NCBI GenBank assembly: GCA_016288215.1
Contig: JAEEYQ010000009.1
Location: 1-64,000 of the forward strand
Reading direction: 5' to 3'
Source of the DNA: Lentisphaeria bacterium
Lineage (GTDB): Bacteria > Verrucomicrobiota > Lentisphaeria > Oligosphaerales > Oligosphaeraceae
DNA length: 64,000 nt
Part shown: piece after piece, positions 1 through 64,000 of the stretch
How positions within the stretch are numbered: the first letter of the stretch is position 1
Layout: every line of letters starts with the position of its first letter
Translations under genes and position numbers: made by a program
Notes under the pieces: model-generated
Seen by the model: the letters and a program-made list of their open reading frames with translations, nothing else
What the model was told of the DNA's origin: nothing
Databases searched by the model: none

Positions 1-1230
1 GGCCAGGGCTTCCGCCGCCTCAACGCCATGCAGCGGCAGGCCGTGGAGTACGCCTGCAACTACGGCTTCAGCATCCTGACCGGCGGCCCCGGCGTCGGCA
101 AGACCACCGTGGTCAGCCAAATCGCGGCGGCAGCCGCCCAAAGCGGCAAGACCATCTATCTGGCCGCCCCCACGGGCCGCGCCGCCAAACGCCTTTCGGA
201 GGCCACGGGGCAGGAGGCCACCACCATCCACCGCCTGCTGAAATGGGACCCCATGGCCCGCGCCTTCGTCTACGGCCCCGACCGCCATCTGCCCTGCGAC
301 GTGCTCGTGGTGGACGAGGCCTCCATGCTGGACACCCTGCTGGCCGCCAGCCTCTTCCAGGCCGTGGAGCCAGGCACCCATCTGGTTCTCGTGGGCGACA
401 AGGACCAGCTGCCCTCCGTAGGCCCCGGAGCCGTCCTCCACGATCTCATCGCCTCCGGCCTGCTTCCCGTCACCTGCCTCACGGAAATCTACCGTCAGGC
501 GGGAAACAGCCGCATCATCCCCAACGCCCACGCCGTCAATCGTGGCCGCCTGCCGGACATCCAGCCCGTCCCCCCCACCGTCAAAGCCGATTTCTACTGG
601 CAGGAGCAGGACGATCCCGTCGCCGCCGCCCGCGTCATCCAGCGGCTCGTCTGCGAACGCATCCCCCAAGTCTTTCATTTCGACCCTCTGGAGGACGTCC
701 AGGTCCTCACCCCCATGCGGAAGGGAGACTGCGGCGCCATCGCCCTCAACGCCATGCTCCAGAACGCCCTCAACCCCGATGACCCCGCCCGCAACGCCTT
801 CGCCATCGGCGACCGCGTCTTCCGCGAGGGCGACAAGGTCATGCAGACCGCCAACAACTATGACAAAGGCGTCTTCAACGGCGAAACCGGTCGCATCCTC
901 CTCGTGGACAACGCCGCCAAACGCTTCTCCGTCAAATTTGACATCGGCGTCGTGGATTACACGCTGCAGGAGGCGGAGGAGCTCATCCACGCCTACGCCA
1001 TCACCGTCCACAAGTCGCAGGGCAGCGAGTTTCCCGTCGTCGTCATGCCCTTGCTTTCCCAACATTATATCATGTTGCAGCGCAATCTGTTATACACAGG
1101 TATGACCCGCGCCAGAAAGCTGCTCATTCTGGTGGGCTCACGTCGCGCCCTCTCCATCGCCGTCGCCAACGACCGCCCCATGCAGCGAAAGACCTTCCTC
1201 GTCCAACGGCTGCAAACCATTCTCGGCTAG
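1..1230 (+). CDS. RecD2-like SF1B DNA helicase (5' end outside window)
   Basis: C-terminal helicase part of a RecD/TraA-family ATP-dependent 5'-3' DNA helicase. The frame is open from base 1, and the residues before the first Met (RRLNAMQRQAV) look like the adenine-recognising Q motif, so the real start lies upstream. Visible motifs, numbered from that Met: Walker A GGPGVGKTT (19-27), Walker B VVDEASML, GDKDQLPSVGPG, and near the C terminus the UvrD_C_2 segment AITVHKSQGSEF followed by LLYTGMTRA. The N-terminal OB/HhH part typical of RecD2 cannot be seen. No RecB or RecC partner is adjacent, which fits the stand-alone RecD2 class. The last third contains a stretch of atypical AT-rich codons over the conserved QRNLLYTG block (see the 28-bp motif at 1068). 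Confidence 0.9.
   Translation, partial: GQGFRRLNAMQRQAVEYACNYGFSILTGGPGVGKTTVVSQIAAAAAQSGKTIYLAAPTGRAAKRLSEATGQEATTIHRLLKWDPMARAFVYGPDRHLPCDVLVVDEASMLDTLLAASLFQAVEPGTHLVLVGDKDQLPSVGPGAVLHDLIASGLLPVTCLTEIYRQAGNSRIIPNAHAVNRGRLPDIQPVPPTVKADFYWQEQDDPVAAARVIQRLVCERIPQVFHFDPLEDVQVLTPMRKGDCGAIALNAMLQNALNPDDPARNAFAIGDRVFREGDKVMQTANNYDKGVFNGETGRILLVDNAAKRFSVKFDIGVVDYTLQEAEELIHAYAITVHKSQGSEFPVVVMPLLSQHYIMLQRNLLYTGMTRARKLLILVGSRRALSIAVANDRPMQRKTFLVQRLQTILG
1068..1095 (+). repeat. 28-bp palindromic motif, copy inside recD-like gene
   Basis: TTG at motif positions 8-10, GCAAT at 15-19 and GTTAT at 22-26 match the family consensus. It overlaps the conserved protein block QRNLLYTG but uses unusual codons (ttg, aat, tta, aca). 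Confidence 0.45.
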
Positions 1231-1566
1231 AAGTTGGAAGGGGGTTGATAATTGGGAATTAGGAATTAGAAATTAGAAATTAGAAATTAGGGATTAGGGA
1301 TTTTACTAGAGCTTCTAGAGCTTGACTAGAGAGCTTCCAGCGTCCCTGACCCCTCCCGCAAAATTCCCAATCCCCAAAAAATTGCCCCAAAACCAACTTT
1401 TTTGCACTTTTTTTCTCATTGGCTCTTTGATTTTTCAAAAACTTTAGTAAAATTATAATAAGGTTAGCAGAAAACTGCCTTTCCGCCAAAAAGGCGAAAG
1501 GGCGGCTTCCGCGACCCGCAATATTGTCAACAACAAAACCATGATATAGAAATGACAGGAAGTCTC
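1231..1566. other. Intergenic region with AT-rich repeat tract and likely promoter
   Basis: No convincing gene. The first third is a tract of AATTAGGAATT/AAATTAG units running into CTAGAG units (1244-1338). A good -10 hexamer TATAAT lies at 1454-1459, but the nearest -35-like sequence (TTGATT, 1427-1432) is 21 bases away, so the promoter is only tentative. It would drive the secreted protein at 1567. A 69-codon minus-strand frame across this region is low-complexity and was not accepted. Confidence 0.5.
1244..1338 (+). repeat. AATTAGGAATT / CTAGAG composite repeat, copy 1
   Basis: Heptad-like units GAATTAG/AAATTAG repeat about seven times and are followed by CTAGAGCTT and CTAGAGAG units. Related tracts occur near 11.87 (inverted), 14.63 and 28.92 kb, each at a gene boundary. 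Confidence 0.7.
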
Positions 1567-3738
1567 ATGAAATTCTTGGCCACAATAACGGCGGCGATTC
1601 TTGCCTTCCCCTGGCTTGCCTTCGCACAGGATCTCAATCTGGAGGAGGCGGCGGAATACGGCAGCAAGGCCGCCCAGCGGGCGACTGCGGCGGCGGCGGC
1701 GCAGGCGGCCGCCAATGACTTGACGCCCCAGTTCTCCCCCAACGGACGACGCATCAAAGTCGGCGCCTACACCATTGAGAACCGCTGGCTGCCCATCCGC
1801 AAGATTCAGCCGGGGGACAAGGTCTTCTGGCGGGAGTTCATGCACGGCCAGAGCGACGCGGAGACCATGCCCGTCCTCTGGAGCCAGCTGACCGCCTCCA
1901 AAGAGGCGCTGGATCCCTACACGCCGGCGGTCCTGCCCCTTTCCACCACGCTGAAATACTCCGAATTCCCGCCGCTGGCCCTCAACGGTGGCCAGGAGCT
2001 TCTGTTGGACAAGCCGCTTTTCTCCGCCTCGGAGCTTCGGACCATGCGCGGAGAGATCGTCCGCATCTTCGTGTGGATTCAGGGAGACAGCACGGGCATC
2101 GGCCAAGACCTTTGGAGCGGCGCCCCCTCCCTCACGCTGCTGCTGAAGGACAACGCCGGCGAAATCGTCGAATCCTACGAGCCCTTCTTCAAGACCCGCG
2201 GCAGCTTCCCCTGGTTCTGCTATCACATCGACGCGCGGATTCCGCTGTCGCTGGCGCTGGAGAGCGGCAATGCCCCCGCCGTCAGCACCGATGAGGACAA
2301 GGCGCTGCAGGATTTTGCGGCGGCCTTCACAGGCACCCGCCAGGAGAGCGTCGGCAAGGCCACCACGCCGGGTCTCTATGTCAAACTGGCCAACCCCGCC
2401 TCCGGCAAGGCTCTCTTCTCCACTTTGTCCTATCGAATGCTCCGCCGCGGCGAATCCCTTCTGGACGGACGGGAAGTCGACGAGATCACCGACCCCCAGA
2501 CCGGCTCCCGCGCCCCCAATCCGGACTATGACGAACTCGCCATGCACCTCTATTATGGTCTGAGCGGCAAGCAGCCCTGGGGCTTCGTCCATGGAACCCG
2601 CACGTTGACGGACATGGCCAGCACCGCCGCCCTCAACGAGTATCTGGAGAGCGCGAAGGACGATTGGGGCCAGATGCTCTACGGCGTCCCCTTCCTCGGC
2701 TATCTCTGCAACGCCGGCCAGACCCTCCAGAAGACCAATGCCTTCGAGAACGGCTGGACCACCTCCCTGCGGCAGGCCCTCCAGGCCATGCAGGATCCCC
2801 GCAGCGGTTTCTGGGGACCCGGCAGACAGAACAACCTCTTCTGCACCCAGCGGATTCTGGCCAACGCCTTCCAGCCCACCGCCATCGTCCGCGCCGACCG
2901 CCCCGTCCAGCCCACGCCATGGAGCAGCCTGGAAGGCGCCGCCGCCCCTAACGCGGAAACCATTGTGGGCACCCTGCTCAGGAACCAGATCACCGCCCGC
3001 AACGGCCGTCCCGGCGGATGGTCTAACTTCATGTTCTACAAGGAGTTGAACAAACAGGCCAGCGCCGATCTCCATGCCACCACCGCCGCCGTCGAGATTC
3101 TTCGCATCCTCCGAGGCCAAGTGTCCCCCTCCACCCAGGACGCCATTGACACCGCCATTAACAACGCATGGGACTATGTTGTGCACAACCTGTTGCTGCG
3201 CAATGGGTTATGGCTCCAGAACGCCGCTGACACCCGCGCCTCGTCCCCCGACTTCTTCTTCAATTTCATGGAACTGACCCCCTGGCTGGAATTCCGCCAC
3301 ACCTTGGGCGGCTCCCCCAAAGTCTCCACCAAACTGGCGGACAACGCCAACTACACCGTCGTGTGGACCAATCCCGACGAGGATTTCGTCTCCCTCCGCA
3401 TCTTCGCCGCCCCCGCGGACACCAAGTCCTTCACCGCCAAACAACTGGTGGGCATCCTCCAGCCAGACGGCGCCTCCATCACCTCCATGGATCCGCTGCT
3501 GGCGGCCCGCGCCATCACCGCCGCCGCCGCCAAACGGTGGGAGATCACCCCCCGCAAGGCCGGCGCCTCCTATCTGGCCTCCAAACTGGCCCAGCTCCCC
3601 GCTCATGTGACCACCGCATCCCGAACCCTACGAATCACCATTGTCCCCCCCGCGGAAAGCACGACCAAACTTTTCTACGCCGCTGTAAATGCCTACGGCG
3701 AAATGACAGACGCCGCTCTTCTGCCCGATGCCCAATAG
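1567..3738 (+). CDS. Secreted protein of unknown function, possible alpha/alpha-toroid fold
   Basis: A 723-aa exported protein with a clear signal peptide (MKFLATITAAILAFPWLAFA, probable cleavage after AFA). I chose the ATG at 1567 because AGGAAG lies at 1557-1562 just before it; an in-frame ATG at 1552 would add five residues that spoil the signal peptide. The middle (about residues 340-560) has helical segments and a QDPRSGFWG motif resembling the QW motifs of terpenoid-cyclase/prenyltransferase alpha-toroid repeats; this is a weak resemblance, not an identification. The C-terminal ~120 residues look beta-rich. It lies 107 bases upstream of the pseudopilin operon in the same direction, so it could be a partner or substrate of that system. 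Near residue 540-550 it carries one copy of the 28-bp DNA motif. Confidence 0.75.
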   Translation: MKFLATITAAILAFPWLAFAQDLNLEEAAEYGSKAAQRATAAAAAQAAANDLTPQFSPNGRRIKVGAYTIENRWLPIRKIQPGDKVFWREFMHGQSDAETMPVLWSQLTASKEALDPYTPAVLPLSTTLKYSEFPPLALNGGQELLLDKPLFSASELRTMRGEIVRIFVWIQGDSTGIGQDLWSGAPSLTLLLKDNAGEIVESYEPFFKTRGSFPWFCYHIDARIPLSLALESGNAPAVSTDEDKALQDFAAAFTGTRQESVGKATTPGLYVKLANPASGKALFSTLSYRMLRRGESLLDGREVDEITDPQTGSRAPNPDYDELAMHLYYGLSGKQPWGFVHGTRTLTDMASTAALNEYLESAKDDWGQMLYGVPFLGYLCNAGQTLQKTNAFENGWTTSLRQALQAMQDPRSGFWGPGRQNNLFCTQRILANAFQPTAIVRADRPVQPTPWSSLEGAAAPNAETIVGTLLRNQITARNGRPGGWSNFMFYKELNKQASADLHATTAAVEILRILRGQVSPSTQDAIDTAINNAWDYVVHNLLLRNGLWLQNAADTRASSPDFFFNFMELTPWLEFRHTLGGSPKVSTKLADNANYTVVWTNPDEDFVSLRIFAAPADTKSFTAKQLVGILQPDGASITSMDPLLAARAITAAAAKRWEITPRKAGASYLASKLAQLPAHVTTASRTLRITIVPPAESTTKLFYAAVNAYGEMTDAALLPDAQ
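3186..3213 (+). repeat. 28-bp palindromic motif, copy inside secreted protein gene
   Basis: Here the dyad is clear: AACC pairs with GGTT and TTGC with GCAA around a TGC centre. It covers codons for NLLLRNGL using tta and aat, unlike the surrounding codons. Confidence 0.55.
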
Positions 3739-3845
3739 GAGATTTTTCGGATTCCTCCAAATATAGAACGCCTCTTTTTCGTCATATCCATTGAGATTAC
3801 GTCGGCAGCGGCCAATCCCCCTGCCCATGAAGTCAACTTATCATC

Positions 3846-4622
3846 ATGAAGGCAGATGTCATGCGTGACCTGAAACCAAAACACGTCCAACGGCGGCATC
3901 CATTCACACTCGTTGAACTGATGACGGTCATTGTCATTGCCGCCATCGTTCTGGGCTTCTCCGTGCCCGCGTTCCGCAAGATCATGAACGGCAATTCCGT
4001 GGACGCCGGCTCCCGCATGGTCTCCTCCCAGCTCATGCTCTGCCGCGGTGAGGCCGTCTCCAAACGCCGCTATGTCGCCCTCCTCCTGCCCGCCGACAAT
4101 TTCAAGGCCGATGACGACGACGACAACATCTACGCCTACTCCTCCCTCCGCGCCGCCTTCGTCAAACCCGATACCTCTTCGAGCAACAAGTTCCTCTTTG
4201 ACGAATGGGTCCCCGGAACCGCCTGGGCCTTCCTCCCCACCGGCGCCGTCTGCGCGGAGGCCGACAATGACAGGGCCGAAGTGGACATCAACGACGACGG
4301 CATCGTCACCGCCGACACCTCTTGGGCGACTGACAATCCCAACGGCACCTATCTGGAAAACAACGTCAAAGACGACACCTTCTGCAAGGTATCCGACAAC
4401 GGAGCCTCCCACAAGATGGTGGAGGGCAAAGACAACAGCAACATCCGCGCCATCGTCTTCAAACCCAACGGCCGCTGCCACATCAAGACCTATGTGACGG
4501 TCATGGAGGGCATCTTCCCCAAGACCGGCAATGACATTAAGGACCTCACCCGCGTCAACATGTTCAACTTCCATCTGATGGAGATTCCCAAATACACGGG
4601 ACAGGTCCGCTACCTGTACTAG
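3846..4622 (+). CDS. Prepilin-type pseudopilin, GspH-like
   Basis: First gene of a co-directional pseudopilin operon (3.8-11.8 kb). It has a short basic leader, then HPFTLVELMTVIVIAAIVLG, the class III (type II secretion/type IV pilin) signal with Glu at +5 followed by a hydrophobic helix. The residue before the cleavage site is Pro, not the usual Gly. The 258-aa size and first-position context suggest a GspH-like minor pseudopilin. The body contains an acidic stretch (ADDDDDN, near residue 84) that could bind calcium. The start is ambiguous: ATG 3846, or ATG 3861 preceded at 8 bases by AAGG; both retain the leader. The product should be inserted in the inner membrane and cleaved by a prepilin peptidase, which is not in the window. 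Confidence 0.8.
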   Translation: MKADVMRDLKPKHVQRRHPFTLVELMTVIVIAAIVLGFSVPAFRKIMNGNSVDAGSRMVSSQLMLCRGEAVSKRRYVALLLPADNFKADDDDDNIYAYSSLRAAFVKPDTSSSNKFLFDEWVPGTAWAFLPTGAVCAEADNDRAEVDINDDGIVTADTSWATDNPNGTYLENNVKDDTFCKVSDNGASHKMVEGKDNSNIRAIVFKPNGRCHIKTYVTVMEGIFPKTGNDIKDLTRVNMFNFHLMEIPKYTGQVRYLY

Positions 4623-4664
4623 TCGTCCCCTTTCGAACCTCTCAACCCCATAGGCGGCGCAACC

Positions 4665-5381
4665 ATGAAACGTCATCATCCCTTCAACTTAGTTGAGATT
4701 CTCATCGCGCTGGGCGTCACGGTCATTGGAATCTGCAGCATCATGGTGCTCTTCCCCATCGGCGCCAACGCCTCCAGCAACGCCGCCATGGAGACCTATG
4801 CCGCCAACGCGGCCGACCAGATGCTCAATTACCTTAAGTTCCAGATCACCGCCAGCGAAGACAACTGGAAGGACATGGTGGTCGGCAGCGACGCCACCAA
4901 AGGCGCCCTGAAGGAAATCGCTGATATCATCGATGACGATGACGATTTGACCTTCGACCAGTCCGATTTGAATGATGACGACAACTGGACTTATAAGAAG
5001 GAAACCAGCAAGCACGCCTATTTCAACCTGAAGGACATGAACGGCACCATCTACTCCTACTGCCCCTCCGCGGATACCAAAGCCAACAACCTCTTCCAGT
5101 TCATCAGCCATCGCAATGAGCTGGACAGCAGCGGCAACCCCGTCTATCTGGGCGATTCCGACTTCAAAAACGAGAAGATTGACTTCCGCGGCCTCCTCCA
5201 GGTCTGGAAGGAGCAAGTGGAAATACGACTTCCTGACGGCTCTCCCCAGCCGCCTCTTGACTACAAGTACTGCGTCAAGCTGAATGTCCGGGTTCTCTGG
5301 CCGGCGGAAATTCCTCCCAAAGCGAGGCAGAACGCCGTCTATTCGCTGGAAGTCTTCAATCCCTTCGTCGTCCGCAATTAG
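4665..5381 (+). CDS. Prepilin-type pseudopilin, GspI/PilV-like
   Basis: A 238-aa protein with leader MKRHHP followed by FNLVEILIALGVTVIGICSI, a type II secretion/type IV pilin N-terminal signal and helix with Glu at +5. The N-terminal pattern (LVEILIALGV followed by a non-polar helix and AxNAADQML) is most like GspI/PilV. The residue before the cleavage site is again Pro. The central part is extremely acidic (DDDDDLTFD, LNDDDN around residues 87-106), a possible calcium site as seen in other pseudopilins. It follows its upstream neighbour by 42 bases and precedes the J-like gene by 41, in one operon. Confidence 0.8.
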   Translation: MKRHHPFNLVEILIALGVTVIGICSIMVLFPIGANASSNAAMETYAANAADQMLNYLKFQITASEDNWKDMVVGSDATKGALKEIADIIDDDDDLTFDQSDLNDDDNWTYKKETSKHAYFNLKDMNGTIYSYCPSADTKANNLFQFISHRNELDSSGNPVYLGDSDFKNEKIDFRGLLQVWKEQVEIRLPDGSPQPPLDYKYCVKLNVRVLWPAEIPPKARQNAVYSLEVFNPFVVRN

Positions 5382-5422
5382 TTCATATAATCGTAAATAT
5401 TTAAACCGCAGGAGTTTGCCTC

Positions 5423-6304
5423 ATGCGCCATCTGACAAGCATAAAGAACCGGCCATACACCTTGGTGGAAGTCATGGTCGCATTGGCCGTGCTGGTTCTC
5501 ATGATGAGCTTCCTCTTCCAGTTCGTCATCGGCGCCCAGCGCGTCTGGCATGGAAACACCCGCCGCACCAGTCTCTTCGAGAAGGCGCAGGTGGTCTTTG
5601 ACGTGCTGGAGCAGGACCTGAAGGCCTCCCGCTTCTCCGCCGACGCGGGCCGCCAGATTCCCTTCTACCTGAACCAGAGCACCATGAGCAAGGACATGGG
5701 CAAGGACCTGGACGGCAACGACATCACCTCCAAAGTGACCAAAGAGCTCTATTTCGGCATGTGGACCGCCACGGACTCCGAAGGCAAGGAGGAGACTGGC
5801 GACCACGGCGAGACTCTGGCCGGCACTTATCCGGTCCTCTATTTCTTCACACAAGACGAGAGCTCCGATTACTATCGCAAATTCCGCAACACCCTCTACC
5901 GCTGCACGATCGATGACAATTCCTTCGCGGGAAGCTCCTTCGACAAAAATCTCATCTGGTACAGCTTCGGCTATGACAAGGACAATGCCTCCAACGACTA
6001 TTACAAGTCCCTGATTCAGACCAACGACCCCCAAAATCCCTTCTACAACAACCTTGACGAATGCGATGTCATCGCGGACGGCATCCTCAACATCAACATA
6101 GAAGTGTTGCCCGCCACCACCGACCACTACTTCACGACCCGCCCCAAGGCCGTGCGGGTCTCCCTGACCCTCTACGACCCCGCCTCCGTGACTCGAACCA
6201 CCGCCTCCATGTCCAGCGACCAGAAGGACGAAATCGAGAAGCAGAACATGAAGAAGATTCAGGAGACCTCCCGCTCCTTCTCCAAGATCATCTTCATCGA
6301 CTAA
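5423..6304 (+). CDS. Prepilin-type pseudopilin, GspJ-like
   Basis: A 293-aa protein preceded by a good ribosome-binding site (AGGAG). Leader ...KNRP then YTLVEVMVALAVLVLMMSF, the prepilin signal with Tyr instead of Phe at +1 and Glu at +5. The following LFQFVIGAQRVW...FEKAQVVFDVLEQDLKAS resembles GspJ/PulJ, in which a helix plus 'LEqDL' leads to a large beta domain. Its place between the I-like and K-like genes matches the gspHIJK order. It should act in the pseudopilus tip complex in the inner membrane and periplasm. Confidence 0.8.
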   Translation: MRHLTSIKNRPYTLVEVMVALAVLVLMMSFLFQFVIGAQRVWHGNTRRTSLFEKAQVVFDVLEQDLKASRFSADAGRQIPFYLNQSTMSKDMGKDLDGNDITSKVTKELYFGMWTATDSEGKEETGDHGETLAGTYPVLYFFTQDESSDYYRKFRNTLYRCTIDDNSFAGSSFDKNLIWYSFGYDKDNASNDYYKSLIQTNDPQNPFYNNLDECDVIADGILNINIEVLPATTDHYFTTRPKAVRVSLTLYDPASVTRTTASMSSDQKDEIEKQNMKKIQETSRSFSKIIFID

Positions 6305-6338
6305 TATTGCAGAGCTTTCCAGCGGAAGGATGACTGCC

Positions 6339-9248
6339 ATGAAAAACATCAAAAAGCGCTTTTCCAAAAAAGAACGGGGCTCCGCCCTGCTCCTGACCCT
6401 CGGCATCCTGTCCCTTGCCCTGATCATGGGCATGAGCTTTGCCTTCTCCGCCCGCACCAGCCAGAAGGCCGCTCAGGTCAATTCCGACCAGGTCAAGGCC
6501 AAGTTGTTGGCGGAGTCCGGTTTACAACGCGCCATGGCCTTTGTCGCCTCCTTCTGCGCCGACAATGGCATGCCCTATTATTTCTCCGACGACACGGACG
6601 ATTTCATCTTCAAGCCTGATGAGACCGACCTAAATCTGGAAGGCTCCAAGACCTTCAAAGTCAGCAAAGACGATGGACTTGGAGACATCAACAACTTGAA
6701 TTTCCGCCAGCGTCTGGCCACCGTCATTCAAGACACCCCGGAGGACGATGAGGATGAACGCAACTACATGGATCTTGCCTCTCTGGGCAATGGCAGTCTG
6801 CCCTATCTAAAGGATACGACACTCGCCCCCGCCTACCTTCCCGTGGAAACCGACGGCGACATCATCGGCCGCGTCGCCTTCGTGGTGGCGGACGAGACCA
6901 ACAAGCTGAACATCAATGAGTTGCTCTCTCTGCGGCAGCGCAACGGCAAGATGAATCTCCCCTTCGTCAAGGGCGATGACGATTCCCTTCTGGCTGGCCG
7001 GATGGCGCAACTAAGCGAAGATTTTGTCACAGCCGACGGCGATTTCCTCTATGACATCACCTATGGCGCCTCTGACGACGCAACGGAAACGGACACCGCC
7101 GCCATCGGCAACACGGTCCGTCTGGGCCAGCATCCCCAGGAGATTCGCGTGAATGAGGACTATTTGACGTCCCTTCCCGAAGCCGCCACATCCGAAGGCA
7201 CCACCGCCAATCCCGCCACCCGCATCCCCTGGTTCTCCTACGAACATCTCCGCAAACAGCTGTGGGATGACGACGCAGACTTGCAACCCGACACCTTCCG
7301 CTACACCTTCTTCTCCGGAGAGGATATCGAGGCCTATACAGACAAGAAGACGGACAGCGATGATGTCCCGAACATCTATCAGCGCTTCGATCTGACCGGC
7401 TTCGAATGGCGGCCCACCTCCATCACCGGCACGTTCTACACCGCCAGCGGCAATCCCGACCCCGACAAGAGCGGATGGCATCAAGGCGATGACAACGACG
7501 ATAAAAAGACCCTTGTCGAAAAACTCATTGGAACGGAAAACCGCGCGGACTTCTATGAGGACCTGGACAAGGTTCCCGAAGAGCGGGAAGTTGCCGAGGC
7601 TCCTTTCCGCGACGACGATGGCTTCGGCATCCCATACCTCTATAAAATCGGTCAGGCCGAAAGCGCAGACGTGGCCAAGCAGATTGCCGCCTGTCTCGTG
7701 GACTACTCCGACGGCGATTCCCATGCCACCATCGATCCAGATTTCTCCCTTGCCAGCACCGCTCAGCCCAAATACTGCGGCAATGAAAAGGTCGCCTATT
7801 TCAACGAAGTCGGCCTGCAGTATGAAGTCATCAAGACCGCAGGCGACACGGACACTTCTCCGACCATGGATGTGGAACTGTACATCAAGCCCTATGTGGA
7901 AATGCTCGACCTCTACGATTCGGAAACGGGCGGCCAGATTGATATCCGCATTGACATGACCTTGAACCTCTACAGAGACGGCACGTTGGCCGACACCCAA
8001 TCATGGACCTATTCGCAGGATGACATTGCACAGACCGCAGCAAATGAGCATTCCGTTGTCGATGGGTTCGCAAAGACAAAAATCTGCAGTGTAACCGCTC
8101 TCCCGCGCGAAGAAATTCCTGGAGCCACCGGAGACGATCCCACCACCTATGGCTATGGCAAATTCGGCTTCCAGATTAACGTGACCCGCATCGTCGCCAT
8201 CCTCAAGAACTGTGCGGGAGGTACAGACGGACGCGCCAATGATGTCATGTACTGGGGCGGTTCCCATACCTTTAACATCGGCAATGTCCCCGCCGTCGGC
8301 GAGACTTCTGCAACGACGGACACCAATTTCATGCTCACGGACCAGGCCGTCCTCTGGACCTCTTGGGAGTCGAAGGACTGCCGCGCCAACCACCTGTCCG
8401 ACTGCTGGGAAGCCCTTGCCATCAACTCCTCTGACTTTGAAGACGAGGCGGATCAGATTACCAGCAACACCTCTCTTGGTGCAGACAAAGCGGGCAGCCC
8501 AAACACGAATATTGTTGACATCAAATACGGGCCGGACAATGACATCCCCGATTTGGACGGCAACACCTATTCCTCCGCCTATATCCGCAACGCCCCCATG
8601 GAGTCCCTGTGGGAACTGGGCGCCATTCATCGCGGCAAAATCGGCTATATGCTGGACATCACGGGCTCCGACAAGGAAATTTTGGACCAGGTCAAGATCG
8701 GGCCGCTGAAATTCGTCCGCGGCAAGTTCAATCTCCATGCGGCCAATCCCGCCGCCCTTCATGACTTGTTTGCCGGAATCGGCATGGACACTGCCTACAA
8801 CGGCGTGGACAAGGACGAAGACGATGACTTCTGCGCCCCCGCTGACTTGGAGTGGTTCATGGACCATTATTGCTCTCCCACCTTCAGCCGCGGCGACTAT
8901 GCGGAATTCCTTGCCAAATATGCCAAAACCTGTAGCGCGGCCACCAAACGTCAAATTGAGGCGCTGGCCGGCCGCACCGTCGGTCTGCTGACCACCCGTC
9001 TGGAGGCCTTCTCCATCGTGGCGGAGGGACAGGCCCTCAAGGAGCTGGAGGACATTGAGGCCAGCGACTGGGATGACATCAAGACCACCATCGTGGCCCC
9101 CTTGAAATGGCAGTACAAGTTCGACGGCTCCACTTCCGAAACCAAGTATTTCACCATTCTCGGCAGCCAGCGCATTCTCGCCCATGTGGTGCGGGACACC
9201 TGGCTGAACGAATGGCAGACCGTCCAGGTCCGCCAGCTGGAGGACTAA
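6339..9248 (+). CDS. Very large GspK/PilX-like minor pseudopilin
   Basis: A 969-aa protein with N-terminal KKERGSALLLTLGILSLALI, a prepilin-like leader ending in Gly and lacking Glu at +5, which is characteristic of GspK. The segment VADETNKLNINELL (about residues 183-196) matches the GspK 'D..gKlNiN' core. Canonical GspK is about 330 aa; this one is three times larger with several added Asp-rich segments, so the tip domain is greatly expanded. ATG 6339 was chosen because GGAAGG at 6324-6329 lies nine bases upstream; ATG 6330 would abut that site. By position it completes an HIJK-like tip complex; expansion could mean a different substrate or an adhesive tip. Confidence 0.75.
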   Translation: MKNIKKRFSKKERGSALLLTLGILSLALIMGMSFAFSARTSQKAAQVNSDQVKAKLLAESGLQRAMAFVASFCADNGMPYYFSDDTDDFIFKPDETDLNLEGSKTFKVSKDDGLGDINNLNFRQRLATVIQDTPEDDEDERNYMDLASLGNGSLPYLKDTTLAPAYLPVETDGDIIGRVAFVVADETNKLNINELLSLRQRNGKMNLPFVKGDDDSLLAGRMAQLSEDFVTADGDFLYDITYGASDDATETDTAAIGNTVRLGQHPQEIRVNEDYLTSLPEAATSEGTTANPATRIPWFSYEHLRKQLWDDDADLQPDTFRYTFFSGEDIEAYTDKKTDSDDVPNIYQRFDLTGFEWRPTSITGTFYTASGNPDPDKSGWHQGDDNDDKKTLVEKLIGTENRADFYEDLDKVPEEREVAEAPFRDDDGFGIPYLYKIGQAESADVAKQIAACLVDYSDGDSHATIDPDFSLASTAQPKYCGNEKVAYFNEVGLQYEVIKTAGDTDTSPTMDVELYIKPYVEMLDLYDSETGGQIDIRIDMTLNLYRDGTLADTQSWTYSQDDIAQTAANEHSVVDGFAKTKICSVTALPREEIPGATGDDPTTYGYGKFGFQINVTRIVAILKNCAGGTDGRANDVMYWGGSHTFNIGNVPAVGETSATTDTNFMLTDQAVLWTSWESKDCRANHLSDCWEALAINSSDFEDEADQITSNTSLGADKAGSPNTNIVDIKYGPDNDIPDLDGNTYSSAYIRNAPMESLWELGAIHRGKIGYMLDITGSDKEILDQVKIGPLKFVRGKFNLHAANPAALHDLFAGIGMDTAYNGVDKDEDDDFCAPADLEWFMDHYCSPTFSRGDYAEFLAKYAKTCSAATKRQIEALAGRTVGLLTTRLEAFSIVAEGQALKELEDIEASDWDDIKTTIVAPLKWQYKFDGSTSETKYFTILGSQRILAHVVRDTWLNEWQTVQVRQLED

Positions 9249-9255
9249 CTCTCTG

Positions 9256-9810
9256 ATGCGCAGGAACTTGTTCATCATCGCCATTCTGCTTACTGCCCTG
9301 TGCGGCGCACAGGCGCAGGTGAGCGTGGCATTGCCTGCGCCAAACGCCCTGTCTCCTGCCCAAAAGCAGCACCTCCAGCTCTACATGACCAAACGAAAGG
9401 CCGTTGCCGCGAAGAACTACGACTTCACCAAAGGGCGTCCTCTGATTTACGCCCCCATCATTCAGGGCATTCAGACATCCGTCCAATGGTACAGCCAACA
9501 GGCCGAGGTCTGGCAGCAGAAGATGGACGAAGCCACCCAAGCCAGCAACGCGGCCCTTGCGCAGCAGAGCCAGAAGCTGGCCCAGGCCTATCTCTTCATG
9601 GAACAGACGGCGCAGCAGTTCCTTGACGCGGAGGAGGCGCAGAAATACGCCGACTCCAAAAAGGCGCTGACCGCCTACGTCAACGGCGAAAACGTCCTCA
9701 TCCGCAACAAGGTCCCCTTCTTTCCACGGCAGTGGCTTACGGAGCTGGAAGCCTATAAGATCATGGATAAAATGAAGAAGGCCGGGGGGAAGCCTTCGCA
9801 GAAGAAATAA
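9256..9810 (+). CDS. Small periplasmic coiled-coil protein of the pseudopilin operon
   Basis: A 184-aa protein that starts seven bases after the K-like gene. Signal peptide MRRNLFIIAILLTALCGAQA with probable cleavage before QVSVAL. The mature part is Gln/Ala-rich and predicted helical (QQAEVWQQKMDEATQAS, QQSQKLAQAY), suggesting a coiled coil, and ends in a basic tail (KKAGGKPSQKK). No family recognised. Tight spacing inside the operon suggests it is a periplasmic accessory or chaperone for the pseudopilus. Confidence 0.7.
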   Translation: MRRNLFIIAILLTALCGAQAQVSVALPAPNALSPAQKQHLQLYMTKRKAVAAKNYDFTKGRPLIYAPIIQGIQTSVQWYSQQAEVWQQKMDEATQASNAALAQQSQKLAQAYLFMEQTAQQFLDAEEAQKYADSKKALTAYVNGENVLIRNKVPFFPRQWLTELEAYKIMDKMKKAGGKPSQKK

Positions 9811-9831
9811 CCCTCCACCTCGAGGCGCATC

Positions 9832-10308
9832 ATGAAAAGAACATCCCATTTCACCTTGATTGAACTTTTGGCGGTCATCGGCATCATCGCCATTCTCGCG
9901 TCCATCACCGTGGGCGGCTTCAGCTATGCCAGTCGTCGCGCGGACTCGGCCAAGACTCAGGCCATCATGGAGGAGTTCACCATGGCGTTGGAGGCCTTCA
10001 AGCAGGACCGCGGCTACTACCCTGTCATGAAGACCGCTGGAGACGTCAACTTCCAAAACGATGCGTGGAAAACCTTCATGAAAGGCCATTCAAAGACGGA
10101 AAAGCCTTATATGCAAAATCTTACACCGGATGATGGCGATTTGGAGGACGCCTACGGCAAGGCCCTTCAGTACCAGTGCCCCGGCTCCCACAACAAGGAG
10201 AGCTTCGACCTGTGGTCCAAAGGCCCCGACAAACACAACGGCGACAAGAAGGACAGCTCCAGCGAGGCTGGCGACGGCGACGACATCTGCAACTGGAAAC
10301 AGAACTGA
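9832..10308 (+). CDS. Major pseudopilin, GspG-like (1)
   Basis: A 158-aa protein with SHFTLIELLAVIGIIAILAS at the N terminus: prepilin signal with Glu +5, His instead of Gly at -1. The next part (ADSAKTQAIMEEFTMALEAFKQDRGYYPVM) follows the GspG pattern in which a long helix is followed by a 'D.G.YP' turn, and the C terminus has LWSKGPD, the GspG 'swGpDg' signature. Three G-like genes follow each other here (9832, 10373, 11060), implying paralogous shaft subunits. Its codons around 10099-10126 contain a weak copy of the 28-bp motif. Confidence 0.85.
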   Translation: MKRTSHFTLIELLAVIGIIAILASITVGGFSYASRRADSAKTQAIMEEFTMALEAFKQDRGYYPVMKTAGDVNFQNDAWKTFMKGHSKTEKPYMQNLTPDDGDLEDAYGKALQYQCPGSHNKESFDLWSKGPDKHNGDKKDSSSEAGDGDDICNWKQN

Positions 10309-10372
10309 CTTTCCCCTATACCAATATATATTATATGACATACAATCCCTAATCAACGAAAAGGAAACAACC

Positions 10373-11044
10373 ATGACTCAAAGAAAATTCACTCTGGTGG
10401 AATTGCTTATCGTCATCGGCATCATCGCCGTCCTTTCCGGCCTGCTGCTGCCCGTGGTGGGCAACGCCAGCAAGAAGGCGGAAATGGCGAAGGCGAAGTC
10501 CGAGATGACCACCCTGCTCAATGCCATCAAGCAGTACGAGAGCGCCTACGGCACCCTGCCCATTCCAAAGAAATTCAAAAGCGGCGCAAATGCGAAGAAG
10601 GCCATCGGCGGCGGCAATGCCGACGACTCAGATGACGCCAATCAGGCGTTCAAATGGCTCATCACCATCCTTCAGGCCGAAGACCCCGGTTCATCGCTTG
10701 CCAGTGACTTTGGCTCTTTGGAGGACACCAACCGCCGCAAGCAGAAGTTCCTGGACATCAGCGGCAACGAGCCCGGCCTCTACACCGACCCGTGGGACAA
10801 GAACTACTACATCCGCTTCGACGTGAACTACGACGGCAAGATTCCCGTCGACGGCAGCGACGGCGACGCGATTGACGGCCTCAAGAGCAGCGTCGACAAT
10901 CTCTATTTCGATGTGGTCATCTGGTCGAAGGGGCCGGACAAGAAGTCGTCCTCTTCCACCGCCGGAGACAAAACCAACCAGGACAACATCTATTCCTTCA
11001 ACACCCTCTGGTCCAACAACGACGGACACAGTGTCGCCAAATAA
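10373..11044 (+). CDS. Major pseudopilin, GspG-like (2)
   Basis: A 223-aa protein. The start ATG 10373 is preceded by AAGGAAA and gives the leader MTQRK then FTLVELLIVIGIIAVLSGLL, with Lys at -1 and Glu at +5. The helix continues into KAEMAKAKSEMTTLLNAIKQYESAYGTLP, typical of GspG, and a late VIWSKGPDKKS motif matches the GspG C-terminal loop. It is longer than GspG (about 140 aa) because of an Asp/Asn-rich central insertion. The 64-base gap before it contains an AT-rich stretch (ccaatatatattatat), so an internal promoter is possible. Confidence 0.85.
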   Translation: MTQRKFTLVELLIVIGIIAVLSGLLLPVVGNASKKAEMAKAKSEMTTLLNAIKQYESAYGTLPIPKKFKSGANAKKAIGGGNADDSDDANQAFKWLITILQAEDPGSSLASDFGSLEDTNRRKQKFLDISGNEPGLYTDPWDKNYYIRFDVNYDGKIPVDGSDGDAIDGLKSSVDNLYFDVVIWSKGPDKKSSSSTAGDKTNQDNIYSFNTLWSNNDGHSVAK

Positions 11045-11059
11045 GCAAGGAGGTCACGC

Positions 11060-11791
11060 ATGAAAACGAAACAATTCACCCTCGTCGAACTTCTGGTGGT
11101 CATTGGCATCATCGCCATTTTGGCCGGCATGATCATTCCGGTCGCTGGCCGCGCCATGGATCGGGCTGACGAAGCCTCCTGCTCCAACAACATGCGCCAG
11201 CTGGGCCAGGCGGAGTCCATGTTCGCCAACGACAACGGCAACTATCTTGTCCCCTCCTCCACCTATAAGAAGACCGGCGGCGACGACGGCAAGAACACCC
11301 CCTACTGGTTCGAGGCGCTGTTCCCCTATGTGAAGGAATGGGCCGTCTTCACCTGCCCCAACGCCGCCCGCACCATGAACGTATACGGCGACGTGGCCAC
11401 CTCCTCCTACAAGGCCGGCATGGGCGACACCATCAAGCTGGGCTATGTGGCCAGCCTGAAAGTCCATCCCTCCGGCAAGCACGAGACCGGCAAAACCTAC
11501 AAAGTCAAGCGCTATGATTTCGAGCGTCCCGCCCAGATCATCTCCTTCGCCCCCGGCGGCATGAAGACACCTGACTTCTACGGCATCGTCTCCGGCGACC
11601 TGGTGTCCCCTGAAAACTCCGAAGGCAATGACTCCTACTGCCAGCTGAAGCGCCATGGCCGCGTCCGCGCCAATTTCCTCTTCGTGGACGGACACGTGGA
11701 GAGCATCGACGGCGCCACCATGTGGACCAGCAAGAAGACCTCCGGCGGCAAGACCTACTACAAGTATTGGGATGACGAATACTGGCAATAG
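11060..11791 (+). CDS. Prepilin-type protein with H-x10-DG C-terminal motif
   Basis: A 243-aa protein behind a perfect AGGAGG. Leader MKTKQ then [20 protein letters not shown], Gln at -1, Glu at +5. The C terminus has KRHGRVRANFLFVDGHVES, a version of the H-x9-DG motif found in the lineage-specific prepilin families of Planctomycetes and Lentisphaerae (here ten residues between His and Asp). The middle contains SCSNNMRQLGQAESMFANDN, also characteristic of that family. It is the last gene of the operon and is followed by a terminator at 11825. It may be a cell-surface structural protein rather than a true shaft pseudopilin. Confidence 0.85.
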   Translation: MKTKQFTLVELLVVIGIIAILAGMIIPVAGRAMDRADEASCSNNMRQLGQAESMFANDNGNYLVPSSTYKKTGGDDGKNTPYWFEALFPYVKEWAVFTCPNAARTMNVYGDVATSSYKAGMGDTIKLGYVASLKVHPSGKHETGKTYKVKRYDFERPAQIISFAPGGMKTPDFYGIVSGDLVSPENSEGNDSYCQLKRHGRVRANFLFVDGHVESIDGATMWTSKKTSGGKTYYKYWDDEYWQ

Positions 11792-11824
11792 GCCACCTCC
11801 CGCCTTCCTTTAACTCTGCTCACG

Positions 11825-11854
11825 GGCCGTCGGCTCCCCGCCGATGGCCTTTTT
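11825..11854 (+). terminator. Intrinsic terminator of the pseudopilin operon
   Basis: GGCCGTCGGC at 11825-11834 pairs with GCCGATGGCC at 11840-11849 (one G-U pair), loop of five, then TTTTT at 11850-11854. It lies 33 bases after the last pseudopilin gene. Confidence 0.85.
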
Positions 11855-11862
11855 CGCTTCTA

Positions 11863-11926
11863 ACCTAGCCTGGCTCTAGATGCTCTAGAAAAATTCCTAA
11901 TTCCTAATTCCTAATTTCCAACTGCC
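11863..11926 (-). repeat. AATTAGGAATT / CTAGAG composite repeat, copy 2 (inverted)
   Basis: Reverse-complement version of the tract at 1244: CTAGCCTGG, CTCTAGATG and CTCTAGAAA units, then AATTCCTAATTCCTAATT. It runs directly into the phosphofructokinase start codon, leaving no recognisable ribosome-binding site. Confidence 0.7.
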
Positions 11927-11927
11927 T

Positions 11928-13262
11928 ATGCTTCCTCAAGACATGAATTTCAACACGCGGGTCCTCACGGAGGACGTGGACTTCTCCATCCCCCGGCTGG
12001 GCAAACCCACCATCGTCTCCTCCCAGCAGGACGTGATTTTCGTGGACGACAATGAGCGGATCAGCTATTTCGCCGATCCGCTCATCAACGAGGAGATCCG
12101 CCAATCCGGCAAGCCAATTCCCGCGTTCCTCGCCGCCGGCCCCCGCCGCATGCTGTATCACGACGCCGCCTGGTGCCGCGCCGCCATCGTCACCTGCGGC
12201 GGCCTCTGCCCCGGCCTCAACGACGTCATCAAGGCGTTGGTCAACACCCTCTTCTACACCTACGGCGTGGACTGCGTCTACGGCATCCGCTACGGCTACA
12301 GTGGCCTCGTAGGCGGCACCAACATCAAGCCCATCGAGCTCAACCCCGACGTCGTGGACTCCATCCACATCGCGGGCGGCAGCATTTTGGGCTCCTCCCG
12401 CGGCGAGCAGTCCACAGAGGAGATCATCAAGACCCTGGACCGCATGAAAATCAACATGCTGTTCACCATCGGCGGAGACGGCACCCAGCGGGGCGCCCAT
12501 GAAATCGCCGTCGCCGCCATCAAGCGGGGCCTTCCGGTCAGCGTCGTCGGCATTCCGAAGACCATCGACAATGATTTGAACTGCATGGACAAGACCTTCG
12601 GCTTCGAGACCGCCGTGGAGATGGCCGCGCCCATCATCGGCTGCGCCCATAACGAGGCGAAAGGCGCCTTCAACGGCATCGGGCTGGTCCGCCTCATGGG
12701 ACGGGACTCCGGCTTCATCGCCGCCTATGCCAGCCTCGCCAATTCCGTCGTCAACTTCTGCCTCATTCCCGAAGTCGAATTCGAGCTGGACGGCCCGCAG
12801 GGCTTCTTCAACGCGTTGGAGAAGCGACTGGCGGATAAACACCACGCCGTCATCGTCGTCGCAGAGGGTGCAGGTCAGAACTTGTTCAATAGCAATGACT
12901 TAACGAAAGATAAATCTGGCAACATCCTGCACAAGGACATCGGCGTCTTCCTGAAGGAGCGCATCGGCTCCTATCTGAAGGGGCGTGGCATCGAACACAG
13001 CATCAAGTACTTCGACCCCAGTTACATCATCCGCAGCGCCGCCGCCAGCGGCAACGACTCCATCTTCTGCCTCCATCTGGCGCAGCATGCCGTCCATGCC
13101 GCCATGGCAGGCATGACGGACATGGTGGTGGGCAACTGGCAGGGGTATTTCACCTACGTCCCCATCGCCCTCGCCACTGCCGCCCGACGCAAAATCGACC
13201 CCCGTGGCCAGCTGTGGCAAAGCGTTCTGCTGACCGCCCGCCAAAACCGCTACTGGAAATAG
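11928..13262 (+). CDS. 6-phosphofructokinase, ATP-type of the plant/protist-like group
   Basis: A 444-aa glycolytic enzyme that phosphorylates fructose 6-phosphate. The phosphate-donor loop GGDGT (residues 182-186) and catalytic PKTIDND (210-216) are clear, as are CGGLCPGLNDVI near residue 89 and the substrate loop MGRDSGFIA. The pair Gly in GGDG (equivalent to 104) with Lys in PKTIDND (equivalent to 124) is the combination known from the ATP-dependent long enzymes of plants and trypanosomes; PPi-dependent enzymes normally have GGDD. ATP use is therefore favoured but not proven. Start is 11928 or 11943; neither has a visible ribosome-binding site because the repeat tract abuts the gene. A 28-bp motif copy lies at residues 317-326. 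Confidence 0.9.
   Translation: MLPQDMNFNTRVLTEDVDFSIPRLGKPTIVSSQQDVIFVDDNERISYFADPLINEEIRQSGKPIPAFLAAGPRRMLYHDAAWCRAAIVTCGGLCPGLNDVIKALVNTLFYTYGVDCVYGIRYGYSGLVGGTNIKPIELNPDVVDSIHIAGGSILGSSRGEQSTEEIIKTLDRMKINMLFTIGGDGTQRGAHEIAVAAIKRGLPVSVVGIPKTIDNDLNCMDKTFGFETAVEMAAPIIGCAHNEAKGAFNGIGLVRLMGRDSGFIAAYASLANSVVNFCLIPEVEFELDGPQGFFNALEKRLADKHHAVIVVAEGAGQNLFNSNDLTKDKSGNILHKDIGVFLKERIGSYLKGRGIEHSIKYFDPSYIIRSAAASGNDSIFCLHLAQHAVHAAMAGMTDMVVGNWQGYFTYVPIALATAARRKIDPRGQLWQSVLLTARQNRYWK
12878..12905 (+). repeat. 28-bp palindromic motif, copy inside phosphofructokinase gene
   Basis: GAACTTGTTC followed by AATAGCAATGACTTAACG matches the consensus at nearly every position. It encodes NLFNSNDLT with codons (ttg, aat, tta) unlike the rest of the gene. 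Confidence 0.6.
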
Positions 13263-13274
13263 GATATCCCTCAC

Positions 13275-14126
13275 ATGAACCTCAACCCCATCCGGCCACT
13301 GCTTATGACCGCCATCGCAATCTCCTCTGCCGCAGAACTTTCCGCAAAAAAGCCTGACGCCCCTGTCACTCCCGCCAAAATCAAGGCCGTCAAATGGATC
13401 TCCCATCGCGGCGAATCCGCCGATGCCCCCGAAAACACCCTGCCCGCCTTCCAGCTCTCCCAAAAGCGCAAGACCGACGGCATGGAGACGGACATCCATC
13501 TGACCCGCGATGGCGTCCTCGTCTGCAGCCATGACAGCGACACCAAACGCATGTGCGGCATCCCCATGATCATCGAAAACGCCACCTTCGCCGAACTGCG
13601 CACCCTTCACCCCGCCGGAAAGCACCGCCTCTTCGCGGATGTGACCCTGCCCACCTTCGCCGAGGCTCTGGACACCATGAAATCCGACCGCACCTTCTAT
13701 GTGGAAATCAAGGGAAGCAACCCCGCCATCATCGACGCCATGATGGAAGCCGTGGACAAATCCAAAGTCAAGCGGAAGCAAATCGTCATGATCGCCTTCG
13801 ACGCGGAAATCGTCCGACTCTTCAAAGAGAAGTATCCCAAACAAAAGGCCTTGTGGCTCACGGGCCTGGATCCCAACCGCCCCGTCCATGAGTATTTCGA
13901 CACCTTGAAGGCCATTCATGCGGATGGCATCGACGCCGACGGCAACCAGGCCGTCTTCACCAAACCCTTCGTGGACGCCCTCCATGACAAAGGCTACATC
14001 GCGGCCGTCTGGACCATCGACAACCCCGCGGACTGCGAGTACTTCATCAGCATCGGCGTGGACGCCATCACCTCCAACGTCGCCGCCCGCAACCGCGAGC
14101 TCCTTCTCTTCAAATACGGGAAGTGA
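13275..14126 (+). CDS. Exported glycerophosphodiester phosphodiesterase
   Basis: A 283-aa GDPD-family TIM barrel that hydrolyses glycerophosphodiesters to glycerol 3-phosphate and an alcohol. HRG (44-46) and PENT (52-55), the acidic metal ligands in METDIHLTRDG, the second catalytic His in CSHDSD and the Glu in YVEIKG are all present in the family order. The C-terminal AVWTIDNPADCEYFISIGVDAITSN is the usual last strand. The N terminus (PIRPLLMTAIAISSAAELSA) reads as a weak signal peptide, suggesting periplasmic action. It starts 12 bases after the phosphofructokinase gene and ends four bases before the Nudix gene, so the three are probably co-transcribed. Confidence 0.88.
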   Translation: MNLNPIRPLLMTAIAISSAAELSAKKPDAPVTPAKIKAVKWISHRGESADAPENTLPAFQLSQKRKTDGMETDIHLTRDGVLVCSHDSDTKRMCGIPMIIENATFAELRTLHPAGKHRLFADVTLPTFAEALDTMKSDRTFYVEIKGSNPAIIDAMMEAVDKSKVKRKQIVMIAFDAEIVRLFKEKYPKQKALWLTGLDPNRPVHEYFDTLKAIHADGIDADGNQAVFTKPFVDALHDKGYIAAVWTIDNPADCEYFISIGVDAITSNVAARNRELLLFKYGK

Positions 14127-14129
14127 TTC

Positions 14130-14642
14130 ATGGGGACGGAGTTCTTCGAAATCGTCAACGGCCAAGGGGACGTCATCGGCATCGCCCCGCGGGAATGCTG
14201 CCACGGCAACCCCGCCCTGCTCCACCGCACCGCCCATGTGGTCGTCATGGACGCGGATGGCCGCATCCTGCTGCAGAAACGGGCCATGGACAAGGACATC
14301 CAGCCGGGCAAGTGGGACACCTCCGTCGGCGGCCATCTCCGACCCGGAGAGGATTTTCTCCAGGCCGCCCGCCGCGAAGCAACGGAGGAGATCGGGCTTC
14401 CCGCCGACTGCGAGCTGAAGCACATCTTCGACCTTCCCATCCGCAATCCCATCGAGTCGGAGAACACCCGCGTCTTCCTCACCGTCTACGGCGGCCCCTT
14501 CCATGCGCAGGCGGAGGAACTTGACGAGCTGCGCTTCTGGACGTGGACGGAAATCCACGACGCCATGGGCAAGAACCTCTTCACGCCAAACTTGGAGCGG
14601 GAGCTGAAACTGCTCGAAAAGCAATTAGAAATTAGGAATTAG
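14130..14642 (+). CDS. Nudix hydrolase, IDI/YfcD-like subgroup
   Basis: A 170-aa Nudix-fold protein with a perfect Nudix box at residues 68-90 (GHLRPGE...REATEEIGL), following the G-x5-E-x7-RE-U-x-EE-x-G-U rule. The N-terminal VNGQGDVIGIAPR...HRTAHVVVMD resembles the YfcD/isopentenyl-diphosphate isomerase-like branch, whose substrates are mostly unknown. The last six residues (QLEIRN) and the stop codon are supplied by the AATTAGGAATT repeat that begins at 14623, so the original C terminus has probably been replaced or extended by the repeat. No ribosome-binding site is obvious; coupling to the upstream gene is likely. Confidence 0.88.
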   Translation: MGTEFFEIVNGQGDVIGIAPRECCHGNPALLHRTAHVVVMDADGRILLQKRAMDKDIQPGKWDTSVGGHLRPGEDFLQAARREATEEIGLPADCELKHIFDLPIRNPIESENTRVFLTVYGGPFHAQAEELDELRFWTWTEIHDAMGKNLFTPNLERELKLLEKQLEIRN

Positions 14643-14728
14643 AAATTAGAAATTTTTCTAGAGTATCTAGAGCATCTAGTGCCTCTAGAGCATCTAGTGC
14701 CTCTGGAGCTTCTAGAACTAGACTAGGG
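14623..14728 (+). repeat. AATTAGGAATT / CTAGAG composite repeat, copy 3 (longest)
   Basis: Units AATTAGAAATTAGG give way to at least six CTAG-containing units such as CTAGAGCATCTAGTGCC. It overlaps the end of the Nudix gene and ends just before the ribosome-binding region of the CE7 gene. CTAG is normally rare in bacterial DNA, so this density is notable. Confidence 0.75.
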
Positions 14729-14740
14729 AGAGAAGAGACC

Positions 14741-16039
14741 ATGAGATACGTTTTGGCATGGCTTGCGTTGTTTTGGTGCGCCATGGCGATGGGTCAGACG
14801 AAAATCACCATCAGCCTGGACCATGGGGACGCCCTGTACACTTGCGGCGAGACCGCCGTCTTCAAAGTCAGCGTCATGGGCGACGAGGGGCCTCACAAAG
14901 AGGGAACCGCCTCTGTGCGGCTTTCCAACGACGGACTGACCACCCTCGCCACGCGGCAAGTGGATTTGGCCGCGGAGAATCCGTTCACGGTGGAGGGCAC
15001 TCTGGAGAAGCCAGGCATCCTCAGCCTGGACGTGGAGGTGAAGGCGCAGCCCAAAACGCTCCATGCCGTCTACGGCGCCGCCTTCCAGCCGCTGGAGATT
15101 CGGCCAGGCGCCCCCGAGCCGGCGGATTTCATGGACTTCTGGACCACCGAAATCCAAAAGGCCCAGGCTCTTCCACAGGAGCCAGAACTTGTTCTCTCGC
15201 AACGACTTACAAATGACAAGGTGGACTGCTACAAAATCAGCTTCGCCGCGCCCGAGGGCCAGCGAATCTACGGCTTCCTGACCGTCCCCAAGGCGGAAGG
15301 CCGCTATCCCGCCATCGTCAACGTGCCCGGAGCCGGCCCCGGCGTGGTCAACGGCCTCATGATGGAGGATTTCGTCGGCCTGGTCATGAACGTCCACATC
15401 TATGATCCGGACATCCCCGGCAAGACCATCAAAGAAAGCTATCAGGATCTGGTCAAAGGCGGCGCCTACATGTTCAAAGGCATTCCCGACCGTGAAAAAA
15501 CCTATTTTCACCACGGCATCATCGGCATCAACCGTGCGCTGAACTGGCTGGCCAACCATCCGAAAGTGGACGCCACGCGCATGGGCTATTTCGGAACCAG
15601 CCAAGGCGGCGCCTTCGGCTTCATCCTGAGCGGACTCAATCCCGACCGCTTCGCCGCTATCCTCTGCAACGTGCCCGCCCTGTGCGACCATCTGGGCTTC
15701 AGAGAGGGGCGTCAGGCGGGATGGCCCCAATTCTGCAGCCGCAACAAGGCCATTTCACAAATCGAAGACATGGTTCCCTACTACGACGCCGCCAATTTCG
15801 CGGGCCACATCGGCAAAGACGTGGTGGTCCACGTCATCGTGGGTCTGGCGGACCGGACCTGTTGCCCCTCCTCCGTCTACGCCGCCTACAATCGCATTCC
15901 AGCCCGCGACAAGCAGATTCTCAACGAAATCGGCATGGGCCACGAAGTCCGTCCCGCCTACCGCAAAGACATCTCCTGGCTGAAGGAGTTCCTCAGGAAG
16001 AAGCCCGAAGGCGGCGCTCCCAAACCTGCGGGAGATTGA
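14741..16039 (+). CDS. Secreted CE7 acetyl esterase (acetylxylan esterase/cephalosporin deacetylase family)
   Basis: A 432-aa alpha/beta hydrolase of the AXE1/CE7 family, which removes acetyl groups from xylo-oligosaccharides and other small esters. Catalytic Ser287 in GTSQGG, Asp371 in GLADRTCCPSSVYAAYN and His401 in GMGHEV; the spacing (84 and 30 residues) is close to that in the Bacillus enzymes. An extra N-terminal beta domain of about 110 residues (16-125) precedes the core, and MRYVLAWLALFWCAMAMGQ is a signal peptide, so it acts in the periplasm or outside. The amidohydrolase gene begins three bases after its stop. A 28-bp motif copy lies at about residue 150. Confidence 0.9.
   Translation: MRYVLAWLALFWCAMAMGQTKITISLDHGDALYTCGETAVFKVSVMGDEGPHKEGTASVRLSNDGLTTLATRQVDLAAENPFTVEGTLEKPGILSLDVEVKAQPKTLHAVYGAAFQPLEIRPGAPEPADFMDFWTTEIQKAQALPQEPELVLSQRLTNDKVDCYKISFAAPEGQRIYGFLTVPKAEGRYPAIVNVPGAGPGVVNGLMMEDFVGLVMNVHIYDPDIPGKTIKESYQDLVKGGAYMFKGIPDREKTYFHHGIIGINRALNWLANHPKVDATRMGYFGTSQGGAFGFILSGLNPDRFAAILCNVPALCDHLGFREGRQAGWPQFCSRNKAISQIEDMVPYYDAANFAGHIGKDVVVHVIVGLADRTCCPSSVYAAYNRIPARDKQILNEIGMGHEVRPAYRKDISWLKEFLRKKPEGGAPKPAGD
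15185..15212 (+). repeat. 28-bp palindromic motif, copy inside CE7 gene
   Basis: GAACTTGTTC then TCTCGCAACGACTTACAA. The right half is almost identical to the copy at 51353 in the unrelated GH35 gene. Confidence 0.55.
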
Positions 16040-16041
16040 GC

Positions 16042-16833
16042 ATGGCAGAGTGGGTTGATGTCCATACGCATGTCCTTCACTCCAAAGTCGCGGCGAAGGT
16101 GTTGGCGCAGCTGGAGGCGCATTACCATCTTCGCCCCATGGGAAACGGCCAGGCGGAGCAATTGCTGCAGTGCATGGAGTGGTGCGACGTCTCGAAGGCC
16201 TTCGTCCACACCGCCGCCATCAGCGCGGAGCAGGTGAATCCCGCCAACCGATGGGCCGTCTCGCTGAAACGGTATCCCCAATTCGTCCCCTTCGGCACCA
16301 TGCATCCGCAGCTCAAGGACTTCGAGTCGGAACTGGCGTGGCTGTTCGACCATGGCATCCGCGGCGTCAAGCTCCATCCGGACTATCAGGGCTTCCGGCT
16401 GGACGACCCCGCCCTGCTTCCCATCTTCGCCGCCATGGAGGGCTCCTTCACCGTCATGGTCCATGTGGGAGGCCTCCTGCCGCCGGAGCAGAGTCCCTCC
16501 TGCCCATGGAAACTGGCCGCCATCAAGCGCCGCTTCCCAAAACTGCAGCTCATCGCCGCCCATTTCGGCGGCTATCTGCATTGGCAGCATGTCGTCGAAG
16601 CCTATCGCGGGCTCGACATCCTGCTGGACACCTCCTCCACTCTCTTCACCATTCCACAACCGCTTCTCGAGGCCATCTTCCACGCCTTCCCGCGCCATAA
16701 CTTCCTCTACGGCAGCGACTACCCCTTCTGGGAGCCGACCATGGAACGCAACTCTCTCCAGCGACGGCTCCATCTCAGCGACAGCGAGCTGGACGAAATC
16801 ATGAGCGCGGGCTCCCGTCTCGGCCTTTATTGA
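16042..16833 (+). CDS. Amidohydrolase-2 family metal-dependent hydrolase
   Basis: A 263-aa TIM-barrel protein of the Amidohydro_2 group (ACMSD/gamma-resorcylate decarboxylase relatives). Metal-binding HTH at residues 8-10 (VDVHTHV), then HGIRGVKLHPDYQGF, VMVHVGG, IAAHFGGY, LLDTSS and a final YGSDYPFW, whose Asp is the usual last ligand. The ATG at 16042 directly follows the CE7 stop (TGA 16037-16039), so the two are translated from one message. The substrate cannot be told; many such genes in these lineages are annotated only as predicted metal-dependent hydrolases. No signal peptide, so cytoplasmic. Confidence 0.85.
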   Translation: MAEWVDVHTHVLHSKVAAKVLAQLEAHYHLRPMGNGQAEQLLQCMEWCDVSKAFVHTAAISAEQVNPANRWAVSLKRYPQFVPFGTMHPQLKDFESELAWLFDHGIRGVKLHPDYQGFRLDDPALLPIFAAMEGSFTVMVHVGGLLPPEQSPSCPWKLAAIKRRFPKLQLIAAHFGGYLHWQHVVEAYRGLDILLDTSSTLFTIPQPLLEAIFHAFPRHNFLYGSDYPFWEPTMERNSLQRRLHLSDSELDEIMSAGSRLGLY

Positions 16834-16860
16834 AAACACGGCATCTACTGCATTAAACTC

Positions 16861-16980
16861 CACAAAACCCACGGAATAAACACCATTCAACCCCCAAATC
16901 AAGTCCACAAAACACACGGAATAAACAGAAAAGTCAAGCAGGCTTCAGTGCCTTCTGTGTCCTTCTGTGTCCTTCTGTGG
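16861..16980 (+). repeat. Short direct and tandem repeats in intergenic region
   Basis: A 21-base sequence beginning CACAAAAC and ending ACGGAATAAAC occurs at 16861-16881 and, with one change, at 16906-16926. CCTTCTGTGT is then repeated three times in tandem at 16951-16980 (last unit ends GG). No gene or terminator is seen in 16834-17020. Confidence 0.75.
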
Positions 16981-17020
16981 ACTGAATTCCTTCTGAATCG
17001 CTACAAAACACAATCACATC

Positions 17021-17893
17021 ATGCAGACTTGGTCTTGGAACAACTTGCGCTTCGCCCTTCCCGATGACTGGGAGATGCTCCAGTTCTCACGGAATCCGGA
17101 GGCAGGCCGTTGCGCCTTCGCGGACCGCTATCAATACCGCTTCGAAATCAACTGGCAGGTCATCGGCGGACCGCCGGACTTTCAGCGCATGGTCGGCGAC
17201 TATCAGGCCAAACTGGCCACCGACGGCGTCAAGGACCTGCGCCCCGTGCAACATGCGCCATGGTACGGCGTCTATGGCATGGACCACGATACGCCCGTCA
17301 GCCGCTACGGCGCCTTTTTCCCTTTGGGAAGCCTGCTGCTGGAAGTAGTCTTCCTCTTTCCCGTCGGCGACAAGCCGAACCATGCGCTTGAAGGCCGCCT
17401 GCTTGACCAGATTCAGGTCGTGGAGCCCGATGACAACGGGCTGCTCCGCTGGAAGGCCTTCGGACTGGACGCCCTGGTCTCCGCCGAACATCCGCTGGCT
17501 CTCTGTCAGGTCCACACGGCCCACGTCACCATGTCCTTCCATGACAAGGAAGGACATGTGCAGGAGACCATGGGCCGACATGGCATGGTCGACTGCTGGC
17601 TGGACATCCCCTTGGTCAATTGGCTGGATGCCCAAATTCCGCGAGATTATTCTATCATATTGCGGCAGAATGAAATAAATCATGGACACCAAGTCTTCCA
17701 TGTGGTGGCGCGCCGACGCCGCCCCGTTCTGAAGGACTGGCTGTGGGGCACCCGCCATATGGAGGCCTACGCATGGATCTGCCCCGCGGACGGACGTCTC
17801 CGCTTCATGTCCCGCACCGCCCCCCAAAGCCCCAAACGCCCCCTGCCTCCCTTCCTGCTGTGCTGCTGCCCTGACCACGAGGTGAGCCTATGA
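17021..17893 (+). CDS. Unknown 290-aa protein coupled to a PqqD-like gene
   Basis: No family recognised with confidence. The N-terminal part (WNNLRFALPDDWEMLQF...CAFAD) has the alternating strands and 'LPddW' opening seen in PsbP/Mog1/DcrB-like folds; this is a weak resemblance only. There is no signal peptide or membrane segment. The C terminus carries a Cys cluster (LLCCCPDHE) and several Arg/His-rich segments (RRRRPVLKDW), which could bind a ligand or nucleic acid. Its stop overlaps the start of the PqqD-like gene by four bases (ATGA), so the two are translationally coupled and probably work together. It sits at the head of the ABC/OPT transport locus. A 28-bp motif copy lies at 17653-17680. 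Confidence 0.7.
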   Translation: MQTWSWNNLRFALPDDWEMLQFSRNPEAGRCAFADRYQYRFEINWQVIGGPPDFQRMVGDYQAKLATDGVKDLRPVQHAPWYGVYGMDHDTPVSRYGAFFPLGSLLLEVVFLFPVGDKPNHALEGRLLDQIQVVEPDDNGLLRWKAFGLDALVSAEHPLALCQVHTAHVTMSFHDKEGHVQETMGRHGMVDCWLDIPLVNWLDAQIPRDYSIILRQNEINHGHQVFHVVARRRRPVLKDWLWGTRHMEAYAWICPADGRLRFMSRTAPQSPKRPLPPFLLCCCPDHEVSL

Positions 17894-18264
17894 GTGCCCC
17901 CGCCGCCAACGTCCGCTTCGATTGGCGCCCCATGCTCCGCGCCAAACCCGTGCACAACATCGCCGCCGAAATCCGCGACCGCGGCGACGGCATCATCACT
18001 GTCATCGTGAAGAACAAGAAGCCGGCCTACCAAGTCCCTCCCATCAGCTGGTTCGTCCCCTTCAACCCCAAACGGGAGTTCACGTTGGATCCCGTGGGCA
18101 CTCAAGTCTGGAAGTGGTGCGACGGCGAAAACACCGTGGAGCGCATCGTGGAGCTGTTCATGGAACGCTATGGACTCACTTTCCACGAGGCCCGCACGGG
18201 CGTCACGGACTATCTCCGCACCTTGATGAAACGCGGCGTCATCGCCGCCATCATGGAGAATTAG
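17890..18264 (+). CDS. PqqD-like protein (RiPP recognition element fold)
   Basis: A 124-aa protein whose C-terminal 70 residues match the PqqD family: FTLDPVGTQVWKWCDGEN, TVERIVELFMERYG, then DYLRTLMKRGVIA. PqqD-type domains are winged-helix RiPP recognition elements that bind leader peptides for a modifying enzyme. The N-terminal ~50 residues (MLRAKPVHNIAAEIRD...YQVPPISWF) are an extension not typical of PqqD. No radical-SAM enzyme, precursor peptide or protease of a PQQ-type pathway is seen nearby, so a classical PQQ role is unlikely; it may recognise a peptide handled by the downstream transporters. Translationally coupled to the preceding gene. Confidence 0.8.
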   Translation: MSAPAANVRFDWRPMLRAKPVHNIAAEIRDRGDGIITVIVKNKKPAYQVPPISWFVPFNPKREFTLDPVGTQVWKWCDGENTVERIVELFMERYGLTFHEARTGVTDYLRTLMKRGVIAAIMEN

Positions 18265-18832
18265 GTACTTTTCTTGAGCTTCTAGAGCCAGGCTGGCTGA
18301 AAGAAACTGAAAGAAAGTGCAATTTTGCCAGAATCGACAGAAACGGCCCTTCTAGGGCCTCTTGCCAAAACAGGTATTAATATACCAGTTTGCACCTAAA
18401 ACGCGACAGCGCGAACGCCAGGGGCATTAATGGGCATTCTTCGAAAATCCAGGGGCATTTTCACCCCCTTTCGGACGCGATTTTCGCCCTTTTTTCCGCG
18501 CGTTTCGGCCAGCTCCGTTATTTCATTTATTGCATTCTTTTTAATACCTTTAATGCAATATTGAGACCACACACGCCCCCTTTCCCAAAAGGGCGCGGGC
18601 CGAAAGACGCGGAACGCGGGACATGGGACTCGGTCATGTCCATCATGGAGGTTTGCACCAAATCCCGCAGTTTTTGCAAAAAAAGATTCGTCTGGCATTG
18701 AAAAAAAGGGGATTTTGCCTTATAGTACGGAATCTGTCTTTTCATCTCCATGATGGCGGTCAGTCCCGCCACGCGGGAAGGAATGCGACGACAACCCATC
18801 ACACCTTTTATATATAATGGATTCAGAGTAAC
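18265..18832. other. 568-base intergenic region holding a structured repeat element
   Basis: No gene accepted. It holds a degenerate CTAGAG tract (18262-18300), one copy of the ~260-bp structured element on the minus strand (18290-18562), and a promoter-like TATAAT at 18813-18818 for the permease gene. The -10 lies 14 bases before the ATG, so the transcript would have almost no leader. Confidence 0.5.
18290..18562 (-). repeat. ~260-bp structured intergenic element, copy C
   Basis: Read on the minus strand it has, in order: GAATGCAATAAATGAAATAA; a hairpin with outer arms GAAAATC and GATTTTC and inner AAGGGG/CCCCT; the near-palindrome TGGTATATTAATACC; and a GGCCC-tagaa-GGGCC hairpin followed by TTTCTG. 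The same order is seen at 44541-44805 and 62961-63225 on the plus strand. Confidence 0.7.
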
Positions 18833-20308
18833 ATGAAGACAATCTCCATAGCGGATCAGCCATGGCTGAGCATGAAGCGAACGGTCAGCATCACAGTGGA
18901 CGGCATCCGCTACCGTCTGTTTCGGGCGTCGGTCACCGTCGCCGTCATTGTGGTCGCCGTCGCTTTTCTCATGAACATTTTGGCGGAGAGCCTCATCAAG
19001 CGGGCCGTGGCACAGAACACCCGCGAGCGCATCAGCAACTCCCGCATCATCTACGACTGGAGCGCCAAACTGACGGCCCCCGGCAGCCAGGAGTCCGTCA
19101 TCGAAGATTTGGCCGACTGCGAGGACGGCTCCCCTCTGGAGGCGGAATTCCGCGCCTTCACGGGACTGGACGCGGAGAAGCTGACCGTCCTCCGCAAGCA
19201 GGCCAAGGACATCATGACCATCTTCCGCTTCTTTGACGAGCTGGACTACGCCAAACGCCGCTCCCTCATCCACACCGCCAGCGGCATGGACATCCTGAAG
19301 CGGCTCCAGAAGCCGGAATACATGGAGCAGTTCAACACCGCCCTCTCCCGCATCCGCTCCGTCCAGTTCCCCCTTTCCGCCGACCTTCTGGCCCAAATCC
19401 TCAAGGAGGAGCCCGCCATTTCCGCCCAGGTTGCCACCATTCTCTCCGCCCGCTCGAAGGCCATCGAGACCATCAACCAGTCCATGGGCCACGCCACCAT
19501 TCTGGAGAAGCTGGCTGACGCCGACGGCGAATTCGGAGACGTCATCCGCAAGGCGGGCTTCAATCTGGACGAGACCCGGGTGGCTCCGCTATTGGTGAGC
19601 CAGGCCAACGCCCTGCTGGACACCTTGGTTCTCGAAAAGAGCATGGAGGAGCGTCCCACCCGCCAGCTCATCGCCCAACAGGCCAATATCCTGCCGGCGG
19701 ACGTCAATGTCATCATGATGTGGAAGTACTTGGACAGCAAGAAGTTCGCCACGCGCTACCTGGACAAGATGCAGGAAAGCGGCATCGCCATCGGCTCCCT
19801 GACTCCGGAGCGACTGGTGGAGCTGGCGCAGAAGCGCAAGGAGAACGCCTCCCTGCTCAAGGCGGAGCGGCTGACCATGGACGCCGGCAAGGGCGCCCTC
19901 GGCTTGGGCGAACGGCTCGGCTGGCTGCTCTTCGTCTCCATGCTCGTGTGCGGCATCGGCATCGCCAACGCCATGATGATGTCTGTGACGGAACGCTTTA
20001 CGGAAATCGCGACCTTGAAGTGCCTGGGGGCCCTGGACGGCTTCATCATGATCATGTTCGTGTTGGAGAGCTGCTTCATGGGCATCGTCGGCGGCATCAT
20101 CGGCGCGGTGCTTGGCGGCGTCATCGGCCTGGGCCGCATGCTGGCGGCCTTCGGCGTCAACTTCCTTGTGGCGATTCCCGTGGGGGACGTGCTGCTGGGC
20201 ATGCTGGTCTCCGTGCTGCTGGGCACGCTGCTGGCGGCCATCGCGGCGGTCATCCCGTCCTACAAGGCGGCCCGCCTCGCCCCCATGGAGGCCATGCGCG
20301 TCGAATAG
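18833..20308 (+). CDS. FtsX/MacB-type ABC transporter permease
   Basis: A 491-aa inner-membrane permease. One membrane segment near the N terminus (ASVTVAVIVVAVAFLMNILA), a long extracytoplasmic part (about residues 65-355), then three segments at the C terminus (GWLLFVSMLVCGIGIANAMM; MIMFVLESCFMGIVGGIIGA; LLGMLVSVLLGTLLAAIAAV) ending in IPSYKAARLAPMEAMRVE, the typical FtsX 'P...Aa..dP..alr' tail. VTERFTEIATLKCLGA is the coupling-helix motif of this family. MacB/LolC/E relatives do not transport across the inner membrane but pull substrates out of the membrane or drive periplasmic partners. The ATPase gene follows 73 bases downstream. Confidence 0.88.
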   Translation: MKTISIADQPWLSMKRTVSITVDGIRYRLFRASVTVAVIVVAVAFLMNILAESLIKRAVAQNTRERISNSRIIYDWSAKLTAPGSQESVIEDLADCEDGSPLEAEFRAFTGLDAEKLTVLRKQAKDIMTIFRFFDELDYAKRRSLIHTASGMDILKRLQKPEYMEQFNTALSRIRSVQFPLSADLLAQILKEEPAISAQVATILSARSKAIETINQSMGHATILEKLADADGEFGDVIRKAGFNLDETRVAPLLVSQANALLDTLVLEKSMEERPTRQLIAQQANILPADVNVIMMWKYLDSKKFATRYLDKMQESGIAIGSLTPERLVELAQKRKENASLLKAERLTMDAGKGALGLGERLGWLLFVSMLVCGIGIANAMMMSVTERFTEIATLKCLGALDGFIMIMFVLESCFMGIVGGIIGAVLGGVIGLGRMLAAFGVNFLVAIPVGDVLLGMLVSVLLGTLLAAIAAVIPSYKAARLAPMEAMRVE

Positions 20309-20342
20309 CCACGGTTCCACCCATGAACCTGTGAATTTCTCA

Positions 20343-20370
20343 TAACACATTGATAATCAGATACTTACAG
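20343..20370 (+). repeat. 28-bp palindromic motif, intergenic copy before ATPase gene
   Basis: TAACACATTG then ATAATCAGATACTTACAG, ending 11 bases before the ATG at 20382. It is one of the best matches to the consensus. Confidence 0.6.
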
Positions 20371-20381
20371 AAGAATTAGCC

Positions 20382-21149
20382 ATGACCGAAACCGCCGTAC
20401 AGCCATCCGCGAAAGCCTCCAAAGGCGAGAGGCGCATCATCATACGCACCGTGGGCCTGAAGAAGACCTACATGATGAAAGGAGTGCTCACGGAGGCGCT
20501 CCGCGGCGTGGACATGGCCATCTATCAGGGGGAGTTCATCTCGGTCATGGGCCCCTCCGGCTCCGGCAAGTCCACCTTCTTCAACATGATCGGCGCCCTG
20601 GACAGTCCGTCCGTGGGGCGCGTGTTCATCGACGAAGTGGACGTGGCCCAGCTGACAGCGGAGGAGCTGGCCTACCTGCGCTGCCACAAGATCGGCTACA
20701 TCTTCCAGAGCTACAACCTCATCAAATACATGACGGCGCTGGAGAACGTGACCACCCCCATGGCCTTCGGCGGCGTCATGCCCGACGAGGCCCGTGAGCG
20801 GGGCATGGCCCTGCTGGACCTTGTGGGACTGAAGGAGCGGTGGTATCACCGCCCCATCGAGATGTCCGGCGGCCAGCAGCAGCGCGTCGCCATCGCCCGC
20901 TCCCTGGCCAACAACCCCTCCGTCCTGCTCTGCGACGAACCCACGGCCAATCTGGACCTGCACACGGGACAGGAGATCATCGACACCTTGGTCAAGCTGA
21001 ATCAGGAGAAGGGCGTCACCGTCATCTGCGCCACCCATGACCACCGCATGATGAACATCTGCGACCGGCTCATGTGGATCCGCGACGGACGCATCGACCG
21101 CATCGCCAACCGCGAAGACGTTCAAATCGAGGTCGACAGCATCGGCTGA
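20382..21149 (+). CDS. LolD/MacB-type ABC transporter ATP-binding protein (1)
   Basis: A 255-aa nucleotide-binding subunit: Walker [10 protein letters not shown] (about 63-71), Q-loop FQSYNL, signature [15 protein letters not shown], Walker [13 protein letters not shown], switch His in ATHDH. The LolD/MacB branch is indicated by the GALDSPS...G and TANLD patterns and by an FtsX-type permease on each side. An N-terminal extension of about 25 residues precedes the domain. It probably powers the permease at 18833, the fused permease at 21226, or both. It lacks a good ribosome-binding site; the 28-bp motif ends 11 bases upstream of the start. Confidence 0.92.
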
Positions 21150-21225
21150 GGAGCGGCAGACAACACAACCACCTTCATATATGGCTTCCGCGGGAAGCCG
21201 AGAGCCAAAGGAATTCCAATTCACC

Positions 21226-24200
21226 ATGCGAACGTTCTTTCCATCCATGAAATGCCTGGGCGCCCTTGCCCTGCTGGCGGCCGCCATGGGGAGCGCCCAG
21301 ACCCAAGTCCCCTCATCCTATCTGGAGGACTGCCGGATTCTGACGGCCACGCCCCATCGGCTCAGCGGCACCGATGAATACGCCAAGGCGGCGGACCATG
21401 TGGAGGCCCGCCTGAAGGCCCTCAATCCAGACCAGCTCATCGTGCAGCCTTTCGCCAGCACGCGGGAGCAGATCGTCTACGCCCGCCTGACGCCAGAGGG
21501 GAAGTCCCCCCTCAACCTGCTGCCCATGCGCTCCAACGGCGTCATCCCGCCCGTCACGCCGGAAGGCGGCATCACCGCCCCCATCGTGCACATCGGAAAG
21601 GGCACCGCCGATGAATTCGGCGACGTCCATGTGGAAGGCTGCATCGTCGTCATGGACTACAATTGCGGCCAGGGCTGGGTCCGCGCCCTCCGGCTGGGCG
21701 CCAAGGGCATCATCTTCACGAAGGCGGAGCTGGCCGACGCCAAAAGCCCCCACTTCATGGAAAGCAACGTCAATTTCCTCCGCTTCTTCTACCCCGGCGA
21801 CGCCGCCGACCTGCCCCAAAGCGGCAACGTGACCCTGGAGAGCTCCATCGTCTGGGTGCCCGCCGTGGGACGGAACATCTTCGCGTTCTTCAAGGGGACG
21901 GATCCCGTCTTCAGCCAGAGCAAGGACGAAGTCATCATCCTGGGCACCAATTTGGACAGCTATGGCGAGGTGCCCTGGATGTCCCCCGGCGCCCGCGGCG
22001 CCGCCAACTGCGCCGCCCTGCTCCAGATCGCGGAGCACATCGCCCAAAACCGCCCCCGCCGCCACATTCTCATCGCCTTCTTCGACAATCAGGCCCGCTG
22101 CCACTACGGCAGCAGCATGTTCTACCGCACCTTGGAGACGGACAAAGAGGAAGTCACCATCGCCAAGCGGGAGGAGTCCTACAAGAACGAGGCGAAGTTC
22201 ATTGAGGACATGGAAAGCCTGCTGGCCCGTGAGGATGCCCTGACCGCCGAGTCCCCCGTCCGCCGCCGCCTTCTGGACCGTCTCGCGGAAAAGGCGCAGG
22301 CGCAGGCCTATTATTATAAGGATCAGGAGTATCAGCTCAACGACGAGATCCTCACCTACCGCAAACAGTACAGCGACGGCTTCCCGGCGGAGATTCAGAA
22401 GCGCATTGAGCAGATTGAAGAGGAGAAGTTGAAAGTCGCTCCCAAGAAGAGCGGCTGGAACAACCTGCAGCGCGTCATCGGCAAGGAGAAGCGCAATCTG
22501 AAGGGCGGCGGCACACCGCAGCTGGAGCCGGAGATCGCCGCCAACCTGGCCTCCATCATCGCCGAAGTCAAGGCGGACATCGCCAACCGCGCCGAAGAGC
22601 TCCGGCTGGAGCGCAAATGCCTCGACGCGGACGGCAAGCTGGCCGCCCTTTTGGGCGACGCATGGATCACCCTCCACGTCTCCCTCCTTCTGGGGGACAC
22701 CACGGAGCGGTGGGCCGTCATCATCGGCGGCGACTCCAACATGCATTCGTGGCAGGACAATCCCGGCCTCTACGGCAAAATCCAGGCCGCCTTCCTGAAA
22801 GCCCACAACACGATCGAAGACGCCACCCACGACTCCAAGTTCCTGGCGGCCTCCGCCAACCAGACCCTGCCTCAGACCCGCGTCATCTGGGGCGCCCCCT
22901 TCCTGATTCACAGCGGCGAGCCCGCCGGCCTCTTCGGCATCTACAACCTGGCTCTCGGCACCGTGCAGGAAGCCACCATGCGCGAAGGCACCCCCGACGA
23001 TGATCTGGACCACCTGAAACTGGACGTCATCTACCGTCAGGCGGTGGACATCGCCCGCTTCATCGCCCCAGCCGGAAAGGCCAGCGGCGACTTCGCGGAC
23101 AACATGCTCGGCAACCAGATTGGCCTCTCCCTCCGCCGCGGCATCGTCGCCAGCAAGGAATACGTCATCCCCAGCTTCACGGAGGACAACACCGTCAAGG
23201 GCCCCATGGTCATGGGCACGCTGCAAGGCACCTCCATCCCCAACACCCCGCGCCTCGGCGCCACCGTCCAGTTCTGCCTCGGCCGCAACTATTCTTTGGC
23301 CTACAACGAAAACAAATACCCCGCCTTTGACAACCATCAGGTGCTCCGCACCAACCACAACGGCGTCTATGCCATGGGGCCCATCACCAACAGCTGGTGG
23401 GGCCGGGCCGGCTTCGCCGCCATCTTCAACCCCCACGGCACCGTCATCGAAGTCTGCGACAACAACTCCTACCCCAACGTCCGCTGGCGTCTGAACACCT
23501 TCAAGGCCCGCCCGGGCTGCATTGTCCTGCCCTCTCAGCAGCGCACGGAACGTCTTCCAGGAGAAGAGGTTAAGATTCTCTCCGCCCGCGCGAACTCCGA
23601 TTTGGACAAAGGCAAGTCCTTCACGGAGACGGTGGACGGCGTCTGCTGCTGGTATTCGGAGGAGCGTGAGAAGGGCGTCAAGCTGTTCAGTCTCCGCCAG
23701 ATGGTGGGACTGAACAACGGGCCAGCCTATCACGACCCCAACCTCCCGCCGGTGGAGGAAGGCATCGGAGAGGGCTTCTCCATGATGGGCGAGCCGCTGG
23801 CCATCAACGCCGCCGCCCGCTCCTCCGCTGACCTGTGGCGGCTCAACGAGTCCCGCATCGAGATTCTCCGCTCCAAAGGCATTCTGGACTCCTCGCTGGC
23901 CGAACTCCATGGCCGTTCGGAGGACATCCTGCTGGAGGCGAAGACCGAGGGCGTCTCCCCCATGCGCAAGGAGGCGTTGAACACCCACTCCTTCTGGGCC
24001 TCCCGCCCCGTCTACAACAAAGTCCGCTCCATGCTGGACGACCTGGTCTTCGCCGTCCTCATCCTGCTGGCCCTCTCCGTCCCCTTCGCCTTTGCGCTGG
24101 AACGGGTCATCATCGGCGCCACCACCATCTACAAGCAGATCTACTGGTTCATCTTCTTCTTTGCCATCACCTTCCTCATCCTCTATTTCTCCCATCCCGC

Positions 24201-26106
24201 CTTCGCCATCGCCAACACGCCGATCATCATCTTCCTCGGCTTCGCCATCGTGGTCATGTCCGTGCTGGTCATCTGCATCATCATGCGGAAATTCGAGTAT
24301 GAGCTGAAGGCGATTCAGGGCATGACGGCCACCGTCCATGTGAACGACGTCTCCAACGTCAGCACCCTGATGGCCGCCATGCAGATGGGCGTCTCCACCA
24401 TGCGGCGCCGCCCCACCCGCACCGCGCTGACCGCCATCACCATCATCCTGCTCACCTTCACCATCCTCTGCTTCGCCTCCTTCGGCACCCAGTCGGGCAT
24501 CGTGACGCTGTTCACGGCGCCCAACCCCGCCTATTCCGGCGCCTTCGTCCACAACGTCAACTGGAGCCCCCTGAGCGAGGATCTGAGGGACGTCATCAAA
24601 GGCCGCTGGCCCGACCTGACCGTCTGCCGCCGCCTCTGGGTCTCCCCCAAGACGCAGGACAACCCGGGTCTGCTCATCAGTCGCACGGATGCCGGCTCCC
24701 CGCTGACCATCAAAGGTGTCTTAGGCATTGAACCGCAAGAACTTACGCAACGCGCCGATTTGAAGCAGTACTTCGGCGACATCAACGACGACACCATTCT
24801 CATCACCAGCGCCGTCGCCAAGGTCCTGGAGGTCGAGCCAGGAGACGCCATCCTCTTCCGCGGCCGCAAGCTGACCGTCGGCAAGCTGATGGACGCCGTC
24901 GAGCTCTCCGCCGCCAAGGACATGGACACCAGCAGCATCATTCCCGCGGACTTCACGGAAACCTCCTCCAGCCAGTCCAACTACACGGAAGGCGAAGAGG
25001 AGATGGAGATGATGTCGCAGCGCAACTGGGCCAGCCTGCCCGTGGACCAAGTGGCCGTCCTTTCAGCGGACACCGCCAAGAGCCTTGGCGCAAGTCTCTA
25101 TGGTCTGCAGATTTACACAAAGGACAGCACATCGGCCATCCAAATCGCGGAGAATCTGGCCCGCATCCTGTCCTGCCCGATTCCCGCCACGCGGGACAAC
25201 GGCGTCTACCGCCACCTGCTGGGCACGGTGCTGAAAGCCTCCGGAGCGAAGGACCTCTTCTTCCCCATCGTCCTCGGCGGCCTGGTCATCTTCGGCACCA
25301 TGTTGGGTTCCGTGGCCGACCGCAAGAAGGAAATCTACACTTTCAGCGCCCTGGGCCTCGCGCCGAAGCACGTGGCGACGCTGTTCTTCGCGGAGTCCAT
25401 GGTGTACGCGCTCATCGGCGGCCTGGGTGGCTATCTGCTGGCGCAGGGCACCCTGAAGGTGCTGGGCGTCGCCTCCGAATACGGCCTTGTCCGCGTCCCC
25501 GAAATGAACATGTCCTCCTCCAACACCATCGTCACCATTCTGATCGTCATGGCGACGGTGCTCATCTCCTCCGTCTACCCCGCCGTGAAGGCCTCCAAAT
25601 CCGCCAATCCGGGTCTGATGCGCATCTGGCGGCCGCCGGAACCCAATGGCGACGTGATGGATCTGGTCTTCCCCTTCACCGTCTCCCAATATGACATCAC
25701 GGGCGTGGTCAGCTTCCTGCAGGAGCATTTCGGCAACCACACGGACACAGGTTTGGGCCGTTTCATGACCAGCCATGTGGAGCTGGTGAAGGAGAAGAGC
25801 GGTGAACTGGGACTGGACGCCAATCTGGCCTTGGCCCCATTCGATTTGGGCGTCAGCCAGAGCTTCTCCCTCCGCAGCACCCCAAGCGAGATCCCCGGCA
25901 TCGACGAGGTCCGCGTGGTCCTGACCCGTTCCTCCGGCCAGCCGAAGGATTGGCAGCGCCTGAACAAGGTCTTTTTGGATGACCTCCGCCAGCAGTTCCT
26001 CATCTGGCGTTCGATTCCGCGGCAGACCATGGAGCTGTACCGCCAGCGCACCCTGACCGCCCTGGGCGGCGGCGCATCGGCCGTCTCCGAAGGCCAGAGC
26101 AACTGA
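21226..26106 (+). CDS. Giant FtsX-like permease fused to a degenerate M28 peptidase domain
   Basis: A 1626-aa protein. Start 21226 gives a signal peptide (MKCLGALALLAAAMGSAQ region); an in-frame ATG at 21181 would add 15 residues before it. Residues ~20-310 follow the PA plus M28 aminopeptidase layout, ending in VIILGTNLDSYGE (236-248), SPGARGAANCAALLQIA and IAFFDNQARCHYGSSMFY. In active M28 enzymes these are H-x-D, GAxDNASG and xEE; here His is Asn, the bridging Asp is Gly and the Glu pair is Gln-Ala, so catalysis is unlikely. A charged helical insertion (about 315-475) and a second half of the fold follow. Four or so membrane segments lie at ~936-1021, then an FtsX unit (1065-1087; ~1346-1466) with IYTFSALGLAP, and a soluble C-terminal domain. 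Probably a periplasmic peptide-binding permease partnered with the ATPases on either side. Confidence 0.8.
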   Translation: MRTFFPSMKCLGALALLAAAMGSAQTQVPSSYLEDCRILTATPHRLSGTDEYAKAADHVEARLKALNPDQLIVQPFASTREQIVYARLTPEGKSPLNLLPMRSNGVIPPVTPEGGITAPIVHIGKGTADEFGDVHVEGCIVVMDYNCGQGWVRALRLGAKGIIFTKAELADAKSPHFMESNVNFLRFFYPGDAADLPQSGNVTLESSIVWVPAVGRNIFAFFKGTDPVFSQSKDEVIILGTNLDSYGEVPWMSPGARGAANCAALLQIAEHIAQNRPRRHILIAFFDNQARCHYGSSMFYRTLETDKEEVTIAKREESYKNEAKFIEDMESLLAREDALTAESPVRRRLLDRLAEKAQAQAYYYKDQEYQLNDEILTYRKQYSDGFPAEIQKRIEQIEEEKLKVAPKKSGWNNLQRVIGKEKRNLKGGGTPQLEPEIAANLASIIAEVKADIANRAEELRLERKCLDADGKLAALLGDAWITLHVSLLLGDTTERWAVIIGGDSNMHSWQDNPGLYGKIQAAFLKAHNTIEDATHDSKFLAASANQTLPQTRVIWGAPFLIHSGEPAGLFGIYNLALGTVQEATMREGTPDDDLDHLKLDVIYRQAVDIARFIAPAGKASGDFADNMLGNQIGLSLRRGIVASKEYVIPSFTEDNTVKGPMVMGTLQGTSIPNTPRLGATVQFCLGRNYSLAYNENKYPAFDNHQVLRTNHNGVYAMGPITNSWWGRAGFAAIFNPHGTVIEVCDNNSYPNVRWRLNTFKARPGCIVLPSQQRTERLPGEEVKILSARANSDLDKGKSFTETVDGVCCWYSEEREKGVKLFSLRQMVGLNNGPAYHDPNLPPVEEGIGEGFSMMGEPLAINAAARSSADLWRLNESRIEILRSKGILDSSLAELHGRSEDILLEAKTEGVSPMRKEALNTHSFWASRPVYNKVRSMLDDLVFAVLILLALSVPFAFALERVIIGATTIYKQIYWFIFFFAITFLILYFSHPAFAIANTPIIIFLGFAIVVMSVLVICIIMRKFEYELKAIQGMTATVHVNDVSNVSTLMAAMQMGVSTMRRRPTRTALTAITIILLTFTILCFASFGTQSGIVTLFTAPNPAYSGAFVHNVNWSPLSEDLRDVIKGRWPDLTVCRRLWVSPKTQDNPGLLISRTDAGSPLTIKGVLGIEPQELTQRADLKQYFGDINDDTILITSAVAKVLEVEPGDAILFRGRKLTVGKLMDAVELSAAKDMDTSSIIPADFTETSSSQSNYTEGEEEMEMMSQRNWASLPVDQVAVLSADTAKSLGASLYGLQIYTKDSTSAIQIAENLARILSCPIPATRDNGVYRHLLGTVLKASGAKDLFFPIVLGGLVIFGTMLGSVADRKKEIYTFSALGLAPKHVATLFFAESMVYALIGGLGGYLLAQGTLKVLGVASEYGLVRVPEMNMSSSNTIVTILIVMATVLISSVYPAVKASKSANPGLMRIWRPPEPNGDVMDLVFPFTVSQYDITGVVSFLQEHFGNHTDTGLGRFMTSHVELVKEKSGELGLDANLALAPFDLGVSQSFSLRSTPSEIPGIDEVRVVLTRSSGQPKDWQRLNKVFLDDLRQQFLIWRSIPRQTMELYRQRTLTALGGGASAVSEGQSN
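24721..24748 (+). repeat. 28-bp palindromic motif, copy inside giant permease gene
   Basis: TTAGGCATTGAACCGC then AAGAACTTACGC. A second, weaker copy lies at 25091-25118 (right half CTGCAGATTTACAC). Both cover AT-rich codons in a GC-rich gene. Confidence 0.45.
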
Positions 26107-26127
26107 GCAGCACGAGGATAGCATATC

Positions 26128-28179
26128 ATGGCACATAACATCGACAAAGAACTTGAAGAATTCCGCCGGATCATGGAAGTGCCTTCCACCTTTGAGGAAG
26201 GATTCCGCTGGTCCGCCCTTTTCGGCGCCATCTTCGTCGCCCTTCTGATGGTGCCTGGCGCCATCTACATGGGTCTGCTGGCCGGCGCGGGCATCGGTTC
26301 CGCCGCGCAGTGGGTCACCGTCATCCTCTTCATCGAGGTGGCGCGGCGCGCCCACCGCTATCTGAACCGCTCCGAAATCTTCGTCCTCTTCTTCATGGCG
26401 GGGTCCATGATGGGCGTGGCCTCCACCGGCGGCCTGCTGTGGCAGCAGTTCTTCGTCCAAAGCGACGCCGCCGCCGCCAACGGCCTCACCGACCAGCTGC
26501 CCCGCTGGTACGCCCCCGCCATCGAGTCCGACTCCTTCGCCAAACGCACCTTCTTCCACATCGACTGGCTGCCCGCCATCCTCATGATGCTCTTCGGCTC
26601 CTTCGTCGGCGAACTGGCCAACGTCATTTTGGGCTACGGCCTCTTCCGCGTCGCCAGCGACATGGAGAAGCTGCCCTTCCCCATGGCCCCGGTCGGCGCG
26701 CAGGGCATCATGGCCATGGCGGAGGACATTGAGGCGAAGAACGCGAAGGACGCGGAGAACTCATGGCGCTGGCGCGTGTTCGCCATCGGCGGCGCCATCG
26801 GCCTGGCCTTCGGCTCCATCTACCTCTTCCTTCCCGTCATCAGCGGCGCCCTCACGGGAACCGCCATCCAGATCTTCCCCATCCCCTTCTCCGACTTCAC
26901 GGGAAAGACGGGCCAGTACCTTCCCGCCGTCGCCACGGGACTGTCGTGGGACTTCGGCAACATCATCGCGGGCATGGTCATGCCCTTCTTCGGCATGGTG
27001 GGCAGCTTCATCGGCCTGGTCTTCACCATGGTGCTCAACCCCATCCTCTACAACCACGGCATCCTCAGCAACTGGAAATTCGGCGACGACACGGTCTCCA
27101 CCCTCTTCAAGAACAACATCGACTTCTATTTCAGCCTGCATATCGGCATCGCCGTCGCCATCGCGCTGGCGGGCCTCTTCCAGGTTGTCCGCAGCATCAT
27201 CCAAAGCTCGAAGGAGAAGCGGAAGCTGCGCGCCGCGGGGCAGACCAAACGCAACGCGTGGAAGGACATTCCCGCCGGCCGCGGAGACATCAGCCTGTGG
27301 GCCATCATCCTGTGCTACTTCCTGGTCACCAGCGCCTACACCGCCGTCTCCATCTTCCTGCTCTTCTGGCACCACGGCGGCTGGGAGAAGGTCATGGCCA
27401 CGCCGGAAGTCCGCAACGACATCCGCAACGTGTTCATCGTCCTCATCATCTTGGGCTTCGTCTACACGCCCATCATCAGCTACGTGACCGCCCGTCTGGA
27501 GGGCATGGTCGGCCAGGTGGTGGAAGTCCCCATGATCCGCGAGGCCGCCCTCATCCTCAGCGGCTACCATGGCGTCGCCGTCTGGTTCCTCCCGCTGCCC
27601 ATCGCCAACTACGGCGGCATGACCGTCTTCTACCGCCAGTGCGAGCTGACGGGAACGAAATTCACCAGTATCTGGAAGACGAAAATCATCCTCTTCCCGC
27701 TCATCCTCCTCAGTTCCGTCTTCTTCCAGAACTTCATCTGGGGGCTGGACCAGATCCCGTCCGTCGCCTATCCCTACGCGCAGAAGATGTGGGAGCTGAA
27801 CGCCGCCAACTCCTGCATCATGTACTCCTCCACCATGGGCGAGTACTCCATGTTCGAGCAGGCCTTCAACATCGTCTATCTGGGCTACGGCGCCCTCTTC
27901 GGCATCGTGCTCTTCAGTTCCATGAACCTGCTGGGCGCCCCCATCATGATGACCTACGGCGTGGTCCGCGGCCTCGGCCAGAGTCTGCCCCACTCCATCA
28001 TCTCCCAGTTCATCGGGGCCCTCATCGGCCACTTCTACTTCAAGAAGCGCCTGCAGCTGAAATGGCGCCAGTACATCCCCGTGGTGGCCGCCGGCTACTC
28101 CTGCGGCATGGGTCTGATCACCACCGTCGGCGTCGGCGTCACCTTCCTCAGCAAAGCCGTCATCAAACTGTCGTTCTAA
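26128..28179 (+). CDS. OPT-family oligopeptide transporter
   Basis: A 683-aa polytopic membrane protein of the OPT superfamily, importers of oligopeptides or metal-peptide chelates. It begins with a short amphipathic N terminus, then FRWSALFGAIFVALLMVPGAIYMGLLAG (residues 27-54). The conserved core includes SFVGELANVILGYGLFR, the loop ASDMEKLPFPMAPVGAQG typical of OPT proteins, and KFGDDTVSTLFKNNIDFY. About 14-16 membrane segments can be counted. AGGATA lies nine bases before the ATG. It is flanked by the fused permease (21 bases upstream) and a LolD-like ATPase (18 bases downstream), so it belongs to the same operon. OPT proteins are normally proton-coupled and need no ATPase, which makes this neighbourhood unusual. 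Confidence 0.85.
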   Translation: MAHNIDKELEEFRRIMEVPSTFEEGFRWSALFGAIFVALLMVPGAIYMGLLAGAGIGSAAQWVTVILFIEVARRAHRYLNRSEIFVLFFMAGSMMGVASTGGLLWQQFFVQSDAAAANGLTDQLPRWYAPAIESDSFAKRTFFHIDWLPAILMMLFGSFVGELANVILGYGLFRVASDMEKLPFPMAPVGAQGIMAMAEDIEAKNAKDAENSWRWRVFAIGGAIGLAFGSIYLFLPVISGALTGTAIQIFPIPFSDFTGKTGQYLPAVATGLSWDFGNIIAGMVMPFFGMVGSFIGLVFTMVLNPILYNHGILSNWKFGDDTVSTLFKNNIDFYFSLHIGIAVAIALAGLFQVVRSIIQSSKEKRKLRAAGQTKRNAWKDIPAGRGDISLWAIILCYFLVTSAYTAVSIFLLFWHHGGWEKVMATPEVRNDIRNVFIVLIILGFVYTPIISYVTARLEGMVGQVVEVPMIREAALILSGYHGVAVWFLPLPIANYGGMTVFYRQCELTGTKFTSIWKTKIILFPLILLSSVFFQNFIWGLDQIPSVAYPYAQKMWELNAANSCIMYSSTMGEYSMFEQAFNIVYLGYGALFGIVLFSSMNLLGAPIMMTYGVVRGLGQSLPHSIISQFIGALIGHFYFKKRLQLKWRQYIPVVAAGYSCGMGLITTVGVGVTFLSKAVIKLSF

Positions 28180-28197
28180 TCCAAGGGGCTTGATACC

Positions 28198-28923
28198 ATG
28201 AGTCAGGATGTACTAATCAAAGTTGAGCACGTCAACAAGGAGTTCAATCTCGGGAAGACGGTGGTGCATGCCCTAAAGGACATCAACCTGGAGATCTACC
28301 GCGGCGAGTACCTTTCCATCATGGGCCCCTCCGGCTCCGGCAAGAGCACGCTCTTCAACATGATCGGCGCGTTGGACCGCCCCTCCTCCGGCATGGTCAA
28401 CGTGGCCGGCTTCGATTTGACCAAGCTCTCCGCCCGCCAGCTGGCCTATTTCCGCGGCAACCACATCGGCTACGTCTTCCAGGCCTACAACCTCCTTCCC
28501 GCCTATGACGCCATCGGCAACGTCAGCATGCCCCTGCTGTTCAGCGGATGCGACCCTGAAAAGGCCCGTCAGCGCGCTATCGAAGTCCTTGAAATGGTCG
28601 GACTTGGACACCGCCTGACCCATCGGCCGGACGAGATGTCCGGCGGTCAGCAGCAGCGCGTCGCCGTCGCCCGCGCCCTCGCCAACGAGCCCGCCATCAT
28701 TTTGGCGGACGAACCGACCGCCAACTTGGACTTGAACACAGGCGAGGAGATCATCTGCCTCATCCATGATCTCTCCCGCCGCCTCGGCGTCACTGTCGTC
28801 ACCGCCACCCACGACCACAAGATGCTGGACAAGTCCGACCGCATCCTCTGGATCAAGGACGGCGCCGTCGACCGCCTCGAGAAGCGCGCTGACCTGAACA
28901 TCAAGCTCGGTACTGTCAAATAG
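28198..28923 (+). CDS. LolD/MacB-type ABC transporter ATP-binding protein (2)
   Basis: A 241-aa nucleotide-binding subunit with Walker [10 protein letters not shown] (43-51), [27 protein letters not shown], Walker [13 protein letters not shown] and ATHDHK. It is a close relative of the ATPase at 20382, sharing [15 protein letters not shown] and THDHxM. Having two ATPases for two FtsX-type permeases suggests two MacB/Lol-like machines, or a heterodimer, in this locus. It is the last gene of the operon; its stop codon (28921-28923) is immediately followed by an AATTAGGAATT/CTAGAG repeat tract. Confidence 0.92.
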   Translation: MSQDVLIKVEHVNKEFNLGKTVVHALKDINLEIYRGEYLSIMGPSGSGKSTLFNMIGALDRPSSGMVNVAGFDLTKLSARQLAYFRGNHIGYVFQAYNLLPAYDAIGNVSMPLLFSGCDPEKARQRAIEVLEMVGLGHRLTHRPDEMSGGQQQRVAVARALANEPAIILADEPTANLDLNTGEEIICLIHDLSRRLGVTVVTATHDHKMLDKSDRILWIKDGAVDRLEKRADLNIKLGTVK

Positions 28924-29001
28924 TTAGAAATTAGGAATTAGGAATTTTCCTAGTGCCTCTAGAGCTTCTAGTGCCTCTAGAGCCTCTAGAGCTAAGCTAG
29001 C
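28922..29001 (+). repeat. AATTAGGAATT / CTAGAG composite repeat, copy 4
   Basis: Begins within the ATPase stop codon: TTAGAAATTAGGAATTAGG, then CCTAGTGCCTCTAGAGC units repeated, ending in GCTAAGCTAGCCC ten bases before the next gene. No terminator hairpin is visible, so the tract may itself act at the operon boundary. Confidence 0.75.
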
Positions 29002-29011
29002 CCTTCTGCCC

Positions 29012-32000
29012 ATGAGCCGTCTCTGCCTGCTTTTCGCCCTACTGTGCCTTGCCGTCGTCGCGCAACCCGTTTTTCCTGTGGCACAAGGAGTTACAAATCT
29101 TCTGGAGACGGGCTACTATCAAGTCGGCTATCAATCCTACGGCGAAGCCGACGTCCATCTCATGCCCATCGGCTGGGAGCAGCACTTTGAGCAGAAGACA
29201 GGCATCTCCTTCCACTACCGCGATGTCCAAGGCCGACAGTCCCTCCTGCTCCATAGCCCATGGCGGATTGCCGTCGGCAAGACGTGGGTGGATTATAAGC
29301 TGCAGTTTCCTGCCATACAGCCCATCTCCCTTCAGTTCGGCATCTGCATGGGCACCGACGCCGCCACCGACGGCGTCACCTTCAGCGCCTACGCCTTCGA
29401 GCCCGGCCAGTCGGAGCAGACGCTTTTCCGCGAACACTATAACGAACGTCAATGGAAGGACTTCCTGTTTAATCTCGACGCGTTTTCCGGCAAAGTTTGC
29501 ATCCTCCGCTTTCAGGTCGAACCCGGTCCCCAAAACGACCCCTCCTTCGATTTCTCCGACTTCTCCGCCCCTCTCGTCACCATCGGCCCCACCCCGCTGA
29601 ATCAAGCCGCCCATGACACCATGGCGGCGGAATGCACACGCCTTCTGGAGACGAAAGCCATCCGCGCAACCCGTGACCTCCCCCTTAACCACCTCTGGAG
29701 CAACGCGAAAGACGGCATCGTCCCCGGCAACTTGGTGGAGCGCTTCACCAATTCCATCCGCCGTCTTCCGGACGGCGATGGTTGGGAGCTGGCCTACGAA
29801 GGGGAGGACGCCGCCCTCGCCTATCAGTTCCGCCCCGCCACAGGCACGCTGGAGGATTTCACTTTGACCTACAATGGCGGCACCCCCATTCCCGTCGCCA
29901 TCGACGGCGGCCTTTTCTTCGACAAGGAGGCGAAACCGCGAATCGCTTCCGTTGACCAAATTGATGACACCCTTCAGGTTGTAACTTCCTATCTTATTGA
30001 TAATGAAGAACTTACAGCAACATGGCGCTTTTCCGTTCATGGCAAGGCCCTGGTTCTGGACGTGCGTTGCGACAAACCAGGCGCCGCAGGCCTCAATCTG
30101 GGTTCCTGCGGCCCGCTCCGACTTCGCCGCTCCATTCCAATCCCCTACACGGGCTGGAACAGCTGTCATATGCTCCACATGAAATCCGAAGGCCTCTTCA
30201 GCATGCGCCACGTCGACTGGACGCAAAGCGACGCCTCCGAAGCGGACAATGGCATCATCTCCACCTACAGAAAGAAGACCAATGGCACCCGTAACCCGCT
30301 CCACGACGTCGCCTACATCGCCTTCTCCCCTCTGCCGCAAGAGGTCCTGCCCAACATTCCAAATCCCAAGTCCCGTTACCGCAAAGAGTTAGGACCGCTG
30401 ACCATTCTGGACTTCTGGAACGGCGGCATCAACTCCTTCCATTCGGACGCCGCCACGCTGCGCTCCCTGAAGGACAATGGCATCGACCACATCGGCATCA
30501 TCTACCACAACTGGCAACGCTACGGCTATGACGTCAAGCTCCCCGACCACCTTCCCGCCAATCCGCAGTTCGGCGGCGACGACGGCATGAAGGAGCTTAG
30601 CAACGCCGCAAGCTCCTGCAATTACATGTTTTCCCTCCATGAAAACTACATTGACCTCTATCCGGACGCCCCCTCCTACAGGAAGGAAAGCGCAGTGCTC
30701 AACTCGGACGGCTCTTTCTCGAAGGCATGGTTCAACCCGGGCACCGGCGTCCAGAGCTACGGCCTTAAGTGCAACCACGCCATGGACTTCGCCAAGCGAA
30801 ACAGTCCCGCCATCCATGAACGCTACGCCACCACCGCCGCCTATCTGGACGTGCACACCTGTGTCATGCCCTCCCATCAGCTGGACTGCGACGCCACCCA
30901 GCCCATGGCCGCCATCGCCCGCTTCAAGCTGCTGCAGGACTCAAGGCTGTTCGACTACATGCGGCAAGTCCACAAAGGGCCCTTGTTCGGCGAAGGCGGC
31001 TGCCACTTCATCTGGGCAGGCAGGGCCGACGCCGTCGAAGCGCAAGTCAATGACAAAGAGAATCATACGCCATTTCTTGACTTCGATCTGCTGAAAATCC
31101 ACCCGCTCATGCTGAACCACGGCATGGGCTACTATGAACGCTGGCTGAATACCAACCACCGCGACCTGTGGGGAGTCGACGAAACCAGTCCCATGAAGCA
31201 TTTGGACAAATATCGCGCGCAGACCATCGCCTACGGCCATGCGGGCTTTGTTTCCGGCAGCTATGTCAATCATACCCAATGGGTTGCGAAAGAACACCAT
31301 CTGCTGCACGCCGCCCAGCTGCTCTACGGTGACGCGAACCCCGTCCGCATCGAATACGAGGTGGGCGGCCAGCTGGTTCCCGCCGCCGTCGCATTGGCGC
31401 TGCAGCAGACCACGCGCACGAAAGTGACCTACGACAACAGCGCGGAAGTGTGGGTCAACTGGGGCGAAAGCCCCTGGGAGATTCTGCCGAATGTCGTTCT
31501 GCCACAATGGGCTACGTACTGCCGTGGTGGCGACGGCATCTGCGTCAAAACCGCCTTCCCCACGCCAGACGGCCATTTCGCCGACTACGCCCAATGCCCC
31601 GAATACCTCTTCGCGGACGCGCGGACCTCCTTCCACCTTCCCTCCGCCGACATGGTCATCCCCTGCGCCAATGTGTGCATCTCCGATTTCAAGTACTTGG
31701 GCGGCAACAAGATATCACTGACCTACACATGGTATCCCGAATGCAGGCTCTTCCACAACGCTACCTGTTTCGTCCATTTCATCGACAAATTGGACAAAAC
31801 GGACCACGACATCATCTTCCAGCAGGACCACGACCTCCCCGCCAAAACCAAAGAATGGCACCTCGCCACCCCGCTGCAGGACGGCCCCTACACCATCCAG
31901 GTCTCCCCGCAATTGGACAGCTATGAAATCGCCGTCGGCCTCTACAGCTCCATGGGCCGCTATCAGCTGGATAACGAGGCGATGCCCCTTAATCGCTACC

Positions 32001-32431
32001 GTCTCGGCACTCTCGAGCTGACCCGCGACAATGACGGCGCCATCACGGACATCCGTCTTGTCCCCTCCTCTCACACGCCGTCGCTCCGCCTCTGGAACAG
32101 CGCCGAGCAGCAAATGCAGCGCATGAATCCCACAGGAACCATGGTGGACTTCGGCCCCATCGTCACGGACGGCTCCGTCAAAGTCAATCTGGAAGAGAAC
32201 CGTCTCGTCATCTTCCCCTATCCGCGCAACAGGGAATTCACCATCTCTCTGCGGCTGAACCAGTTCCCAAACATTCCCGCCGACGCCGACGCCTTCACCC
32301 TGCGCGCCGCTCCGGAAGGTTCCGCGCAACCCGGCTGCGATGTGCCCTTCACCCTCTCCAAAGACCGTCTTGTCAGCTTCCAACACACTGCCGCACAACA
32401 TAATGGACGATATTTCCTCGCCTGGAAGTAA
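29012..32431 (+). CDS. Large secreted glycosidase-like protein (GH101/DUF5696-like barrel)
   Basis: An 1139-aa exported protein with signal peptide MSRLCLLFALLCLAVVAQPV. The N-terminal ~200 residues form a beta-sandwich, followed by a region resembling a supersandwich (about 230-450) and a TIM-barrel-like core: LTILDFWNGGINS, DHIGIIYHNWQRYGYD, MFSLHENYIDLYPDAPSY, HERYATTAAYLDVHT, GPLFGEGGCHF. The 'D/E-N-Y.D.YPD.P' block and the overall order resemble GH101 endo-alpha-N-acetylgalactosaminidases and DUF5696 proteins; the candidate nucleophile is Asp in AAYLDVHT and the acid/base is Glu in GEGG. The family call is tentative. Four possible 28-bp motif copies lie inside it (29069, 29990, 31490, 31701). 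Confidence 0.6.
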   Translation: MSRLCLLFALLCLAVVAQPVFPVAQGVTNLLETGYYQVGYQSYGEADVHLMPIGWEQHFEQKTGISFHYRDVQGRQSLLLHSPWRIAVGKTWVDYKLQFPAIQPISLQFGICMGTDAATDGVTFSAYAFEPGQSEQTLFREHYNERQWKDFLFNLDAFSGKVCILRFQVEPGPQNDPSFDFSDFSAPLVTIGPTPLNQAAHDTMAAECTRLLETKAIRATRDLPLNHLWSNAKDGIVPGNLVERFTNSIRRLPDGDGWELAYEGEDAALAYQFRPATGTLEDFTLTYNGGTPIPVAIDGGLFFDKEAKPRIASVDQIDDTLQVVTSYLIDNEELTATWRFSVHGKALVLDVRCDKPGAAGLNLGSCGPLRLRRSIPIPYTGWNSCHMLHMKSEGLFSMRHVDWTQSDASEADNGIISTYRKKTNGTRNPLHDVAYIAFSPLPQEVLPNIPNPKSRYRKELGPLTILDFWNGGINSFHSDAATLRSLKDNGIDHIGIIYHNWQRYGYDVKLPDHLPANPQFGGDDGMKELSNAASSCNYMFSLHENYIDLYPDAPSYRKESAVLNSDGSFSKAWFNPGTGVQSYGLKCNHAMDFAKRNSPAIHERYATTAAYLDVHTCVMPSHQLDCDATQPMAAIARFKLLQDSRLFDYMRQVHKGPLFGEGGCHFIWAGRADAVEAQVNDKENHTPFLDFDLLKIHPLMLNHGMGYYERWLNTNHRDLWGVDETSPMKHLDKYRAQTIAYGHAGFVSGSYVNHTQWVAKEHHLLHAAQLLYGDANPVRIEYEVGGQLVPAAVALALQQTTRTKVTYDNSAEVWVNWGESPWEILPNVVLPQWATYCRGGDGICVKTAFPTPDGHFADYAQCPEYLFADARTSFHLPSADMVIPCANVCISDFKYLGGNKISLTYTWYPECRLFHNATCFVHFIDKLDKTDHDIIFQQDHDLPAKTKEWHLATPLQDGPYTIQVSPQLDSYEIAVGLYSSMGRYQLDNEAMPLNRYRLGTLELTRDNDGAITDIRLVPSSHTPSLRLWNSAEQQMQRMNPTGTMVDFGPIVTDGSVKVNLEENRLVIFPYPRNREFTISLRLNQFPNIPADADAFTLRAAPEGSAQPGCDVPFTLSKDRLVSFQHTAAQHNGRYFLAWK
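29990..30017 (+). repeat. 28-bp palindromic motif, copy inside GH101-like gene
   Basis: TATCTTATTGATAATG then AAGAACTTACAG; the centre TTATTGATAAT matches the intergenic copy at 20343. It encodes YLIDNEELT with att, aat, ctt and aca codons. Confidence 0.5.
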
Positions 32432-32790
32432 TGCCGCCAAACGCCTCCCCAGACATGGACGCAACAGCCCAAAATCGTTATCATTTCCGTAGATATTTGG
32501 TGTTGCGACCCGCTGTGGAAGCGGAAGCCGTGTCCGGGCGCGAGTTTCGTGCATCTGGGTTAGCGATTTCTTAATTTAGAACTGGCCATGGACTTTTTCT
32601 AGTCAATTCGTTCTTTTTATCGGATAGTAGTGAAATTCAGCAAAAAAACACGCTGGGCTCTTGTTTTTTCTCGAAAGTTTCGTATAATTATAGATGTGTG
32701 GTGGAAAAAATAATGTCCCCTGTTTCGCCGAAAAATTCGGGGAGGGGTGTTTTGAAGCCGCAAATCACTAATAGAAAGGTATTTACAACA
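32432..32790. other. 359-base intergenic region with promoter for the orphan prepilin
   Basis: No gene. The only clear signals are the promoter at 32661-32688 and a possible copy of the 28-bp motif (32761-32788) that ends two bases before the prepilin ATG and overlaps its AAAGGT ribosome-binding site. Confidence 0.5.
32661..32688 (+). promoter_or_regulatory. Sigma70-type promoter of the orphan prepilin gene
   Basis: -35 TTGTTT (32661-32666), 16-base spacer, -10 TATAAT (32683-32688). Transcription would start near 32695, giving a leader of about 95 bases. Confidence 0.6.
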
Positions 32791-33534
32791 ATGAAAAAGG
32801 CATTCACCCTCATCGAACTGCTGGTCGTCATCGCCATCATCGCCATTCTGGCAGGCATGCTGCTGCCCGCGCTGGCCAAAGCCAAACAGAAGGCCATGGC
32901 CGTCAACTGCATGTCCAATCTGAAAGGCTCCATGGAATCCATGATGCTCTACATGGACGACTACAGCGGCGCCGCCATTCGCTACATGGCGTCGGCGAGA
33001 ACCATTAATGGAGTGGCCCAAAACAACGCCTACACTCAGAGCTCCTGGGCCATCCATCTGATGGCCACCGGCTACATTGAGGAAAGCTCCCCCATCGTGA
33101 AATGCCCCGTGACCATCACATGGAAATCCATTGTGGAAACTCAGATCGCCTCCTGCCAGATTTACGGCTGCCTCAACTGGAACGACCTGAAAAACACCGT
33201 TCTCGGCCGCGTGGACTCCCCCATCCTGACCGTTTGGTGGAACACCCTGCGGATCAAGAACCCCTCCAATTTCATCATGTTCGGCGATGACTACTATCCC
33301 GTTCAGCGCAGCTCATGGGTGAATGTGAACGTGTCGGCGAACAACGGCGCGGACCAGCCCTACTACCATGCCCTCCACAATGAGCGCTGCAACATGGCCT
33401 TCGTCGATGGCCATGCCACCTCCCTCGCCGGCGGTGACCTGCTCTCGGCCGCCAGCAAGATTGAATTCACGAATTTCACCAGCGGCGTCTACTTCTTCCC
33501 GCAGGACGCCAACGTCGTCATCAACTTCAGATAG
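32791..33534 (+). CDS. Orphan prepilin-type protein with H-x9-DG motif
   Basis: A 247-aa protein. The start at 32791 gives the leader MKKA then [20 protein letters not shown], the canonical prepilin helix with Glu +5 and Ala at -1; an upstream in-frame ATG at 32698 would add 31 non-leader residues. The family signature follows: [29 protein letters not shown], and [13 protein letters not shown] near the C terminus, an exact H-x9-DG motif. Such single prepilin-like genes with their own promoter and terminator are abundant in Lentisphaerae and Planctomycetes, with unknown function, possibly as surface proteins. It is far from the pseudopilin operon and monocistronic, with a terminator at 33565. 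Confidence 0.88.
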
Positions 33535-33564
33535 TTTGCTGACAACAAGTTAGGGATTTCCCAT

Positions 33565-33606
33565 GGTCCTGTAGGCTGATGGCCTGCAGGACCGTTTCGT
33601 TTTTTG
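33565..33606 (+). terminator. Intrinsic terminator of the orphan prepilin gene
   Basis: GGTCCTGTAGGC (33565-33576) pairs with GCCTGCAGGACC (33582-33593; one G-U pair), followed by the T-rich GTTTCGTTTTTT. Confidence 0.88.
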
Positions 33607-33862
33607 AGGAGGGGGAAGACGGACGGGAGGAAGGAAAAGCGGGACGAGGGACAGGAGACGGGAGACGGGAGGAAGGGGAAAGTGAGACGAGAGACACAAG
33701 GAGACAAGAAGAGTGAAAAAGTAACGTTTCATCAGTGATTTACGCGTCTCCCGTCTCACGTCCAAGTCATTGCGTCTCCCGTCTCACGTTCCTGTCTCTC
33801 TCGTCTCCCGTCTCTCGTCTCTCGTCCAAGTCCTCCCGTCTCCAGTCTCTCGTCCCTCGTCA
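33607..33862. repeat. GGGAGAC / GTCTCCC simple repeat, inverted arms
   Basis: The left arm (33607-33716) is built of GGGAGACGG, GACGAGA and similar units; the right arm (33746-33862) of GTCTCCCGTCTC, GTCTCTCGTC and GTCCAAGTC units, roughly the reverse complement. The centre AGTAACGTTTCATCAG leads into GATTTACGCG and recurs, with the following GTCTC units, at 38204-38300. Confidence 0.75.
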
Positions 33863-34000
33863 CAAGGGGCATTAAATTCATTGCAATTGTGGTTTCTGCG
33901 GGTCGCGGGAGTTGCCCTTTGAATCACGCCGATTATAGTAAAGCCATCATATTCCCCTTTCGCATGGGCTCCATTCACTTTTACATCATAAAGGAAGATA

Positions 34001-37000
34001 ATGAAATCATTGTTCTCCATTTTCATCCTGTTCGCATGCCTTTGCCATGGCCAACAAGACAACATCTGGAGGGATCCGGACTTCGAGAGGAACGGCATTG
34101 AGATGGAAAACGCCCATTCGGGCACCCATGGCCTCCGCCTCCATGTCGGCGAGAAGGAATATTGGGCGTTTGCCAGCCATGACATCCTGCAAGTGACGCC
34201 CTATGCGCTGTACCGCGCAACGGCCTATGTCCGCAGCGACGGTCACGGCGGCGGCCATGGCAAATCCCTCTTCTTCTACGGACAGGACTCCTTCGGCTGG
34301 GGCTTCGTCGCCGAGACGGCCATGCCCATCGGCCCGGAATGGCAGAGGGTCACCATCACCTTCTCCGTCCCCGACAGCAGCATCACCTTCCATCCGCTGG
34401 TCTTCAACAATTCCAGCAATGCGACGGCGGAGATGGACGATTTGGAGATTGTCATGGAGCTTCCGCCGGAGGAGCACATCCGCCGCATGGAGCAGGTGGA
34501 GGCCCCCACTCAGCATCAATGCCAGCTGCTGGGCCGCCATTACCTTGCCACCGGCCAGATGGAGGCCTTCCAAAGAGTCTTTGAAAAAGCCAACGATCTG
34601 GCCAAGTCAGACCTCTCATGCCTGTTGGCGAAGGCCGCCACGGACCCTGCCACCGTCTCCCGCCATGTCAGCGACATGCTGCATTACGGAGCCATGCACT
34701 ATCCCGAAGGCCCCAGAAGGTGGGATGAGTTCCTCGCCAAGCTGCCGACGGAACTGCAGTGGGAAACCCTGTCCCGCGCCATCCGGCAGGGCATGACGGA
34801 TAAGGACATCGCCACAGCCATGGATTTGCTGCAGGAAAATATGTGCAAATCCGACATGATTTTACCTAAAGCGTTCCGCGAGAATATGTTAGCGGAAATC
34901 ACCGCCTATCTGAATGCTGGAGACACCCTGCCGGGGGCGGCCGTCTGCCGCGAGGCGTTGGAGTCCATGCAGGCCTACTGGAGGGACAGCGTGGCCCGCA
35001 TCGGCGACCGCCGCGTGGCCATCGGCGGCGTCCCGCTGAAAACCGGCCAGACCGCCATCGTGCTCCCGCCGGACGCCACTCCCTCGGAACGGACGGCGGC
35101 CGACGACCTCAGGGGCCATCTGGAGGAAATGACTGGCGAAACTCTGCCCATCATCGAAGGGACCGACGGCTGGCCAAAACAGCTCATCTTCGTGGGGCGA
35201 AACCCCAAGCTGGCGGACTACGGCTTCCGCGTGGACTACGCCAAACTGGGTCTGGAGGGCATCCACATCGAGGCCAAAGGCGGCAATCTGCTGCTGGCCG
35301 GCGGCAAGCGCGGCGTCCTCTACGCCGTCTACAGCTTTTTGGAGGACCATCTGGACTGCCGCTGGTTCACGGCGGACTGCATCCGGCTGCCCAACACGGG
35401 AACCGTGGAACTGGAGGACTTCCGCACGGTCTACGTGCCCCCGCTGGAATACCGCGACGTGGACTACATCTCCAGCCGCCCATTCGGCTTCTCCGTCCGT
35501 AACAAGCTCAATGGCACATACATGCATGCGGATAAGCAATGGGGCGGCCATGTGTCCTACATGGGCTTCGGCCACACCATGTACGCGCTGGTCAATCCCG
35601 ACGTCTACCGCGACAGCCATCCGGAGTACTTTTCGGAGCTCAACGGCAAACGGATCTGCGAGGACGCCCAGCTCTGCCTCACCAATCCGGACGTGGTGAA
35701 GATCGCCACGGAGAGCATCCGCCGCTGGCTGCGGGAGAATCCCGACGCCACCATCTTCAGCGTCTCCCAAAACGACAACATGAAATACTGCCAATGCGCC
35801 GCCTGCACCGCTTTGGCGGAGAAGGAGGGCAGCCAGTCCGGCCCCATCATCCACTTCGTCAACGCCATCGCCGACGCCGTGCGGGACGAGTACCCCGACA
35901 AGCTCATCGACACCTTCGCCTACACCTACTCCCGCAAGCCGCCGAAATTCGTGAAGCCCGCCCCCAACGTCTGCGTCCGCCTCTGCAGCATCGAATGCTG
36001 TTTCTCCCATCCTCTGGACAGCGACTGCCCCATGAACCTCCCCTTCGCGGAGGACATCATCGGCTGGTCCAAAATCTGCAATCGCCTCTATGTGTGGGAC
36101 TACGTCATCAGCTTCTGGAACAGCCTCTTCCCCTTCCCCAACATGCGGAGCCTGAAGCCGAACATCGAATTCTTTGTAAAGCACAATGTCACAGGTATTT
36201 ACGAAGAAGGAAACTATTTCAGCAAAGGGGCTGAGATGGGCGAGCTGCGCAGCTACATCATGGCCAAATGCCTTTGGAATCCCGACTATGACACGGAGAA
36301 GGCCATCCGCGAATTCACAGACGGCTACTTCGGCGCGGCGGGGAGTTGCATCCGCGAGTACATCGACTTGATACACAACGCGTTCTGCATTCCCAAAGAG
36401 ACCCATGTCAACATCGGCGCCACCGCCAACAACTTCCTGTTAGTCGAGCCGGGAGTGCTGGAAAAGGCCACGGAAATCCTCCAAAGGGCGGAGAAAATGG
36501 TGGCGGACGACCCTGTTCTGCTCTTCCGGGTTCAGGTGGCTCGGCTGCCCATCATCGGCGCCAAACAGGAGCTTTGCCGCACCGCCATGAAGCTTGAAGG
36601 CAATAAACTCGTTCCCTATCAAGTGGTTACAGATGAAGAGCAGACGCTGTTCGAGGAGACCGCCCGCAAGGTCGGCATGACCCAAGTCAGCGAGGGCGAC
36701 GGCTCGTTGGACAAATGGCTTGACATGTGCCACGACCCCGTGCAGTCCCATGACATCTATACCCTTGAGAATGAGACATTTGTCATGAAAGTCATCCCCT
36801 CCATCGGCGGCCGCATCTGGGACCTGAAGCACAAGGCCACCGACTTCCAGCTCATCTGCATCATGAAGGACGCCAACGGCAATATCTCCCCCTACAATGG
36901 CGGCTATGAGGAGTACAACAACGAGGGCTACCGCAGCGGCGGCTACAAGGACGACTTCCAGATTCTGGAGGCCGACTCCCGCCACATCCGCATGCGCTGC

Positions 37001-37459
37001 GAATTCAACGATGGCTCCATCGCCACCCGCCTCATCGAGCTGCTGCCCGACCAGCCAGGCTTCACCGTGGACACGCAGTACACCGCCAAAACCACGCTGC
37101 CGCCACGCAGCTGTCGCGTCCATCCGGAGTTCTACGTCCCCGACTCCAAGGCGGCCACCCTCCTCCTGCGACGTCCCGACGGCTCCTTCACCACCACCAT
37201 CATGGACGGCAACGAGAACGAGCTCTGGCTCAAGGGCGAGCAGCGCCCCGCCGGTGAATGGCGCATCCAGTTCGAGCTGCCACAGGGCGGCAAGGCCACC
37301 CTCACGGACCGCTTCCTCTACGAGCGGACCAGCGAGTGCTACGTCAACCGGAACATCCACCAAAAGCGCATGAATTTGGAGATATGGTCCGCCAAGGAGC
37401 CGCTGTCGCCCACCTCCGGCCCCCGCCAGTGCAACACCTATCTCTTTACCGTGGAGTGA
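34001..37459 (+). CDS. Secreted DUF4838 protein with N-terminal CBM-like and C-terminal epimerase-like domains
   Basis: A 1152-aa exported protein (signal peptide MKSLFSIFILFACLCHGQ; ribosome-binding AAGGAAG). Residues ~20-150 look like a carbohydrate-binding beta-sandwich (HSGTHGLRLHV...DDLEIVM). Residues ~350-450 match the GH20b-like domain preceding many barrels (PSERTAADDLRGHLEEMTG, YAVYSFLEDHLDCRWF), followed by the DUF4838 barrel with SVSQNDNMKYCQCAACTALA and a Cys pair. The C-terminal ~230 residues (VKVIPSIGGRIWDLKHK...) resemble a galactose-mutarotase-like fold. DUF4838 proteins are predicted glycosidases of unproven specificity, related to alpha-glucuronidase-type barrels. A paralogue without the C-terminal domain lies at 58596-61163. 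Three 28-bp motif copies occur at 34867, 36177 and 36605. Confidence 0.85.
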   Translation: MKSLFSIFILFACLCHGQQDNIWRDPDFERNGIEMENAHSGTHGLRLHVGEKEYWAFASHDILQVTPYALYRATAYVRSDGHGGGHGKSLFFYGQDSFGWGFVAETAMPIGPEWQRVTITFSVPDSSITFHPLVFNNSSNATAEMDDLEIVMELPPEEHIRRMEQVEAPTQHQCQLLGRHYLATGQMEAFQRVFEKANDLAKSDLSCLLAKAATDPATVSRHVSDMLHYGAMHYPEGPRRWDEFLAKLPTELQWETLSRAIRQGMTDKDIATAMDLLQENMCKSDMILPKAFRENMLAEITAYLNAGDTLPGAAVCREALESMQAYWRDSVARIGDRRVAIGGVPLKTGQTAIVLPPDATPSERTAADDLRGHLEEMTGETLPIIEGTDGWPKQLIFVGRNPKLADYGFRVDYAKLGLEGIHIEAKGGNLLLAGGKRGVLYAVYSFLEDHLDCRWFTADCIRLPNTGTVELEDFRTVYVPPLEYRDVDYISSRPFGFSVRNKLNGTYMHADKQWGGHVSYMGFGHTMYALVNPDVYRDSHPEYFSELNGKRICEDAQLCLTNPDVVKIATESIRRWLRENPDATIFSVSQNDNMKYCQCAACTALAEKEGSQSGPIIHFVNAIADAVRDEYPDKLIDTFAYTYSRKPPKFVKPAPNVCVRLCSIECCFSHPLDSDCPMNLPFAEDIIGWSKICNRLYVWDYVISFWNSLFPFPNMRSLKPNIEFFVKHNVTGIYEEGNYFSKGAEMGELRSYIMAKCLWNPDYDTEKAIREFTDGYFGAAGSCIREYIDLIHNAFCIPKETHVNIGATANNFLLVEPGVLEKATEILQRAEKMVADDPVLLFRVQVARLPIIGAKQELCRTAMKLEGNKLVPYQVVTDEEQTLFEETARKVGMTQVSEGDGSLDKWLDMCHDPVQSHDIYTLENETFVMKVIPSIGGRIWDLKHKATDFQLICIMKDANGNISPYNGGYEEYNNEGYRSGGYKDDFQILEADSRHIRMRCEFNDGSIATRLIELLPDQPGFTVDTQYTAKTTLPPRSCRVHPEFYVPDSKAATLLLRRPDGSFTTTIMDGNENELWLKGEQRPAGEWRIQFELPQGGKATLTDRFLYERTSECYVNRNIHQKRMNLEIWSAKEPLSPTSGPRQCNTYLFTVE

Positions 37460-37550
37460 ATTCCGAAGAGGCTTTTCACTCAAGTCCCATTGCAATCGGC
37501 GCAATTGTCATTACATTATCTTTCGCGTGTGAGATTAACGGAAGACGACC

Positions 37551-37850
37551 ATGTGCCAGCTTGACAGACTTCATCAATTGAAAGACCAAATACTGCGGAT
37601 AGCCAGAAGCCACAACGCCGAAAGGATATTTGTGTTCGGCTCCTGCGCACGCAAGGAGGAGACGCCAAACAGCGACGTGGATTTCATCGCCTATTTCAAG
37701 GAGCACGCCACCCTTTTCGATCATGCAGGACTTGAACTTGATTTGGCTGAATTGCTTGGATGCTCTGTTGACGTCGTGACTTGGCGCAGGGCGCAAAAGG
37801 ATGATGCCTTTGGCAAAAATGTCCGAAGGGAGATGGTGGAGCTATGCTGA
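37551..37850 (+). CDS. MntA-like nucleotidyltransferase antitoxin
   Basis: A 99-aa minimal nucleotidyltransferase (NTP_transf_2/MNT). GSCARKEETPNSDVDF at residues 30-45 carries the GS...D-x-D active site; a further acidic residue is in LAELLGCSVDVV. MntA proteins AMPylate and so neutralise HepT-type HEPN RNases. The stop overlaps the downstream HepT-like start by seven bases (37844-37850), the usual arrangement of the type VII HepT/MntA toxin-antitoxin pair. Its base composition is less GC-rich than its neighbours, which fits recent transfer. Confidence 0.88.
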   Translation: MCQLDRLHQLKDQILRIARSHNAERIFVFGSCARKEETPNSDVDFIAYFKEHATLFDHAGLELDLAELLGCSVDVVTWRRAQKDDAFGKNVRREMVELC

Positions 37851-38187
37851 CAGACCATCAGCGAATTGCACACATGATTGAGAATGCGGATTTGTTACTG
37901 CAGTTTGCCGCCAATCTTTCCAAAGAGGAATACGCGTTATCCGTGGAAAAACAATATGCGATGAAATTCGCATTTGTCATGCTTGGCGAGGATGCAGGGG
38001 CCATTTCCGATGAACTCAAACGCAAGTATCCCGTCATTCCATGCAGCAAATCAAAAGCATGCGGAATACTGTGGCCCATGACTATCTCAAGACAGAAGCA
38101 GAGGTCATTTGGGAAACGGTTGTTAGGGAAATAGAACCGCTTCGGCAACTTCTGCTTCAAATTCAATCAGACCTTCAGAATCAATAA
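37844..38187 (+). pseudogene. HepT-like HEPN toxin with a one-base frameshift
   Basis: The first ~67 codons read as a HepT/DUF86 protein (RIAHMIENADLLLQF...GEDAGAISDELKRKYPVIP). The frame then becomes nonsense and would stop at 38134. In the next frame from about 38044 the family's missing part appears: QQIKSMRNTVAHDYLKTEAE, then VIWETVVREIEPLRQ, ending at TAA 38185-38187. RNTVAHDY is the catalytic R-x4-H-x-Y motif. Restoring one G in CCATGCAG (to CCATGGCAG) would give the expected PWQQIKSMRN, so a single-base deletion near 38043 explains it. Without it the toxin lacks its RNase site; a sequencing error cannot be excluded. Confidence 0.88.
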
Positions 38188-38201
38188 TCCAAGAGTTACT
38201 G

Positions 38202-38300
38202 TAAGTAACGATCCCTCAGTAATTTACAGGTCTCGCGTCTCACATCCCCTCTCCTCCCGTCCCCCGTCTCTCGTCCCCCGTCCCGCGTCCCTCTTTTCAC
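38202..38300 (+). repeat. GTCTC/GTCCC simple repeat, second copy of the 33.7-kb right arm
   Basis: AGTAACGATCCCTCAG and AATTTACAGG are followed by TCTCGCGTCTCAC and CCCGTCCCCCGTCTC-type units, matching 33721-33790 in order. It lies just after the HepT remnant and before SecG. Confidence 0.7.
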
Positions 38301-38400
38301 TTTTTCTTCCACGGGGCTATTTGCTTTATGGGGTTTGCATTGTAAATTATTAATTCTGTCAATTGAATTCCACAACCTCACATACGAAAGCGATTTTGCC

Positions 38401-38829
38401 ATGACCACATTCTTCACTGTCATTCTGACTATCATCAGCATTTTGAGCGCCATTCTGCTCATTGGCATCATTCTGATTCAGCAGAACAAGTCCGGTGGCG
38501 GCTTGGGAGCCGTCAGCGGCGGCATGACGGAGAACATGTTCGGCGCCTCCGCGGGCAATGTGCTGACCAAGGCGACCACATGGCTGGCCATCGTCTTTTT
38601 GATCTCCACCCTCTTCCTCGCCACGGTGAAAGGCCGGATGCGCGGCGGCAAGAGCCTCGTGGAAGATGCCGCGATTCCGGCGACCGTCGCCACCGAAGCC
38701 GCTGAAGCCGCCGCGGCCGTTGACAGCGCGGTGAAGGAAGCCGCTGCCGCCACGGAAGCTGCCGCGACAGAGGCGGCGGCAACGGAAGCCGCCCCCGCCG
38801 CCGAAGCGCCGGCGGAAAACGCAAACTAA
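38401..38829 (+). CDS. secG: Preprotein translocase subunit SecG
   Basis: A 142-aa SecG, the small accessory subunit of the SecYEG channel in the inner membrane. Two membrane segments (TVILTIISILSAILLIGIIL and TTWLAIVFLISTLFLATV) are separated by the conserved cytoplasmic loop QQNKSGGGLGAVSGG and MFGASAGNVLTKAT. The C-terminal ~65 residues are an Ala/Glu-rich low-complexity tail with repeated AAATEAAATEAA, much longer than in E. coli SecG (110 aa in total). The start ATG 38401 fits the family N terminus. It is monocistronic, with a strong terminator at 38889. Confidence 0.92.
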   Translation: MTTFFTVILTIISILSAILLIGIILIQQNKSGGGLGAVSGGMTENMFGASAGNVLTKATTWLAIVFLISTLFLATVKGRMRGGKSLVEDAAIPATVATEAAEAAAAVDSAVKEAAAATEAAATEAAATEAAPAAEAPAENAN

Positions 38830-38888
38830 CGCCGTTTCCCGCGTTCCATTTTCTTCACACTTGCCCCATAACGGCGGCAGGCGCGTTA

Positions 38889-38926
38889 GCCGTGGGTGAG
38901 CGCAACACGCTCCGCCCGCGGCTTTT
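38889..38926 (+). terminator. Intrinsic terminator of secG
   Basis: Left arm GCCGTGGGTGAGCG (38889-38902) pairs with CGCTCCGCCCGCGGC (38908-38922) with small mismatches, followed by TTTT. Confidence 0.8.
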
Positions 38927-39001
38927 GTCGTTTCGCTTCGGATTCCAGCAGCGCGTTGGGAAACCCCTTGCCCTCTCGAGCATCAAACCAAGGCACCATC
39001 C

Positions 39002-42000
39002 ATGACCACGGAAGAGAATTCCCCAAAGGCCGAAAGCCGAAAAATCATCCACTGGCAGCAGAAGCTGCTGGATTTGTCTCTGCGCAACCGTCTTCTGAAC
39101 ACGCGGGACAATCAACTGCTCCTCCCGCTGGTCTGCAAGAACATTGGCGGCCTGGAGGACACACTCTCCGGCAACGCCGCCATGAAAGTCCTCTCGCTGG
39201 AGACTCTGCTTGGCGAGGAGGATTACGGTCATCTGCGCGAAGAGACCGCCCTTTCCCCTGTGGACTATATTTGCGACGTCCTCCATAAAGAACTGGATGA
39301 CAAGCAGTTATGGGCGGATGTGTCAGAGAAGGAGCTCAAGACCCGCCTGATCAAAATCTACCGCCAGATTCAGTCCGATCAGAACGAGGGCGGAATCAAC
39401 ACGCTGTTCATGGCCGTGGGCTTCTTGAGCTGGAACAGCCCGGAGACCAAGGGGAAGAATCTGCTGGCGCCCCTGCTGCTGCTGCCCCTTCGAATGAGCC
39501 GCCGAACCATCGCCGACGGCGTGACCATCCGGCTGTCCGATGAAGACCCTCTCATCAATGTGACCCTGCTGGAACTGCTGAAGCAGGAATTCCAGATGGA
39601 ACTGCCAGAGCTGTCCCCCCTGCCCATGGACGACAAGGGCGTGGACGTGCCGCGCATTCTGGAGATTTTCCGCACCGCGGCCCAATCCATGAAAGGATGG
39701 GAAGTCCTTGAGCGAGCGATGCTTGGACAATTCTCCTTTGGAAAAATCACCATGTGGAACGACATGGCCGCCCGTCAGGATGATTTACTTAAGAACCCTA
39801 TTGTCAGCCACTTGGAGAGCGGCGGTGCGACCTACGACGATGGCATCGCCATTCAGCCGCCGGAGGAGACCGCCGCCCACGCGGACCCACGGGAGACCTA
39901 CTGTCCCGTCAGCGCGGACGCCTCGCAGCTGGCGGCGGTCAAATATTCGGAGCTGGGCAAGAGCTTCGTCATGCACGGGCCGCCAGGCACAGGCAAGTCC
40001 CAGACCATCACCAACATCATCGCCCACAATCTGGCGAAGGGCAGACGGGTTCTGTTCGTCTCCGAGAAGAAGGCGGCGCTGGACGTGGTGCACCACCGTT
40101 TGGCCAAAATCGGCCTGCAGCCCTTCTGCCTGGAGCTGCATTCCAACAAAGCGGGCAAGGCGGGAGTTCTCGCCCAATTCCGCGAGGCGTTGGACTATGC
40201 GGCGAAGGCCGCTCCAGGCAACTGGGATTTTGTCATCGGCAAGCTGGAGCAGTCTCGCAAGGACCTGGACGACTATGTAACGCAGCTCCATCAAGTCTAT
40301 CCAAATGGCTTCTCCGCCTATGACTGCATTTCTAACACATTGAATAGCAATGGGTTACGATTTCCTTTGGAAGGCCACGCCCCACTGGAGGAGCCACGGG
40401 AGCAGCTGGAGGCCGTAGTGGACGCCGTCCGCCAGCTTGCCACCGCCTTTCAGGACACGACAGAACAGGATCGGCAGATTTTGGGCTGTCTTCAGACGGA
40501 GGGCTGGACTCCCGCCATGCAGGACAGTCTGGAGGCGCTCTGCCGCACGGGGCAGGAAAAGGGGCATGCCGCCGCGACCGCCCTGGAGGCCACCGCCGCG
40601 CCGTTGGGGCTGGCTCTCAACGAATGGGATGACCTGACAAAGGCGGAGGGACTGGCTCGGTTGGGCGCTGCCCTCGGCCTGCCAGATATTCCACAAGAAT
40701 TTGTCAATCAAGAATTTGCAGAAAAAGCTCCCCAAGTCGCCGCCTTCGTGGAGAAGAGCGGTCGGATGCGGGAGCTGGACGCCGATGTGGCCAGTTTTCA
40801 TCGGGACCGTCTAGGGGACGTGGACTGGAAGTCCGTTCGGCGGCGGCTGGAGGAGAACAGCCATAAGTTCTGCATGTTCAAGTTCTTCGCGGACCGCGGA
40901 TTGGCCAAGGAGTTGGGCTCCCTCAAAAAGAGCGGCGGCGGCAAATTGACAGCGGATGACCTGCGTGCGCATCTTCCTGCGTTGGAGGAATATGCGCGCC
41001 TTCAGGCGGATGTCGCCGCCCAAACCCCCGCCGTCAAGCCCCTTTTGGGAACCTTGTGGCAAGGGGCGGACATGGACCGCAAGGCGGTGAGGGCGCTGCT
41101 GCAATTCCATGAAAAGGTGTCCACAGCCATGGCGCAGCTATGCGGCGATGACAACGGATTGAAGCGGCGGTTGTGGACCGCCATCGCCAATCATTCGAGC
41201 GAATTGCGTAACTTATTCAATACCAATGCATTAGAGAAATGGACTGATTTTGCCCTCTGGCGCAACCAGGAGGCGGCCCGCTTTGATGCGGAGGAGACGC
41301 CCGACACGCTGTCCGCCTTCAATCATGCCATGGAGGAGGCGCCTGCCCTGCTGCCCCGCTTCCGTCGCCTCGTCAATTTCAAGGACCAATGCCGCAAGGC
41401 CACGGCCCTTGGTGCGGGTTCCCTCGTGGCGGCGTTGAAAACCAAGACCTTGGAGCCGGAGGCCGCCGTCGACGCCCTGTTGGAATCCTATCTCCACACC
41501 ATGCTGGAGCAGATTTTGGCCGGGTCTCCCGTGCTGGCCCGTTTCGTCGCCAACACCCATGAGGCGAAAATCCGTCATTTCCAGCAGCTGGAGGCGCAAT
41601 ACATGCAGCTGACCCGCGAGCTGGTGGTGGCCAAGCTGTCCGCCAATCTGCCTGCGGAACGGGATGGCAAGTTCCCTCTGGACACGGAGATGGGCCGCCT
41701 GCGCCGCGAATGCGAAAAGAAGACGCGGCATCTGCCAGTCCGCGCCCTGCTGGCGGCGCTGCCCAAGCTGGCTCCCGCGCTGAAGCCCTGCTTCCTCATG
41801 AGCCCCCTCTCCGTCGCCCAATATCTGCCGCCGGACAGCGCGGACTTCGATTTGATCGTCTTTGATGAGGCGTCGCAAATCCCTGTGTGGGATGCCATTG
41901 GCGTCATCGCACGCAGCAAGCAGCTCATCGTCGTCGGCGACCCCAAGCAGATGCCGCCCACCAGCTTCTTCCAGAAGAACGAGGCCAGCGCGTTGGATGC

Positions 42001-43099
42001 GGACGCGACGGAGGAGGAGCCGGAAGTGGAGGACATGGAGAGCATTCTGGACGAATGTCTCGTGGCCGGCCTGCCGTCCACCTTCCTGAGCTGGCATTAC
42101 CGCAGCCGCCACGAGTCCCTCATCGCCTTCTCCAACGAAAAGTACTACGGCAACCGGCTGGCCACCTTCCCCGCCGCCAGCGACAGCGCCAACCTGGGTG
42201 TCTCCTTCGTCCATGTTCCGGAGGGCGTCTATGACCGCAGAGGCTCCCGAACCAACATCGCGGAGGGCAAGGCCATCATCGCCTGTCTGGAGCGGCGCTT
42301 CGCGGATCCTCAGCTGGCCCATAAGAGCGTGGGCATCGTCACCTTCAGTCAGACGCAAAAGGAGCTGATTGAGGACCTGCTTGAGGAGATGCGGGCCGCC
42401 CACCCCGAATTCGAGGAGCTTTTCAACGAAAAGCTGGCCGAGCCGCCCTTCGTGAAGAATCTGGAGAATGTCCAAGGCGATGAACGGGACGCCATCCTGT
42501 TCTCCGTGGGCTATGGTCCGGACAAGGACGGCAAATTCGCCATGAACTTCGGCCCGCTGAACCAGACGGGCGGCGAGCGCCGCCTTAACGTGGCCATCAC
42601 CCGCGCCAAGGAGCAGGTCATCGTCTTCTCCTCCATCCACGGCAGCCAAATCGACCTGTCGCGGACCAGCGCCGTCGGCGCCGCCCACCTGAAGGCCTTC
42701 TTGGACTATGCGGAAAAGGGCATGCGAAAACAGGCCGCCTATGCGGACGACGCACCCCACGGCAAAAATGGTCTGGCGGACGCCGCCTGCGACCTTCTGC
42801 AGCGCCATGGCTACACTGTCCATCGGAACATCGGCCGCTCCGGCTATAAGATTGATGTGGGCGTCATGTCGCCCACGGACGCGAACCAGTTTGTCGTCGG
42901 CATCGAATGCGACGGCGACGCCTACGCCGCCCTGCCCACAACCCGCGACCGCGAACTGGGCCGTTTCTCCGTGCTTAACAATCTGGGCTGGAACATGATA
43001 CGGCTTTGGTCGGCGGAATGGTTCGCGGACCGCGCCTCCGCCGAAGCGAAACTGCTGCAGGAGGTCGCGGAAGCCATTCAGGGAATTGGAAATCGCTAA
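39002..43099 (+). CDS. DUF4011-type SF1 helicase with C-terminal REase-like nuclease domain
   Basis: A 1365-aa protein. N-terminal DUF4011 region (WQQKLLDLSLRNRLLNTRDN, residues 18-37), then a split UvrD/Upf1-like helicase core: Walker A GPPGTGKSQ (326-334), DEAS (955-958), VVGDPKQMPPTSFF, WHYRSRHESLI, VQGDERDAI and LNVAITRAKEQ. About 600 residues of helical insertion separate the two core halves. The C terminus has the Vsr/MTES_1575-type nuclease motif: DVGVM..., GIECDGDAYAALPTTRDRE (Glu1302, Asp1304) and WNMIRLWSAEW. Proteins of this architecture often occur in defence islands; with a toxin-antitoxin remnant upstream and a DUF4143 ATPase downstream, an anti-phage role is plausible but unproven. 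Four 28-bp motif copies lie inside (39763, 40333, 40694, 41209). Confidence 0.88.
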   Translation: MTTEENSPKAESRKIIHWQQKLLDLSLRNRLLNTRDNQLLLPLVCKNIGGLEDTLSGNAAMKVLSLETLLGEEDYGHLREETALSPVDYICDVLHKELDDKQLWADVSEKELKTRLIKIYRQIQSDQNEGGINTLFMAVGFLSWNSPETKGKNLLAPLLLLPLRMSRRTIADGVTIRLSDEDPLINVTLLELLKQEFQMELPELSPLPMDDKGVDVPRILEIFRTAAQSMKGWEVLERAMLGQFSFGKITMWNDMAARQDDLLKNPIVSHLESGGATYDDGIAIQPPEETAAHADPRETYCPVSADASQLAAVKYSELGKSFVMHGPPGTGKSQTITNIIAHNLAKGRRVLFVSEKKAALDVVHHRLAKIGLQPFCLELHSNKAGKAGVLAQFREALDYAAKAAPGNWDFVIGKLEQSRKDLDDYVTQLHQVYPNGFSAYDCISNTLNSNGLRFPLEGHAPLEEPREQLEAVVDAVRQLATAFQDTTEQDRQILGCLQTEGWTPAMQDSLEALCRTGQEKGHAAATALEATAAPLGLALNEWDDLTKAEGLARLGAALGLPDIPQEFVNQEFAEKAPQVAAFVEKSGRMRELDADVASFHRDRLGDVDWKSVRRRLEENSHKFCMFKFFADRGLAKELGSLKKSGGGKLTADDLRAHLPALEEYARLQADVAAQTPAVKPLLGTLWQGADMDRKAVRALLQFHEKVSTAMAQLCGDDNGLKRRLWTAIANHSSELRNLFNTNALEKWTDFALWRNQEAARFDAEETPDTLSAFNHAMEEAPALLPRFRRLVNFKDQCRKATALGAGSLVAALKTKTLEPEAAVDALLESYLHTMLEQILAGSPVLARFVANTHEAKIRHFQQLEAQYMQLTRELVVAKLSANLPAERDGKFPLDTEMGRLRRECEKKTRHLPVRALLAALPKLAPALKPCFLMSPLSVAQYLPPDSADFDLIVFDEASQIPVWDAIGVIARSKQLIVVGDPKQMPPTSFFQKNEASALDADATEEEPEVEDMESILDECLVAGLPSTFLSWHYRSRHESLIAFSNEKYYGNRLATFPAASDSANLGVSFVHVPEGVYDRRGSRTNIAEGKAIIACLERRFADPQLAHKSVGIVTFSQTQKELIEDLLEEMRAAHPEFEELFNEKLAEPPFVKNLENVQGDERDAILFSVGYGPDKDGKFAMNFGPLNQTGGERRLNVAITRAKEQVIVFSSIHGSQIDLSRTSAVGAAHLKAFLDYAEKGMRKQAAYADDAPHGKNGLADAACDLLQRHGYTVHRNIGRSGYKIDVGVMSPTDANQFVVGIECDGDAYAALPTTRDRELGRFSVLNNLGWNMIRLWSAEWFADRASAEAKLLQEVAEAIQGIGNR
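40333..40360 (+). repeat. 28-bp palindromic motif, best intragenic copy
   Basis: A near-perfect dyad: TAAC, then CATTG, then CAATG, then GTTA around an AATAG centre. It encodes NTLNSNGL with rare codons (tta, aat, aca). Confidence 0.65.
41209..41236 (+). repeat. 28-bp palindromic motif, second strong copy in the DUF4011 gene
   Basis: TAACTTATTC then AATACCAATGCATTAGAG. It encodes NLFNTNALE, strikingly like the NLFNSNDLT made by the copy in the unrelated phosphofructokinase gene. Confidence 0.6.
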
Positions 43100-43110
43100 T
43101 TGTCACCATC

Positions 43111-44379
43111 TCATTCCTGAGCTTCCAGCAGAAACTCCGTAATAGGAAGGACTTGGATTGACTTGCCGTCCTCTTCGATGGTTGTGCGTTCCGAAAGGGT
43201 GACAAGAAGAAGATTGTCGCAGGACAGACGTTTTGCCGCATACAGCAGGGCCTTGGTTTCGCGCTGTCGCGTTTTGGGGGCGGAGATGTCGTATGTCACC
43301 TGCACCAGTTTTAGGACAACCTGCTTTCTGACCAGAACAAAATCAATCTCGCAGCCGTTTTTCCAATAGAAAAGCTCATAGTCGTTTTTCTCACGTTCCG
43401 AATAGAGTTTCAGAAAAACGATGTTCTCCATGCGCCATCCGGCATTTTCGCCATTGACGGTAATGCCCGTGAAGGCAGAAACCATTCCCATGTCCATGGC
43501 ATATGCCTTTTCGTGCTGTTGCCGCCTCAATGGCTTGTAGGAGAATTTCGCCAGCAGCTTGATGAGATAGGCCCTCTCCAAATAGCTGGCGTAATTCTGA
43601 AGGGTATGTATCCCTTTGAGCGACAATGCGTTTGCAATGTCAGAATAGTTGACCTCCCGGCAAAAATTGTCCAACAGGATGGATGACAGCTGCGAAAGGA
43701 CCTTCGGATATCGGACATTGTAGCGCCTTGTGACATCTTTGAAAAGAATCGCGTTATAGAGGGTTTTGATGTAGTTCCGTCTGTCTCGGACCAAGTGGCT
43801 TTCTGGCAGGCCCCCAACCATCGCATAGTTCTGATAAGCCTCAAGCAGACGAGCGGTACCGCGAGTGGTCGCCGGTTGCGTAGTGATATGGGAAAAATCC
43901 AGATATTCGCGGAAGGAGAATGGAAGCAGTTCGATTTCCTTATATCGTCCCGTGAGGTGTGTTCCAAGTTCCTGCGAAAGCAGATTGGAGTTGGAGCCTG
44001 TAAGGACAACATGCATTCCCTGGCGCAGCAGACGATTCACGAACAGCTCCCACCCTTCGGGATTCTGGATTTCATCCAAAAAAATGTGCTTGACATCTCC
44101 ATAGACGACATATGCCGCCTGAAGGAGCTCGTTGAACTGGCTGGACTCCAGATTCGCAAGGGATTCGTCATCGAAATTGATGTAGGCGTAGGGGACGCCG
44201 GCCTCATGAAGCGCCTGATGGCAAAGAACCGTCTTGCCTGAACGGCGCATGCCAATGACAACCTGCGCAAGAGGACTGAAAACATCCAGCTCGCACATTT
44301 GGCTCCGCCGACAATATGAGTCCAGAGGAAGGGAGTCCCGTTCCTCCTTCTGTTCAGCTATGATTCGCATGAAATCCAT
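43111..44379 (-). CDS. AAA+ ATPase of the DUF4143 family
   Basis: A 422-aa protein with Walker A GMRRSGKT (43-50), Walker B HIFLDEIQN and sensor-like LTGSNSNLLSQEL, followed by the FSFREYLDF motif and a C-terminal DUF4143 domain with a nuclease-like core (ELFYWKNGCEIDFVLV). These single-copy ATPases are common in bacterial and archaeal genomes; their role is unknown, and they often vary between close strains. ATG 44379 follows AGGTGAG; a TTG at 44382 is too close to it. The gene is clearly less GC-rich than its neighbours, which suggests horizontal transfer. It converges with the DUF4011 helicase (11 bases between the stops). Confidence 0.88.
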   Translation of the reverse strand: MDFMRIIAEQKEERDSLPLDSYCRRSQMCELDVFSPLAQVVIGMRRSGKTVLCHQALHEAGVPYAYINFDDESLANLESSQFNELLQAAYVVYGDVKHIFLDEIQNPEGWELFVNRLLRQGMHVVLTGSNSNLLSQELGTHLTGRYKEIELLPFSFREYLDFSHITTQPATTRGTARLLEAYQNYAMVGGLPESHLVRDRRNYIKTLYNAILFKDVTRRYNVRYPKVLSQLSSILLDNFCREVNYSDIANALSLKGIHTLQNYASYLERAYLIKLLAKFSYKPLRRQQHEKAYAMDMGMVSAFTGITVNGENAGWRMENIVFLKLYSEREKNDYELFYWKNGCEIDFVLVRKQVVLKLVQVTYDISAPKTRQRETKALLYAAKRLSCDNLLLVTLSERTTIEEDGKSIQVLPITEFLLEAQE

Positions 44380-44863
44380 CAACTCACCTCTTGTTCTGCA
44401 ACATCCCTACTATACATCTTTTGCAGTGTATTGCAAATCTTTCATAAAAATTTTAAGTTATACTGCAAATCTTTGTTGAGATGCCAATCGCCAAGCGGCG
44501 GCATTGCTCTTTATCTACCAAACTTTCACCGTTCTTGTGCAACAAAAAATGCATAATATCGAATGCATTTAATGAATACTCTTCTCTTGCCGCAAACCGA
44601 GGCAAAATTGGCCGAAAATCGTATCCGAAAGCGCGAAAAACGGCCTCTGATTTTTCAAAGGATGCCGCTACGGCCATTTCTGAGGCCCTCTAGCACATTA
44701 CATGCCCTAACCTGTATATTATACCTCCCCTATCCCATAGGGCCTAAAATGGCCATTTCTGCGAGCCCCGTCATTCTTGCATTTTATTTCATTATATTGC
44801 AATAGTTTTTTATGGAAAGTCGTATACGGGGTCAACTCATATGGCCGGAGGATATTACCGCGG
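44380..44863. other. 484-base intergenic region with structured repeat element
   Basis: No gene. The AT-rich part to about 44500 should hold the promoter of the DUF4143 ATPase (minus strand), but no clear -35/-10 pair was found. Copy B of the ~260-bp structured element occupies 44541-44805. Confidence 0.55.
44541..44805 (+). repeat. ~260-bp structured intergenic element, copy B
   Basis: Order of blocks: GAATGCATTTAATGAATA; CGAAAATCGTATCCGAAAG; CTCTGATTTTTCAAAGGATG; CTGTATATTATACC; GGGCCTAAAATGGCC; and GCATTTTATTTCATT at the end. It aligns almost without gaps to the copy at 62961 and is antisense to both flanking genes. Confidence 0.75.
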
Positions 44864-47551
44864 TCATTTGGCGGGAGGATATTCGGAGAAGCGGAGGGCC
44901 TTCACCCGCGCCACGCCGACAGGCTTCACAACGAGGCCGCTGTTGCGCAGGACGCCGCCGCTCTCGTCGTTAAGGGCGGCCATCGCCGCGTTGTTCTTCA
45001 GCACCTGAGTGACGAACTCGCCGGCCTCGCTGGAACAGAAGTTCCCGTCCACGAAGATGTTAGCGATATCGTTGTCCATCTGGAAGCGGATGAGCCGAAC
45101 TCCGTCCCGCAGGGGCGGCAGCGGCACGAGGCGTCCCCCATGGACCATCAGATTGCCGTGGAGGGAGATGTCCGTGCAGAGGCCGCCAGTGGAGAAGCAG
45201 AGGCGGGCCTCGCCATCGGGAGGCAGCGTCAGCTCGCACTCGCCCACGGCGGGATAGGCATGGTAGGCGTAGTTTCCGCCAGCCAGCGCGATGGCACCTT
45301 CGGCGGCGCATTTCTGCCAAATCACGTTTGGCTTGGGCGTCAACGCCGCTCCCAACCGAACATCTATGAAGCAATCGTGGAGAGTCACGTTGTTGGCGTT
45401 CTGGCGCAGCCTGAGACGGCGCCACAGGGACGTTCCGCCGCCTTTGTCCGCCAGCGAGCCGATGAGGAGGCCGCTGTTGTGGAGACCGTGGAGAATATGG
45501 CCCATGCCGTGGAGACGGGCTTTCGGGTCCGTAGTGGCCATGGCCGCAGGCGTTTCCATAAGTACTTGTCCATCAACTGTTAATACAATTTTTCCTGCTC
45601 CAAGGCGCAAAATGTATTGGTGGAACGTCTCCGTATCAAGCGGGGCCGATTTGCCTGCGTAGAAGAGGCCGACGCGACCCGGCTGGAGGGTGAGAATCTC
45701 CACGATGCCACCGCCAGCCAGCCGGAGCATGGCCCCCAAGGGGTCGTCAGTCGCCTCCAGCCGCGCCTCGAAGGCCAGCTCCACACCATGGCGGGAGGCC
45801 CCGTCATCGATGGGATAGAAGAGGTTGGGGCAACCGCCGCCCGTGTCGCGGATGCGGTAGGCACCGTCCACGATGCTTTCATTGTCACGATTGTCAAGGG
45901 CTGGATAGAAGAGACGACGCCATGGCGGCTGATTGCTCCCGCTCAGAATGACGTTCCCCTCCAGAATTGGCTTCCAGACGGGTTCGCCGAGGGGGGCCTT
46001 CAGGGTCAGCTGCAGGTCATTGCAGCCGGGGCGGAGAGCCTCCGGCGGCACCTCGTAGACATGTCGGCCCTGAATCGTGCCGCCATACTGCCATGCCACG
46101 CCGTTGGAGGCGATGTGGACCTGACTGGCATCGCCATCGGCCACCAGCGTGGCCAGCGTCTGGACGGAGACGCCCGCCCGCCGCAACGCCGCGAAATCAT
46201 CGCCAATCTCCATGCGGAAAGTCTGGCTGTCTCCAGGTTGGAGGGTGTGGGGGCGGCCAGGGAAGAGTTCAGGCAACTGGCAGAGTTCGCCACCGCCGGC
46301 CAGGCTCCCCTCGATGGTGATCCAGCCGTTGAAGCACAGCGGCGAGACATAATAGCGCTTGTTCTTGAGCTGGAGGGCCCCATAGCCAGGAGGCATCAGA
46401 TTGGCCACGACGCTCTCCACGAACATGTTGTAGTAGAAGATGCCGTCGGCGCCGGCCTGATAGGCGGCCGCCTCCCGTCCCCAGTAGGACTCGTAGGAGT
46501 CGCGGACACGGATGAGCGGGTTCTTGTCGAAAGAGGGGTAATCGATAGAGGGATAGCATTTTACGCCATATTTGTGGCAGAGGGCGATGCTGTTGGTCCA
46601 CGGCTCGAAGTGGTTGTTGCCGCCAGGGAAGACCAAATCGAAGACGCCCGCCGCCATCAGTCCCTCCCAATCAAAGCCGATGCCTTTGCAGAAGGCAGGG
46701 GAATCGGGGACGCGGATGGCCAGCAGGACGGGACGCCCGCGGCGGCGGCCGATGGCCTCCGTCGCGTCGCGAATCTGCTGAAACATGGCGCTGAGGGCGG
46801 CGGTCTCCTCGGCGGAGGCGGTGCCGCCCCACGCCACCGATTTGAAGATGCCCAGCCAACGGAAGAGATCGATGAAGATGCCGTCCAGCTCGTAGTTTTC
46901 GGCCACTTCGATGACCAGGGCCGCAAAGCGGTCGCGGATCTCCTTATGGGAGAAGTCATAGGAGCACCATGTGGCATAGGGCGGCGGCTTGTCGTAGGTG
47001 CCCATGAGATATTCGGGATGTTTCCGTTTGAAGGGCGGGAAATAGGGCACGGGATTCTCCGGCGTGTCGTACCACTCATGGGTGTCGTTGAAGCGAAATT
47101 CCGCGAAGAACTCGATGCCATGGGCCCTGGCATAGTCCAGTTCGACCTGAAGAATATCTATTTTATTCTCTGCCAACCATTTAACGGCATTTGTGCTGCC
47201 ACCGACCTTCTCCAAACTCTGGTCGTCCTGTGGCCAGGAGTAGTCTCCCAGATCGCCGTTCTTCGTCGGCATCTTCATTTGGAACGTGGTGCCGTTGATG
47301 CAGTAGATCATGGTGTTGACGGGATACTTGCACAGCCAGGTGGTCCGCTTGGCCAGAATGGCCTCCAACGTCGGGACTCCCGGATGGTAGTTCACGTCAT
47401 CGCCATCGTTGTCATAGATGACCAGGCGCGGCCGCTCCAATGCCTTCCGCTTCACCTGCGCCCACTCCGCATCGCTGAGCTCGGCGACGGCGGTCATGGC
47501 GCTGGCGGCCACCACTACAGCAGCCAGCCAAATTCCAAATTGTTTCATCAT
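44864..47551 (-). CDS. Secreted TIM-barrel glycosidase-like protein with C-terminal concanavalin-like region
   Basis: An 895-aa exported protein (signal peptide MMKQFGIWLAAVVVAASAMTAVA). Residues ~40-400 have the pattern of GHL10/DUF187-type barrels: ARAHGIEFFAEFRFNDTHEW, CSYDFSHKEIRDRFAALVIEV, YELDGIFIDLFRW and GGNNHFEPW. The Asp in DGIFIDLFRW and Glu residues in EFFAEF are candidate catalytic or ligand residues. The C-terminal ~350 residues are beta-rich (GVELAFEARLEAT...VGLFYAGKSAP...YILRLGAGKIVLTVDG), like a laminin-G/concanavalin domain. The substrate is unknown; the setting among GH36 and GH35 suggests glycans. Two motif copies on the sense strand lie at 45556 and 47156. Confidence 0.7.
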   Translation of the reverse strand: MMKQFGIWLAAVVVAASAMTAVAELSDAEWAQVKRKALERPRLVIYDNDGDDVNYHPGVPTLEAILAKRTTWLCKYPVNTMIYCINGTTFQMKMPTKNGDLGDYSWPQDDQSLEKVGGSTNAVKWLAENKIDILQVELDYARAHGIEFFAEFRFNDTHEWYDTPENPVPYFPPFKRKHPEYLMGTYDKPPPYATWCSYDFSHKEIRDRFAALVIEVAENYELDGIFIDLFRWLGIFKSVAWGGTASAEETAALSAMFQQIRDATEAIGRRRGRPVLLAIRVPDSPAFCKGIGFDWEGLMAAGVFDLVFPGGNNHFEPWTNSIALCHKYGVKCYPSIDYPSFDKNPLIRVRDSYESYWGREAAAYQAGADGIFYYNMFVESVVANLMPPGYGALQLKNKRYYVSPLCFNGWITIEGSLAGGGELCQLPELFPGRPHTLQPGDSQTFRMEIGDDFAALRRAGVSVQTLATLVADGDASQVHIASNGVAWQYGGTIQGRHVYEVPPEALRPGCNDLQLTLKAPLGEPVWKPILEGNVILSGSNQPPWRRLFYPALDNRDNESIVDGAYRIRDTGGGCPNLFYPIDDGASRHGVELAFEARLEATDDPLGAMLRLAGGGIVEILTLQPGRVGLFYAGKSAPLDTETFHQYILRLGAGKIVLTVDGQVLMETPAAMATTDPKARLHGMGHILHGLHNSGLLIGSLADKGGGTSLWRRLRLRQNANNVTLHDCFIDVRLGAALTPKPNVIWQKCAAEGAIALAGGNYAYHAYPAVGECELTLPPDGEARLCFSTGGLCTDISLHGNLMVHGGRLVPLPPLRDGVRLIRFQMDNDIANIFVDGNFCSSEAGEFVTQVLKNNAAMAALNDESGGVLRNSGLVVKPVGVARVKALRFSEYPPAK
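45556..45583 (-). repeat. 28-bp palindromic motif, minus-strand intragenic copy
   Basis: On the minus strand: TTAACAGTTGATGG then ACAAGTACTTATGG, inside the codons for LTVDGQVLM. It resembles the copy at 20343. Another sense-strand copy lies at 47156-47183. Confidence 0.45.
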
Positions 47552-47588
47552 GGATGCATTCCCTCAACGGCATAAAACCATAAAAAAC

Positions 47589-47616
47589 ATATAACCTGTT
47601 TATAATCAATATGTTA
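47589..47616 (-). repeat. 28-bp palindromic motif, intergenic copy upstream of glycosidase-like gene
   Basis: On the minus strand: TAACATATTG then ATTATAAACAGGTTATAT, starting with the consensus TAACATATTG shared with the copy at 57216. It ends 38 bases before the ATG. Confidence 0.6.
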
Positions 47617-47692
47617 CACAAAAAAATCGCTTTTGACGCAACGACATGCCAGGCCTGAATCGTCACATTCCTGTTTCCTAAGTAACTATTCA

Positions 47693-48015
47693 GAACCATC
47701 CGTCAAAGCTCAATTTGTGGTAGTAATTCGGCCCCGTTGGGGCTGTAAAATCAGAGGAGACACTTTAACCCCCGGGTTTCGCTTCGTTCAACCCGAGGTT
47801 ACCTAAATTAGGCCCCTTCAGGGCCTTGCAAAAACCATGCCATGGCAAGTCCATATGCCATCGTGCCACCCAAAGAGCCGCAACGCGGCTCAATTAACGT
47901 AACCTCGGGTTGAGCAAAGCGAAACCCGAGGCAAGACCTCAACCCATGACTCCACGGCCCCAACGGGGCCGAATTACCCCGTGAAACCCGCTTTGTAGCC
48001 AAGTTCTGAACCATC
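47693..48015. mobile_element. ~320-bp non-coding inverted-repeat (REP/MITE-like) element
   Basis: Two nested inverted repeats: AATTCGGCCCCGTTGGGGC (left, near 47724) against GGCCCCAACGGGGCCGAATT (right, near 47964), and GGGTTTCGCTTCG...CCCGAGGTTAC (left) against GTAACCTCGGGTTGAGC...GCGAAACCCGAGG (right). The eight bases GAACCATC occur in direct orientation at both ends (47693-47700 and 48008-48015), like a target duplication. No open frame inside, so if mobile it is non-autonomous. Confidence 0.6.
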
Positions 48016-48032
48016 ACATTCCTAATTCCTAA

Positions 48033-48374
48033 CTACTTTTCTCCCAATTGTTTAGCCAATGTGCAGCCCAAAGCCACGCAGGAACGGCAGGGGAATTTGG
48101 TGACGGCCTTGATGGTTCGGCAGTCAGGGGCGCCGGCTTCAGCCACAAAGGCATCGATCAGATCCTGCCGTCGCGCCTCGGGCACCAGCTGCAACGCGGC
48201 GTGAAGGGCGCCGCAGCGACCCTCTGGCGCGCGTCCGCCCCCCATGGCCTTCAACGCCTCGCACAAGTCCTCCATCCCGCACAGCGCGGCCACGCTTTGG
48301 GCGCAGTTGTACATGGCGGGGGGCTGGTGGAATGTGGCATCCACCTGTTTCAGAAGAGCTTCATCAAGTTCCAT
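48033..48374 (-). CDS. C_GCAxxG_C_C family protein
   Basis: A 113-aa Cys-rich protein of the C_GCAxxG_C_C family (putative redox proteins). YNCAQSVAALCG gives the first Cys pair, GGGRAPEGRCGALHAAL the GCA-type block, and DCRTIK and PCRSCVALGCTLA the last cysteines. The family is thought to bind a metal or cofactor; members are often next to redox or transport genes. No signal peptide. It is followed eight bases downstream by the GH36 gene on the same strand in genome coordinates, but since both read leftward this gene is the distal one of the pair. Confidence 0.85.
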   Translation of the reverse strand: MELDEALLKQVDATFHQPPAMYNCAQSVAALCGMEDLCEALKAMGGGRAPEGRCGALHAALQLVPEARRQDLIDAFVAEAGAPDCRTIKAVTKFPCRSCVALGCTLAKQLGEK

Positions 48375-48382
48375 TCTTCACC

Positions 48383-50377
48383 TCATTTGACTTTGCGGTA
48401 GAACACCCAGCGGGTGCTGCGGGGTTTCTCGAAGGTCATGGTCCATTTCGCCAAATCGCTGCCCTTCATGACCTGGGGCTCCTTGCCCGGCTCATCCAAC
48501 GCATACATGGCGTTCGGGTCGATGCCGTGGAGGGAGAGGGTGAATTGGTCGTCGCGGCAGTCCTGCCGGCGGAAGACCGCAAAGAATCCGTCCGACGAGG
48601 CAGGAGAATTGAGCTGATAGGCACAATAGATTTCGGAACTGTCGAAGGCAATGTCCGTCAGCGCATAGAAGTCGCCGAGGAAATGGGGCTGGATGCGTTT
48701 GGCGATGGCGAACATGCGGCGGAACCAGTCCAGCTCCTCCGCGGAGGGCGTCCTCCGCAGCAGCATGCCGTTGAAATCCGTTGGGGTGAAGACGGTTCCG
48801 GCGGCCAGGCGGCTGAGGAAGGCATAGTCGTCGAAGAGCGGGACGGTGAACGTTTCGCCGCCGGTGATGGGAATGTAGGCGGTGGTGTTCAGCGTGATGT
48901 TCTGGGTCAGCTCGTCGCAGTTGGGGAACATGTGGGCGTCGTCGCGGCAATAGCTGTGGGAGCGGGACATCATCTGATAGTCCATGCGGCGGCCGCCGGA
49001 GGCGCAGTTTTCCAGCAGCATGTCCGGATAGCGGCGACGGAGCTCGTCCCAAAACAGATAGAGGCCGTTGATGTGCTTGATTTCGTTGACGCCGGCGCGG
49101 TCCGGCTCGTCATTGTCTCGCCAAATGGCGCGTTCGACGCCGCCGAAGTTGCAGTCCTGCCGATAGATGTCAATGCCGCTCTCTTCGATGTTGCGGCAGA
49201 TTTCGCCAATGATCCACTCGCGGGCCACGGGGTTGCCCAAATCCAGAAGGTATTGGGCAGGATTCGGATTGTTCTTCACGCGGTGGAAATACTCAGGATG
49301 CTCCTTCACGATGGGGGCCTTTTCGGTCGCCCGCTCCGGCTCGAACCACACAAGGAACTTCATGCCGGCGGCGTGGGCGGCGTCTGACACCTTTTTCATG
49401 TTGCCGTCGGGATGGGCCCACGTATTGGGGCGCCAGTCGCCCACATAGTCGTACCATCCGGGGCCGCAGTTGGGGTTCTGGTCGATTTCGCGGTATTCGC
49501 CGTACCAGTTGGCGTCCACCCAGTAGACATCGAAGACGCCCTTGAATTCCTTGTCAATGAAGTCAATGATTTTCAGCATGTTGGCATCGGTCTTGTTGCC
49601 GCCGGAGGAGCCGGAGGGGAGCCATGGCTTGAAGAGCTGTCCCTTCGAATCACGGGGGGCCTTGTATTCCAGCATCATGCGGTGGAAGAGGACCAGTCCG
49701 TCGGCGACGCTCAGGTTCTCCCGCTCCATGACGAGCATGGTGGGCAGGGCGAAACGCTCTCCAGGGCGCATATAGAAGCGGGCGCCGTCCAGTCCCACGT
49801 TCAGCCAGAAGTCCTTGGGGCACAGCTGCATGTCCGCCCGCCACGCGCCAGTCCAGCCCACGGCCAGCTCAATGCCGTTCATGGAATCAATGTCAATGCC
49901 GAAATAGGGAATCCATGCGGAGCAGGAGAGGCCTTTGTCCGTGGTCATGTGCATGTAATCGCATTCATGGCGATGCTGAAGGAGCAGGTCATGCCGCGTG
50001 AAGTCCGTGAGCCTGGTCTCCGAGCCCGTGGTGCGACGCACGCGAATCTGACGTTTGTCGCAGGGACGCCGCAGTTTCAGGGAGCAGATGTTCTCGATGA
50101 TGGCCGTCTTTTCATTGCCCGCGCATTCCAGGACGGGAATGATCTCCGTGATGGGATAGCCAGGGAAATGGCGGTACTCCACAATCAAGTTCAGTTTGCC
50201 GTCGGGCGACGTGTAGGAGATGGTTCCGGGGACCCGTTCCACAGGGGACCAGGCATCGGCGGCAAACTCCGCGCCGTCATACACAAAGGACACAGGATAG
50301 GCCTTGCTGGACTCCAAAGCCGTTTGGGCGAACGACGTGGCACAGGCCGCGCCAATGATGAACAAACTGAATTTCAT
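48383..50377 (-). CDS. Exported GH36 alpha-galactosidase
   Basis: A 664-aa glycoside hydrolase of clan GH-D. Start ATG 50377 follows AGAGGAAG and gives the signal peptide MKFSLFIIGAACATSFAQ; a longer frame to 50428 lacks a leader. Core motifs: VYWVDANWYGEY, GMKFLVWFEPERA (GH36 'WfEPEmv'), catalytic nucleophile Asp408 in IDIYRQDCNF, and LLENCASGGRR. The acid/base is probably Asp479 or Asp480 in YCRDDAHMF. GH36 enzymes remove terminal alpha-galactose from raffinose-family sugars, galactomannan or host glycans. The N-terminal beta supersandwich (about 25-280) is complete. Confidence 0.9.
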   Translation of the reverse strand: MKFSLFIIGAACATSFAQTALESSKAYPVSFVYDGAEFAADAWSPVERVPGTISYTSPDGKLNLIVEYRHFPGYPITEIIPVLECAGNEKTAIIENICSLKLRRPCDKRQIRVRRTTGSETRLTDFTRHDLLLQHRHECDYMHMTTDKGLSCSAWIPYFGIDIDSMNGIELAVGWTGAWRADMQLCPKDFWLNVGLDGARFYMRPGERFALPTMLVMERENLSVADGLVLFHRMMLEYKAPRDSKGQLFKPWLPSGSSGGNKTDANMLKIIDFIDKEFKGVFDVYWVDANWYGEYREIDQNPNCGPGWYDYVGDWRPNTWAHPDGNMKKVSDAAHAAGMKFLVWFEPERATEKAPIVKEHPEYFHRVKNNPNPAQYLLDLGNPVAREWIIGEICRNIEESGIDIYRQDCNFGGVERAIWRDNDEPDRAGVNEIKHINGLYLFWDELRRRYPDMLLENCASGGRRMDYQMMSRSHSYCRDDAHMFPNCDELTQNITLNTTAYIPITGGETFTVPLFDDYAFLSRLAAGTVFTPTDFNGMLLRRTPSAEELDWFRRMFAIAKRIQPHFLGDFYALTDIAFDSSEIYCAYQLNSPASSDGFFAVFRRQDCRDDQFTLSLHGIDPNAMYALDEPGKEPQVMKGSDLAKWTMTFEKPRSTRWVFYRKVK

Positions 50378-50427
50378 GGCTTCCTCTTTGAATGGACTAT
50401 CGAGCAGACGCCGTCTGGTCGAAATCA

Positions 50428-50455
50428 CTATAACATATTCTCTATCAATGACTTA
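50428..50455 (-). repeat. 28-bp palindromic motif between nitroreductase and GH36 genes
   Basis: On the minus strand: TAAGTCATTGATAGAG then AATATGTTATAG, four bases after the nitroreductase stop and about 50 bases before the GH36 start. The centre TTGATAGAGAA recurs inside the antiporter gene at 56885-56912. Confidence 0.6.
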
Positions 50456-50458
50456 CAA

Positions 50459-50962
50459 CTACAGATAGGTGACCGTCTCCGTCAGCGGGAGGCGATCTCC
50501 ATGCATGGGGCTGGGACCCTGGGCAGGATAGCCGACGGGAATCAGCGCCGCCGGAACCAGGTTGGACGGCAGATTGAACTGCGCCTTGACCTTCTGCGGG
50601 TCGAAGCAGCCTACCCAACAGGTGCCAAGCCCCTCGTCCGCCGCGGCCAGCAGGATGTGGACGACCGCCGACGCGGCGTCCGTGTAGCCGGTGTCCCATC
50701 CGTCATAGGAGCGGTGCCACAGGTCACCGCTGTCGTAGCAGACCAACAGCATCACAGGCGCATTGAAATGGCAGGGCGTGCAGCTGCGGATCTTCGCCAG
50801 CGCCTCCGGCGACTGGATGACGAACAGACGCGGGGCCTGCTTGTTGCAGCCCGTGGGCGCCAGCTGCGCCGCCTTGCACAGCCGGTCGATTTTCTCCTTC
50901 TCGACGGCGCGAGACTCGTAAGCACGGCATGAATAGCGTTTCGCGGCAAGCTCCAAAAACAT
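50459..50962 (-). CDS. Nitroreductase-family FMN oxidoreductase
   Basis: A 167-aa flavoprotein of the nitroreductase superfamily, typically a homodimer reducing nitro- or quinone compounds with NAD(P)H. N-terminal KRYSCRAYESRAVEKEKI (usual 'RRSvR.f...pv..e.i' FMN-binding start), LAPTGCNKQAPRLFVI and the C-terminal EGLGTCWVGCFDPQKV and ALIPVGYPAQGP. At 167 residues it is at the short end of the family. A perfect AGGAGG lies five bases before the ATG. Its stop lies 81 bases before the GH36 gene. Confidence 0.92.
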   Translation of the reverse strand: MFLELAAKRYSCRAYESRAVEKEKIDRLCKAAQLAPTGCNKQAPRLFVIQSPEALAKIRSCTPCHFNAPVMLLVCYDSGDLWHRSYDGWDTGYTDAASAVVHILLAAADEGLGTCWVGCFDPQKVKAQFNLPSNLVPAALIPVGYPAQGPSPMHGDRLPLTETVTYL

Positions 50963-51026
50963 GTTAACCTCCTGTTGATGTGGTATTTATGGTTAAGATG
51001 CCAGATGTCTTCTGAACCTCTTCCCC

Positions 51027-52796
51027 TTATCCGAGCCGAGGGGCATCGACAAATTCAAGTTCCTTTTTGGCAAGGCTTTCCAACTCCAGAACAACCACGG
51101 TGTTGACGCCTTTTTTCAGCACGGGAGCGGGAACGTACAGGGTCTCCTGCGGGCCAATGTCCCAATAACGGCCAAGATTGAAGCCGTTGATCCACACAAG
51201 GCCCTTGCGTCCAGGCCGCACAAGGAAGGTGTCCGCCACATGGTCCAAGGTGAATTCCGCGCGGTGGAAGGCGGCTCCGGTCTGGAAGAGACGGAGGGGG
51301 CCGTAGCCGTCCTCCGGCGGGGCGGAAAGGGGCAACGTGGTGTAGTCCCAATCCGTAAGTCGTTGCAGCTCAATGCAGACGCTGCCGACGATGCCCTTGG
51401 GGTCCTTGCCGACATAGGGGCCATAGTTGATGCGGCCGCAGTTCTCCACAAGGACATCCATGACCGCGCCCTCCGGCGGGATGGAGACGGAGATGGGCTT
51501 CTGGCCAGCTTCCCGCATGCGGCTGCCGACGAGCTTGCCATCCAGATAGACTTGCGCATAGTCATTGACCTGGAACAGATGCAGCGACACACGGGGCAGC
51601 GGACCCTCCATGCGGCGGCGGTAGTGGATGAAGCCGAAGGTCTGCCCCAAGGCGTCCATGGTGGGAGGCACCACAGCGTGTCCACGAGTCTCCCCCAAGA
51701 CGTCAAGGCAATCCATAAGTAATACGGATTCAGCAAGTTCCACATTCGGAACACACATCTTCTCCGAAGGAGCCACGGGCCGGATCCGCTCATTGGGCAG
51801 ATAGCGGCTGATGATGTTCTGAAAACTGGTGAACTTGTCGGTGGGGTCGCCGCTTTCGCTCAGGGGACAATCATAGTCATAACTGGTCACGGTGGGGGCA
51901 TAGTCCGTGAACAGATTGCCGTTGGCCCCATTGGTGAAGCCAAAGTTCGTGCCGCCATGGAACATATAGAGATTGACACTGACGCCGCGCTTCAGCATGG
52001 TCTCCAGTTCCGCGCCGGCGCCGCCCTCCTCGGTTCCCGCCGCGCGGACATGGTGCTTTTCACCCCAATGGTCAAACCATCCGTTCCAGAACTCCATGCA
52101 GATGTCCGGCTCGTCAGGGCGCAGCGGGCGGACAACGTCGAAGGAATGGGCGGCGTCAGAGCCGAAATTGACGGCGGCGATGGCCCCCTCCAACATGCCG
52201 CCCTGGAGGAAATGGTGGATTGTGCCGTCGCTGGTGGCGTAAAGGCAATCCAATCCATGTTCCTTGTAGAGGTCACGGATGAAGCGGAGGTAGTTCTTGT
52301 CGCAGCCATAGGAGCCGTATTCGTTCTCCACTTGAATGATGATGACGGGGCCGCCATTGGAGCACATGAAGGGGCGGATGCGCGGCAGCAGCTCATCGTA
52401 GTAGCGTTTGACCGCCTCCATGAACGGCTCGTTGGTGCAGCGGTATTCGAGACCAGGGATGGCCCCCAGCCAGCCGGGCAGGCCGCCGCCCTCCCATTCG
52501 GAGCAGATGTAGGGCCCTGGCCGCAGAATCATGTACAGGCCGTGGCGATGAACCTCCTCCATGTAGCGCTCGATGTCCAGAATGCCGCTGAAATCGAACT
52601 GGCCGGGCTTCAGCTCGTGGAGGTTCCAGCAGGTGTAGGTCTCGATGGTGTTCAGTCCCAAGGCGACGGCCTTGTCCAGCCGGTCCGCCCACAGATCCGG
52701 ATGGATGCGGAAATAGTGCATGGCTCCAGACATGATCTGGAAGGGCTTGCCGTCCAAAAGGAACTGGCGGTTTTTGCATTCAATGGTGTGGGACAC
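51027..52796 (-). CDS. GH35 beta-galactosidase, probably cytoplasmic
   Basis: A 589-aa beta-galactosidase of family 35. Motifs in order: MSGAMHYFRIHPDLW, NTIETYTCWNLHE, LRPGPYICSEWEGGGLPGWL, QVENEYGSYG (acid/base Glu159) and CMEFWNGWFDHWG (nucleophile Glu235). The C terminus has the usual jelly-roll ending WINGFNLGRYWDIGPQETLYVPAP. The start codon is GTG (52796), preceded by a GGGGGG run four bases upstream. No signal peptide, so it acts on imported beta-galactosides. Two copies of the 28-bp motif lie on its sense strand (51353 and 51713). Confidence 0.93.
   Translation of the reverse strand: MSHTIECKNRQFLLDGKPFQIMSGAMHYFRIHPDLWADRLDKAVALGLNTIETYTCWNLHELKPGQFDFSGILDIERYMEEVHRHGLYMILRPGPYICSEWEGGGLPGWLGAIPGLEYRCTNEPFMEAVKRYYDELLPRIRPFMCSNGGPVIIIQVENEYGSYGCDKNYLRFIRDLYKEHGLDCLYATSDGTIHHFLQGGMLEGAIAAVNFGSDAAHSFDVVRPLRPDEPDICMEFWNGWFDHWGEKHHVRAAGTEEGGAGAELETMLKRGVSVNLYMFHGGTNFGFTNGANGNLFTDYAPTVTSYDYDCPLSESGDPTDKFTSFQNIISRYLPNERIRPVAPSEKMCVPNVELAESVLLMDCLDVLGETRGHAVVPPTMDALGQTFGFIHYRRRMEGPLPRVSLHLFQVNDYAQVYLDGKLVGSRMREAGQKPISVSIPPEGAVMDVLVENCGRINYGPYVGKDPKGIVGSVCIELQRLTDWDYTTLPLSAPPEDGYGPLRLFQTGAAFHRAEFTLDHVADTFLVRPGRKGLVWINGFNLGRYWDIGPQETLYVPAPVLKKGVNTVVVLELESLAKKELEFVDAPRLG
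51353..51380 (-). repeat. 28-bp palindromic motif, first copy in the GH35 gene
   Basis: On the minus strand: GTCTGCATTGAGCTGC then AACGACTTACGG. The right half GCAACGACTTAC is identical to that in the CE7 esterase gene at 15185. Confidence 0.55.
51713..51740 (-). repeat. 28-bp palindromic motif, second copy in the GH35 gene
   Basis: On the minus strand: GAACTTGCTGAATCCG then TATTACTTATGG, encoding ELAESVLLM with gta, tta and ctt codons. Confidence 0.5.
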
Positions 52797-52987
52797 GGAA
52801 CCCCCCTTTTTGAAAACTTGTATATATAATATGGAATATAGAATATGTAACGATTCAAAACCCTGTTGGCTTAAGAAAGCAGTTGGCCATGTTTGTCATT
52901 CAGCCCGTTGAGGCCGAATTGCAATGGTCGCTCTTCTCCTTTTATGTGATATTTCCGCATATGCATTAATCTCAAGCGATTATATTA

Positions 52988-53015
52988 TCATAACATATTG
53001 CACTGCAATGAATTA
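52988..53015 (-). repeat. 28-bp palindromic motif in the EttA-GH35 intergenic region
   Basis: On the minus strand: TAATTCATTGCAGTGC then AATATGTTATGA. The dyad is clear here (ATTGC against GCAAT, TAA against TTA). It begins 14 bases after the ettA stop. Confidence 0.6.
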
Positions 53016-53029
53016 CAAAAACAGACAAA

Positions 53030-54685
53030 TCAGCGGCCGCGGCGGTGGAGGTAATGCTCCTTGTCCTTGCCGAGGACGTTCTCCTCGTAGGCCTCGTAGT
53101 TGCCGTCGTACCAGCGGACTTTTCCGTTGCCCTCGAAAATCAGCAGATGGGTGCAGATGCGGTTGAGGAAGAAACGGTCATGGCTGATGACCATGACGCA
53201 GCCGGGGAAGCCCATAATCGCCTCCTCCAACACACGCATCGTATTGACGTCCAAGTCGTTAGTGGGTTCGTCCAACAGCAGGAGATTGCCGCCGCTGCGG
53301 AGCAGTTTGGCCAGATGGACGCGGTTGCGTTCGCCGCCGGAGAGCTGGCCGACCAGCTTCTGCTGCTGAGGACCACGGAAGTTGAAGCGGGAGAGGTAGG
53401 CGCGGGCGTTGATGCGGCGGTCGCCTAGCTGCAGGTCCTCGTTCTCGCCGCAAACCTCCTGATAGACAGTCAGGCTGTCATCGAGGGCGTCGCGGTGCTG
53501 ATCCACATAGGACAGCTGGACGGTCTCCCCCAACCGGATGGTCCCCGAATCCGGCTGGTCCTGCCCCACGATCATGCGGAACAGCGTGGTCTTGCCAATG
53601 CCATTGGGGCCAATGACGCCGACCACGCCACCGCGGGGCAGCGAGAAGCTGCAGTGGTCTATTAACGTCCTGCCGTTGAAGCCTTTGCATAAATCCTCCA
53701 CAACGAGGACCGTGTCGCCCAGCCGCGGCCCTGGCGGAATCTGGATGCTGATGTCGTCCTGCCGCACCTCGAATTTCTGTCCGGCCAGCTCTTCATAGCG
53801 GCTGACGCGGGCCTGGCTTTTCTTCAGGCGCCCGGAGGGAGAGCTGTTGATCCACTCCAACTCCCGCGCGAGAACCCGCTGCCGTTGCGTCTCCTTCTTC
53901 TCGATGACGCGAAGAAGCTCCTGCTTCTGCTGCAGCCATGAGCTGTAGTTGCCCTCGAAGGGAAGGCCCCGGGTGTTTTCAATCTCCAGAATCCATTTCG
54001 TGATGTGATCGAGAAAATAGCGGTCGTGGGTCACGATGATGACCGTGCCCGGATACTCGCGCAGGGTCTTTTCGAGCCACGAGATGGTCTCCGCGTCCAG
54101 ATGGTTCGTCGGCTCGTCCAACAGCAGCAGATCCGGCTTCTCCAGCAGTGCCTTGCACAGCGCGACACGGCGCCGTTCGCCGCCGGAGAGCTTCGTCACG
54201 TCCGCATGGTCGGGCGGCAGCACCAACGCCTCCGACGCCACGTCCAGAAGATGGTCGATGTTCCATCCGTCCAGCCGATCAATTTCGTTCTGAAGGAAGT
54301 CGAATTCATCGTTGATCTTCTCCATCTCCTTCTCAGGCAGGTCCTCCCCCATCTTCTCCATGACTTCGTCATAGCGGGTGATCAGCGCCTGAATGGGGGC
54401 CATGGCCTCCTCCAGATTGCCGCGGACATCCTTTTCGGGGTTCAGCTTCGGCTCCTGCGGAACCAGCAGGGCGCGGCAGCCTTTCGTAATCTGCGCCGTG
54501 CCCTGGATGTCCTTGTCGATGCCCGCCATGATGCGCAGCAGCGTGGATTTGCCCGCGCCATTCTCCCCCACGATGCCGATTTTCGCCCCTAAATAGAAGC
54601 ACAGGTTGAAATTCTGCAGAATCGGCTTGTCCGTATAGTATTTGGACATGTTCTGCATCTGGAAGACAAACTGGGGAGAGGCCAT
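53030..54685 (-). CDS. ettA: Energy-dependent translational throttle protein EttA (ABC-F)
   Basis: A 551-aa soluble ABC-F ATPase with two nucleotide-binding domains that binds the ribosomal E site and gates entry into elongation according to the ADP/ATP ratio. First Walker A GENGAGKST (40-48), LSGGERRRVALCKALL and LLLLDEPTNHLDAETI; second GPNGIGKTT, LSGGERNRVHLAKLL and LLLDEPTNDLDVNT. The arm/linker between them contains ELEWINSSPSGRLKKSQARVSRYEEL, the EttA-specific stretch, and the arm in domain 1 (PEKEMEKINDEFDFLQNEI) is present. Length matches E. coli EttA (555 aa). AGGAG lies before the ATG. Confidence 0.95.
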   Translation of the reverse strand: MASPQFVFQMQNMSKYYTDKPILQNFNLCFYLGAKIGIVGENGAGKSTLLRIMAGIDKDIQGTAQITKGCRALLVPQEPKLNPEKDVRGNLEEAMAPIQALITRYDEVMEKMGEDLPEKEMEKINDEFDFLQNEIDRLDGWNIDHLLDVASEALVLPPDHADVTKLSGGERRRVALCKALLEKPDLLLLDEPTNHLDAETISWLEKTLREYPGTVIIVTHDRYFLDHITKWILEIENTRGLPFEGNYSSWLQQKQELLRVIEKKETQRQRVLARELEWINSSPSGRLKKSQARVSRYEELAGQKFEVRQDDISIQIPPGPRLGDTVLVVEDLCKGFNGRTLIDHCSFSLPRGGVVGVIGPNGIGKTTLFRMIVGQDQPDSGTIRLGETVQLSYVDQHRDALDDSLTVYQEVCGENEDLQLGDRRINARAYLSRFNFRGPQQQKLVGQLSGGERNRVHLAKLLRSGGNLLLLDEPTNDLDVNTMRVLEEAIMGFPGCVMVISHDRFFLNRICTHLLIFEGNGKVRWYDGNYEAYEENVLGKDKEHYLHRRGR

Positions 54686-55042
54686 GGCGAGCTCCTGTCA
54701 ATGGAAAACGGATTCATGAAACAGTCATGACATAGAAGATAGCCGTCCTTTCACGAATGGCAACCCGAAAACGGCCCAAACCGAAGAATTTCTTCCACAA
54801 CGCCCCGCAATGGAGACTTCCGCGTCCCGCGTCCCACGTTCCACGTTCCGCGTCCCATGTCCCACGTTCCATATTCCACGTCCCACAAGCCACGTCTAGC
54901 GGGAATTCATGAGGTGTCAACTTGACTTTTGCCGTCAGAAAGGTACGTTATATGACAGTTGCGCGGGATTTGTCTCGCGCATTTTGTGTTTTAACCGTTC
55001 CTTTGGCGGAAGGCGCCGCCTGTTACTCTGCGCCGTTTCATC
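54686..55042. other. 357-base divergent intergenic region with GTCCCACGTTCC repeats
   Basis: Between the divergent ettA and antiporter genes. 54812-54897 is a tract of GTCCCACGTTCC/GCGTCCC units related to the repeats at 33.7 and 38.2 kb. A -35 TTGACT (54922-54927) is followed at 16 bases by a weak -10 TACGTT (54944-54949), a possible antiporter promoter with a leader of about 90 bases. Confidence 0.5.
54812..54897 (+). repeat. GTCCCACGTTCC simple repeat tract
   Basis: About ten irregular 7-bp units such as CGCGTCC, CACGTTC and CACGTCC. Composition and unit size resemble the GTCTCCC tracts at 33.7 and 38.2 kb, with T replaced by C/G at several places. Confidence 0.65.
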
Positions 55043-57193
55043 ATGTCACAGCAAATCGCGTTTCTGGCCATACAGATTGGCATTATTCTGTTGGTGGCCC
55101 GCCTCTTCGGCATCCTCTTCACCAAAATCAAGGTTCCTCCGGTCATGGGAGAGCTGATGGCAGGAATCCTTCTTGGCCCCTACTGCCTGGGCGGCATCGG
55201 GCTGCCCCTCCATGGCTTTGAGAACGGACTCTTCCCGTTGGTGAAAGGCTCTGTAATTCCCGTGGATCCAAAGCTTTACAGCATGGCGACGATGGGGTCC
55301 ATCGTCCTGCTGTTCATCTCCGGCCTGGAGACGGACGTGCGGACCTTCTTCCGCTATTCCATCGTCGGCACCATTGTGGGCATCGGCGGCATCGTGTGCT
55401 CCTTCCTCTGCGGCGCGGCGGTGGGCGTCTGGGTGCTCGACTGGACCTTCATGGATCCCCGCACCCTGTTTCTTGGCATCCTGTGCACGGCCACGTCCGT
55501 GGGCATCTCCGCCCGCATTCTGTCAGAGCATCAGTTCATGGACGCCCCGGAAGGGGTCACCATCATGGCGGCGGCAGTCATCGACGATGTTCTGGGCATT
55601 GTCTGTCTCGCGATAGTGGCCGGCATTGCGCGGGTGGAGCTGACGGGGGGCACCATGGACTGGGGCCACATCGGCCTCATCACCGTCAAGAGCTTCGCCA
55701 TCTGGCTGGGCGCCAGCGCGGCGGGCCTCCTCTTCTCACGTCACATCGCCGACATGCTCAAATGGTTCCGCCGCTCCGTCATCATCTCCTCCTTGGCCTT
55801 TGGCATGGCGCTGCTGGTGGCGGGCTTCTTCGAGCAGGCTGGCCTGGCCATGATCATCGGCGCCTTCGTCATGGGGCTGAGCCTGTCCAAGACGGACATC
55901 GCGTTCAAGATCCGCGCCGGCCTGGAGCCGCTGAACGCCTTCTTCGTGCCCCTGTTCTTCGTCGTCATGGGCATGTTAGTGGACATCCGGGTCATGAAGG
56001 ATCCCTGGGTGCTGAAAATCGGCCTCATCTTCACGCTGATGGCCATCATCGGCAAGATCGTGGGCTGCGCCCTCCCCGCCTTCACGATGAACTTCAACGG
56101 GTTAGGAGCCTTCCGCATAGGCATTGGCATGATCCCCCGCTGCGAAGTGGTGCTCATCATCGCGGGCATCGCCGCCACCACCATGATGAAGAACCCCGCG
56201 TTGGCGCAGGGCATGGACGCCACGCTGCCCATGGAAGTCCCCATCTTTGACAGCCGCCTCTTCGGCATCGCCATCATCATGCCGCTGATCACCGCCCTTC
56301 TCGCACCGCCGCTGCTGAAAATGGTCCTCTCCATCAAGGGGAAAGGAGTCCGCCACGAGACCAAGGGCAAGAACGACTGCGTCACCACCTTCAGCTTCCA
56401 TACGGAAGGCATCGCCAACTTCGTGCTGCAGGAGATCATCACTTTGCTGGAGAACGAGGGCTTCATGCACTCCTCCATCTCCAAAGGCATCCGGCTCATT
56501 CACTTCCGCAAGGAGGACAGCATCTTCTCCCTGCGCGTCGACGGACGGACTTTCGTCTTCAATTCGGACGTCTCCATGGTCCCCCTCATCAAAACCACTC
56601 TCTATGAAAGCGTCATCGAGCTCCATCAGAGCCTGTCCGAACTTCAGCAGCTGACCAAGCCGGAAACCCTCCGCAGCGAGCTCTACGGCACCGCCAAGGC
56701 GCCCACCGCCCCGCCGCCAGACGCCGTGCCCCCCGACACCGCCGCCAGCTCCCTCGAGAAGCTCATCCGTCCGGAGACCATTCTCGTCAATTTCAAGGCG
56801 GCCACCATGGAGGAGGCCATCCACAGCATGATCCACGCCATGGAACGACAGACGCCGTTGCGGAATCCGGAGCAATGCGCTTTGGATGTCCTTGATAGAG
56901 AACAGGTTGCGTCAACATATCAGGGTTTCGGCATCTCCCTTCCCCATGCCCGGACAGACGGCGTGGGCCAGCTCTCCGTTCTCATGGCCATCAGTCCGGA
57001 GGGCGTCCCCATGTCCGACGACGCCCAACAGGAGAAGTCCCATATCATCATCCTGAGCCTGACCCCAAAAGACCAGGCGGAGCCTTATCTCCACTTCATC
57101 ACCACCATCGCCGGCGTCCTTCAGCAGCCTGACAAGCGGGACATCCTGCTGCACGCCACCACGGCCAAAGAAGCCGCCGCTGTCTTTCATTGA
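55043..57193 (+). CDS. CPA2-family cation/proton antiporter fused to a PTS EIIA domain
   Basis: A 716-aa membrane protein. Residues ~1-430 form a KefB/NapA-like Na+(K+)/H+ antiporter of 12-13 segments, with GELMAGILLGPYCLGG, TATSVGISARIL, and AAVIDDVLGIVCLAIVAG, whose two Asp match the ND/DD ion-binding site of the family. Residues ~585-716 are a PTS EIIA type-2 (mannitol/fructose-like) domain: ISLPHARTDGVGQLSV with the phosphorylatable His635. A KdpD/UspA-like linker lies between. Fusions of CPA2 antiporters with EIIA occur in several phyla and are thought to couple ion exchange to carbon status. The EIIA half contains a 28-bp motif copy (56885). Confidence 0.9.
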   Translation: MSQQIAFLAIQIGIILLVARLFGILFTKIKVPPVMGELMAGILLGPYCLGGIGLPLHGFENGLFPLVKGSVIPVDPKLYSMATMGSIVLLFISGLETDVRTFFRYSIVGTIVGIGGIVCSFLCGAAVGVWVLDWTFMDPRTLFLGILCTATSVGISARILSEHQFMDAPEGVTIMAAAVIDDVLGIVCLAIVAGIARVELTGGTMDWGHIGLITVKSFAIWLGASAAGLLFSRHIADMLKWFRRSVIISSLAFGMALLVAGFFEQAGLAMIIGAFVMGLSLSKTDIAFKIRAGLEPLNAFFVPLFFVVMGMLVDIRVMKDPWVLKIGLIFTLMAIIGKIVGCALPAFTMNFNGLGAFRIGIGMIPRCEVVLIIAGIAATTMMKNPALAQGMDATLPMEVPIFDSRLFGIAIIMPLITALLAPPLLKMVLSIKGKGVRHETKGKNDCVTTFSFHTEGIANFVLQEIITLLENEGFMHSSISKGIRLIHFRKEDSIFSLRVDGRTFVFNSDVSMVPLIKTTLYESVIELHQSLSELQQLTKPETLRSELYGTAKAPTAPPPDAVPPDTAASSLEKLIRPETILVNFKAATMEEAIHSMIHAMERQTPLRNPEQCALDVLDREQVASTYQGFGISLPHARTDGVGQLSVLMAISPEGVPMSDDAQQEKSHIIILSLTPKDQAEPYLHFITTIAGVLQQPDKRDILLHATTAKEAAAVFH

Positions 57194-57215
57194 AAATCGG
57201 CCACTAAAAACTTTG

Positions 57216-57243
57216 TAACATATTGAATATGAGAGAGTTACAA
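57216..57243 (+). repeat. 28-bp palindromic motif just upstream of the metallophosphoesterase
   Basis: TAACATATTGAATATG then AGAGAGTTACAA. Including flanks, TTGTAAC pairs with GTTACAA. It ends two bases before the ATG at 57246, so it overlaps any ribosome-binding site. Confidence 0.65.
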
Positions 57244-57245
57244 TA

Positions 57246-58157
57246 ATGCTGACGTTCTGCGTGTTTGCGGATCTGCACTATCGTGTGGGAGACTGGAGCT
57301 GGTGCGAAAGACGCCTTGACCGCATTCTGGAACGCGCCTGCCGCGAAAAGGCCGCCTTCGTCATGCACTGCGGCGACTTCTGCCATGATGTCATCGGAGC
57401 TCATGCCATCATTGACAAGTACAACCATGCGCCAATCCCTGCCTATCATACCGTCGGAAACCATGATTTCGAATCCACCGACGGCCTCTCCATCGTCCTT
57501 GACGCCTACCGCATGCCCAAAAACTTCTATTGCTTCGACAAGGACGGCGTCCGTCTCATCTCCCTCGACACAAACTACCATTACGGCGACGATGGAAAAC
57601 TCCTCCATTACGCCGACGACACAGCCTGGGCCAAATGCCATCAGAGCAACCTGATCATTCCCCCCGAGGAGCTCGATTTCCTCTGCGACGCCCTTGCCAC
57701 GTCCTCCGGCCCCTGCGTCATCTTCTCGCATTCAAGCGCCATTCGGGAGCATTCCCTCGCGAACGCCCACGAAATTCGGCGTCGGGTCAAAGAGGCCCGC
57801 AAAGGGCACCCTGTCCTCTGGATCAACGGACACCACCACCGCAACCGACTCACGTTCGCCGACGGCTCCGCCTGGCTCGACCTTAACACCGCCTCCTCAG
57901 ACTGGCTGAACACGCCCCACCACCTCTATCCTGCGGAGCTCATGTCAAAATACGGCTGCTCCGACCATACGCTGCTTCTGGAGGACGAACTCTCCGCCAT
58001 CATCACCGTTGATATGGACGGAACCTTTGACATCCATGGCTCCAAAACGCAGCCCTATCTCGGCATAACTCACGAGATGGCAGGGAATTCCAGCTATGAC
58101 GAGGAAGGATGCCCCTTCGACTACGAAATCCTCTCCGCCCGCTTCAAACTTGACTGA
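57246..58157 (+). CDS. Calcineurin-like metallophosphoesterase
   Basis: A 303-aa dinuclear-metal phosphoesterase of the Icc/CpdA-like group. Metal ligands in order: Asp9 and His11 (FADLHYR), Asp44 (HCGDFCHD), Asn72-His73 (TVGNHDFE), His in VIFSHSS and the final GHHHRN. No signal peptide, so cytoplasmic. Possible substrates include cyclic nucleotides, phosphodiesters or phosphoproteins; the sequence does not decide. The stop of the antiporter lies 52 bases upstream. The start codon is embedded in AT-rich DNA with the 28-bp motif instead of a clear Shine-Dalgarno sequence. It ends in a bidirectional hairpin with the small gene on the other strand. Confidence 0.9.
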   Translation: MLTFCVFADLHYRVGDWSWCERRLDRILERACREKAAFVMHCGDFCHDVIGAHAIIDKYNHAPIPAYHTVGNHDFESTDGLSIVLDAYRMPKNFYCFDKDGVRLISLDTNYHYGDDGKLLHYADDTAWAKCHQSNLIIPPEELDFLCDALATSSGPCVIFSHSSAIREHSLANAHEIRRRVKEARKGHPVLWINGHHHRNRLTFADGSAWLDLNTASSDWLNTPHHLYPAELMSKYGCSDHTLLLEDELSAIITVDMDGTFDIHGSKTQPYLGITHEMAGNSSYDEEGCPFDYEILSARFKLD

Positions 58158-58174
58158 GCCAATCCCCAAACGCA

Positions 58175-58217
58175 AATGGCGGCAAGGCCCCTGAAAAGGG
58201 TTTGCCCTGCCGCCATT
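58175..58217. terminator. Bidirectional hairpin between convergent genes
   Basis: AATGGCGGCA (58175-58184) pairs perfectly with TGCCGCCATT (58208-58217), with an inner AGGCCCC/AGGGTTT partial stem. There is no T-run on either side, so termination is inferred from symmetry and position. Confidence 0.65.
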
Positions 58218-58244
58218 CAATGCCGCGGTATTCCAACCGCCGAA

Positions 58245-58502
58245 TCACATGTTGGCGATCTTCTCGTCGATGGCGCTGACGATTTTGGATTTGGAGAGGC
58301 TCAACACCATTTCAGGGATTTTGATGCCGAACTTCTGCAGATCCTCGCAGATTTTGCCCGCTTCGTTGGAGCTCAGATAGCTGCTCAGCTCCTGCAGTTT
58401 CTCCTTGCTGTAGCCAGGTTTGTTGAAGCCAGCCAGAATGTCCTCGCCAAAGGAGCTTTTCATCTGCTGAATCAATTCCGTGAGCTTGTCATTCATTTCC
58501 AT
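58245..58502 (-). CDS. Small helical protein of unknown function
   Basis: An 85-aa acidic/basic helical protein (MNDKLTELIQQMKSSFGED...KLQELSSYLSSNEAGKICED...SKIVSAIDEKIANM) with no signal peptide or membrane segment. AGGAAT lies eight bases before the ATG at 58502; a second ATG at 58496 would remove two residues. The real-gene evidence is the ribosome-binding site, the codon use and the shared terminator with the convergent metallophosphoesterase. No family recognised; the repeated amphipathic helices suggest a protein-interaction module. Confidence 0.65.
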   Translation of the reverse strand: MEMNDKLTELIQQMKSSFGEDILAGFNKPGYSKEKLQELSSYLSSNEAGKICEDLQKFGIKIPEMVLSLSKSKIVSAIDEKIANM

Positions 58503-58595
58503 TGTCGGATTCCTTATTATTGTGAATTTGGTTCATGGGCCGCATCCAACATGGATAACAGCCCGAATCGTTCCAATTCCAAAATCGCCAAATCC

Positions 58596-61163
58596 CTATT
58601 GGGCTTGAGGATAGCAGGACTGGACACGCTTCAGCAGATGGGGGCCGTATTTGGTGGACTCCACCGCCTTGTCGAGAATGGCCTTGGCCTCCGCGTCGAA
58701 GCAGGGGGCGAACTCATCACTGGTCAGATGGAGCTCCGGATTGGCGCAGATGGCCTGCTGATGCTTCACATAGTCGCACATGTCCTTTTCGCCCGCGTTG
58801 TAATAGCCGTTCGTGAAGACTTTTAGGGCTTCCTCCACATCGCAGGCAGGATTCCACAGCAGCTTGGCAAGAAGGAAACTGCGCATGACGGGAATGGCCT
58901 CTCCAGGCATGGCCGCGCCGCCATCCTCCGTGATTCCCGTGACGTGATTGGCGGCGAAGAAGGCGAAATTGGCCTTCATCACATCCACGTTGGTGACCAA
59001 CGGCAGCTTGTCCCAAATGTAGATGTTGCGGCAGATGGCGGCCCAGCCCTTCAGGGCGGCGGCGAACGCGGCGTTCTTCGGGCAGCTCTCCAGCGGATGG
59101 GAGACGCAGCAGCCATGGGTTTTCAGACGCACAATCACGTTCGGCAGGGGCTTCACGCTCTTTGGCGGCTGCAGGGTCAGCCCGTCGGCCAGCGTGTCAA
59201 CCTGCTTGTCCGGGAACTCCGCCGCCACGGCACGGGCAATGGCATTGACGAAATCAATGACCGGGCCGGCCATGCTTCCCTCCTTCTCCGCCAACGCCTT
59301 GCAGGCTTCGCAGGTGCAGAAGTTGTCATTGTCATTTTGGGAGACGCTGACGATGTCCGCAAGGTAGTTGTTGCGGAACCAGTAGAGAACTTTTTCGGTG
59401 GCGATTCTGCGAACTTCCGGATTGGTCAGGCACAGCTGAGCGTTCTCCGTGACGCGCTTGCCGTCGATTTCCGCGAAATACTCCGGATGGGAGGCGGCGT
59501 AGAGCTTGGGCTGCACAAGGTTATAGAAAGTGTGGACATAGCCGTGGTAGCGCATGCGCTCGCCGTATTCGGCATAAACCTGAGAGTGCATCCCGTTGTA
59601 GCCATTGCGGACGCCGATGATGGGCTGACGGGTCACATCAAGCGTGATGTCGCGATAGGCGATCTGGGGCACATAGGTGTAGTCCAGCGCGGGAATGACG
59701 GCCTCTCCGCTGACGGGCTGCGCACGGCTGTCGATGGCGAAGCGGTAGCACTGCAGATACTCTTCCAAGAAGCGGTAGACGGCGAAGATAACGCCACGCT
59801 TGTTGCCGCCCAACAGCAGGTTGCCGTTCTTGCAGCCATAGTAGATGCCGTCCGTGCCCAGTTCGGGCAGTTGCTTCGCAAAGCCGTATTTGTCGGCAAC
59901 GGCGGTGTTGCCGACAAGAATCGCATGTTGGGGAAGGGGCCCGTTGTCTTTGATGACGGCGAGGCCGATGCCGCACATGTCCTCAATGAAGGTCATCAGC
60001 TCGTTCGACGCCTGAAGTTCAGACGGAGTGGCCTGCGCGGAAATGACAATGGCGTGGGTCTCCGGCGTGACTTTCGTCGTCTCAAAGGAGATGACGCGAT
60101 GGCCAAGGCCCTTGACGCGGCCTTCGTAGGTGTTCTTCACATGGGTCAGAAGATCCTGCACCGCTTTCTTCGTGTTGTCGTCGTTGAGTTCGCCGTTGAA
60201 GGCATCCATGTCCCCTTGAAGCTTGTCCAGGAAGGGTTTGATGACAGACAGCGGCACCGGGGTCTTCAAGGAGCGGAAGGCGGCGTTGAGCTTGGCGATG
60301 GCGATGCGGATGGAATTCTGGTTGCCGCCCTGCTTCAGCAGGCGGGAGCAGACCTCGTGCAGCTGTGTCAAGTTGAATTCGCGGAGGTATTCGTCCAGCC
60401 GCATGCCGCCACGAGGCTGCGTGGGGCCGTTGTAGCGAATCATGTCCACCAAAAAGGGAATCTGAGCCTCTGGGTCGCCCTTGAGGGAGAGGCCCCATTG
60501 GCAGGCAATGTCCGCCTTGCGGATTTCTCCAGCCATGTCAAAGCATTTCTTCGCGGTTTCGAAGTCCTTGTTTTCGATGGCCCAGCGGGCAAGGATGCCC
60601 TGCTCTTCATCGGTCAACTCATTCTTCGCCTTGAGCTCGGCGATGTGGTCGGCGGCGGACTGTACTTTGACGATGGTGACATCATCAATGTAAACCGTTC
60701 CGCCAGAGAATTTTGTGAGAATTCCAGGGCAGAAGTGAGCGGTCGTGGAGGGAACGCAGAGGCGGGTGCTCACTTCCTTCCACTCCGTCGTCGGCTCCAC
60801 GCTCACATTGGACACGAAGCTCCATGCGAAGGAGTCCCATTCATAGGTGTAGAGGGCGTAGAAGACGCCTTCGCCGCCATGGCGCTGCACAAAGGCCTTC
60901 GCCTCGTAGACGGCGTAGGGCTCCACGGGAATAGCCGTATCCTGACAGATTTTCCATTCCTCCGTCTTGCCTTCGGCGGGGGAGAAGACACCGGCGCGCA
61001 CACCAGAATGCGTGATCTCGGTCACCGTGCCAGTTTTTTCAAAACTTGGGTCGGGGAAGAGGTTTTGCGGGGCGGTCGCCTTCTGTCCCACGGCGGTCGT
61101 GGAGCAGGAAAGGAGGCACAGAATCACCGTGGCCAGGACGGTGCAGAAAAGCATCTTTTTCAT
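58596..61163 (-). CDS. DUF4838 lipoprotein (predicted glycosidase)
   Basis: An 855-aa protein. ATG 61163 follows AAGGGAAA and gives MKKMLFCTVLATVILCLLSC, a lipoprotein signal with lipobox LLSC and Cys20; a longer frame to 61214 lacks any leader. It shares its layout with the protein at 34001: CBM-like domain (PDPSFEKTG...VYIDDVTIVKV), GH20b-like region (LQASNELMTFIEDMCG), then the DUF4838 barrel with SVSQNDNDNFCTCEACKALA. The C-terminal mutarotase-like domain of the 34001 protein is absent. As an outer-membrane-anchored enzyme it would act on polysaccharide at the surface. Its start lies 50 bases from the stop of the upstream gene at 61214, so both are one operon. Confidence 0.88.
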   Translation of the reverse strand: MKKMLFCTVLATVILCLLSCSTTAVGQKATAPQNLFPDPSFEKTGTVTEITHSGVRAGVFSPAEGKTEEWKICQDTAIPVEPYAVYEAKAFVQRHGGEGVFYALYTYEWDSFAWSFVSNVSVEPTTEWKEVSTRLCVPSTTAHFCPGILTKFSGGTVYIDDVTIVKVQSAADHIAELKAKNELTDEEQGILARWAIENKDFETAKKCFDMAGEIRKADIACQWGLSLKGDPEAQIPFLVDMIRYNGPTQPRGGMRLDEYLREFNLTQLHEVCSRLLKQGGNQNSIRIAIAKLNAAFRSLKTPVPLSVIKPFLDKLQGDMDAFNGELNDDNTKKAVQDLLTHVKNTYEGRVKGLGHRVISFETTKVTPETHAIVISAQATPSELQASNELMTFIEDMCGIGLAVIKDNGPLPQHAILVGNTAVADKYGFAKQLPELGTDGIYYGCKNGNLLLGGNKRGVIFAVYRFLEEYLQCYRFAIDSRAQPVSGEAVIPALDYTYVPQIAYRDITLDVTRQPIIGVRNGYNGMHSQVYAEYGERMRYHGYVHTFYNLVQPKLYAASHPEYFAEIDGKRVTENAQLCLTNPEVRRIATEKVLYWFRNNYLADIVSVSQNDNDNFCTCEACKALAEKEGSMAGPVIDFVNAIARAVAAEFPDKQVDTLADGLTLQPPKSVKPLPNVIVRLKTHGCCVSHPLESCPKNAAFAAALKGWAAICRNIYIWDKLPLVTNVDVMKANFAFFAANHVTGITEDGGAAMPGEAIPVMRSFLLAKLLWNPACDVEEALKVFTNGYYNAGEKDMCDYVKHQQAICANPELHLTSDEFAPCFDAEAKAILDKAVESTKYGPHLLKRVQSCYPQAQ

Positions 61164-61183
61164 GGAGCTGATTTCCCTTTTGT

Positions 61184-61211
61184 TGTTATTTTTTTGATTA
61201 TCAATATATTG
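61184..61211 (-). repeat. 28-bp palindromic motif, divergent copy before the DUF4838 lipoprotein
   Basis: On the minus strand: CAATATATTGATAATC then AAAAAAATAACA. Left half and centre match the copy at 20343; the right half is degraded. It starts 21 bases before the ATG at 61163. Confidence 0.4.
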
Positions 61212-61213
61212 CA

Positions 61214-62755
61214 TTATCTGAACTGCATGGAGTAGAGGTCCGCGTCCCGCATGATGAATTCCAGACGGACGGGTTTTCCGGAGAGCTTGGCGACGGCTTC
61301 CGCGTCGTCGAAGATGACTTTGCGGTCAGTGGTGTTGCCGATGGTCTCGCAGGAGGGGAAGCGGTTTCCCGCCTCGTCGATGAGCGTGATGATCATGTAG
61401 CCGAAGGCGGAGGTCTCGAAGTTCATGAACATGTCCTTCCCATTGTAGACAAAGGGTTTGGTCAGCGAGGTGACTTCCTTTGCCCCTGCATGGAGAGAGG
61501 CGAAGCCGTCCATGCGGAGGGTGTAGCGGTTCAACTCTGCGGGAAAGTTCGTGAAGTGGTTGGTGGGCAGATACATGGACAGCTCGTCCGGGGCGCCGGG
61601 CACTCGGTCGTTGGGGGTGACGGCAAAGCCGCGGGAGGGATAGCAGTCGCCGTAGAGCCAATTGAGGCCGTTCTCCGGTTCGGGGCGGAGGAGGGCCTCC
61701 ATGTAGCGGGTAAAGTCTCTGCCGTTGCGGGAGACCATGAAAATGCAGTCTGTGACGGTGGTGCCGTAGCGGGGCTCCAATTTGTAGCGGGCGCGGCGCA
61801 TTTCCACGCCCACCAGCTCGTCGAAGGTGCCATTCCACACGACGCGCTCCACGTAGCGAGTCGGGAAGCCGATGAGAAGATGGGGTGCGCGGTCGTAGGG
61901 GGTCACGCAGTTGGTGTAGAGCGCGATGTCCTCCGGATCGTCGATGAAGTTGATCAGCTCGGGCTCGGTCCAGTGGAGGAAGTCGTCGGACTCGATGTAG
62001 TTGATGTCACGGATGGCGCCGCCATAGGCGGTGGGGCGGCCTTTGGGGTCGAAGTGGTTTCCGCGCACATAGCCGCGGTACTTGCCGGCGACGGCGTCCC
62101 AGAAGACGACGTTAAGGGAGTCGAAGATGCCCTTTGAGGCGACCATGTTGCCCAAGGTGAAGCGGAGGCCGTCTGGGCTGTAGAAGGCCCAGAGGGCGTG
62201 ATGGTAGAGGGAAATGCCTTTGTAGCGCTGCTCTTTGGGGCAGGCGGGATTGTCATCGCGGAAGACCATGAAGTTGTCGATGAACTCGTGGCCGAGAAGG
62301 GGATTGTCAACGACGATGTTGGTGTCCTTAATGCCTTGATAGGTGCAGATTCCGAGATTGGGCTTGGTCCATGTGAGGCCGTCGGGGCTTTCCGCGTAGC
62401 AGGCGACGATGGCGTGTCCGGGCGGCGCGTCCGGAAGGCCGGAGGGGCACTGCCAGCCGAGGTAGTACATGCGGTAGACGCCGTTGGGATGCATGCCGTC
62501 GCAGCCCGGCCATGCATCGTCAAAGAAGAAATTGTGGTAGTTGCAGCCGGAGCCCTCCCACGGCGCGTCGTGTTTGAGGACAGGACCGCGCAGGACCGGA
62601 TGATGGACGATGAGCGTCGCCTGGGTCGCGGCCTTGTCCAGCAGATAATCGTCGAAGAAACATTCGCGGCGGCTGCCGATGACAAGCGGCTCGCCATGGA
62701 CGGCGATGGTCACCAGAAGGGCGGGCAAAACGGCCAGAGGTTTGCAGAAACGCAT
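61214..62755 (-). CDS. Secreted five-bladed beta-propeller glycosidase-like protein (GH32/43-like fold)
   Basis: A 513-aa exported protein (signal peptide MRFCKPLAVLPALLVTIAVHG; AAGGAAG before the ATG). Repeated W/Y-rich blade motifs (YRMYYLGWQCPSG, ESPDGLTWTKPNLG, KYRGYVRGNHFDPKG, ESDDFLHWTEPELI) and an early FFDDYLLD region resemble GH32/43/130-type five-bladed propellers. The catalytic acids cannot be assigned with confidence. The C terminus (NFETSAFGYMIITLIDEAG...RLEFIMRDADLYSMQFR) is the accessory beta-sandwich of this group and ends with a motif shared by its paralogue at 63300. It is co-transcribed with the DUF4838 lipoprotein. Confidence 0.75.
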   Translation of the reverse strand: MRFCKPLAVLPALLVTIAVHGEPLVIGSRRECFFDDYLLDKAATQATLIVHHPVLRGPVLKHDAPWEGSGCNYHNFFFDDAWPGCDGMHPNGVYRMYYLGWQCPSGLPDAPPGHAIVACYAESPDGLTWTKPNLGICTYQGIKDTNIVVDNPLLGHEFIDNFMVFRDDNPACPKEQRYKGISLYHHALWAFYSPDGLRFTLGNMVASKGIFDSLNVVFWDAVAGKYRGYVRGNHFDPKGRPTAYGGAIRDINYIESDDFLHWTEPELINFIDDPEDIALYTNCVTPYDRAPHLLIGFPTRYVERVVWNGTFDELVGVEMRRARYKLEPRYGTTVTDCIFMVSRNGRDFTRYMEALLRPEPENGLNWLYGDCYPSRGFAVTPNDRVPGAPDELSMYLPTNHFTNFPAELNRYTLRMDGFASLHAGAKEVTSLTKPFVYNGKDMFMNFETSAFGYMIITLIDEAGNRFPSCETIGNTTDRKVIFDDAEAVAKLSGKPVRLEFIMRDADLYSMQFR

Positions 62756-63299
62756 ACAACTTCCTTATACTAAGTATATTACATATAAATATCGCACCAC
62801 AGGCCTGCCATGGCCTGAAAATCATAAAACGTACTATATTTACTGTTGGATAGAATGCAAACCGGTATCATTGCCGCCACGCAAGACTGAAAACAGTTCG
62901 CTGTCTTCTCTTCTCGGCATGCGTCCCGTTTCCCTTCAATCTCGTCATCCTGCTAATTTGAAATATATTGCATAAAATTGAATTGCAATAAATGAATAAT
63001 GGAATTTGCCCGTGAGAAGAGGCGAAATGGGCAAAAATCACGTTCGGAAGGGGAGAAAAACGCCCCTGATTTTTCGAAGAATGGCCCTAAAGGCCCCGTA
63101 ATCGCTCGCTGTCGCTTTTTATGTGCGACCCTGTATAATAACCTCTTCGTGCAAATGGCCCGAAAACGGGCCGCTTTTTGAGTTTGGCCTTTATGGCATT
63201 TTATTTCATTTTTTGAAATAATGAACCGCTCTGTTCTCCAGAAGAGCAGTCACCCCAAATAACACACAGGAGACTTGAAAAGCCGCGAAATGGTGTTTG
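62756..63299. other. 544-base region with structured repeat element between tandem paralogues
   Basis: No gene. AT-rich DNA with TATATGTAATATAC precedes the propeller gene (minus strand) and probably contains its promoter. Copy A of the ~260-bp structured element fills 62961-63225. Nothing else recognised. Confidence 0.55.
62961..63225 (+). repeat. ~260-bp structured intergenic element, copy A
   Basis: Blocks in order: ATTGCAATAAATGAATAAT; hairpin with AAAAATC and GATTTTT as outer and AGGGG and CCCCT as inner arms; CTGTATAATAACC; a perfect GGCCCGAAAACGGGCC hairpin followed by GCTTTTTG; and GGCATTTTATTTCATT at the end. If transcribed on this strand the last hairpin would be an intrinsic terminator. 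Confidence 0.75.
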
Positions 63300-64000
63300 C
63301 TATTTGAACTGCATGGAATAGACGTCCGCGTCCCGCAGACGGAACTCGATGGTGACGGGCTTGCCGGAGTTGGCCTTCACGGCCTCCGGATCGTCAAAGA
63401 CCACCCTGCGGTCCAGCGCATTGCCGAAGGTCTCGCAGGAGGCGAAGCGCTTCCCCTTTGCATCTGTCAGCGTCACAAAGAGATAGCCCATGGCGGAGGT
63501 CTCGAAGTTGATGAACAGGTCGGACCCGTCGTAGGTAAGCACCTTAGTGGCGGCGATGCGTTCGGAACCGTCGGCGTGGATTGAGACGAAGCCGTCCATG
63601 CGGATGGAATAACGGTTGAGGACGGAGGGCTCCTGCATCCACTGACTGGTGGGCACGTAGAGGGACAGTTCGTCGGGCGCGCCGGGCACGGGGTTCGGCG
63701 TGACGGCAAAGCCTCTGGCGGGGAAGCAGTCGCCGTAGACCCAATTCACGTTGTTCTCGATTTCAGGCCGCAGGAAGGCTTCCAGATAGCGGGTGAAGTT
63801 CCGTCCGTCTCTGGAGACCATGAACATGCAGTCCGTGATGGTCAGTCCGAAGCGGGGCTCGATTTCCATGCGCTTCCGTCGGAAGTCCTTGCCGCCCATT
63901 TCCTCGAAGCTGCCGTTCCAGGCGTGGCGTTCGATGTAGCGCGTGGGGAAGCCGATGTAGATCTGCGGCGCGCGCAAATAGGGGACGACCATGTTGGTGT
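63300..64000 (-). CDS. Paralogue of the propeller protein (5' end outside window)
   Basis: At least 233 residues of a protein closely similar to the C-terminal half of the 61214 product: YTNMVVPYLRAPQIYIGFPT corresponds to YTNCVTPYDRAPHLLIGFPT, then VYGDCFPARGFAVTPN and RLRDADVYSMQFK. The frame is open to base 64000, so the gene continues upstream and the first Met at 63992 is internal. The two genes are tandem duplicates separated by 544 bases containing a structured element. Same predicted role as its neighbour: an exported carbohydrate-active propeller. Confidence 0.85.
   Translation of the reverse strand, partial: TNMVVPYLRAPQIYIGFPTRYIERHAWNGSFEEMGGKDFRRKRMEIEPRFGLTITDCMFMVSRDGRNFTRYLEAFLRPEIENNVNWVYGDCFPARGFAVTPNPVPGAPDELSLYVPTSQWMQEPSVLNRYSIRMDGFVSIHADGSERIAATKVLTYDGSDLFINFETSAMGYLFVTLTDAKGKRFASCETFGNALDRRVVFDDPEAVKANSGKPVTIEFRLRDADVYSMQFK

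Follow-up and report, generated by a model that had tools for sequence, protein, structure and literature searches.

A degenerate palindrome repeated through the genome of a Lentisphaeria bacterium is a candidate site for a dimeric DNA-binding protein

Results

The window, that is the whole 64-kb stretch of DNA that was analysed, holds a palindromic word that recurs between and inside unrelated genes, as the initial annotation had claimed. With the full matrix 46 sites scored above 12, compared to 1.05 per shuffled window; when the matrix was derived anew from the eight remaining contig samples, with training sites still chosen by the full matrix, it gave 41 sites against 0.6. The copies described here are given without strand, and their scores refer to the symmetric matrix. 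A RecD-like helicase gene (28-1230, Pfam) contains the copy at 1068..1092 (score 21.5), and gene 1567-3738 contains two, at 3024..3048 (21.9) and 3186..3210 (19.2). Further copies lie inside the phosphofructokinase gene (11943-13262, PF00365) at 12878..12902 (23.4), an acetyl xylan esterase-like gene (14783-16039, Pfam) at 15185..15209 (22.8), gene 17021-17893 at 17653..17677 (17.8), gene 18872-20308 at 19723..19747 (19.3) and an FtsX-like permease gene (21247-26106, Pfam) at 24721..24745 (19.7). The copy at 20343..20367 (27.7) is intergenic (20309-20381). Gene 29012-32431 has three copies, at 29069..29093 (16.4), 29990..30014 (31.6) and 31690..31714 (17.5), and is followed by an intergenic one at 32761..32785 (18.0). 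Three more are found inside a DUF4011/AAA helicase-like gene (39002-43099, Pfam): 40333..40357, an exact match to the pattern (29.3), 40694..40718 (23.9) and 41209..41233 (25.4). In the remainder of the window, copies lie inside gene 44864-47551 (45559..45583, 19.2), at the 3' end of gene 48033-48374 (48030..48054, 18.2), inside a GH35 gene (51027-52796, Pfam; 51716..51740, 16.9) and inside gene 55043-57193 (56885..56909, 19.8). Intergenic copies in this part are those at 47592..47616 (27.9), 50431..50455 (29.0), 52991..53015 (29.0), 57216..57240 (in 57194-57245; 32.0), 61187..61211 (23.8) and 62757..62781 (22.1), the last of which abuts the 5' end of gene 61214-62755.

The copies proposed in the initial annotation were largely recovered: 12 of 13 starts ranked as best and 12 of 22 ranked as weaker scored above 12. 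The remainder did not, with scores below 0 for 51353 (a best copy), 25091, 31701 and 39763, scores of 2–8 for 31490, 33528, 33718 and 53660, and scores of 10.7–12.0 for 34867, 36605 and 47156. The start at 31701 was out of register with the copy at 31690. Minus-strand starts had been placed three bases off, the cores starting at 47592, 50431, 51716 and 52991, and good sites such as 3024, 19723, 48030 and 62757 had been overlooked.

Abundance was determined in 864 kb of the genome (23%), consisting of nine contig samples out of 73 unordered contigs; the long contigs were chosen via exact-pattern matches. Genes were called with a simple script (558 genes, 79% coverage), and the 864 kb in which sites were counted had also served to train the matrices. 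The symmetric 33-bp matrix fitted to this sample corresponds approximately to TTYnTAACTYMTTGATNATCAAKRAGTTAnRAA. Its core has the layout TAAC-N3-TTG-N5-CAA-N3-(G/C)TTA; positions −2/+26 are Y/R, and the flanks are rich in A/T. The half-sites follow TAA(C/G)-N3-TTG(A) and lie about 14 bp apart. The word is thus a degenerate, AT-rich dyad of 25–33 bp with four short conserved blocks and freely varying inner positions, and it is more symmetric than the imperfect dyad described initially. In a general dyad scan of the genome and its relatives, TAA-N19-TTA and TAAC-N17-GTTA ranked among the genome's top dyads. Most of the output of that scan, however, consisted of short tandem repeats and codon-phase words.

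The symmetric matrix found 645 sites per 864 kb, compared to 33 in local dinucleotide shuffles, and 358 in called genes, compared to a mean of 33.7 (maximum 45) in 10 synonymous-codon permutations. The exact pattern matched 39 times forward and 37 times in reverse genome-wide, and the reversed-pattern control gave 0 and 0; with two mismatches allowed, there were 494 matches against 37. A codon-shuffled null therefore does not yield as many hits, and the enrichment extends beyond the window, the two points on which the initial annotation had let its proposal depend. The density is about 0.75 per kb, or roughly one site per 1.4 kb, and extrapolation from the 23% sample gives about 2,600 sites in the genome. 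Across the nine contig samples the density varied from 0.45 to 1.20 per kb, the lowest being that of contig C48, which contains a 25-kb prophage-like region. The information content is 16–21 bits, an estimate biased upward by the selection of sites on score, whereas about 10 bits would be enough to locate the sites. Sites that seem over-specified in this way resemble driven sequence more than an ordinary architectural site. The palindrome is real, genome-wide and strongly non-random. No paper matching the consensus strings was found within the open-access literature searched, and as far as that literature shows the palindrome is undescribed.

Strand and gap-type counts were made with the unsymmetrised matrix. 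At a score above 14, 410 of 673 sites (61%) were located in genes, in addition to an intergenic excess; 197 were oriented with the gene and 213 against it, which contradicts the earlier statement that all copies lie on the strand of their gene. For in-gene sites with strands differing by more than 3 bits the numbers were 135 and 131. The in-gene sites were distributed over the three reading frames as 143/29/98, compared to 14/1/194 over 10 replicates of the synonymous null, which used almost one frame only. One frame gives the similar peptides noticed before (NLFNSNDL and the like; N-L-x-x-x-N-x-L), and the other frames give unrelated ones. In 400 sites the two arms were near-independent, and their complementarity was similar to that obtained when arms were swapped among sites. 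The 16 arm position pairs had z values from −1.1 to 2.8; since five of them lay at 1.7–2.8, there may be a small excess of arm complementarity. Rfam at gathering scores gave no match in the window. Because all three frames are used, the peptides are unrelated and the arms barely covary, the data speak against both a peptide motif and an RNA hairpin, and both were rejected. The pause or RNA signal that had been offered as a reading is not supported, given the arm comparison and the lack of strand preference.

The sites were spaced near-randomly, with a near-exponential distribution, and regular spacing was not seen in the 864-kb sample. At a score above 18, divergent gaps contained 22 sites in 30 kb, convergent gaps 19 in 23 kb and co-directional gaps 126 in 95 kb. 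Neither divergent nor convergent gaps were thus enriched over co-directional ones, which argues against a promoter or terminator role. The density was 2.5–4.2 per kb up to 40 bp after stop codons and 2.5–3.4 per kb at 10–60 bp before start codons, and 0.8–1.9 per kb deeper in the gaps; with a rise after stops that is equally strong, a promoter or terminator placement in this genome was not supported. A higher density beside genes than deep in gaps is not predicted by a pure spacing role. The GC content flanking in-gene sites equalled that of the gene (difference −0.0024±0.0022, n = 234).

Twelve in-gene sites could be aligned with relatives, and none of them had arisen by insertion. This comparison covered sites scoring above 14 whose gene had, among the fetched loci, a relative that was at least 45% identical across half the length. 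The copy in the phosphofructokinase gene (12878..12902) arose by substitution in a variable stretch. Beyond about ±16 bp the sites shared weak A/T-richness only, and an insertion element was rejected on these three grounds. The prophage-like region (positions 1-25000 of C48, with terminase, portal and capsid genes and a GC content of 0.41) contained 8 sites against 7.9 in shuffles; outside this region, the sampled part of the contig had 37 against 0.8. A 10-kb stretch that was picked for lacking sites had 0 against 3.7 expected, and is to be read beside the full 25-kb count. Ordinary genes were present in the largest site-free gap (14.4 kb, also in C48; Pfam on 10 of its genes), indicating that site-free gaps are not solely foreign DNA.

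The palindrome is amplified in the genus of the Lentisphaeria bacterium, and two other genera of the family carry a weaker form of it. Expectation-maximisation was also applied to two genomes from sister genera, but the model drifted towards AT-rich sequence and was discarded. Similar dyads were found in phages and a plasmid. In p-crAssphage one lies 128 bp upstream of repL (27 of 31 bases identical); in a Segatella copri plasmid seven copies scoring above 12 adjoin iterons and rep at the plasmid origin; the crAss-like phage cr118_1 has a match inside a helicase gene. The similarity search yielded Crassvirales at E-values of 4e-4 to 2e-2 (cr8_1 0.2) with other matches weak, and it also listed Vibrio, Acinetobacter, Klebsiella and others at E up to 10. 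Viral contigs contained tandem copies, and 22 of 30 multi-site groups had a start codon 60–190 bp downstream (naive open reading frames, two homologous locus pairs, no null). The viral neighbour matrix used copies scoring above 16 by the Lentisphaeria bacterium matrix only, and the IMG/VR contigs are tentatively assigned to Bacteroidota hosts because the similarity search listed named Crassvirales as well as phages of Flavobacterium and Prevotella. In whole viral contigs from 80 loci, with seed sites removed, 374 sites scored above 14 against 248, and 127 above 18 against 53; the viral link is partly circular, because query and scoring matrix both derive from the Lentisphaeria bacterium genome. 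Of 10 proteins adjoining viral clusters, three matched PHROGs, one as a replication initiation protein, and no common neighbour gene was found among the 10.

In stretches of Bacteroidota DNA the numbers of sites above 14 were 37 against 25.1 (Bernardetia), 11 against 2.8 (Segatella), 7 against 7.9 (Adhaeribacter) and 10 against 4.2 (Parabacteroides). Whole records gave, as matches/control, 10/5, 6/0, 2/0 and 0/1 for these genera in the same order, and 2/2, 2/0 and 2/2 for p-crAssphage, cr118_1 and cr8_1. With such low whole-record counts, the sampled Bacteroidota DNA gave no sign of a chromosome-wide state.

Discussion

Among the readings offered initially, a DNA-binding system acting chromosome-wide appears to fit best. 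We propose, with a probability of just under one half, that the palindrome is the recognition site of a putative dimeric protein with about 2,600 sites across the chromosome. Such a protein of this Lentisphaeria-related genus would occupy sites within and between genes on either strand, and given the spacing of about 14 bp between the halves, its inner and outer contacts would lie on one face of the helix. The symmetry, the near-independent arms, the use of all frames, gain by substitution, amplification in the genus and the background count in the prophage-like region are in support, and it is from these features that we infer a dimeric reader. As sites are present in and between genes, indifferent to strand and over the whole chromosome, a chromosome-scale role is the most likely one: nucleoid organisation or marking of DNA rather than regulation of particular genes. 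MatP/matS, Noc/NBS, SlmA/SBS and Fis-like nucleoid proteins are dimeric proteins whose palindromic sites are dispersed along the chromosome and lie within genes as well. The palindrome shares the symmetry, strand freedom and genome-wide spread of such sites, yet it is denser at gene ends, and its binder is putative. Known sequence-specific chromosome organisers have tens of sites each; compared to matS, NBS and SBS, the sites here are far more numerous and much longer. Nucleoid proteins of the Fis or H-NS type are not known to remodel coding sequence tenfold over a codon null.

The main rival, although unlikely in our estimate, is a DNA-uptake-like sequence: a surface or periplasmic receptor would prefer DNA bearing the palindrome, and recombination of the imports would spread copies by point substitution. 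The density is of the same order as published uptake-sequence densities, and, as with uptake sequences, the copies number in the hundreds to thousands and are strongly overrepresented both inside and outside coding DNA. The USS of Pasteurellaceae and the DUS of Neisseriaceae are also alike in their intergenic excess, substitution gain, weaker form in sister genera and background level in prophage-like DNA. The over-specified sites, the 61% of sites in genes (compared to 65% of copies in reading frames in H. influenzae, in the accessible text of PMC1939737), a ComEC gene and an encoded protein with a prepilin-type N-terminal motif are further points in its favour. However, ComEC is not specific, since 10 of 14 control genomes, E. 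coli among them, have it as well. Moreover, published uptake sequences are non-palindromic, as far as the same text covers them (PMC1939737), and prefer one orientation in reading frames (PMC2346458, likewise in part), whereas a long, symmetric, degenerate dyad without orientation preference was found here. Nor does uptake account for the similar dyads that precede phage genes and occur at the origin of a plasmid from another phylum.

A transcription signal is clearly less probable. Here the sites would be operators of a global regulator, or near-palindromic promoters that an ECF sigma factor or such a regulator uses, as they may be in phages and perhaps in the manner of PM2. The rise in density before starts and the start codons downstream of viral site groups are in line with it, and so is the precedent of PM2 in Bacteroides thetaiotaomicron, which is described in PMC7366714 as a near-palindrome associated with 24% of cis-antisense RNAs; its elements lie at −10 and −30, so that, as here, the two outer elements are separated by about 20 bp. 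PM2 was compared by description, and the palindrome lacks promoter-like placement: in the Lentisphaeria bacterium genome there is no upstream concentration and no enrichment in divergent gaps, the rise after stops is as strong, and most sites lie inside genes without strand bias. The site of Cur/BT4338, a conserved Bacteroidota regulator, is also long and palindromic, but it was rejected since its letters, half-site and spacing differ (wwwTATGTTnTAnAACATAwww, PMC6989115). An improbable reading is a HIP1-like word that DNA methylation together with biased mismatch repair would generate and maintain. HIP1 and the alternate HIPs of cyanobacteria are highly iterated, lineage-restricted palindromes of unsettled function in coding and non-coding DNA; the palindrome studied here is likewise limited to a lineage and overrepresented in and between genes, and was gained by substitution. 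HIP1 itself is an exact octamer tied to methylases (PMC4390886, accessible portion), while the AT-rich 25–33-bp dyad has four short contact blocks, unlike the usual methylase site. If a small mobile element of the REP/MITE/RPE type had inserted into genes, its palindromic remnants would account for repetition in genic and intergenic DNA, but this reading has very little probability, given that none of the alignable copies, including that in the phosphofructokinase gene, is an insertion against orthologues, that the flanks share no more than weak A/T-richness and that the inner positions are free to vary. Chance, codon usage or a protein motif would explain the similar peptides of one frame, and has next to no probability in view of the synonymous, dinucleotide and reversed-pattern counts and the use of three frames.

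Extending the proposal of a dimeric binder, we tentatively suggest that the palindrome is an address of 25–33 bp spread by this genus over its whole chromosome, present about once per 1.4 kb and running through unrelated genes, which would serve as a thousand-copy mark, either architectural or for self-recognition. Replication and regulatory regions of crAss-like phages and of a Bacteroidota plasmid may bear a similar address. Few DNA words are known to be iterated genome-wide, uptake sequences and HIP1 among them, and most of these are short. A long dyad that reshapes codons and amino acids across hundreds of genes implies strong continuing selection or drive and a specific reader protein. 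The 33-bp dyad is a defined bait for this protein in a phylum whose molecular genetics is little developed, and the reader may provide a connection to the control regions of crAss-like phages and a Bacteroidota plasmid.

Form and abundance of the motif

The source genome comprises 73 contigs (3.70 Mb), of which the window is C14. A 13-position version of the dyad reported in the initial annotation matched it at 11 or more positions 24 times on the plus strand and 22 times on the minus strand; six dinucleotide shuffles gave ∼0.2 such matches on each strand. Genome-wide, TAACNNNTTGNNNNNCAANNNSTTA occurred 39 times forward and 37 times in reverse (reversed control pattern, 0 and 0). A matrix was trained on an 864-kb sample (the window plus 800 kb from eight contigs picked as long ones) and afterwards symmetrised; the left half of the consensus is T T Y n T A A C T Y M T T G A T and the right half, in this symmetric matrix, its mirror image. 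The sample contained 645 sites scoring >12 versus 33 in local dinucleotide shuffles, and 400 versus 6 at >16, which extrapolates to about 2,600 sites per genome. The window held 46 sites (1.05 shuffled), or 41 (0.6 shuffled) with a matrix re-estimated without it. In 558 called genes 358 sites were found, whereas 10 synonymous-codon permutations, the null that the initial annotation had proposed, averaged 33.7 and never exceeded 45. The motif is real and strong, and its recurrence between and inside genes and elsewhere in the genome was borne out. The individual copies fared unevenly: a score >12 was reached by all but one of the 13 'best' and by 12 of the 22 'weaker' ones, and positions 51353, 25091, 31701 and 39763 are no sites.

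Placement along the genome

With the unsymmetrised matrix (score >14), 410 of 673 sites were inside genes, at 0.60 per kb versus 1.45 per kb between genes. Density was 2.5–4.2 sites/kb within 40 bp after stops, 1.1 in the first 10 bp before starts, 2.5–3.4 at 10–60 bp before starts and 0.8–1.9 deeper in the gaps; in 14 genes the TAA of the site doubles as stop codon. Co-directional gaps held 126 sites in 95 kb (score >18), divergent gaps 22 in 30 kb and convergent gaps 19 in 23 kb. As there is no excess in divergent or convergent gaps, placement in the source genome is neither that of promoters nor that of terminators. Spacing was near-exponential (10-kb bins: mean 7.45, variance 11.5), and no change in flanking GC was found at in-gene sites.

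The window also carries intergenic heptad arrays, (AATTAGG)n, at 1250–1302, 11892–11916, 14623–14654 and 28929–28946, some such arrays lying directly 3' of a stop codon (43 clusters in the 864-kb sample). Arrays of a 9-nt CTAGAGCTT-like unit (13 clusters) directly adjoin them at 14657–14716 and 28950–28992, and GC-rich intergenic heptads, (CGTCTCC)n and (CGTCCCA)n, occur at 33743–33866 and 54818–54895. In the sister genome G024, CTAG recurs with a period of 7.

Constraint and origin of the sites

The putative contact blocks in the symmetric matrix are A1-W2 and Y7-T8-G9 plus their mirror images, the outer pair about 21 bp apart and the inner pair 8–9 bp. Complementarity between arms, relative to arms exchanged between sites (16 position pairs, 400 sites), gave z from −1.1 to 2.8, with 5 of 16 pairs at z≥1.7; the excess is small at most and unlike hairpin covariation. 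Of the in-gene sites (unsymmetrised matrix, >14), 197 shared the orientation of their gene and 213 had the opposite one, so that the claim that every copy lies on the strand of its gene is wrong and the suggested RNA signal is not supported. Site centres fell in frames 0/1/2 143, 29 and 98 times; those in synonymous permutations were almost exclusively in frame 2 (14/1/194 over 10 replicates). Since hairpin covariation is lacking and all three frames are used, the constraint is on DNA rather than on peptide or RNA, and the motif acts at the DNA level.

The phosphofructokinase site lies in a variable stretch that aligned gap-free to five of seven relatives; the other two, L029 and L028, had one- and two-residue gaps. 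Relatives of this enzyme were retrieved at 13 loci, the best from a Victivallales and a Lentisphaeria MAG (69% identity); behind these came further Lentisphaeria records and ones from Planctomycetota, deltaproteobacteria and myxobacteria. From this ranking the source genome is taken to belong to the Lentisphaeria. None of the 12 alignable in-gene cases was an insertion, and residue identity was 0.54 at sites versus 0.57 across genes. Judged from these alignments, sites come about by substitution.

Distribution in relatives, viruses and a plasmid

Among 98 genomes examined there was no second one of the source genus. In a survey of 29 family genomes, two-mismatch matches versus reversed-pattern controls were 494/37 in the source genome, 81/9, 61/15, 47/16 and 16/10 in genus g10, 72/24, 90/19, 85/43, 62/41 and 45/17 in genus g8, and 1/7 to 28/20 in the other 19 (top ratios 18/6 in G003 and 24/10 in G013). 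On retrieved stretches the matrix (real/shuffled, >14) gave 14/1.6 for G009, 14/2.0 for G027, 13/2.2 for G028, 3/0.2 for G007, 0/0.2 for G024 and 4/0.6 for five others pooled. A stricter pattern matched only 5 of 194 phylum genomes, 21/20 in the source genome and one each in the other four. The motif is amplified in the source genus. Genome G002, with little excess overall (28/20), has three similar, CAACNNNTTGATARCCAAYMAGATA-like palindromes within 1.6 kb (contig C104, record L222, 22589–24152).

A prophage-like region of the source genome (contig C48, approximately 1–25000, L057–L058; GC 0.41), whose first 10 kb encodes terminase, portal, capsid/protease and two HNH proteins, held 8 sites versus 7.9 shuffled; the rest of the C48 sample held 37 versus 0.8. 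A consensus search matched at least 120 viral stretches. Outside the seeds, 80 of these loci had 374 sites versus 248 shuffled (>14) and 127 versus 53 (>18), a comparison that is partly circular because query and matrix derive from the source genome. Near the seeds of several viral contigs (e.g. L100, L126, L127, L171) variant copies stood in tandem at 25–27-bp steps, and 46 distinct non-seed neighbours (>16) kept the blocks while the letters between varied. In a raw count that includes two homologous pairs, 22 of 30 viral multi-site groups were 60–190 bp upstream of a start codon. The best matches among named records were Crassvirales: 128 bp upstream of repL in p-crAssphage, in a divergent gap in cr8_1 and inside a helicase gene in cr118_1. 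Viral contigs L100, L103, L105 and L107 encode a related 266–267-aa protein (MKVEGK..YCDVSKVYVAPIAK-like) adjoining the palindrome. A Segatella copri plasmid (L218) had seven copies (>12) in 0.7 kb beside rep, interleaved with iterons; its origin (43911–44745) carries iterons ATCTACGAAACCGTTTACCT at 22-bp spacing, in both orientations, between palindromes. Whole Bacteroidota records otherwise had few copies.

Possible function

The motif belongs to an already known kind, the highly iterated genomic DNA word. The closest palindromic precedent among the papers cited here is HIP1 (PMC4390886), which is linked to methylases and consists of a short word without variation, whereas the present motif is a degenerate 25–33-bp dyad. 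PM2 is a near-palindromic promoter motif of B. thetaiotaomicron (PMC7366714) with a reader described as an elusive factor (PMC11697453), and has been set beside ECF sigma promoters (PMC12596196); going by its description, it could be either the present motif or a different element. The Cur/BT4338 consensus (PMC6989115) is unlike the motif.

Molecular drive of the kind seen with uptake sequences, which the motif resembles, is kept as a live explanation: sites carry 16–21 bits where about 10 are needed, although score selection biases this estimate upward. However, the uptake sequences known so far are non-palindromic (PMC1939737) and prefer one orientation in reading frames (PMC2346458), a preference that the motif does not share. 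The symmetry, the near-independent arms and the freedom from strand and frame point to a dimeric DNA-binding protein as the putative reader. The number and placement of the sites, for their part, point to a probable role on the scale of the chromosome, and such a site-reading protein may organise the nucleoid.
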